A DNA stretch of 23,837 nucleotides from a virus. The translations under genes were made by a program, and so were the position numbers. Below are positions 1 through 23,837 of the stretch, in pieces. The stretch's first letter is position 1. Each line of letters begins with the position of its first letter. The DNA lies in the IMG/VR virus record IMGVR_UViG_3300032308_002752, positions 1-23,837 of that record. One strand, written 5' to 3'. Under the pieces are notes generated by a model that worked only from the letters and a program-made list of their open reading frames with translations, was not told the DNA's origin and ran no database searches.

Positions 1-59
1 CCTCCCCCCCAGCGAGAGCGAGAGAGAGGGCAAAACCACGATAAACAGGGCGTTTGAGC

Positions 60-326
60 CTACTCGAATAAGGCTTTGGAGGCCTCAATCAGCGTGCCCA
101 CAGGGCCGATGACCGCCTCAGCAGCCAACAGGAACGCCGAAAGCTCCTCGTCGGTGGCCGTGGCCTTGAGGCCTGCGCCGTCCGGGATGAAGCCGTACAG
201 GATGGTTCCCAGCGTGTCGGCCTGCTCAGGGGTCAGGTCTTGGGTCTCGGTAATCTTGCCCGCAATCTGAGCCGCTTTGATGGCCGGAAGGAGGTTGTTG
301 ATCTGCTTTATCAGGTTTGAAGACAT
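60..326 (-). CDS. Small hypothetical phage protein in lysis cassette
   Basis: An 88-residue protein that I do not recognise. The start ATG follows an AGGA motif in the expected place (GAAAGGATTAAACC then ATG), which makes the gene credible. The sequence is acidic and probably helical: an amphipathic N-terminus (IKQINNLLPAIKAA) and a C-terminal stretch rich in Ala, Leu and Val (AFLLAAEAVIGPVGTLIEA) that is at best a weak membrane segment. It is the last gene on the minus strand in this window, 77 bp after the endolysin, so a lysis accessory role such as holin, antiholin or spanin part is possible from position alone. No signal peptide or lipobox is visible. Confidence 0.65.
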   Translation of the reverse strand: MSSNLIKQINNLLPAIKAAQIAGKITETQDLTPEQADTLGTILYGFIPDGAGLKATATDEELSAFLLAAEAVIGPVGTLIEASKALFE

Positions 327-403
327 GGTTTAATCCTTTCTGAATGGCACGTATTACGGATAACAGTTCGATTTGAAGCTCGATTCGGAATGAGGCCATG
401 GCA

Positions 404-814
404 TCAGTAATGCCCAACCCATGGCTTTCTTGCTGGGCCAAGGTCAATGTGCACGTGGCCAGGATATATCCCAAGCCCGCCTTTCCACCCTTTCAGCTTG
501 GCGCCCACCTGCTTGGGCGTCAGGCCTGCCACGTTGATGTCGGCCGCCAGGCCTTGCAAGTGATAGCTTTGCGGCGCACCACCCAGTTGAGTGTTCAACG
601 TGCGACTACGCCAGCCGCCACCGTTGGGACTGATACGGATCGCCTTGCCTTCAAACAATCCATCCCGCAAGCCCTGCAAAGTGAGGGCCAGCCTCTTGAG
701 ATTGGCCAAATGCTTGGCAGGCACGCTCGACCCATCTTCCAGCGAATCGTGCAAAAACTCGCCTAGCGTGAAGTTGGGGGCCAACAAGGCATCCAATGCG
801 TTACTTTGAGGCAT
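404..814 (-). CDS. Peptidase M15A-type endolysin
   Basis: 136 residues with the layout of the small M15A zinc peptidases used by phages as endolysins, which cut peptide cross-links or stems in peptidoglycan. The N-terminus has the family pattern FTLGEFLHDS, then a helical NLKRLALTLQGLRDGL segment, then WRSRTLN (W68, R69) in the usual YRS position. The zinc ligands are visible as H85 (SYHLQG), D92 (AADINV) and H122 in the HVHIDLG motif near the C-terminus, which ends with the typical aromatic PWVGHY. Length is normal for the family. A GGGAG ribosome binding site precedes the ATG. The start overlaps the end of the upstream gene by 14 bp, suggesting coupled translation in a lysis cassette. There is no signal peptide, so release would need a holin. 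Confidence 0.88.
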   Translation of the reverse strand: MPQSNALDALLAPNFTLGEFLHDSLEDGSSVPAKHLANLKRLALTLQGLRDGLFEGKAIRISPNGGGWRSRTLNTQLGGAPQSYHLQGLAADINVAGLTPKQVGAKLKGWKGGLGIYPGHVHIDLGPARKPWVGHY

Positions 815-1202
815 GGTTCAAACTCCCTTGCATAATGGCATCCACCAGCATTTTGCCGTATCGATTCAAGTCGTTATGCATTTGCGTTGAATACAATTGA
901 TGATCATGGCGCATGTCTTGCAGCGTGTCTTGCAGCGCGTCCAGTTTGGTGGTCAGCTGACCCATCACTACGCCGCCTTGGCTCAGGCTGTCGCGCACGA
1001 CTCTCATTTCGGCGCGGTCTTCATCCACGGCGACTTTTAAAGTGTTGAGCTCTGCTTTCAACCCATCAAATTCGGCCTTGAACACTTCGACGGTCTGGCC
1101 CGTGCGTTTGTGCAGCACCTGTTGCAACGGCGTGCCCAAGCCCCCAATGAGGCTCAACACCGCGACAATGCCGTCAAACGTGGCTTTAACATCAACACTC
1201 AT
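801..1202 (-). CDS. Putative holin or lysis accessory protein with coiled coil
   Basis: 133 residues. Residues about 8-28 (FDGIVAVLSLIGGLGTPLQQ) form a moderately hydrophobic segment that could be one membrane helix. The rest, about 35-110, is rich in heptad-like charged and leucine residues (FDGLKAELNTLKVAVDED, LTTKLDALQDTLQDM), typical of a coiled coil. This one-helix-plus-coiled-coil shape, together with a 14-bp overlap with the M15 endolysin, suggests a holin or other membrane lysis factor, but no family motif proves it. A GGAAG motif lies just upstream of the ATG, at short spacing. A strong terminator lies 46 bp upstream (1248-1279), so the lysis genes probably have their own promoter or depend on antitermination. 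Confidence 0.7.
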   Translation of the reverse strand: MSVDVKATFDGIVAVLSLIGGLGTPLQQVLHKRTGQTVEVFKAEFDGLKAELNTLKVAVDEDRAEMRVVRDSLSQGGVVMGQLTTKLDALQDTLQDMRHDHQLYSTQMHNDLNRYGKMLVDAIMQGSLNHASK

Positions 1203-1247
1203 ACTTCCATTGTGCGCGTGCGGCTTTTGCCGTTTTTATGCCTGCAT

Positions 1248-1279
1248 AAAAAAACCCCCTGGCCTTGGGTTCCAGGGGG
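1248..1279 (-). terminator. Rho-independent terminator before the lysis genes
   Basis: Read on the minus strand, a perfect 8-bp GC-rich stem (CCCCCTGG pairing with CCAGGGGG) closes a 9-nt loop and is followed directly by seven T residues. It lies after the small gene at 1313-1558 and before the lysis gene starting at 1202. Confidence 0.88.
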
Positions 1280-1312
1280 CAGTATCTGTAGGGGGAAGTG
1301 AAGCGATTTAAC

Positions 1313-1558
1313 TTATTTCACCCGTGGCCCGCGATGATGACCGGCCTTGTGGCGATTTCCCTCAGCCACGGGGAGGATAGGTTCATACTCTCGCAGAAGG
1401 CTTCCGGTGAGTTTTTTCAGATAGCCCAACAAGTATTTTTCCAGATTATCCTCGTCCGCTTGCCGCTCTTTCGGCGTCTTAAACACCCATGGCCGCGTAT
1501 CCCAGCAATCACTGGGCTTGCGATTGTGTTGAAAAATCGGGGAATTGGGCAGGGCCAT
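1313..1558 (-). CDS. Small hypothetical protein between two terminators
   Basis: 81 residues, basic and Pro/Arg/Lys-rich, not recognised. It has an N-terminal NSPIFQHNRKPSDCWDTRPW segment, a likely helix about residues 28-55 (KERQADEDNLEKYLLGYLKK) and a basic tail ending HHRGPRVK. No signal peptide or membrane helix. The start ATG lies in a GCCATGGC octamer, as in several other genes here; a GAGGG about 11 nt upstream could be the ribosome binding site. The gene is enclosed by two minus-strand terminators (1588-1620 upstream, 1248-1279 downstream). A TACAAT at 1565-1570 (minus strand) could be a -10 box, but no good -35 is visible. Independent transcription of a small gene in a late region is typical of a moron. 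The opposite-strand frame over the same bases is less likely because both terminators point leftwards. Confidence 0.55.
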   Translation of the reverse strand: MALPNSPIFQHNRKPSDCWDTRPWVFKTPKERQADEDNLEKYLLGYLKKLTGSLLREYEPILPVAEGNRHKAGHHRGPRVK

Positions 1559-1587
1559 GGCCTTATTGTAGCCCTCGCTGAATCGGC

Positions 1588-1620
1588 AAAAAAAATCCCA
1601 GATTGCTGAAACAACCTGGG
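1588..1620 (-). terminator. Rho-independent terminator after the tail fibre genes
   Basis: On the minus strand CCCAGGTTG pairs with CAATCTGGG (9 bp, one G-T wobble) around a 6-nt loop, followed by A and then eight T residues. It lies 39 bp after the stop of the last fibre gene (1659) and probably ends the tail operon. Confidence 0.88.
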
Positions 1621-1658
1621 CCGAATCCTAGACGATCCGAGGAGAGGAGAGATAGAGT

Positions 1659-2633
1659 CTAAAGCGCCAAGTACTGCACCACCGGCGTGCCTGATGCCGC
1701 CACGACCCAAATCGATCCCAGCACGTTGACAGGAACCGAGAGGGTCGTTCCTGCGGGGATCTTCAGACCGCTGCTTGCGCTGACGTTGGCATCAAAGCCT
1801 ATATAAACCGCGATTGAGGCGTCATCGTTGCGGATGAGCACCTGATTCGACGCATTGACATCCAAAACCGGCATGTTCACGCCGGTGATGGTGCCCGTGA
1901 TGTTGACGGCGTTGGTGGCTGCCTGAGCATCCAGCAACGTCGGGTGAAGCCGCCCAATCGTGCGATGAAACGCGATGATCGTGCCCGACCCCGCGCTGGT
2001 GATGTCAATGGTCGATCCGCCGGAGGTGGCGCGGAATCCGGTGGTGGTAGAGGATGCGTCATCCAGATAATATTTGGTATTTCCCGTGACGCCCGTGGGC
2101 AGTGAGCCGCCATAGACATAAAGCAACACTTCATCGTTGGCCGCCCAGCCCGGATCAAACGCCGTGGTGCACACGTTGGTAGACGAGTTGCAGGAACTGA
2201 ACGGAATACCGCCCAGATGATACACCGTCCCAGCTGTGACGCCGTCGCCTGTGGTGCCGACCAAAACGCGATCACCCAAAAACGACTCAACAATCGCGCT
2301 GCGGGTCACGGTGTCGTTGGTCGCCTCTGCGTTAAAGGTGATTTTGTTGGCTTGCACCAGCCGCGCCGGCGTGGTGCTGGTGGTCACTGCCCCATACCGC
2401 AACGCCCGCCCCCGGTCATTGATCAAGTCGTTAGGGGCTGCGGTTGAAATCGCAAACTGGTTGGCGTTAAACGTGCCATCCGGTTGAAAGATGTTGCCTA
2501 CCGCAGGCACTTTCACCGTCCCACCGCTGGTGGTGTTGGCCGACGTTTGCGTGGTCGCCATGGCGGCAAGCGGCATCGTCAGCAACAGCGCCGCCGAGAC
2601 CAGTATGTTTGCAAGTCGTTTGAGTATGTGCAT
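1659..2633 (-). CDS. Secretion-signal-bearing tail fibre or adhesin protein
   Basis: 324 residues, probably a distal tail fibre or receptor-binding protein, from its Gly/Ser/Thr-rich beta-structured composition and its position at the end of the tail genes. Residues 1-26 look like a Sec signal peptide: basic start (MHILKRLAN), hydrophobic core (ILVSAALLLTMPLA) and AMA cleavage motif at 24-26. The start is fixed by an AGGAGG nine bases before the ATG, so the signal peptide is not an artefact of a start chosen too far upstream. A module around residues 175-220 (SLPTGVTGNTKYYL ... TSAGSGTI) matches repeats in the next upstream protein. The C-terminal part (LIRNDDASIAVYIGFDANVS) resembles a small beta-sandwich head domain. 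It lies 12 bp after the 959-residue adhesin. Confidence 0.8.
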   Translation of the reverse strand: MHILKRLANILVSAALLLTMPLAAMATTQTSANTTSGGTVKVPAVGNIFQPDGTFNANQFAISTAAPNDLINDRGRALRYGAVTTSTTPARLVQANKITFNAEATNDTVTRSAIVESFLGDRVLVGTTGDGVTAGTVYHLGGIPFSSCNSSTNVCTTAFDPGWAANDEVLLYVYGGSLPTGVTGNTKYYLDDASSTTTGFRATSGGSTIDITSAGSGTIIAFHRTIGRLHPTLLDAQAATNAVNITGTITGVNMPVLDVNASNQVLIRNDDASIAVYIGFDANVSASSGLKIPAGTTLSVPVNVLGSIWVVAASGTPVVQYLAL

Positions 2634-2645
2634 GATGTGCGCCTC

Positions 2646-5525
2646 CTATTGCGCCAACTGATTCACTTTGAACGGGCCAAGATAATAAATTTGTTGAATT
2701 TCACGGTCTGTGAGCCAGCGGTCTTTAAAGAACCCCGCCGAATGGTAATAGCCTGGCGCACTGACCCGCGCCGAGGAGGCCATGTAAGTTTGAAAAACCG
2801 CACCCGGTTCATCAATGGATGTGTGCGCATTGCCGCGTCGGACGACTTGCGTCCCCGGCAACGACCCACACCCACGCGGATCGCCCCAGACGCAGATGAA
2901 CCCATCACAATCATTTTGAGTGGCGTAGAGATTGGGATCGTTGCCATACAGCGGGTTCAACCGCGCCCGCTGAACAAACAGTATGGTCCTGGCCCTGCCA
3001 ACATCGGCGGTGACGCCGTCGGTGGTCATGCCCGTGTAAGTCGAGGCCGTGCCATAAAAGAAATTCTTCCAAGGATACGCGTGCGCAAGATCGCTGGTTC
3101 CGATGTCTTTTGCAGGGCGACCAAACAAATTGACCGGATTGAAATTCTCGTTTGTGTCCTGACTGTAGCCATGAATGCCCATATTCACGGATGGCGCAAC
3201 GTGGTCAAAAGTTATCCCCTTTGTGCCAAACGTGCCGCTACCATTTTGTTTGGCCATCACAAAAATATCGGCGAGGTCAGATTTTGGCGGACTGACAAAA
3301 TCTTCGGTGTACCAGGCAAACAGCGTAAACGTCTGCGTCCCGTTGCCGTAGGTATTATTGGCCGTAAAGAAATTCGCCCGCCCCGTAGTGCTGGTGGTAT
3401 TGGGGAAGCGCACGCCCGGAATGCCTTGGTAATTATTTGTCCCTGTCCCCACAGTGTCCTGCGTCCACGACGGCGTTTGCGTTTCAAAGACCGCCTGATT
3501 TAAGACCAGATTCGCGTTGCCCTTTTTGCCGGGGATGGTATTGCCTTCCTGTGTCCCAATGGCATATTTGACTTTGAGCAAGTCGACAATGCGCTTGATT
3601 TCAGCCGTGGGGACTTCTGTTGCGGATGTGCCTGCAATAATCTCATAAGCATCAATTTTGCCGGGGACATGACCTTGCCCCGAGTTAAAGCCAAGCCAAG
3701 GGACTAATCCAGTGTCTACGGCTGATCCAAAATTTCCTTTAGCTTGGTTTGAATTTAAAATATCAATCCACTGGCCGTTTTTGCCAAACATATGCACTAT
3801 GTTTGCATAAGCGGGATTATTCATGTCGGTGGCGATCATATAAATCGCCACTTCGTCTTTATCAATTCGTGTGGTGATTTGATTAACGCCGCCTGCCGCA
3901 ATGTTTGCGCCCAACTCGTAAGCCGACGTTTGCCCATCATCAGGATAGAGCGTAAATTCACCTGTGCTGGTGGCACTAAAACGCGGGTGGGTACTGCTAG
4001 CATCCGAGACGTTGGCATTGGCCTGCGCGCTGGCAAGGCTGTCATGCAGCCTGAAAGTCGCCGTTACCGATGATGAAACCGATGCGTAGAGTTTTGTATT
4101 GACAGCCAGCGGTAATCCCGAATCTACGCGGGTGGGCATCACGGTGTCGGGGGGTGCCCAAGCTTGCAAAACTTCATTTTGAGGGTAATCAATCGTGTTA
4201 ATGCGGCTATTGTTAGCAATATCCACCCGCGCAGGCGTCACGACGCCGAAAAAGCCGCCCGGTCCCCCGTTTTTAACCGCCAACACGCTCACATGGTCAT
4301 TACTGCCATTGGGGGTATTGACATCGAGAGACGCATATTGATTCTGTGGTTGATCGGCCACACGACGGGTCGCGACAATGCCAAACTCACCGCTGCCTGC
4401 GCTGGTATACGTAATGACGTTGGTGTCATTGGTGGCATCCGCGCTTGTAGGGTGTAGGCTCAGGGTGCCTGATGTGACAGAGCGTGCGTAAGCCCCCGCT
4501 GTCAATGCGCTTTCGTTTGGGCTGGCCGGACTGGGAAGGTTGTTGCCAGAGGCGGCATAAAACTTAACAAAGTCACCTGTGTTAAATCCATGACTCGTTT
4601 TGGTGATGACGCCCGTACCCGTGTTAATATCCGTGTGCGCAATGATTTTTCGATACGGCGTCTTTCGTCGGTCATAATATGGGATTCTGGCCACGATGAT
4701 TTGATAAAAAATTCGATTCCCTGCGTAGAGCTGTCTTGTGCCTAAATTGCTTCCGCTAAAACCAAAAATCTTGCCATGGCGAGTATGAGAGCTTAAGTAA
4801 TTGTGTTTCACCATAGGGCCGGGGGCGCGAACAAACGTGCCTTTAGCGTCGCTTAGTAACTCAAATTGGTCGTTGATATTAGTCGCACTATTTGCGAGAT
4901 CGCAATCTGCTTTGTTAACAAGATCCGTCAATTTTGAAATGGTCGTGCCAGTGTAAATTCTAAAACTACCCGTTCCCGCCGTGGTGAAGTCGATTTTATT
5001 CACACCATACGCGGCATTGTTGCCAATCGGGACATCTTCGCCGGGCACCCCGCCCGGCATATCATCAGCGTCGGCATCCGTGGCATACGGAAAGATATCA
5101 ACACCGCCCCCAGAATTGTTGACGGCAAAATATGGCGTCCCTTGTACCAATGGCGCGGGCAGAACACTGCCACCGCCCACGGGTTCAAAATAAACTGGAG
5201 TCAGACCCCTGACACCAGTTCCGGCAATCGTGGGCCGAGTGTACTGAAAATCCAACCCTGTGTTGTTGATTTTATTGTTGGTGGTGTCAACGTCACTGGG
5301 GCCAAGGGTTGCCGTAAAATTGTGCGTCGTGTTGGCGTTGGAATCTGCGGCGTAGTGGGCAATCACGCTGCCCATCGTGTCAATGTCTGAATATGATCCG
5401 GTGTTTGTCAGCGCGTCGCCAAAATTCCAGAGTTCATCGCCCGACCCCATCGACGGGATGGCCGCCATGGCCAGCGAATTCACGCATAAAATCAGACATA
5501 AAAGAACAGAAAAAATCAGTCTCAT
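2646..5525 (-). CDS. Large secretion-signal-bearing tail fibre or adhesin
   Basis: 959 residues, likely a host-recognition fibre or lectin-like adhesin. Residues 1-21 form a clear signal peptide (MRLIFSVLLCLILCV, then AMA at 19-21). The N-terminal half contains at least three diverged copies of a beta module with the pattern LP/LxxGTxYxV ... TTAGTGSFRIY: near residues 125-195, 335-385 and 475-540. The C-terminal half contains FNSGQGHVPGKIDAYEIIAG and a section around 690-960 with aromatic- and Gly-rich strands that looks like a jelly-roll lectin or LamG-type fold; this is inference from composition. It ends with SAGFFKDRWLTDREIQQIYYLGPF, a pattern frequent at the end of LamG/concanavalin-like phage proteins. 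Its ATG lies 3 bp after the stop of the upstream gene. Confidence 0.8.
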   Translation of the reverse strand: MRLIFSVLLCLILCVNSLAMAAIPSMGSGDELWNFGDALTNTGSYSDIDTMGSVIAHYAADSNANTTHNFTATLGPSDVDTTNNKINNTGLDFQYTRPTIAGTGVRGLTPVYFEPVGGGSVLPAPLVQGTPYFAVNNSGGGVDIFPYATDADADDMPGGVPGEDVPIGNNAAYGVNKIDFTTAGTGSFRIYTGTTISKLTDLVNKADCDLANSATNINDQFELLSDAKGTFVRAPGPMVKHNYLSSHTRHGKIFGFSGSNLGTRQLYAGNRIFYQIIVARIPYYDRRKTPYRKIIAHTDINTGTGVITKTSHGFNTGDFVKFYAASGNNLPSPASPNESALTAGAYARSVTSGTLSLHPTSADATNDTNVITYTSAGSGEFGIVATRRVADQPQNQYASLDVNTPNGSNDHVSVLAVKNGGPGGFFGVVTPARVDIANNSRINTIDYPQNEVLQAWAPPDTVMPTRVDSGLPLAVNTKLYASVSSSVTATFRLHDSLASAQANANVSDASSTHPRFSATSTGEFTLYPDDGQTSAYELGANIAAGGVNQITTRIDKDEVAIYMIATDMNNPAYANIVHMFGKNGQWIDILNSNQAKGNFGSAVDTGLVPWLGFNSGQGHVPGKIDAYEIIAGTSATEVPTAEIKRIVDLLKVKYAIGTQEGNTIPGKKGNANLVLNQAVFETQTPSWTQDTVGTGTNNYQGIPGVRFPNTTSTTGRANFFTANNTYGNGTQTFTLFAWYTEDFVSPPKSDLADIFVMAKQNGSGTFGTKGITFDHVAPSVNMGIHGYSQDTNENFNPVNLFGRPAKDIGTSDLAHAYPWKNFFYGTASTYTGMTTDGVTADVGRARTILFVQRARLNPLYGNDPNLYATQNDCDGFICVWGDPRGCGSLPGTQVVRRGNAHTSIDEPGAVFQTYMASSARVSAPGYYHSAGFFKDRWLTDREIQQIYYLGPFKVNQLAQ

Positions 5526-5528
5526 GGG

Positions 5529-6608
5529 TTAAAACTCAGCCCCCGTGATGTTCTTCAAGAAACTAAAAACATTATTTTCCAGCGTCGCGCGATCACTTTC
5601 ACTCAAAGAGGCCGAGATGCCGGCGCAATAGAGTGCGGTGGTCTTTTGCGGGTACGTGCCAAGGGTTGATGAAATGACGTTGTGGGTTTGTAAGGTTGTC
5701 GTTGCAGAAATTGAATTGGGATCTTCGGTGGCTACCTCCGTGGCATCGGGCGTTTGAATCATGTTGACGCGCAACTTGTGTGATGTGGCTTTAACTGTAG
5801 CTGATATTAATTTTGGTACCCGCGCAATTACAGGCTGTTCACTAAAGATCGCTCGTTCTTGCCCAGCGCCTGTTTTGAGCCCTGTTGAGACATAATAGGC
5901 ATTGATCCCCGCGCTAAACGAATCGGTCGCCCCAAATGAGAGGTTCAGGCGGCTACTGTTTACCGTACCCAAGGCCATAATGCCCGAGCATTCATTGTTT
6001 GCATTGTTGAGGGTCATATTTGTTAGAGGGCAAGCCACAGCAAACATGGTGTAATCTTGCGTGGCGGCAAACAAATTCGTGACGGCCAGTCGCTCCACAT
6101 TGGCCCCGGTCGTCATGCTGCGCAAGAAGGGCAAGCCGTAGATGTCCTGTTCCAGCACGCCCGCGTTCACGATGCGCGGTTGCAGGCTGGTGGTGGCCTG
6201 AACCAGATCATACGTCGCATTACTGACGTGATACGCCTTGGATACAAAGCCCGAGCCGCCCCCACAAAATGCCAAAATGGCCGCCGTGTCCAGCAGGCCA
6301 TTGGAACCCCATGAAAAATCCTGTTCCGTGTTGTCGCTGGATCGCCGCACGCGCAACAGGGGCCGCGTCATGCCGGCCACGTAGAATATCATCGGCCAAA
6401 AATGCGTCATCGCCGCCGGAATTCTGACGCCAATCACCTCCGCAATGCCTGAATCACTCGCCCCAGCGCTGTCGGTGGCGCCCTCCTGATAGTTTCTGTT
6501 CACCGTGGCAACGCCCGAATCACTGGCCGCCGCGCTGTCGCTGGCCGTCAGGGGCAGGCTTAAATCCAGCAATCGGTTCAGACCGCCGTAATACGTGCGA
6601 TAAGGCAT
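5529..6608 (-). CDS. Tail protein with arabinofuranosidase-catalytic-like (LamG-type) domain
   Basis: 359 residues. Residues about 85-150 carry RVRRSSDNTEQDFSW, LLDTAAILAFCGGGSGF, then YHVSNATYDLVQATTSLQPRI, the order seen in the concanavalin-like ArabFuran-catal domain often found in phage tail proteins. In a virion such a domain usually binds, and possibly cuts, surface polysaccharide; catalysis is not demonstrated here. The N-terminus has an imperfect duplicated Ala/Ser/Asp motif (SDSAAASDSGVA and TDSAGASDSGIA, residues about 23-55), probably a flexible linker or attachment repeat. The C-terminus (ISASLSESDRATLENNVFSF) is the usual helical end of LamG-type phage proteins. The start ATG shares one base with the upstream TAA (TAATG), with GAGGG before it. 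No signal peptide, unlike its two downstream neighbours. Confidence 0.82.
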   Translation of the reverse strand: MPYRTYYGGLNRLLDLSLPLTASDSAAASDSGVATVNRNYQEGATDSAGASDSGIAEVIGVRIPAAMTHFWPMIFYVAGMTRPLLRVRRSSDNTEQDFSWGSNGLLDTAAILAFCGGGSGFVSKAYHVSNATYDLVQATTSLQPRIVNAGVLEQDIYGLPFLRSMTTGANVERLAVTNLFAATQDYTMFAVACPLTNMTLNNANNECSGIMALGTVNSSRLNLSFGATDSFSAGINAYYVSTGLKTGAGQERAIFSEQPVIARVPKLISATVKATSHKLRVNMIQTPDATEVATEDPNSISATTTLQTHNVISSTLGTYPQKTTALYCAGISASLSESDRATLENNVFSFLKNITGAEF

Positions 6609-6982
6609 TAGGCCGCGCCCTCTTGCGTGTTGTCCAGAATCTCCAGAATGGCCGCCATGACCGGGGCCACCTCGGGCGGCAAGCTTTCTGCCATGGCCTC
6701 AATCTGGCGGGTGACATAGCCCACGTCGCCAAATTCCAGGCTACTGCGCAACGTGCCAATGGCGGGCATCAACACGGTTTTCAGTGCGTCCGGCAAGGGC
6801 AAAATCAACGCGGCAATGTGCGCCATGGCCTCGCCGGGTGAAAGTTTACTCAGGCGCACCAATTCATATCCATCTGGGGGGCTGCCCGGCCAATATTCAA
6901 ACCCGGCAGGCGCCGCCGAGGTTTCCATCACACCTAGCCGAATCACTTGGCTCGAATCACCAATTTTTCGAATAAAACCCAT
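6608..6982 (-). CDS. Small hypothetical tail-associated protein
   Basis: 124 residues from the start I prefer (MGFIRKIGDSSQV), whose ATG overlaps the stop of the upstream fibre gene by one base (TAATG), just as this gene's own stop overlaps the next start. A longer frame from 7072 exists but would run 90 bp into the upstream gene. The N-terminus (IGDSSQVIRLGVMETSAAPAGFEYWPG) looks like a short beta region; the remainder is helical, with LSPGEAMAHIAALILPLPDALKTVLMPAIG and EAMAESLPPEVAPVMAAILEIL. I do not recognise the family. Its position between two fibre genes with one-base overlaps on both sides suggests a fibre chaperone or a small fibre-associated protein, which is inference. Confidence 0.72.
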   Translation of the reverse strand: MGFIRKIGDSSQVIRLGVMETSAAPAGFEYWPGSPPDGYELVRLSKLSPGEAMAHIAALILPLPDALKTVLMPAIGTLRSSLEFGDVGYVTRQIEAMAESLPPEVAPVMAAILEILDNTQEGAA

Positions 6983-8106
6983 TAGCCGTACCATCCCGCC
7001 ACATGAATCTGAACCCTCGGATCCGCCGCCGTAGACTGATATTGCACCACTTGGCTGGCATCCGTGTCGCAATCAAACTCAAGGGTGGGGTAGCGCATAT
7101 CGCTGGTCCAGGCATAGACGCTCTTGCCGTTATGGCTGGCCCCCTTTCGACGCACCCGAACTTCTGCGCCGGTAGAGCCGCCCAGCACCCCCAGCCATAG
7201 TTTAGCCGTCCGACTAATCGGTGGCACAAACGCGGCTAGGCTCACGTCGTCAAAACTGGTTTGCGCTGCGCCGGCGGCGTCATCGCGGACCACGGTCGGC
7301 CCATTGCTGGCGTTGGCGCGTGGCAACGTCACGTCATGTTTAATATACGGGGCGAACGGCCACCCCTGAATCGTAAACGGCACCAAATCGCTTGACCCGT
7401 CATTGCGCACGGCAAACTTTGGAATCACGAAACTTTTGTCATAGCCACTAGGCAACGTGATGCCGCCCGCGGTGCGGCTGGTACTAAACACCGCACTGGT
7501 GGGGTTGACGCCCGTGCTATCGCCAATCACATGCACGTAATACCACGTATTTGAGGCTTCGGCCCCGCTGCCTGCCTCTCGTCCACCCGCGCCTGAACTG
7601 GCCAGGCTCACGGTGACGTCCCCGGATAAAATCATGTCAATCGCGCCGTCGTTGCTGGTGTAGCGCGTGCCACTGGCCAGCGTGACGGTGGAGGCGTTGG
7701 TGTAGGCCGGTGCGGTGGCATTCACTGGGGGGGTATAGGCCAATTGCCAGCGCGTGCCGGCGGCGGTGCCATTGGCGGCCATGGCGACAAACAGGCGATT
7801 GTTGGTGGTGTCAATGCACCGTTGCCCCACATACCACCCGGCCACCGTCAGCACGGGCGATCCCGCGTTGGTCAGCACGCCGTCGCCGTCTTTGTTAAGT
7901 TGCCCAATAATGTTCCAGGCGGCGTTGGTGCTGTTGCGCTGTTTTAAAAGTCCGTTGGTGGTGTCGTACCACAACATGCCCGCGACTTTAACCGTAGGCT
8001 CACTGGTTTTTGAGTTTTGAGACAAAATCGCCGCCAACGCGTCGTTAATATCCCCGCGCGCGGCGGGGAAACTCTGGTTGGCAATAGAATAATCGTGTTC
8101 GGACAT
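6982..8106 (-). CDS. Tail fibre protein
   Basis: 374 residues. The N-terminal 75 residues (DYSIANQSFPAARGDINDAL, then GMLWYDTTNGLLKQRNST, AAWNIIG) match the widespread phage tail-fibre N-terminal pattern that attaches trimeric fibres to the tail tip, with the usual spacing between the SIANQSFPAARGDIN element and the LWYDTT element. The rest is Gly/Ser/Thr-rich beta sequence. Residues about 85-120 (GWYVGQRCIDTTNNRLFVAM) resemble short beta-repeat units of fibre shafts, and the C-terminal 100 residues (LWLGVLGGSTGAEVRVRRKG) probably form a receptor-facing domain. AAGGA lies about 12 nt before the ATG, 36 bp after the J-like gene. No signal peptide. Confidence 0.88.
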   Translation of the reverse strand: MSEHDYSIANQSFPAARGDINDALAAILSQNSKTSEPTVKVAGMLWYDTTNGLLKQRNSTNAAWNIIGQLNKDGDGVLTNAGSPVLTVAGWYVGQRCIDTTNNRLFVAMAANGTAAGTRWQLAYTPPVNATAPAYTNASTVTLASGTRYTSNDGAIDMILSGDVTVSLASSGAGGREAGSGAEASNTWYYVHVIGDSTGVNPTSAVFSTSRTAGGITLPSGYDKSFVIPKFAVRNDGSSDLVPFTIQGWPFAPYIKHDVTLPRANASNGPTVVRDDAAGAAQTSFDDVSLAAFVPPISRTAKLWLGVLGGSTGAEVRVRRKGASHNGKSVYAWTSDMRYPTLEFDCDTDASQVVQYQSTAADPRVQIHVAGWYG

Positions 8107-8142
8107 GATTCCATTGTCCTTTTCTAAATTTTCAACATTTCC

Positions 8143-11109
8143 TTATGGCATTTCTTCGCCGTTGCCGACGGCCACCCAGTTGACGGTTTTCGAGACTTGC
8201 GTGCCGCCGGCGTTGTACACCCGCACGTCAAAACTGGATCGGGTTTCACTGGCCAATGTCAGATAGTCCCCCGAGGCCGCGTTTTTAATCAGGGCCGTCA
8301 CCGTGGGCGTGGCCTGAAACGCACGCGAATAACTTACCGTTTGCGCCAGCGTGGCATGGCTGGTCACCGTGCCTGTGATGGCGCGGCGTTTCATCAACAC
8401 GGCCACACTCAAGGCATCAATGGCCACGTTGTCACTGGTGGCGGTCGTCGTTACGGCGGCTTTAAACTCAAACGCCCGCGCCGACACATCGGCAATCACA
8501 AACGGTTTCCACGCACTCCACACGGGCGTGCCTGACGGGTCGTCGTTGGTGGATCGAAACAGCAATTCAACTTTCGCACTAGAATCACTCAGCGTGTCAT
8601 CTAAATTACCCGTGGCACTGTCCCACAACCCGCTGGCGTCGTCCCAGTTGGATCCCAATATTTCATAGTCTCCATCCCATACGCCCTTGAGTCGGCATAA
8701 AAACACCGCGCCCAAATCGACATCGCCCGCGAAGGCATACTCCCCGCTGGTTTTGTAGCCGCTGGCATCATCCAGATTTCCCGTGGCATCGTCCCAGTTG
8801 CCCGTGGCGTCGTCCCAAATCGTGTCGCCATCCAGCCGCATTTCGCCAGCCGACACATTTAAATTGGTTTTCGTGCCTGAAAAACTTGGCGACTCGGTCA
8901 CGGTCTGAATCGTCACCCATTCGTCGCTGTCGGGCAAATCGAGGCTATAACTGGCCACCGTCTGGCTTTCCACGCCCGCGATGTTTCGGGCCTTGATCAT
9001 GTATGTGCCTTCGATGGCCCCCAACGTGACGGCCTGTTGTTTTCCATCCACCAGCAGATCAATACTGGTCGGATCATTCCACGCCGCGCCCGTCACGTTT
9101 TTACTGTGTCGAATGCGAAACTTGCCGCCGCTGTAAACTTCCGCCAGCCTGTCCCAACTGAGATTCACCAGGCCGTTGGCAAAATAGGCACTAAAGCCCG
9201 TGACATCCGGCGGGCGGGTCGTCTGGCTCAACAGTTCCACGGTCGTCACGGCGTAATCACTACCGATGCCCAGCGTGTTGATGCACCGCGCCCTGAATTC
9301 ATACGTGGCCACGGCCAAATCGTTCAATTCAATGTAAGGGTAGGGTGTGCGCCCCGCGTACGTCCACAACGGGTCACTGCCACTGGCGGGTTTGATGCGG
9401 TATTCCAGTTCATACTGGTCGATGAAACTGTTCTCCGGCGGCGTCCATTCCAGGCGAATCTGGTTGATCACTTCCCCCGCGCCCGTGGTAATAAACTCTT
9501 GCGTCACCTCGCCAAACGTGGGCGGGCCAATGTCCAGGGGGTTATCAAAGCCGCTGTCTGTGTCGCCCAAATCGGCTAAATCCGTGTCGCCCAGCGCGTA
9601 CACGTCGGCGTCGTATTCTTCCAGACTCAGCCCAATGGTGGCCGCCGGCGTAAACTTCCACCCCATCACCCGATACAGCGCATTGGTGAACCCAATCTCG
9701 GGATAGTTCACCGTGATCACATCGCCGATTTCCAGTTGCATCGCCACCAGTTGGCAATTCAACTGCACGGTTTTACTTAATCGGCTGCTTTTAAGGGCAA
9801 TCTGCGCCACACGATGCGCCTGCGACTTGCCCACAATAAACGGGTACTGGCCTTTGAATACCAGCTTTTCCCCACCGTCGGCGGCCAGATAATCGGCATT
9901 TTGATAAATCGCCAAATCCGTCTGCCAACTGTTGGATCCATTAATGTACTCGGCTTCAATCGCGTTGAATCGGTCTTTTTTGCCCTTGAACCCAATGTTC
10001 ACGCCCGCCAAAATGTTCGACTTGTCCAGTGTCAACACCGAGGCACTGGGTTTAAAAATCAGGGGTTTGTAGAGGCCATTGCTGCGCACCAGCGTGGCAT
10101 TAAAGCCCGTCACCAGTTCTTCGACGTTGTCTTTGATTTTTTGCCCCGTCAACAGCACGCCATCGCACACAAACCGTTTCATGGTCTGGCCGTTGTCGGT
10201 GATTTGGGCGTCGCAGTAGTTGGCCTCGTCAATGCCGGCATCATCATCAATCAGGCTGGCATCCAGGGCGCGCCCGTAGCGGGCATTGGTCAAATAATCA
10301 CGCACCGCCAGCACGGGGTTATTGCTGTACACCGTCTGGCCGCTTCGGGGGTCATAGAGTTTCTTGCCACGTACCACCGCCGTCACGGTGGGGAAGCCCT
10401 TGAACGCCTCCAGCTTTTTGAAACTGCCCGGCGTCAAATCGCGCTTGAATTCAAAGGCAATGTAGGCCAGCCCGTTAAACGTCCATTGCTCTGTCAGAAC
10501 GTTGCGTGTCAGGGGGATCAACTGTGAGACGGCGGTCTGGTTGTCCGTGCCCAGGCGCGTCCAGTAGCGCACCAGGCCATCAAATTTGCTCGCCGTGACG
10601 GGTTCATTGTCGATCAGAATTTCTTCAATCGCGTCGATCGGCCCTTCGCAGAGGATATAAATCATATACAAATATGAATTTTCACCATTGCCCGACACTC
10701 GGGTGGTGATGGGCACGCGAATGCCGCCGACTTTTGAGCGGCCATACACCACGGGCACATCCTGAACGGTGCCCATCGTGTTGTCGTTAATGCCAGATCC
10801 ACGGGCCGCCAAGGAGGAGGAATCTGGCCCTTTCTTTTTGCCGAGGAGTGATGCCCCCGCACTCACCGCCGCGCCCACCGCGCTTAAAATCAGGGCGTTG
10901 CCAATGGCCACCCCAATACCAAACGACGTTGCCGCCAAACCTGCCGCCGCCGTCGCCCCCGCCCCACCAATCCCAATGGCTGAGCCAATGCCAATCAACA
11001 GGCTAATTGGGTCAGCATGTGCATTTTGTGGACACAGCCACGCCATGGCCCCAGTGGTGGCCACGGCCAGCGTCAGTGCCAACGCCCACTTTTTTGCATT
11101 TCGCCGCAT
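8143..11109 (-). CDS. J-like tail tip (host specificity) protein with predicted signal peptide
   Basis: 988 residues, the central tail-tip/baseplate protein of lambda-like phages. After the N-terminus comes a Gly/Ala-rich hydrophobic stretch (about 34-90), then VQDVPVVYGRSKVGG (about 115-129), a hallmark of J-family proteins, then the tip domain with PIDAIEEILIDNEPV. Two fibronectin type III-like domains follow (about 525-625, with LEWTPPENSFIDQYELEYRI; about 630-715, with GLVNLSWDRL). Residues about 763-838 hold repeated WDDATGN motifs, and a C-terminal beta domain closes the protein. Unusually, residues 1-32 look like a Sec signal peptide: MRRNAKK, core WALALTLAVATTGAMA, with AMA at 21-23 or AHA at 30-32 as cleavage site. 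The Shine-Dalgarno sequence is weak (CGGGAT next to the ATG). It lies 31 bp after the integrase, in the same direction, where a tail gene would normally precede it. Confidence 0.92.
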   Translation of the reverse strand: MRRNAKKWALALTLAVATTGAMAWLCPQNAHADPISLLIGIGSAIGIGGAGATAAAGLAATSFGIGVAIGNALILSAVGAAVSAGASLLGKKKGPDSSSLAARGSGINDNTMGTVQDVPVVYGRSKVGGIRVPITTRVSGNGENSYLYMIYILCEGPIDAIEEILIDNEPVTASKFDGLVRYWTRLGTDNQTAVSQLIPLTRNVLTEQWTFNGLAYIAFEFKRDLTPGSFKKLEAFKGFPTVTAVVRGKKLYDPRSGQTVYSNNPVLAVRDYLTNARYGRALDASLIDDDAGIDEANYCDAQITDNGQTMKRFVCDGVLLTGQKIKDNVEELVTGFNATLVRSNGLYKPLIFKPSASVLTLDKSNILAGVNIGFKGKKDRFNAIEAEYINGSNSWQTDLAIYQNADYLAADGGEKLVFKGQYPFIVGKSQAHRVAQIALKSSRLSKTVQLNCQLVAMQLEIGDVITVNYPEIGFTNALYRVMGWKFTPAATIGLSLEEYDADVYALGDTDLADLGDTDSGFDNPLDIGPPTFGEVTQEFITTGAGEVINQIRLEWTPPENSFIDQYELEYRIKPASGSDPLWTYAGRTPYPYIELNDLAVATYEFRARCINTLGIGSDYAVTTVELLSQTTRPPDVTGFSAYFANGLVNLSWDRLAEVYSGGKFRIRHSKNVTGAAWNDPTSIDLLVDGKQQAVTLGAIEGTYMIKARNIAGVESQTVASYSLDLPDSDEWVTIQTVTESPSFSGTKTNLNVSAGEMRLDGDTIWDDATGNWDDATGNLDDASGYKTSGEYAFAGDVDLGAVFLCRLKGVWDGDYEILGSNWDDASGLWDSATGNLDDTLSDSSAKVELLFRSTNDDPSGTPVWSAWKPFVIADVSARAFEFKAAVTTTATSDNVAIDALSVAVLMKRRAITGTVTSHATLAQTVSYSRAFQATPTVTALIKNAASGDYLTLASETRSSFDVRVYNAGGTQVSKTVNWVAVGNGEEMP
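8596..8820 (-). repeat. Coding repeat: WDDATGN motifs in the tail tip protein
   Basis: Two clusters in the J-like gene encode short tandem Trp-Asp-Asp units. At 8764-8820 the protein reads WDDATGNWDDATGNLDDASG, and at 8596-8650 a diverged version includes WDDASGLWDSATGNLDD. The DNA keeps near-identical blocks (CCCGTGGC then TCGTCCCA), showing recent duplication or recombination. The two clusters are separated by about 110 bp of unique beta sequence. Confidence 0.85.
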
Positions 11110-11140
11110 ATCCCGATTGTGACGGTTCGGGATTTGGGGT

Positions 11141-12235
11141 TTATTTCACCCGCTTCAGCCCTGTTTTTTGACCCCCATCGGGCACCAGCGCGGGGGGCGC
11201 GTGCATCAGGCCGCAGCGTTCGGCCATGCGTTCGGCCAGGCCTTGCAAATGTTGCCGCGTCAAGTGGGCGTATCGGTTCGCCATGGCGGGGGTCTTCCAG
11301 CCAAAATACACCTGCAACTCGTACAGCGTGGCCCCACTCATCGCCAAATTACTCGCCGCCGTGTGGCGCAAATCGTGGAACCGGAAGTTTTCCAGCCCCG
11401 CGCGTTTCACCGCCGTCTCGTACGCCCGCCGAATGTGATAAATTTGCCCCGCGTCATTGGGAAACACCAGGTCTTTGGGCTTGCCGGGCGCCATGGCTTT
11501 CAACAGCGTGTAGGCTTGCCCAATCATCGGCACGGCCCTGGTCTCAGAGTTTTTGGTGTCTTCAAACACCAGCATTTTCTGGCGGAAATCGACGTTTTTC
11601 CATTTCAGGCCCAACAATTCAGACTTTCGCCCCCCCGTCGTCAGGGCCAGCGTCACGACCGCAAACAAGTGTTGGCTCTCGCTCTGTTTGCAGGCTTCCA
11701 GCAAGGCGGTTTGTTCCATCTCGCTGAGGGCACGCAATCGTTGATTGCTTACTTTTGGGTTTTTCACCAACTTGACGGGGTTCATGCTGACGCGCTCGGC
11801 TTCTTGGGCATGGCTAAACACCACGCTGAGGGCGTTTTTGAACTTCACAACCGTGGCGGGTGCGTAGCCCATGTGCAACAGCGCGTCTCGGCCATCGGCG
11901 ATGTGTCTGGGGGTAATGTCGTTTAGAATAGGATTTTTCAGATAGTTCAACCAAAAATCTTGAGCCTGCCTGGTTTGGTCCGCATGGTTCTTGCCCTTGT
12001 ATTTCTTGAGTTTCCAAAATTCGGCAATCGCGTCTGCCAGCAGGTAGGGCGGGGCCTGATTCAGCACCACGTCCACCACGGCTTGCCGCGTTTCGGTTTC
12101 CGCCATGGCGGCCCATTGTTTGGCCTCGCCCAGTTTGCGGAATGTTTTGGTTTGCGTCGGTTTGCCCAGCACGCGCACGCGCACGGTGTAAACCGCTTCG
12201 CCGCTTTTCAGCGTGCGTTTGCGGATATCTGCCAA
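11141..12235 (-). CDS. int: Tyrosine-type phage integrase
   Basis: 364-residue site-specific tyrosine recombinase that would join the phage attP to a host attB. Catalytic residues are visible: R203 (TTGGRKSELLGLKW), probable K228 in FEDTKNSE, H287 and R290 in FHDLRHTAAS, W313 in FGWKTP in place of the second His, and nucleophile Y322 in ANRYAHL. Residues 1-60 resemble a small arm-binding domain (RKRTLKSGEAVYTVRVRV), and 65-150 a SAM-like core-binding domain. The start is TTG at 12235, supported by GGAG eight bases upstream; no in-frame ATG gives a complete arm-binding domain. The first arm-type repeat lies only 14 bp upstream, suggesting that integrase binding could repress its own expression. 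Placement is odd: it lies inside the tail operon, between the NlpC/P60-like and J-like genes, all in one orientation. Confidence 0.96.
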   Translation of the reverse strand: MADIRKRTLKSGEAVYTVRVRVLGKPTQTKTFRKLGEAKQWAAMAETETRQAVVDVVLNQAPPYLLADAIAEFWKLKKYKGKNHADQTRQAQDFWLNYLKNPILNDITPRHIADGRDALLHMGYAPATVVKFKNALSVVFSHAQEAERVSMNPVKLVKNPKVSNQRLRALSEMEQTALLEACKQSESQHLFAVVTLALTTGGRKSELLGLKWKNVDFRQKMLVFEDTKNSETRAVPMIGQAYTLLKAMAPGKPKDLVFPNDAGQIYHIRRAYETAVKRAGLENFRFHDLRHTAASNLAMSGATLYELQVYFGWKTPAMANRYAHLTRQHLQGLAERMAERCGLMHAPPALVPDGGQKTGLKRVK

Positions 12236-12249
12236 GGGTTAATCTCCGA

Positions 12250-12273
12250 TTTTGTCCAAATTTTGTCCAACGG
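12250..12273. repeat. attP arm-type repeat, copy 1 (integrase side)
   Basis: 24 bp made of two tandem 11-bp units, TTTTGTCCAAA and TTTTGTCCAAC, followed by GG. An identical copy stands at 12496-12519 in the same orientation. Tandem 10-11 bp direct repeats flanking a core are the known form of integrase arm-binding sites; the assignment is inference from this layout. Confidence 0.8.
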
Positions 12274-12349
12274 GTTATTGATTTCAGGAGAAGTTTAGCA
12301 GAGATAACAAAATACGGCAAATGGGCAAAAACGCACTCTGTGAGGCTTT

Positions 12350-12377
12350 AACCCTTATCAATAGGTGGTGGGCGGTA
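12350..12377. repeat. 28-bp perfect inverted repeat, left arm
   Basis: This arm begins AACCCTTATC and ends GGGCGGTA. It is the exact reverse complement of 12437-12464, with a 59-bp spacer. It therefore copies, inverted, the last part of the tRNA-Val acceptor strand, the CCA and 16 bp of trailer found in the right arm. Confidence 0.95.
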
Positions 12378-12448
12378 TGAATATAATTTAACTGGTCGCC
12401 ACATTGACATTGTGGGGGTCACGTGTTCGAGTCACGTACCGCCCACCA
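12370..12448 (+). tRNA. Incomplete tRNA-Val(GAC): 3' half intact, D-arm lost (attP core)
   Basis: From 12399 the sequence folds as a tRNA: anticodon stem CCACA/TGTGG with 7-nt loop TTGACAT giving anticodon GAC (valine), variable region GGGTC, T-arm ACGTG/CACGT with loop TTCGAGT, acceptor strand ACCGCCC, discriminator A, and encoded CCA at 12446-12448. The 5' acceptor strand GGGCGGT (12370-12376) pairs in all seven positions. The 22 bases between it and the anticodon stem are AT-rich and cannot form a normal D-arm with its conserved A14, G18-G19 and A21. The best reading is an attP core that copies the host tRNA 3' part, with the 5' strand supplied by the inverted repeat. A working D-arm-less tRNA is a remote alternative. 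Identity as tRNA-Val is strong; function as a tRNA is doubtful. Confidence 0.7.
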
Positions 12449-12464
12449 CCTATTGATAAGGGTT
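12437..12464. repeat. 28-bp perfect inverted repeat, right arm
   Basis: Contains TACCGCCC, the CCA end of the tRNA-Val fragment and the trailer CCTATTGATAAGGGTT. It pairs perfectly with 12350-12377. The host identity segment of attB probably lies within this arm plus the anticodon and T-arms to its left. Confidence 0.95.
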
Positions 12465-12495
12465 TCAGGGTTTGATTGTTTACTATTCCTGCTAT

Positions 12496-12519
12496 TTTTG
12501 TCCAAATTTTGTCCAACGG
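12496..12519. repeat. attP arm-type repeat, copy 2
   Basis: 24 bp identical to 12250-12273 and in the same orientation (TTTTGTCCAAA, TTTTGTCCAAC, GG). It ends 7 bp before the stop codon of the NlpC/P60-like gene, so it is squeezed between that gene and the tRNA-derived core. Confidence 0.8.
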
Positions 12520-12526
12520 CCAAAAA

Positions 12527-12946
12527 TTACCCCACCCGCAGAATGACCCCCTCAGCAAACGGCAGCCGCCGCGCCTTGTGATACATCACGCCATGGCCTG
12601 GCGCGTTGACGGCGCACAAGTCCCCCAGCAACACATGACAACACGACCGCCCACGCTCCACCATCACAAACACATCCCCAATCGCGCGATAGTTCGCATC
12701 CGGTACCACCACCGCGCCGCGTTCTTTCAACCCCTCAATAAACGGATGCCGCTCATGAAACTCAATCGCCCCTTCCTCCGTACGATAGGTAAATTCTGGT
12801 AGGTCCAACGGCGTGTCGATCATCGCGTCAATGCAACCTAAAGCGAATGTCGCGCAATCGTGTAACCCCCACATAAAGGGATTACCCAGTTGCGCCGTAA
12901 TGTAGCGCGTCAGCAGGATTTCGGCATCGGGGCGTCGGCGGGGCAT
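12527..12946 (-). CDS. NlpC/P60-like tail tip peptidase (DUF6950-type)
   Basis: 139 residues. WGLHDCATFALG (C31 as the candidate nucleophile) and SCCHVLLG (H104 as the candidate catalytic His) match the cysteine-peptidase fold of DUF6950/NlpC-P60 proteins encoded just before the tail-tip gene in many siphophages, equivalent in place to lambda K. Such proteins are thought to trim or cross peptidoglycan during DNA entry or to help assemble the tip. The final section (PGHGVMYHKARRLP) keeps a family-like GV/GI plus aromatic pattern. The ATG at 12946 lies inside the preceding 69-residue gene, a 37-bp overlap in another frame. The next expected gene, J, is separated from it by attP and the integrase. 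Confidence 0.85.
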   Translation of the reverse strand: MPRRRPDAEILLTRYITAQLGNPFMWGLHDCATFALGCIDAMIDTPLDLPEFTYRTEEGAIEFHERHPFIEGLKERGAVVVPDANYRAIGDVFVMVERGRSCCHVLLGDLCAVNAPGHGVMYHKARRLPFAEGVILRVG

Positions 12947-13119
12947 GGCTCAGATTTTCGCGTGCGCAGATGATACCCCTCACAAATGGGGCAGCTGTAA
13001 ATGCTAAATTTGGTTTCAAATTGTTGACTTTTTTCTTTTGCAAATCGCCGAGCCATGCCACGGTTGGGAAACCGCACTTTTGAAGAACAAGAACGCTGCG
13101 TGGGGTACAGGATCGCCAT
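12910..13119 (-). CDS. Small Cys-rich putative zinc-binding protein
   Basis: 69 residues, basic at the N-terminus (CSSKVRFPNRGMARRFAKEK), with a C-terminal zinc-ribbon-like element: YSCPICEGYHLR (C43, C46, H50), followed by further cysteines C59 and C69. Short proteins with this CPxCxxxH pattern are frequent in phage and bacterial accessory regions, but their role is unknown. The ATG lies in a GCCATGGC octamer with GGAAG upstream, 3 bp after the hub-gene stop codon. The 3' end overlaps the NlpC/P60-like gene by 37 bp. It may be a nucleic-acid-binding or structural zinc protein. Function not assigned. Confidence 0.75.
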   Translation of the reverse strand: MAILYPTQRSCSSKVRFPNRGMARRFAKEKSQQFETKFSIYSCPICEGYHLRTRKSEPCPADAPMPKSC

Positions 13120-13122
13120 GGC

Positions 13123-13677
13123 TTACTTCCAGTTGAGGGTTTTGCCGATGACCGACGCCAATCGGCTGAAGCCCTTGTCGTTGGGGAACAGTTTGCGCTG
13201 TTGTTCGTAGTTGGTTTTGCGGCCATTGGTGCGATCAAAATCCACCATCTCTTCCACAACATCCACCGTGACGATGGCATCGGTTTCGGTGTCTTCGACC
13301 GTGCCGCCGTCGGTTTTGCCGCGAAACATCAGGATGGGGTCCCCCACAATTTGTCCAGTGGTGTTGGACAAAAACGCATTCCAGATCGAAATCGGGTTGC
13401 CCACCAGGTTGTAGTCCTGAATCAGGGCAATGATGGCGGGGTCGGTGAACGACAACTGCACCTGGATTTTGTTGATCTGAAAATCCGCCGATTCCTCAAT
13501 TTCCGAGAATCCCAGATAATTGCCGGCGGCCTGATAATATTCGCCGTTGTAAGTGATCGGGTGCGCCGCCGTGGTGATGCGGATAAACCCCTCGGGCCAT
13601 GTGCCCTTGAGTAGGCTCACGAGGGTCACTTGCCCACTGGTGAGCACGGCCAACACATCCGCGTGAAGCGGCCTCAT
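13123..13677 (-). CDS. Tail hub or tip protein, DUF2163/DUF1833-like
   Basis: 184 residues from the ATG at 13677, chosen because it forms an ATGA overlap with the stop of the upstream gene; an in-frame TTG nine bases earlier is less likely. The pattern is that of the N-terminal part of DUF2163/DUF1833-type hub proteins: FIRITTAAHPITYNGEYYQA, then a long beta region (INKIQVQLSF, ISIWNAFLSNTTG, PILMFRGKTDGGTVEDT) and a C-terminal FDRTNGRKTNYEQQRKLFP, then DKGFSRLASV. In this gene order it would sit at the tail tip between the distal tail protein and J. It is shorter than the hub of gene transfer agents and lacks an obvious C-terminal cysteine cluster. Assignment is by pattern and synteny. Confidence 0.78.
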   Translation of the reverse strand: MRPLHADVLAVLTSGQVTLVSLLKGTWPEGFIRITTAAHPITYNGEYYQAAGNYLGFSEIEESADFQINKIQVQLSFTDPAIIALIQDYNLVGNPISIWNAFLSNTTGQIVGDPILMFRGKTDGGTVEDTETDAIVTVDVVEEMVDFDRTNGRKTNYEQQRKLFPNDKGFSRLASVIGKTLNWK

Positions 13678-13997
13678 GCGGGGCAACCTCTGGGCGTTTC
13701 AAAGGCCTGAAACAGGGCATACGTCAGCATCAAATTCACGTCTTCATTACCCGCCAAGCCAGGCAGATGCCCAAAATAGTGCTTCAAATACTCGGCGGCC
13801 ATGGTTTTAGATTCCTCAACGGTGAGGCCTTTTTGAACCCCCTTGCGGCTCAGGCGTTCAATGGTGGCATTGGGGATGCCGACGTTTTGCGCCGGATGAA
13901 TCTGGTGTTCAAGTTTTTTAGGGCCAGGCGCAGTCAGCAACAGGCCCCCTACTTCCGTGGGAAATCGGCGATCAATGAGTCTCAACCTCATGGGCAT
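13674..13997 (-). CDS. Small hypothetical tail protein
   Basis: 107 residues from the ATG at 13997, which shares a base with the upstream TGA (TGATG); the stop likewise overlaps the hub gene by ATGA. This chain of stop-start overlaps marks tight translational coupling. The sequence starts with a short beta segment (MRLRLIDRRFPTEVGGLLLT) and continues with helices (IPNATIERLSRKGVQKGLTVEES and the region after EYLKHYFGH). No membrane helix, cysteine or known motif is visible. It occupies the space between the distal tail protein and the hub gene. I do not recognise it. Confidence 0.7.
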   Translation of the reverse strand: MPMRLRLIDRRFPTEVGGLLLTAPGPKKLEHQIHPAQNVGIPNATIERLSRKGVQKGLTVEESKTMAAEYLKHYFGHLPGLAGNEDVNLMLTYALFQAFETPRGCPA

Positions 13998-14626
13998 CAG
14001 TTCCAAACCTCCAGCATGTCGAATTCAATTTTGGATAAATACTGCCCATCCACCGAGGCATGTTCAATGCGATGGGCGTTTTCGGCCAATGCCACCGTGA
14101 ACGGCACGTTCGACACCACCAACGCCGTGTTGTCGGGCACGTCGGCCACCAGCGCGGGGCGGAAACTCAGGTTACACGCCCCCGCTCCACTGGAAACGGC
14201 ATCTGAAATGGCCATATACACCTTGGCGTGGTTGGCAAACTTGAACACGTCCCCAGCCTTCAAGACGGTTTGGCTAAAACTCCAGCCGTCGGTGGCCAGT
14301 TCCATCGCGCCCGCCGCCGTCAGGCCATTGGCCAAGGGCGTGCCGGAGACCGTGCCCCCGGGCGTGTTGAACAAGGTGGAATTGATGGTAAACGTGCTAA
14401 AAATGCCCTCTTGGGCCACCAGAAACGCATACAATTTGCGCCAATCGGCCTGTTTTAAAAATCGTGATCGCAATGACAGCCGCCACCGATGCCCCGTGGG
14501 GCGAATGGCCTGGCGTTGGTAGGCCATGGCGTTGTTGGCCTTGGCGTTGAAATCGCTGGTGACGCCCTCAAATTCAAAGGGATACCCCGCGCCGCCCGGA
14601 TTGCTGAAGGGGAAAGTACCTGCCAT
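13997..14626 (-). CDS. Distal tail / minor tail protein
   Basis: 209 residues directly after the tape measure gene, where lambda-like phages encode the protein that joins tube to tip. The N-terminus (FPFSNPGGAGYPFEFEGVTS) leads into a region like other minor tail proteins (RWRLSLRSRFLKQADWRKLY, then FLVAQEGIFSTF), followed by a domain about residues 110-175 with LKAGDVFKFANHAKVYMAI and LSFRPALVADVPDN, a pattern common to tail-associated small beta-barrels. The last part (YLSKIEFDMLEVW) is a typical ending for these proteins. The ATG lies in a GCCATGGC octamer, one codon after the tape measure stop. Function is inferred from position and pattern. Confidence 0.78.
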   Translation of the reverse strand: MAGTFPFSNPGGAGYPFEFEGVTSDFNAKANNAMAYQRQAIRPTGHRWRLSLRSRFLKQADWRKLYAFLVAQEGIFSTFTINSTLFNTPGGTVSGTPLANGLTAAGAMELATDGWSFSQTVLKAGDVFKFANHAKVYMAISDAVSSGAGACNLSFRPALVADVPDNTALVVSNVPFTVALAENAHRIEHASVDGQYLSKIEFDMLEVWN

Positions 14627-14629
14627 GGC

Positions 14630-17020
14630 TTATCGACTCCTGTCCATCACGCCCGACCGCCCGCGTTTGTTGTCGGCATACTGCACATGCCCCAGCGCGA
14701 TGTTGCCAATCATGCTGGATTGCTGCTTCAGTTGCGCCGCAAAGCTGCCCACGTCGGTGGCCTGCACGTTAAACGTCTGATACACCGTGACTTGTTGCCC
14801 GCCGCCGCCGGAGGCCGCCATGCCGCCGAACGCGACATCATTGGGAATCACCCGCCCGGACTGCCCCATCATCATGATTTCCGGCCCGCGTTCGCCCACG
14901 ATGAACGGTTGGTTGGCAGGCGTCAGGCCACCGTCGGCGAAGCCTGGCAAAAACGATTTCACCACCCCGCCCAGCAAATTGCCAAAAAATCCCGATCCCC
15001 CGCCGCCCTGACTCACGCCCCCGCCGGGTGTCAAACTGGCCCCCGTCCATTTGGCCAGCCCCTTGCCGATGTTGTCCACAATCGGCTGAATCACCAACAT
15101 GCGCAACGCCATGCGTTCAATGTCTTCGATAATACTCAGGGCCATGTTTTTAAAACTGAATTCGCCTTTTAACGTGGCGTTGACAAAGGCGTCTTCAAAA
15201 CTTTTACCGTAGTTGGCCACGGCGTTTTGCAGCGAATTCAACCCCGATTGCTGCGCGTTAAACACATCCACCGCGCCCTGTTTGGCTTTCAACAACGTGG
15301 CGGCATCCAGCGGACTGCCGGGCACGGCGGCCAGCCCATCCAGCCGGCTGATTTCATCGCGCAGTTTTTCAAACTCGGTGCGCGTGCTTTCCACGACGGT
15401 TTTGGCGTCGTTGAGTTGATCGTCCAGTTTTTTCTGCGCCTCATCCGCCAGCCGATTCACTTCATCCGCCATGGCACTGAAGTCGTCTTTCACCTTCTCG
15501 AAACCATCCAGCATGGGCTGCATCCATTTGTCCGCCGCCTTGCCAATGAGATCATCCAGATTCAGCGCGTTGCCAAACTCGTTCTGATATTTGGCCACGG
15601 CCCGGTTGTAGGTGTCCAGGGTGATAAGGTGTTTGCTTAAAAGTTTGTCGGCGTCGGCAATGCTGTCGCGATACACTTCCAGCGGCTTGCGCACGCTGTC
15701 GGTCAGGCTTTCGGCCTGGCTCTTGAGTCGATCCAGTTCGCGCTCGGCGTCGCTTTTGCCCTTTTTCTTCTTTTTGTCTTTATCGCCGCCCCCGGCCATG
15801 CGGGCCAACGCCCCACCGCCGACCTTGGCCATTTGGGCTTTGGGGGCATTGGCCCAAGCGTTTGTCATTTTTAATGAGTAGGATTCTTTTGCGACTAGAG
15901 CGGTTTCTTTTTTGAGTTTGTCCAGGTAGCTTATCGCTTCATTGAGGCCGCCTGTGGGTATTTTGGGAATCAACCCTAACGACAATGGCTGACTGAAAAT
16001 ATTGATAAATTGAGCCCCGGCACTTGCCGTAGACAACAATTGTCCCGAAAGCGTGGCAAGCCAAGACGTGACCGAGTTCGTAAACCCCCAAAAGTATTCC
16101 GTGGCCGCCCGCGTCACATAACTCAACCCTCTGGCAAATTCATAGGCGACGCTGTTTGTATCATTTAATTCTTTTGCCAGACCGCCTGATTCCTGAGCGA
16201 GGGCATTTATCGTTTGTGCCAGTAAGTCACTGGCCCCGGTAGCCTGATCCAGTGCCCCCACCATCATCATCAGGTTGTTTTGGGCGGCCTTAGTGGTATT
16301 GGCCACGGTCAACTTGACAGTTTTGAACTGCTCGTTCACCGAGTCAGCACTATCAATGATGGCTTGGGCCAGTTTTTTACTGGACAGTTCGCCGTCTTTC
16401 ACCATCAATTTAAGTTGCCCGGTGGTCGTTCCAAATTGCTTCGCCACCTCGACGGCCAAGGCGGGGATGTTCTCCAAAATACTGTTGAATTCTTCAGCGT
16501 ACACGCGACCAGTGGACATGGCTTGGGCCAATTGCACCGTTCCCGCCGCCATGTTGGCGGGCAATGTGCCGGATATTTTGCCCAGTTTGCCCACCGTATC
16601 GACAATTTTCAGGGCTTCGTCATTGGTAATTTTTAAATCCGCCCGCGACATGCTCATGCGCTGGAACAGTTCGACACTATCACTGAGGGCCTGCCCTGAG
16701 GCATTGGAGGACGACACCAATTTGCCCAAAACGGCGTTATAATCCCCCGTGGCCGCCGTGGCCAGGCGCACGCGATTCGTCAGGCTGGTGTATTCGTCGT
16801 TGATTTGCACCAACGCCTGAAGCCCACCGCCAATGGCTGCCGCGCCCAACGCCACGGCAATGCCGCCAATGGCCCCGGCGGCCAGTTTTGCCGCGCCGGA
16901 CACACTGCTCATTTGTTTGGCAATGCTGGTCAGTTTGGCGTTGGCGTCGTTCATGCCCTTGGTGAACTGACTCGTTTCCGCCGTCAGGCTCATGACCAGT
17001 TTGGAGAGCATTTTCGACAT
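14630..17020 (-). CDS. Tail tape measure protein
   Basis: 796 residues, the rod that sets tail length and guides assembly. Residues about 20-45 begin a helical region (NDANAKLTSIAKQMSSVSG), followed by a Gly/Ala-rich hydrophobic segment (about 40-70, GAIGGIAVALGAAAIGGG) and the tape-measure N-terminal pattern (EYTSLTNRVRLATAATGDYN, about 74-93; SVELFQRMSMSRADLKITND). The middle part, about 420-600, is Lys/Asp/Glu-rich coiled coil (KDKKKKKGKSDAERELDRL). The C-terminus has PGFADGGLTPANQPFIVGER and GPEIMMMGQSGRVIPN, very typical of tape measures of this class. At roughly 0.15 nm per residue it implies a tail of about 120 nm, which is inference. It follows the frameshifted assembly chaperone genes, and AGGA lies before the ATG. 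Confidence 0.95.
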   Translation of the reverse strand: MSKMLSKLVMSLTAETSQFTKGMNDANAKLTSIAKQMSSVSGAAKLAAGAIGGIAVALGAAAIGGGLQALVQINDEYTSLTNRVRLATAATGDYNAVLGKLVSSSNASGQALSDSVELFQRMSMSRADLKITNDEALKIVDTVGKLGKISGTLPANMAAGTVQLAQAMSTGRVYAEEFNSILENIPALAVEVAKQFGTTTGQLKLMVKDGELSSKKLAQAIIDSADSVNEQFKTVKLTVANTTKAAQNNLMMMVGALDQATGASDLLAQTINALAQESGGLAKELNDTNSVAYEFARGLSYVTRAATEYFWGFTNSVTSWLATLSGQLLSTASAGAQFINIFSQPLSLGLIPKIPTGGLNEAISYLDKLKKETALVAKESYSLKMTNAWANAPKAQMAKVGGGALARMAGGGDKDKKKKKGKSDAERELDRLKSQAESLTDSVRKPLEVYRDSIADADKLLSKHLITLDTYNRAVAKYQNEFGNALNLDDLIGKAADKWMQPMLDGFEKVKDDFSAMADEVNRLADEAQKKLDDQLNDAKTVVESTRTEFEKLRDEISRLDGLAAVPGSPLDAATLLKAKQGAVDVFNAQQSGLNSLQNAVANYGKSFEDAFVNATLKGEFSFKNMALSIIEDIERMALRMLVIQPIVDNIGKGLAKWTGASLTPGGGVSQGGGGSGFFGNLLGGVVKSFLPGFADGGLTPANQPFIVGERGPEIMMMGQSGRVIPNDVAFGGMAASGGGGQQVTVYQTFNVQATDVGSFAAQLKQQSSMIGNIALGHVQYADNKRGRSGVMDRSR

Positions 17021-17035
17021 AAGATCGCGTCCTAC

Positions 17036-17610
17036 TTACATTCGTCTGGCCACATCACGCGCGGCTTGGGCCCCCGCCATGGCCCGTTGGCGGGCGGCGT
17101 TCTGTTCGGCTTCGTCATGTTCCAGGCGGGCATAGGCCATCCATTCGATCATCTCTTTGGCACTGAGGCCGCGTTCCAACTCTGCAACCGTGCGCCCGAG
17201 TTCCTTGGCCAAACTGAACAGAAACCGCCGCGCCGGTTGCGATTTTAGTTTCCCAGTGCGACGTCAATCGGGGTTTCAGGCGTCTTGTTTTCGGCATCTT
17301 CCGTGGCGAGGCCCGAGAGTTTCATGACGTGTTCGGCCAGCGTCTTGATAACTTTGCCCGATTTTTGCGCCAGCGCCTTCACGCCGTCTTCGGTAAACAA
17401 CGGCGTCCCCGTCTCGTCGATCAGGGTTTTGGCCACCAGCCACGCTTGCAATGTGCCATCTGCCAGTAGGGCTTGGCCCTGTTGGCTAAAAGCCATGTAC
17501 TCGCCCGCGCTCAGGCCGCGAAGCCAAACCGATCCGCCCCACTCGGGCACGTCCACCAATTCCGGTTTCAAATCTGGCGCGGCCAGAATCTCGTCTTTCG
17601 TCAATGCCAT
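17036..17610 (-). CDS. Tail assembly chaperone fusion G-T made by -1 frameshift
   Basis: If ribosomes slip back one base at 17248-17254, the 121-residue G protein continues for about 70 codons to a TAA at 17036-17038. The added part, after LKSQPARR, reads FLFSLAKELGRTVAELERGL, then SAKEMIEWMAYARLEHDEAE, then a helical Ala/Arg-rich tail ending ARDVARRM. The LAKELGRTVAEL...EWMAYARLEHDE block is the standard signature of the T part of lambda-like GT chaperones, which bind the tape measure and recruit tail-tube subunits. The T frame has no start of its own. G alone ends at 17245, so both products share the start at 17610. The tape measure starts 15 bp after the T stop. Coordinates describe a joined reading (17610 to 17248, then 17248 to 17036). 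Confidence 0.88.
17223..17254 (-). promoter_or_regulatory. Programmed -1 frameshift signal (slippery heptamer plus stem-loop)
   Basis: The minus strand reads CTG GGA AAC TAA in the G frame: the heptamer G GGA AAC (17248-17254) is in the correct X XXY YYZ phase and is followed at once by the G stop codon. After a 9-nt spacer (17239-17247) comes a hairpin, AACCG pairing with CGGTT around a 6-nt loop (17223-17238). Lambda uses the closely related GGGAAAG in its G/T genes. Confidence 0.9.
17245..17610 (-). CDS. Tail assembly chaperone G
   Basis: 121 residues, the zero-frame product of the chaperone pair. The N-terminus (MALTKDEILAAPDLKPELVD) and centre (VPEWGGSVWLRGLSAGEYMAF, DETGTPLFTEDGVKALAQKS) match the phage tail assembly chaperone pattern: WGG-V-RGL near residues 23-33 and an FTEDGV-type segment near 72-77. 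It ends DVALGN at the frameshift site. The ATG is inside a GCCATGGC octamer with AGGAG nine bases upstream. It lies between the last tail-tube gene and the tape measure, the conserved place for this gene, and would be made in excess over the G-T fusion. Confidence 0.9.
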   Translation of the reverse strand: MALTKDEILAAPDLKPELVDVPEWGGSVWLRGLSAGEYMAFSQQGQALLADGTLQAWLVAKTLIDETGTPLFTEDGVKALAQKSGKVIKTLAEHVMKLSGLATEDAENKTPETPIDVALGN

Positions 17611-17666
17611 GGCTGTGATCTCCTATACGGGGTGCGAATAAAAATAAACGGGTAATTTTTCTCTTT

Positions 17667-17701
17667 GCCCCTGACCCATCGCAACGCGATGTTGATCGGG
17701 C
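17667..17701. other. Intergenic hairpin between tail tube and chaperone genes
   Basis: CATCGC and GCGATG form a perfect 6-bp stem around AAC (17677-17691), extended after an internal loop by GCCC/GGGC (17667-17670, 17698-17701). No T-run follows on the minus strand, so it is not a classic terminator. It could process or stabilise the abundant tail-tube messenger or reduce read-through into G. It lies in the 99-bp gap between the genes. Confidence 0.45.
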
Positions 17702-17709
17702 GCTGTTAA

Positions 17710-18144
17710 TTAACTCGTATGGCGCGTGATGTCTGGGGCGTTGGTGCCGTCATCGCCGGGGACGATGCTGATTTTGGTCATCGCCAAATCGCCCACCGTG
17801 CCATCAATCGGGTTGTATCCGGTAATCAAACCATAACCGCGATACTCGGGATTCCCCGGCCCGATGGCCGTGGTTTTGTTGGCCCGTACTTCAAACGCAA
17901 ACACCGTGCCCGCGCTGTGCAAGCCCCAGAGGGTTTCATCCAGGCCGTTGTCCACAAAGTCTTGAGTTAAATCTAAATCCATACTGAAGTTTTTCAGGCC
18001 CGCAATGTTGCCCTTGGTCGTCATGCCCATCACGGTGCTGTCTTGCACGTCGGTTTCAAAACTCAGCGAAACGGTTTTCACGCGGTTGCTGATGTCCGTG
18101 CCGTTGATTTCCACTTTGGCGTCGGTATATACAAATTTTGCCAT
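17710..18144 (-). CDS. Tail tube protein paralogue 3
   Basis: 144 residues. The pattern VEINGTDISNRVKTVSLSF, then GMTTKGNIAGLKNF and LDLTQDFVDNGLDETLW, is that of the phage tail tube family, whose rings form the tube around the tape measure. It aligns along its length with the two upstream genes: each has an N-terminal strand pair, a TKxxIAGL or TKAHMAGL loop and an acidic C-terminal region (GDLAMTKISIVPGDDGTNAP here). AGGAGGA precedes the ATG, the strongest ribosome binding site of the three, and the ATG lies in a GCCATGGC octamer. Its place directly before the chaperone gene, the strong site and the compact single-domain size make it the best candidate for the major tail tube subunit. Confidence 0.85.
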   Translation of the reverse strand: MAKFVYTDAKVEINGTDISNRVKTVSLSFETDVQDSTVMGMTTKGNIAGLKNFSMDLDLTQDFVDNGLDETLWGLHSAGTVFAFEVRANKTTAIGPGNPEYRGYGLITGYNPIDGTVGDLAMTKISIVPGDDGTNAPDITRHTS

Positions 18145-18159
18145 GGCGATGGAGTCCTC

Positions 18160-18570
18160 CTATAAGCCTAAAACATTGGACGCTTGTACAAAGTCGATAC
18201 TGGTTTCCGCGATTTCGCCCACGCTGGCCGTCAACGCGGGGTAATTTTGCAAATACACGGTGGCGGCATAAGCCGGGTTGTCTGCGCTTGGCAGTGTGCT
18301 GAACGGGGTGACGATCAGGTTTTCGGGCACGCGCCCGTCAAAAATGGGCCACAAAATGGCATCCAGGGCGGCAGCGTCAAAATCTTGTTTCAATGTCAGG
18401 CTGATTTGCGTCTCGCCCAGCCCGGCCATGTGGGCTTTGGTATTTTGGCCGTGGGTGGTGGCATCGACGGCGTCTTTTTGGGATTGCACCGTCACGCTTT
18501 TCACCCAGTCCGTCAGGTTCGATCCCGCCAGGGTGACTTTGCAATCCGTGTAGACAATTTTGGAGGCCAT
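18160..18570 (-). CDS. Tail tube protein paralogue 2
   Basis: 136 residues. VTLAGSNLTDWVKSVTVQSQ, then TTHGQNTKAHMAGLGETQIS and LTLKQDFDAAALDAILW, correspond position by position to the downstream paralogue (VEINGTDISNRVKTVSLSF, MTTKGNIAGL, LTQDFVDNGLDETLW). The C-terminal region (PAYAATVYLQNYPALTASVG, EIAETSIDFVQAS) also keeps the order of strands. The two proteins are clearly homologous but well diverged, so the duplication is not recent. The stop of the upstream paralogue lies 4 bp before this ATG, which again sits in GCCATGGC. It may form a specialised ring at one end of the tube, or be an alternative tube subunit. Confidence 0.83.
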   Translation of the reverse strand: MASKIVYTDCKVTLAGSNLTDWVKSVTVQSQKDAVDATTHGQNTKAHMAGLGETQISLTLKQDFDAAALDAILWPIFDGRVPENLIVTPFSTLPSADNPAYAATVYLQNYPALTASVGEIAETSIDFVQASNVLGL

Positions 18571-18574
18571 GGCC

Positions 18575-19288
18575 CTATCGCACCCCCGCCAACAGTACGT
18601 AGCCCAACACGGGCGTCGATCCGCCCACGGTGTGCGACGCGCGGTAATAGGTGTTGGTGATGGGGCCGTCGGCGGTGAGATATTGCACGCCCGTTGCCGT
18701 GGCCTGAGTAAACGTCAGGCGCGTGGTTTCCGATCCTGAAAACGCATTGGTCGCATCACTTTTCAGCAACACATCCAGCGTGGGACTCGTGCCCGAGGCA
18801 CTGATCACATGCAACGCGCCGTAAAGTTTTTGGCCAGCCGCCACGGCGGGCAACTGAAACACCGTGCCATTGCCGGTGGCGTTCACAGTTTTATACGCCA
18901 TCACCAGCCCGCGAATCAGGGGGTTTTGGCTGGCACATTGGGCACTATATTTAGACGCATCGCCCACCGTGTCGCCGAATGGGCTATAGGCGTTCAAGAG
19001 GGCTTTCTGGAAATAGGCCAGATCGCCCTCGGTGGTACTGTTAAAAAAGCTTACCATCACGTCGCTGGCCAATTTGGCAAACAGCGCATCCGTGTGGGCA
19101 ATGCTGGTATAGCCTTCCAGATTAAGGCCTGCGCCGTACAATCCGGCGATGTTGCTTTTGGTTGATTGTCCCAGGCACGTCACGTCCACCGGATCCACGT
19201 CATCATTGAAGCCGACCGTGTGGGTGAATCGGGTTAAATCAAGTTCATCCAGCAACACGCGCTGGGCTTCGAGTACAAACTGGGCCAT
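18575..19288 (-). CDS. Tail tube protein paralogue 1 with extra C-terminal domain
   Basis: 237 residues. The first part matches the other two tail tube genes: RVLLDELDLTRFTHTVGFND, then VTCLGQSTKSNIAGLYGAGL, with the same TKSNIAGL loop. From about residue 145 there is an extra beta-rich domain (LPAVAAGQKLYGALHVISAS, GTSPTLDVLLKSD, FSGSETTRLTFTQATA, YYRASHTVGGSTPVLGYVLL) not found in the other two. Extra immunoglobulin- or lectin-like domains on tail tube proteins usually project from the tail surface. A hairpin at 19293-19308 lies just upstream and partly covers the GGAA ribosome binding site. It is the first gene of the tail-tube trio, after the tail terminator. Confidence 0.8.
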   Translation of the reverse strand: MAQFVLEAQRVLLDELDLTRFTHTVGFNDDVDPVDVTCLGQSTKSNIAGLYGAGLNLEGYTSIAHTDALFAKLASDVMVSFFNSTTEGDLAYFQKALLNAYSPFGDTVGDASKYSAQCASQNPLIRGLVMAYKTVNATGNGTVFQLPAVAAGQKLYGALHVISASGTSPTLDVLLKSDATNAFSGSETTRLTFTQATATGVQYLTADGPITNTYYRASHTVGGSTPVLGYVLLAGVR

Positions 19289-19292
19289 AGTT

Positions 19293-19308
19293 CCAGCGTA
19301 GCCGCTGG
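19293..19308 (-). promoter_or_regulatory. Hairpin overlapping the ribosome binding site of tail tube paralogue 1
   Basis: CCAGCG and CGCTGG pair perfectly around a 4-nt loop. The stem's last bases run into the GGAAC that precedes the ATG at 19288, so folding could hide the ribosome binding site. This could limit translation of the first tube gene relative to the two others. Functional role is inference. Confidence 0.4.
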
Positions 19309-19377
19309 CATTTTAGAGATTTTCCGCCCGCGCCAAGGCCGTCAGGCCGCCATGCGGCGGGCGTGTAAATGATCTTT

Positions 19378-19896
19378 CTACCCCACATTCACCCCGCCGC
19401 GACGATACTGCACCGTGGCCAGAATGACCCGATGCCGCAAGCCCATGGCCTGCTGTTTGCCGTCTTCTTCTTCCGCCAAGGCATCCAGCGTGCGATCGAT
19501 CATGATGTTTAAAATCTCACACTGCCCAGCGGCAGCCTCCGCGCTGTAGCGATTCAAGGCGTCTTCCACGGCCTGGGCCAGCGTCAACACGTTCAAATAT
19601 CCCCGCGCAAAACAACTGAATTGAAACTGGGTGAACGTGACATCCACGGTTTGCCCCATGACTTCAAACCGTTCATCTCCCCGTCTCGCCATGGCCACCG
19701 CCGGGAAGGTCGTTTTCTGGGGCAACCATTCCGGGTAAATGCGGGCCGCCGAGCCGGAGCCCACCAACGCCGTCAACGGGGCATAGCTGTTCAGGCGGGC
19801 AATCAAGGCGGCCTCCACCGTGGGCGGCGTGACGGACAAATCCCCCGACCCGCTGGCCGAGGCACTTTGTGTGGCAGTATTATCGTAAGACGGCAT
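19378..19896 (-). CDS. Tail terminator / tail completion protein (DUF3168-like)
   Basis: 172 residues. After a Ser/Ala-rich N-terminal extension (NTATQSASASGSGDLSV, about 5-22) come VEAALIARLNSYAPLTALVG, AARIYPEWLPQKTTFPAVAM and then VTFTQFQFSCFARGYLNVLT, with LAQAVEDALNRY: the order typical of gp17/DUF3168 tail completion proteins, which cap the tail tube before the tail joins the head. The C-terminus (GLRHRVILATVQYRRG) fits the final strands. The extension is unusual and looks like a disordered tail. The Shine-Dalgarno is weak. A gap of 89 bp with GC-rich inverted repeats follows before the tail tube genes. Confidence 0.82.
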   Translation of the reverse strand: MPSYDNTATQSASASGSGDLSVTPPTVEAALIARLNSYAPLTALVGSGSAARIYPEWLPQKTTFPAVAMARRGDERFEVMGQTVDVTFTQFQFSCFARGYLNVLTLAQAVEDALNRYSAEAAAGQCEILNIMIDRTLDALAEEEDGKQQAMGLRHRVILATVQYRRGGVNVG

Positions 19897-19913
19897 AAAC
19901 CCAGTGTAGACCC

Positions 19914-20195
19914 CTATTTTTTGCCCAATTCCCCTACCAGGCGATCCACGCCGCGTTTCACTTCGGCAATAAACACGGCCTCGGCGCGGGCGCGGTTCTG
20001 TTCCAGCGCGGGCAACAAAAACGGCTGCGGCGCGTGGCGGTTGGTGCCAAATTCCAGAAACCAGCCATAGTAGGCCCCTTCGCCTTTGCCGCCCGTGAAT
20101 CGTTTCTGGCGACGACTGCGCGTTTTTTTAAACCGTCTGGATTGGCCACCCCCACCAAGGAGGCTTTTCACCAAAGCCGAAAAAAACTTTGCCAT
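19914..20195 (-). CDS. C-terminal-like half of an HK97 gp10-family neck protein
   Basis: 93 residues. The first 35 residues are very basic (RRFKKTRSRRQKRFTGGKG), then comes YYGWFLEFGTNRHAPQPFLL at 42-61 and PALEQ, which is the conserved C-terminal block of HK97 gp10 proteins (FLEFGT ... PQPFLRPA). The N-terminal gp10 block is missing here but present in the gene just upstream, which itself stops at FYGL, just where this block would begin. The two genes are 3 bp apart, and this ATG lies in GCCATGGC. The pair may be a split gp10, or a truncated copy followed by a separate small gene. Expected role: neck or tail completion, joining head and tail. Confidence 0.75.
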   Translation of the reverse strand: MAKFFSALVKSLLGGGGQSRRFKKTRSRRQKRFTGGKGEGAYYGWFLEFGTNRHAPQPFLLPALEQNRARAEAVFIAEVKRGVDRLVGELGKK

Positions 20196-20198
20196 GGC

Positions 20199-20603
20199 CT
20201 ACAGTCCGTAGAAGCCTTTCAGCGCGGCGTGGGCATTCATGGCTCTTTGAATTTTGCCGGTTTTGAGGCGGCGCACGGCCTTATTGGCCCGCATTTGAGC
20301 ACTGATACCCGCCTTGCCCCGCCCCGCTTTTTGATTCAATTCACGGGGATGATAGCCCGCCTCTACCCCGATGATCATCGTAAACACCTGATTGTTCATG
20401 GGTCGCAAGGCTTTCACCTTAATGTGTTTTCTGAGATTCCCCGTATCCACGGGCGCGGCGGCGCGGGCGGCGTGGAGCACCACGTTGGCGGCCTTGCGGG
20501 CGGCCTGTTGCATGACCCGTTTGCCCAGTTTATCGGGCAACTGCTTCAGGGCCGCCTTGGCTTCCGCCAGCCCCTTGAGTTCAAACTTTACGGTGAGAGA
20601 CAT
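20199..20603 (-). CDS. HK97 gp10-family neck protein, apparently lacking its C-terminal block
   Basis: 134 residues. LTVKFELKGLAEAKAALKQL and ARAAAPVDTGNLRKHIKVKA (APVDTGNLR at 50-58) form the N-terminal signature of HK97 gp10 proteins (tail completion, head-tail joining). The usual C-terminal FLEFGT...PFLRPA block does not follow; instead the protein ends in a basic region (KAVRRLKTGKIQRAMNAHAA) and FYGL. In normal members FYG is followed directly by FLEFGT, so the reading appears to stop just inside that block. The missing part is encoded by the next gene. GAGG precedes the ATG, and the gene starts 3 bp after the head-closure stop codon. Consistent with a gene fission or an old frameshift. 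Confidence 0.85.
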   Translation of the reverse strand: MSLTVKFELKGLAEAKAALKQLPDKLGKRVMQQAARKAANVVLHAARAAAPVDTGNLRKHIKVKALRPMNNQVFTMIIGVEAGYHPRELNQKAGRGKAGISAQMRANKAVRRLKTGKIQRAMNAHAALKGFYGL

Positions 20604-20606
20604 CCG

Positions 20607-20933
20607 CTAAACCTCGACAATTTGCGCGATCACTTCCAGCCACTGGCGGCGTTCGATTTCATCGACGGCCAGCACGTCATAGTCTTTCCCTTCGCAGCGC
20701 AGTTGCGTGGTGGCGGGGGCAATGTCGGTGCGCCATCGCAGATAAAACCGGGCATCGGCTTCGGCCACCCGCATGGCGTTGACAAAACTTTCCTGCCCGC
20801 CCATCGGCTTGCGCTTGGCACTCACCGTGGCGGTGGTTGTCCAGGTTTCCACCGCCTCGCCCACCGCGTCGCGCGTGGTGCTCTTGTGGCGAATCTCCAC
20901 CCGCCGATCCAGTTCACCCGCCGACAGTTTCAT
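20607..20933 (-). CDS. Head closure protein (SPP1 gp16/HK97 head-tail adaptor family)
   Basis: 108 residues. GELDRRVEIRHKSTTRDAVG and EAVETWTTTATVSAKRKPMG are the standard start of the head-tail joining family (Phage_H_T_join), followed by EADARFYLRWRTDIAPATTQ, where the family has FRIRYR-I, and DYDVLAVDEIERRQWLEVIA at the end. Length is normal. Such proteins form a ring beneath the connector that closes the filled head and presents a surface for the tail. It overlaps the upstream 103-residue gene by 20 bp and ends 3 bp before the gp10-like gene. Confidence 0.93.
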   Translation of the reverse strand: MKLSAGELDRRVEIRHKSTTRDAVGEAVETWTTTATVSAKRKPMGGQESFVNAMRVAEADARFYLRWRTDIAPATTQLRCEGKDYDVLAVDEIERRQWLEVIAQIVEV

Positions 20934-21225
20934 GAGGGGCCTGTATCTCTGGATTATCGACTAAGCCAGATTCAAACTCTTTACGACCGTCAAGGTAAAA
21001 ATGGGTCGCAAAAACGCCTGTTTTAGTTATGGCGCATCGTTTCAGGCAAGGCTCCTTGATTTTTGCGCCCAATAAACTGAGCACCATCAAATTTTTGCCC
21101 GCCTTAAAAGTTCGGGTATTGTTTTGGGGGTCTACTTCAATCATCTGAGTCATTAGATTCAGGGCAATATCATCCCCTGCAAACTCGTGGGTTTCTCCGT
21201 CAATATCAATCGTGATTTTAATCAT
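20914..21225 (-). CDS. Hypothetical protein in the neck gene cluster
   Basis: 103 residues, not recognised. The N-terminus (MIKITIDIDGETHEFAGDDI) is a beta hairpin-like strand pair with alternating charges; helices follow (ALNLMTQMIEVDPQN), then a beta segment (LMVLSLLGAKIKEPCLKRCA) with cysteines at about 60 and 64. GAGAGG precedes the ATG and overlaps the upstream stop codon region, and the 3' end overlaps the head closure gene by 20 bp, so the gene is well integrated into the operon. Its position between the signal-peptide protein and head closure suggests a small head-tail joining accessory protein, which is only inference. Confidence 0.75.
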   Translation of the reverse strand: MIKITIDIDGETHEFAGDDIALNLMTQMIEVDPQNNTRTFKAGKNLMVLSLLGAKIKEPCLKRCAITKTGVFATHFYLDGRKEFESGLVDNPEIQAPHETVGG

Positions 21226-21235
21226 AAAAGCCTCT

Positions 21236-21886
21236 CTATCCCGTCACAGAAAGCGTGACAGTAACGCTCAGAATGTCGCCAGACGTCACCGCCCGCGAGC
21301 CGCCCGAGAACGTCACCGCGTTGTACAGCGTGCCCGTGGTGCCAGACTTTGTACTGCTGGTGGTGACAAAATAACCATCGACGGTGGCCGAGCCGTTGAC
21401 GTTGAACACGGCCTTGCTGGCACTGTTGGTGGCACTGCCACCGGAGGCCGCCGCCAACGTCAAGGTTTGGCGAGTGCTTTCGCTGTAAGCGGTAATTTCG
21501 CTCCATCCGGCATGGCTGGCCATGGTGTCGCCCGCCGCCACGGTGCCGGTGCCTTTGAGGCCTACAGACCACGCCGCCGTGTAGCCACTGGCGCGGAATG
21601 TGTTATCCAACAAAGCATTCAGGCCCGTTGTGACGACCAGGTTGTGGCTGGTGTCTTCCCATTTTAAATTCCCTTCAGCATCGCGACATTCGGTATGCCA
21701 GACCGACGTGACAAAAGGGGTAGAGGTCGCCATAACACTTTTGGCCACACTGGCCTGACCCAAATCACGGGCCGCTGCTTGCTTTTGGCGTAAGGGCCAG
21801 TGGGCCGCCTCCACGGGAATAAACCCGTTGGTGGCCATGGCGGCAATCATCAGGGCGGGTAAAAATGCTTTTGAAAACTTACGCAT
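21236..21886 (-). CDS. Phage structural protein with added signal peptide
   Basis: 216 residues. Residues 1-27 look like a Sec signal peptide (MRKFSKAF, core LPALMIAAMATNGFI, cleavage near VEA). From residue 52 (MATSTPFVTSVWHTECRDAE, then GNLKWEDTSHNLVVTTGLNA) the protein matches a type of small phage structural protein I have seen in many tailed phages, with AAWSVGLKGTGTVAAGDTMA, SHAGWSEITAYSESTRQTLT and a C-terminal RAVTSGDILSVTVTLSV. Those relatives usually begin near M52. Here GGAGGA eight bases before M1 favours the long form, and no ribosome binding site is visible before M52. It lies between the gp6-type connector and the neck genes. The role of the mature part is unknown; a head-decoration or surface-exposed beta domain is possible. 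Confidence 0.82.
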   Translation of the reverse strand: MRKFSKAFLPALMIAAMATNGFIPVEAAHWPLRQKQAAARDLGQASVAKSVMATSTPFVTSVWHTECRDAEGNLKWEDTSHNLVVTTGLNALLDNTFRASGYTAAWSVGLKGTGTVAAGDTMASHAGWSEITAYSESTRQTLTLAAASGGSATNSASKAVFNVNGSATVDGYFVTTSSTKSGTTGTLYNAVTFSGGSRAVTSGDILSVTVTLSVTG

Positions 21887-21922
21887 ACAAGATCCTCCAA
21901 ACTCATCATAAAAGGCGGCGTT

Positions 21923-22516
21923 TTAGGAAATACCCCAATCGGCCCCATCCACACGATAGGGGTAAATCAGGCTCTGAAAGCCCAAGGGAATTTCCATCAA
22001 AGCGCGCGCCTCAGTGGCTTCACGGTTTTTAAACAGGTGTGAAATCAACATTTTCATGGCACTCATCAGCGGGGCCGGAATAGCCGCCGCGTTGGCAAAG
22101 CCCGCATCAAACTGAATCGTCACCGCGTTGGGCTGTCGCCTGGTCGTGGGCCACGTTTTATCGTAGGCGGGCAACAGGCGGGCAGGCTGATTTGTCGCAT
22201 CCAGCGTGTAGTCACTGGGCGACCAGACCGTGGCGTCTCCGTCGTCGTCAACATACGTCACACTGTCAATGTTGGTAACGGGCGATTTTGGCAAGCGAAT
22301 CGCGGTGTATGTCCACAGAGGGAAGGCATCCAGGGTGAGTGTCCACGTCGCGGGCATCAACTGCAGACCCGTGAGGTTTTCTACCTGCATTCGCGCGGTG
22401 GGTATCAACGCCGTGATGAGATCGTCCCAGTAGTCGCTATCCACTTCGCACTGGGCCTTGGCCTGCTCCAGCGTCAACGGCTCCGAGGCCGGTGCGGTGT
22501 GAATTGCCAGGCCCAT
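21923..22516 (-). CDS. Head-tail connector protein (gp6-like / phiE125 gp8 family)
   Basis: 197 residues. LTLEQAKAQCEVDSDYWDDL and ITALIPTARMQVENLTGLQL are the conserved start of gp6-like connectors; the middle has FPLWTYTAIRLPKSPVTNID and SVTYVDDDGDATVWSPSDYT, and the end has PLMSAMKMLISHLFKNREAT. These proteins form a ring below the portal that links it to head-closure and tail. Length fits the phiE125 gp8 branch. AAGGG before the ATG overlaps the upstream stop codon. The neighbours agree: small head proteins before it, neck proteins after it. Confidence 0.94.
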   Translation of the reverse strand: MGLAIHTAPASEPLTLEQAKAQCEVDSDYWDDLITALIPTARMQVENLTGLQLMPATWTLTLDAFPLWTYTAIRLPKSPVTNIDSVTYVDDDGDATVWSPSDYTLDATNQPARLLPAYDKTWPTTRRQPNAVTIQFDAGFANAAAIPAPLMSAMKMLISHLFKNREATEARALMEIPLGFQSLIYPYRVDGADWGIS

Positions 22517-22519
22517 GGG

Positions 22520-22777
22520 TTACCCTTCAGGCTGCTGCTCACTTGGGCTTTCTTTTTTCGCTTTTTCCTGAGCTTTCGTTTCCGCCTCGGCTTGCGCCGT
22601 CAATTGAGCTTCAATAATCGCTTCTTTCGCTTTTTCTTGCGCTTTTGGGTCGACATACTCGGCGTAACCGCCCATCACCAAGGCTTCGGCCTGAGCTTTA
22701 TCAAACTCCACCGTCTGGCCTTCCTGATAAACGCCATTAGGCCCCGCCATCAGCGTTTTTAAAATTACTTTAGGCAT
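22520..22777 (-). CDS. Small head protein with charged coiled-coil tail
   Basis: 85 residues from the ATG at 22777 (MPKVILKTLMAGPNGVYQEG). I prefer this start over a TTG 18 bases upstream because a GGGGAG overlapping the preceding stop is well spaced for it. The N-terminal half (YQEGQTVEFDKAQAEALVMG, then GYAEYVD) matches a common small phage protein found between capsid and connector genes. The C-terminal half is Ala/Glu/Lys/Gln-rich (KAQEKAKEAIIEAQLTAQAE), probably helical, ending SEQQPEG. Likely a head-associated or assembly protein; exact function unknown. It lies 5 bp after the upstream gene and 3 bp before the connector gene. Confidence 0.82.
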   Translation of the reverse strand: MPKVILKTLMAGPNGVYQEGQTVEFDKAQAEALVMGGYAEYVDPKAQEKAKEAIIEAQLTAQAEAETKAQEKAKKESPSEQQPEG

Positions 22778-22782
22778 AGAAA

Positions 22783-23256
22783 TTAGGCTCCCCAATTGGT
22801 GCCGCTGGCGGCAGAAACAATCACGCTGCCGTCAATCGGGTTTTTAACGCAAACATATTGATCGGCGGGCTTCGCCGTGTCGGTGAGGGTAAACGTGGCG
22901 ATACCAGTCGCCGCCGTCGCCGCGATGACATGTTTTTTGGCCGTCAACGCCGTCAACACCGCGCCACCCGTGGCCGCCAATGCCCCTGAATAACTATCTG
23001 CGGTTAGGCCGACGCCGCCCGTGTCTTCAGACATCCACATCTCAAAATTGACAGGCCGCGCCACCGTGACGCCTTCGGCATCTTTGGCGGTGACGGTAAT
23101 ACCCATCACATTGGCGGCCCCAGCGGCCAAGGCAATGGCAAACGTCGTGACTTTCTCTTGTCCACCGACGGCCAGCGCGCCATCCAGGGCCAGCGTGCCG
23201 CCACTGTGCACGGTGAGCGTGTCAGGCTCGCGGGTTATCTTGGTATTGCCGGGCAT
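22783..23256 (-). CDS. Putative head decoration or minor structural protein
   Basis: 157 residues, beta-rich and poor in charged residues. HSGGTLALDGALAVGGQEKV is followed by a domain with VMGITVTAKDAEGVTVARPV and NFEMWMSEDTGGVGLTADSY, then ATFTLTDTAKPADQYVCVKN, which looks like a small immunoglobulin-like or head-fibre-like beta sandwich. The position after the capsid gene fits a decoration protein on the head surface. GGAG precedes the ATG. I cannot name the family with certainty. Confidence 0.72.
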   Translation of the reverse strand: MPGNTKITREPDTLTVHSGGTLALDGALAVGGQEKVTTFAIALAAGAANVMGITVTAKDAEGVTVARPVNFEMWMSEDTGGVGLTADSYSGALAATGGAVLTALTAKKHVIAATAATGIATFTLTDTAKPADQYVCVKNPIDGSVIVSAASGTNWGA

Positions 23257-23295
23257 GGTTCAGGCTCCAGACGAAAGGAAGGCTAAAAATTTAAA

Positions 23296-23739
23296 TTAGG
23301 CCACGCCCGTCACTTTGGCACTGGCAATCACTTCCGTGCCTTGGGTGGTGGGTTGTTTGCTGGCCCCGTAGCGAATTGCCACGGTATCGCCAAAGGCAAT
23401 GTTGGCCGTCGCGCTTTGTTGGCGCACGCCCACATAACGCTGACGCGGTTTGTGAACGTCAATCATCAGCACGCGGTTGTTCAGGTCATCGTTGATGGCA
23501 CAGGTGGCCGTCACCACCCCACCCGCCAAGGCATTGGCGTTGCTGCTGCTGGCGGCGGTGTTGTCGTAGGCCGTCACCGTGGCCACGCCCGTGGCGGCAC
23601 TGTCGGTTAAGGGCACAATAAACAACACGCCTTCGTAGCCGGTTAAATCCAGAAAATCTGAATAATCATCGGTGTTGGAGGCGTTTGAAATCGGCGCGTT
23701 GACGTGATCAACCAGCACATGTTCACTAATGGGCAACAT
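23296..23739 (-). CDS. Hypothetical structural protein downstream of the capsid gene
   Basis: 147 residues, beta-rich. DDYSDFLDLTGYEGVLFIVP and DSAATGVATVTAYDNTAASS lead into LNNRVLMIDVHKPRQRYVGV and RQQSATANIAFGDTVAIRYG, a pattern found in small virion proteins encoded between capsid and connector genes, probably a single compact beta domain. GAGGA lies before the ATG, 50 bp after the stop of the putative capsid gene. A role in head stabilisation or decoration is inferred from position only. Confidence 0.75.
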   Translation of the reverse strand: MLPISEHVLVDHVNAPISNASNTDDYSDFLDLTGYEGVLFIVPLTDSAATGVATVTAYDNTAASSSNANALAGGVVTATCAINDDLNNRVLMIDVHKPRQRYVGVRQQSATANIAFGDTVAIRYGASKQPTTQGTEVIASAKVTGVA

Positions 23740-23789
23740 AGTCAGGAATCCTCAGGCAATATCGAAATCACACAACAACAATCGGGGTA

Positions 23790-23837
23790 TTAAGCCAGTT
23801 TCACGCGGGTAAACGCTTCAGCAAGCGCGGGCATACC
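23790..23837 (-). CDS. C-terminal end of probable major capsid protein (partial)
   Basis: Only the last 15 codons and the TAA stop lie in the window: GMPALAEAFTRVKLA. The gene continues beyond the right edge. A short helical ending with a final strand of the type AFTRVKLA is usual for HK97-fold capsid proteins, and the following small head genes support this, but so few residues cannot prove it. Confidence 0.5.
   Translation of the reverse strand, partial: GMPALAEAFTRVKLA

Follow-up and report, generated by a model that had tools for sequence, protein, structure and literature searches.

Tails of tailed phages are taken to be built in the cytoplasm without export machinery. Why, then, do tail proteins of the virus analyzed here appear to begin with Sec signal peptides? 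The window, by which we mean the whole 23.8-kb stretch of DNA, carries a siphovirus module of neck and tail genes, encoded on the minus strand, together with an integrase and, at one end, an M15 peptidase. A first-pass annotation had assigned Sec signal peptides to four virion-type proteins: a J-like protein (start 11109), two fibers or adhesins (starts 5525 and 2633), and a 216-residue neck-region protein (start 21886). At these starts the four translations open as it described, and strong ribosome binding sites do precede 2633 (AGGAGG) and 21886 (GGAGG). No clear ribosome site is found at 11109 or 5525.

We scored all 30 window proteins using position weights derived from a set of 35 known E. 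coli signal peptides, combined with core hydrophobicity and n-region charge. On its own training set, the scorer recovers 34 of the 35 known cleavage sites, and the known peptides score 11.9-23.6. The four N-termini were scored as follows (a slash marks the predicted cut).

11014..11109, minus strand: predicted Sec signal peptide of the J-like protein, residues 1-32, MRRNAKKWALALTLAVATTGAMAWLCPQNAHA/DPIS, cleavage AHA/DPIS; score 18.1, 0/300 shuffles as high; aligns with the signal peptide of the relative L004
5463..5525, minus strand: predicted Sec signal peptide of a 959-aa fiber-like protein, MRLIFSVLLCLILCVNSLAMA/AIPS, cleavage AMA/AIPS; score 16.1, 0/300 shuffles
2556..2633, minus strand: predicted Sec signal peptide of a 324-aa fiber-like protein, MHILKRLANILVSAALLLTMPLAAMA/TTQT, cleavage AMA/TTQT; score 14.6, 0/300 shuffles; AGGAGG ahead of the start
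21806..21886, minus strand: weaker signal-like N-terminus of the 216-aa protein, VEA/AHWP; score 10.1, 9/300 shuffles as high; absent in the relatives examined

The highest score elsewhere among the window proteins is 8.8, and genes 8106 and 6608 lack a signal, in agreement with the earlier view that the trait is selective. Scores of 14 or above occur in 11 of 1405 same-strand ORFs from related phage loci, compared with three of the 30 window proteins (P about 0.002). Based on the scores, the shuffles, and this comparison, we consider the signals on J, 5525, and 2633 solid and that on 21886 doubtful; three of the four proposed signals are thus retained. J, 5525, and 2633 all combine a basic n-region, an uncharged hydrophobic core, and small residues at -3 and -1, as expected for Sec export and cleavage by signal peptidase I. 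In 21886, a long polar stretch lies ahead of VEA/A. Lipoprotein (signal peptidase II) and Tat signals were rejected, as inspection of the four N-termini by eye revealed neither a lipobox with Cys at +1 nor an SRRxFLK motif.

We compared J to tail proteins of known function and structure.

8143..11109, minus strand: J-like central tail-tip hub protein, 988 aa, matching phrog_31 (central tail fiber J), Phage-tail_3, and, by profile and fold, T5 pb3 and lambda gpJ
10831..11013, minus strand: hydrophobic gpI-like plug or penetration segment with basic flank, about J residues 33-93, supported by N-terminal family profile, hydrophobicity, and charge

The phrog_31 match has an E value of 5e-81. A profile of 36 J sequences finds the T5 baseplate hub pb3 (E 2e-58) and lambda gpJ (E 6e-24), and a Foldseek search with an AlphaFold2 model of J (mean pLDDT 77, with the N-terminal ~97 residues not confident at pLDDT <50) retrieves the hubs of T5, lambda, T1, JBD30, Chi, and RcGTA with E values of about 1e-26 to 1e-35. 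J thus has hub domains that match solved tail tips, as in a gpJ/pb3-type central hub. The N-terminal J family profile alone matches residues 116-210 of lambda gpI (E 5.8e-6), and a tail-assembly protein in the F2-pyocin entry 25vf was also matched (E 2e-4). In the J sequence, hydrophobic helices precede the gpI-matching plug, as in gpI-type proteins. The gpI match and the hub matches together place a gpI-type hydrophobic helix and plug directly behind the signal and identify J as a fusion between a plug/membrane segment of the lambda gpI type and a hub of the gpJ/pb3 type. A muralytic domain was searched for in the window J and gave no match. A short repeat, WDDATGNWDDATGNLDD and NWDDASGLWDSATGNLDD, lies in the C-terminal half at residues of about 770-840 and is kept as FD..TG in relatives.

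According to published work, gpI and megatron N-termini are tube plugs with a proposed role in membrane insertion (PMC11101478, PMC10721106, PMC7296036, PMC10276861); in lambda and RcGTA, segments of this type seal the tube, and their entry into the membrane during infection has been proposed (PMC11101478, PMC10721106, PMC7296036). Lambda gpI and gpJ correspond to the N-terminal part and the remainder of J, respectively, but J is one fused chain in which a Sec signal peptide takes the place of the N-terminal domain of gpI. T5 pb3 is the best profile and fold match of the J hub; its plug, however, is an insertion within the hub (PMC10721106), whereas that of J is N-terminal, behind the signal. 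The iris/penetration domain of the RcGTA and roseophage R4C megatrons likewise has hydrophobic helices at its N-terminus; they seal the tube, and a role in piercing the outer membrane has been proposed for them (PMC7296036, PMC10276861), yet the available passages on these proteins mention no cleavable signal, and the wording "signal peptide" is absent from the main text on RcGTA.

We analyzed the N-termini of homologues. The nearest relative of the window J, L004 (35% identity), has the junction MTSCLRAFLLAALLLVLLPLPAHA/EPIS, compared with NAHA/DPIS in the window. Judged by AxA followed by [DE]P[VI], 29 of 162 J homologues carry a signal, along with two variant forms, and genome searches revealed three further cases (L319, L324, and L328); the genome of L284 likewise encodes a J with signal. 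Two viral groups share the feature, with AKA/DPV in the group of L144 and AAA/DPV in that of L156, and it is also present in prophages of Variovorax (four strains), Rubrivivax pictus, two Burkholderiaceae, and Nitrosospira multiformis Nl7. AxA is found directly ahead of the conserved [DE]P[VI] in distant J relatives from environmental viruses and prophages. Ala occupies both -3 and -1 in 15 of 15 distinct true leaders with a hydrophobic core before [DE]P[VI] or [DE]P[VIF] and in 0 of 13 coreless leaders (P 2e-7 by Fisher's test, with one spurious match entered as a counterexample). In L004, L144, and L156, there is no ATG from the signal to the hydrophobic domain, a conservation that supports the long, signal-bearing form of J and rules out a start-codon artefact for these three. 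Most J relatives have no signal; it was found at none of 31 loci in an independent sample and in no cultured phage, the nearest isolates being free of it.

In other phages with a J signal, none of 266 ORFs for neighboring structural proteins carries one. We rejected the idea that the four window proteins form one system, because J-signal phages elsewhere have no other signal-bearing structural gene and the 21886 signal is not common to its relatives. The J signal is an evolved feature that recurs; the fiber signals were found only in the window, and the 21886 signal is weak and missing in relatives. A domesticated particle, which had been offered as one explanation for exported virion proteins, is unsupported as a general reason, given that many environmental viral contigs carry the J signal and that purifying selection on it is strong.

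A FastTree tree built from 148 J cores places signal-bearing J proteins in three separate clades, which require at least five state changes, although the deep branches are long and the split between gains and losses is unsure. Nitrosospira J copies that are near each other on the tree nevertheless differ: L257 starts with MPPAFIAAIP, whereas in L259, from the same strain, DPVT is preceded by a signal. In the Nitrosospira locus L328, MRLALLALLLLPWPVYA is fused straight ahead of the MPPA start used by signal-less kin. A stop codon lies just upstream of the signal-less Nitrosospira copies, indicating that the signal is truly absent there and ruling out a start-codon artefact for them. These sequences suggest that the signal was added just ahead of the start used by signal-less kin, and that such gains were repeated at the same junction. 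Many Nitrosospira J copies (L257, L259, L330-L332, and L336) have open frames of only ~350-440 residues, suggesting that these prophages have decayed or that J occurs in short forms.

In two close groups, the dN/dS of the signal codons is 0.025 and 0.039, compared with 0.060 and 0.096 for the J body and 0.12 and 0.20 for the plug; dS within the signal is 0.78 and 0.14. The J signal is under strong purifying selection. The low ratio cannot be attributed to overlap with the upstream gene, which extends over only a few codons. An integrase or attP as the source of the signal was likewise rejected, as other members have no integrase beside J.

Behind the J cut site, an uncharged hydrophobic gpI-like block of 37-58 residues is followed by the basic flank. 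In 16 of 16 signal-bearing J proteins for which the charge rule could be scored (16 of 24 rows; in the other eight, a charged residue breaks the block), this flank carries more positive charge than the mature N-terminus does. Fourteen of 15 signal-bearing J representatives have one clear span. The window J has two candidates, and its 58-residue block could span the membrane twice, which would put the hub outside. A general rule of N-out anchoring for all J proteins is unsupported, as signal-less J proteins have no consistent charge bias.

The reading we favor, if tentatively, is that a real, cleavable Sec signal has been added to J, that the N-terminus is exported, and that the hub remains anchored on the cytoplasmic side, nucleating tails on the inner membrane. 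The computed basis of this model comprises the signal pattern, its exact placement at a domain junction, its recurrence, the purifying selection acting on it, and the identity of the domain that follows. Sec use, cleavage, topology, and membrane assembly are what we infer for J. The signal would send only the N-terminus through SecYEG, signal peptidase I would cut at AxA/[DE]P[VI], and transfer would stop at the hydrophobic plug segment and the basic residues flanking it. The positive-inside rule, applied to the flank charges, would place the new N-terminus in the periplasm and leave the ~900-residue hub in the cytoplasm, anchored to the inner membrane, from where J would nucleate tail assembly and preset the plug for later membrane penetration. 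Such a topology would remove the paradox of an exported tail protein. With a plug segment and basic flank right behind the signal, full export of the hub is not predicted by sequence, and among the fates that had been proposed for the four proteins, being anchored or processed during assembly fits J best; the four do not represent a single phenomenon. It is conceivable, but less likely than this model, that in several separate long-tailed phage lineages the tail-tip initiator is Sec-inserted and trimmed by host signal peptidase I, with the tail begun on the membrane and the cut end becoming the virion's membrane-piercing plug.

The leader could instead be an extra membrane-active helix of the penetration domain, kept in the tail lumen and inserted at infection, with no Sec export in the producing cell and any cutting delayed until a new cell is infected. 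It does precede a domain with a presumed role in membrane insertion during infection, and signal-less J relatives carry other basic amphipathic leaders, such as MGFFKNFVKALS. However, every true hydrophobic-core leader combines AxA at -3/-1 with a basic n-region, a SecA/signal peptidase I pattern that penetration does not need, and we regard this explanation as unlikely. Full export of J, with two spans or none, would make it a periplasmic or surface receptor-blocking exclusion factor or a free adhesin; the virion J would then need a second, signal-less form. The high score of the J signal, the length of the window's hydrophobic block, the presence of signals and absence of membrane segments in two neighboring fibers, and an integrase adjoining J and the fibers, so that lysogen expression is possible, are all consistent with this scenario. 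Basic residues right behind the block nevertheless oppose translocation of the hub, and the signal-free structural neighbors of J in other phages also argue against full export, which appears improbable.

Two forms of J could also coexist: a long, signal-bearing one destined for the envelope, and a short one, initiated internally, that enters the virion. Internal ATGs in the window (M22), L328 (MPPA), L284, and L322 would allow for this, as would the lack of a clear ribosome site at the window J start, but L004, L144, and L156 offer no ATG between signal and plug, leaving the idea quite improbable. We are similarly skeptical that the signals are tolerated accidents or wrong starts without a role, with fast folding and assembly keeping J in the cytoplasm. 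That most relatives do without a signal, and that the 21886 signal is weak and not conserved, would fit such a neutral passenger. The signal codons, however, show the lowest dN/dS of the J gene at a dS of up to 0.78, and the signal was apparently gained repeatedly at the same junction. We consider the J signal a real, selected feature of one protein family, for which anchoring of the hub would be a plausible mechanism.

The other N-termini call for separate treatment.

2646..5525, minus strand: 959-aa fiber-like protein, no convincing relatives
1659..2633, minus strand: 324-aa fiber-like protein, no relatives found
21236..21886, minus strand: 216-aa protein of phrog_8123, between connector genes

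Searches of viral_contigs, phages, and PDB sequences returned no convincing relatives of 5525 or 2633; 5525 produced only weak local matches, at 9% coverage, to cyanophage baseplate proteins. Their designation as adhesins is thus not established. No clear later membrane span is found in either protein, and a signal without a stop-transfer segment predicts full export: 5525 and 2633 would probably be envelope or secreted adhesins, a conclusion separate from and weaker than the J model; a role as exclusion factors is also conceivable for these two fibers. For 21886, the sole family match is phrog_8123, a family with no assigned function, and its structural model gave no confident fold match, so that its description as a neck-region protein is not established either. 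The family is large in viruses (at least 590 confirmed stretches), and none of the 54 N-termini read, which are variable, carries a signal.

Searches of an open-access library turned up no paper that describes a signal peptide on J, gpI, or the tail tip. The pneumococcal prophage protein PblB is, like J, a phage tail protein with a predicted signal peptide, and its export as an adhesin has been proposed (PMC4508584). It differs in its Gram-positive host and in being a different tail protein; its signal is predicted only, and the passages on it do not cover conservation. Signal-peptide endolysins, such as the fOg44 lysin and those of J5a-clade phages, also place a phage protein on the host Sec route (PMC8878798), but they are lysis enzymes rather than virion parts, unlike the window J with its lack of a muralytic match. 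If our model is correct, a repeatedly gained and selected Sec signal before the plug would link the maturation of the tail tip to SecYEG and signal peptidase I, making the phage dependent on an inhibitable host protease. It would also provide a direct handle on how the hydrophobic helices of the plug are kept until assembly and on how they later breach a membrane.

Two further genes define the surroundings of J.

12527..12946, minus strand: DUF6950 tail gene; in relatives it lies directly upstream of J, with the same order in CRP-406 and L004
11141..12235, minus strand: tyrosine integrase between the DUF6950 gene and J (Phage_integrase, 5e-31)

Beside the integrase, two copies of a 24-bp direct repeat (TTTTGTCCAAATTTTGTCCAACGG, at 12250 and 12496) enclose a perfect 28-bp inverted repeat with a 59-nt tRNA-like middle. 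This segment (window 12250-12519) is probably an attP; it lies within the tail operon, with the DUF6950 gene on one side and J on the other, and lysogeny would leave J and the fibers at the integrase end. ARAGORN detected no tRNA in the window, and an Rfam match to mir-3817 at 12343-12471 was rejected, being far below the gathering score and reflecting the long hairpin only. At 17710-19288, the window holds three tandem major-tail-protein-like genes, two of which were compared and are 29% identical over 119 residues. Interspersed with its tail genes, L004 has sugar genes (1277-3560, 6740-7828, and 14306-16535), which encode a NeuB protein (sialic/nonulosonic acid synthase family), a Polysacc_synt_2 dehydratase, a GNAT acetyltransferase, and an amidase. 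In the Geminisphaera prophage L225 (13296-15030), two proteins downstream of J have strong signal-like N-termini with scores of 16.6 and 15.1 and are perhaps additional exported fibers.
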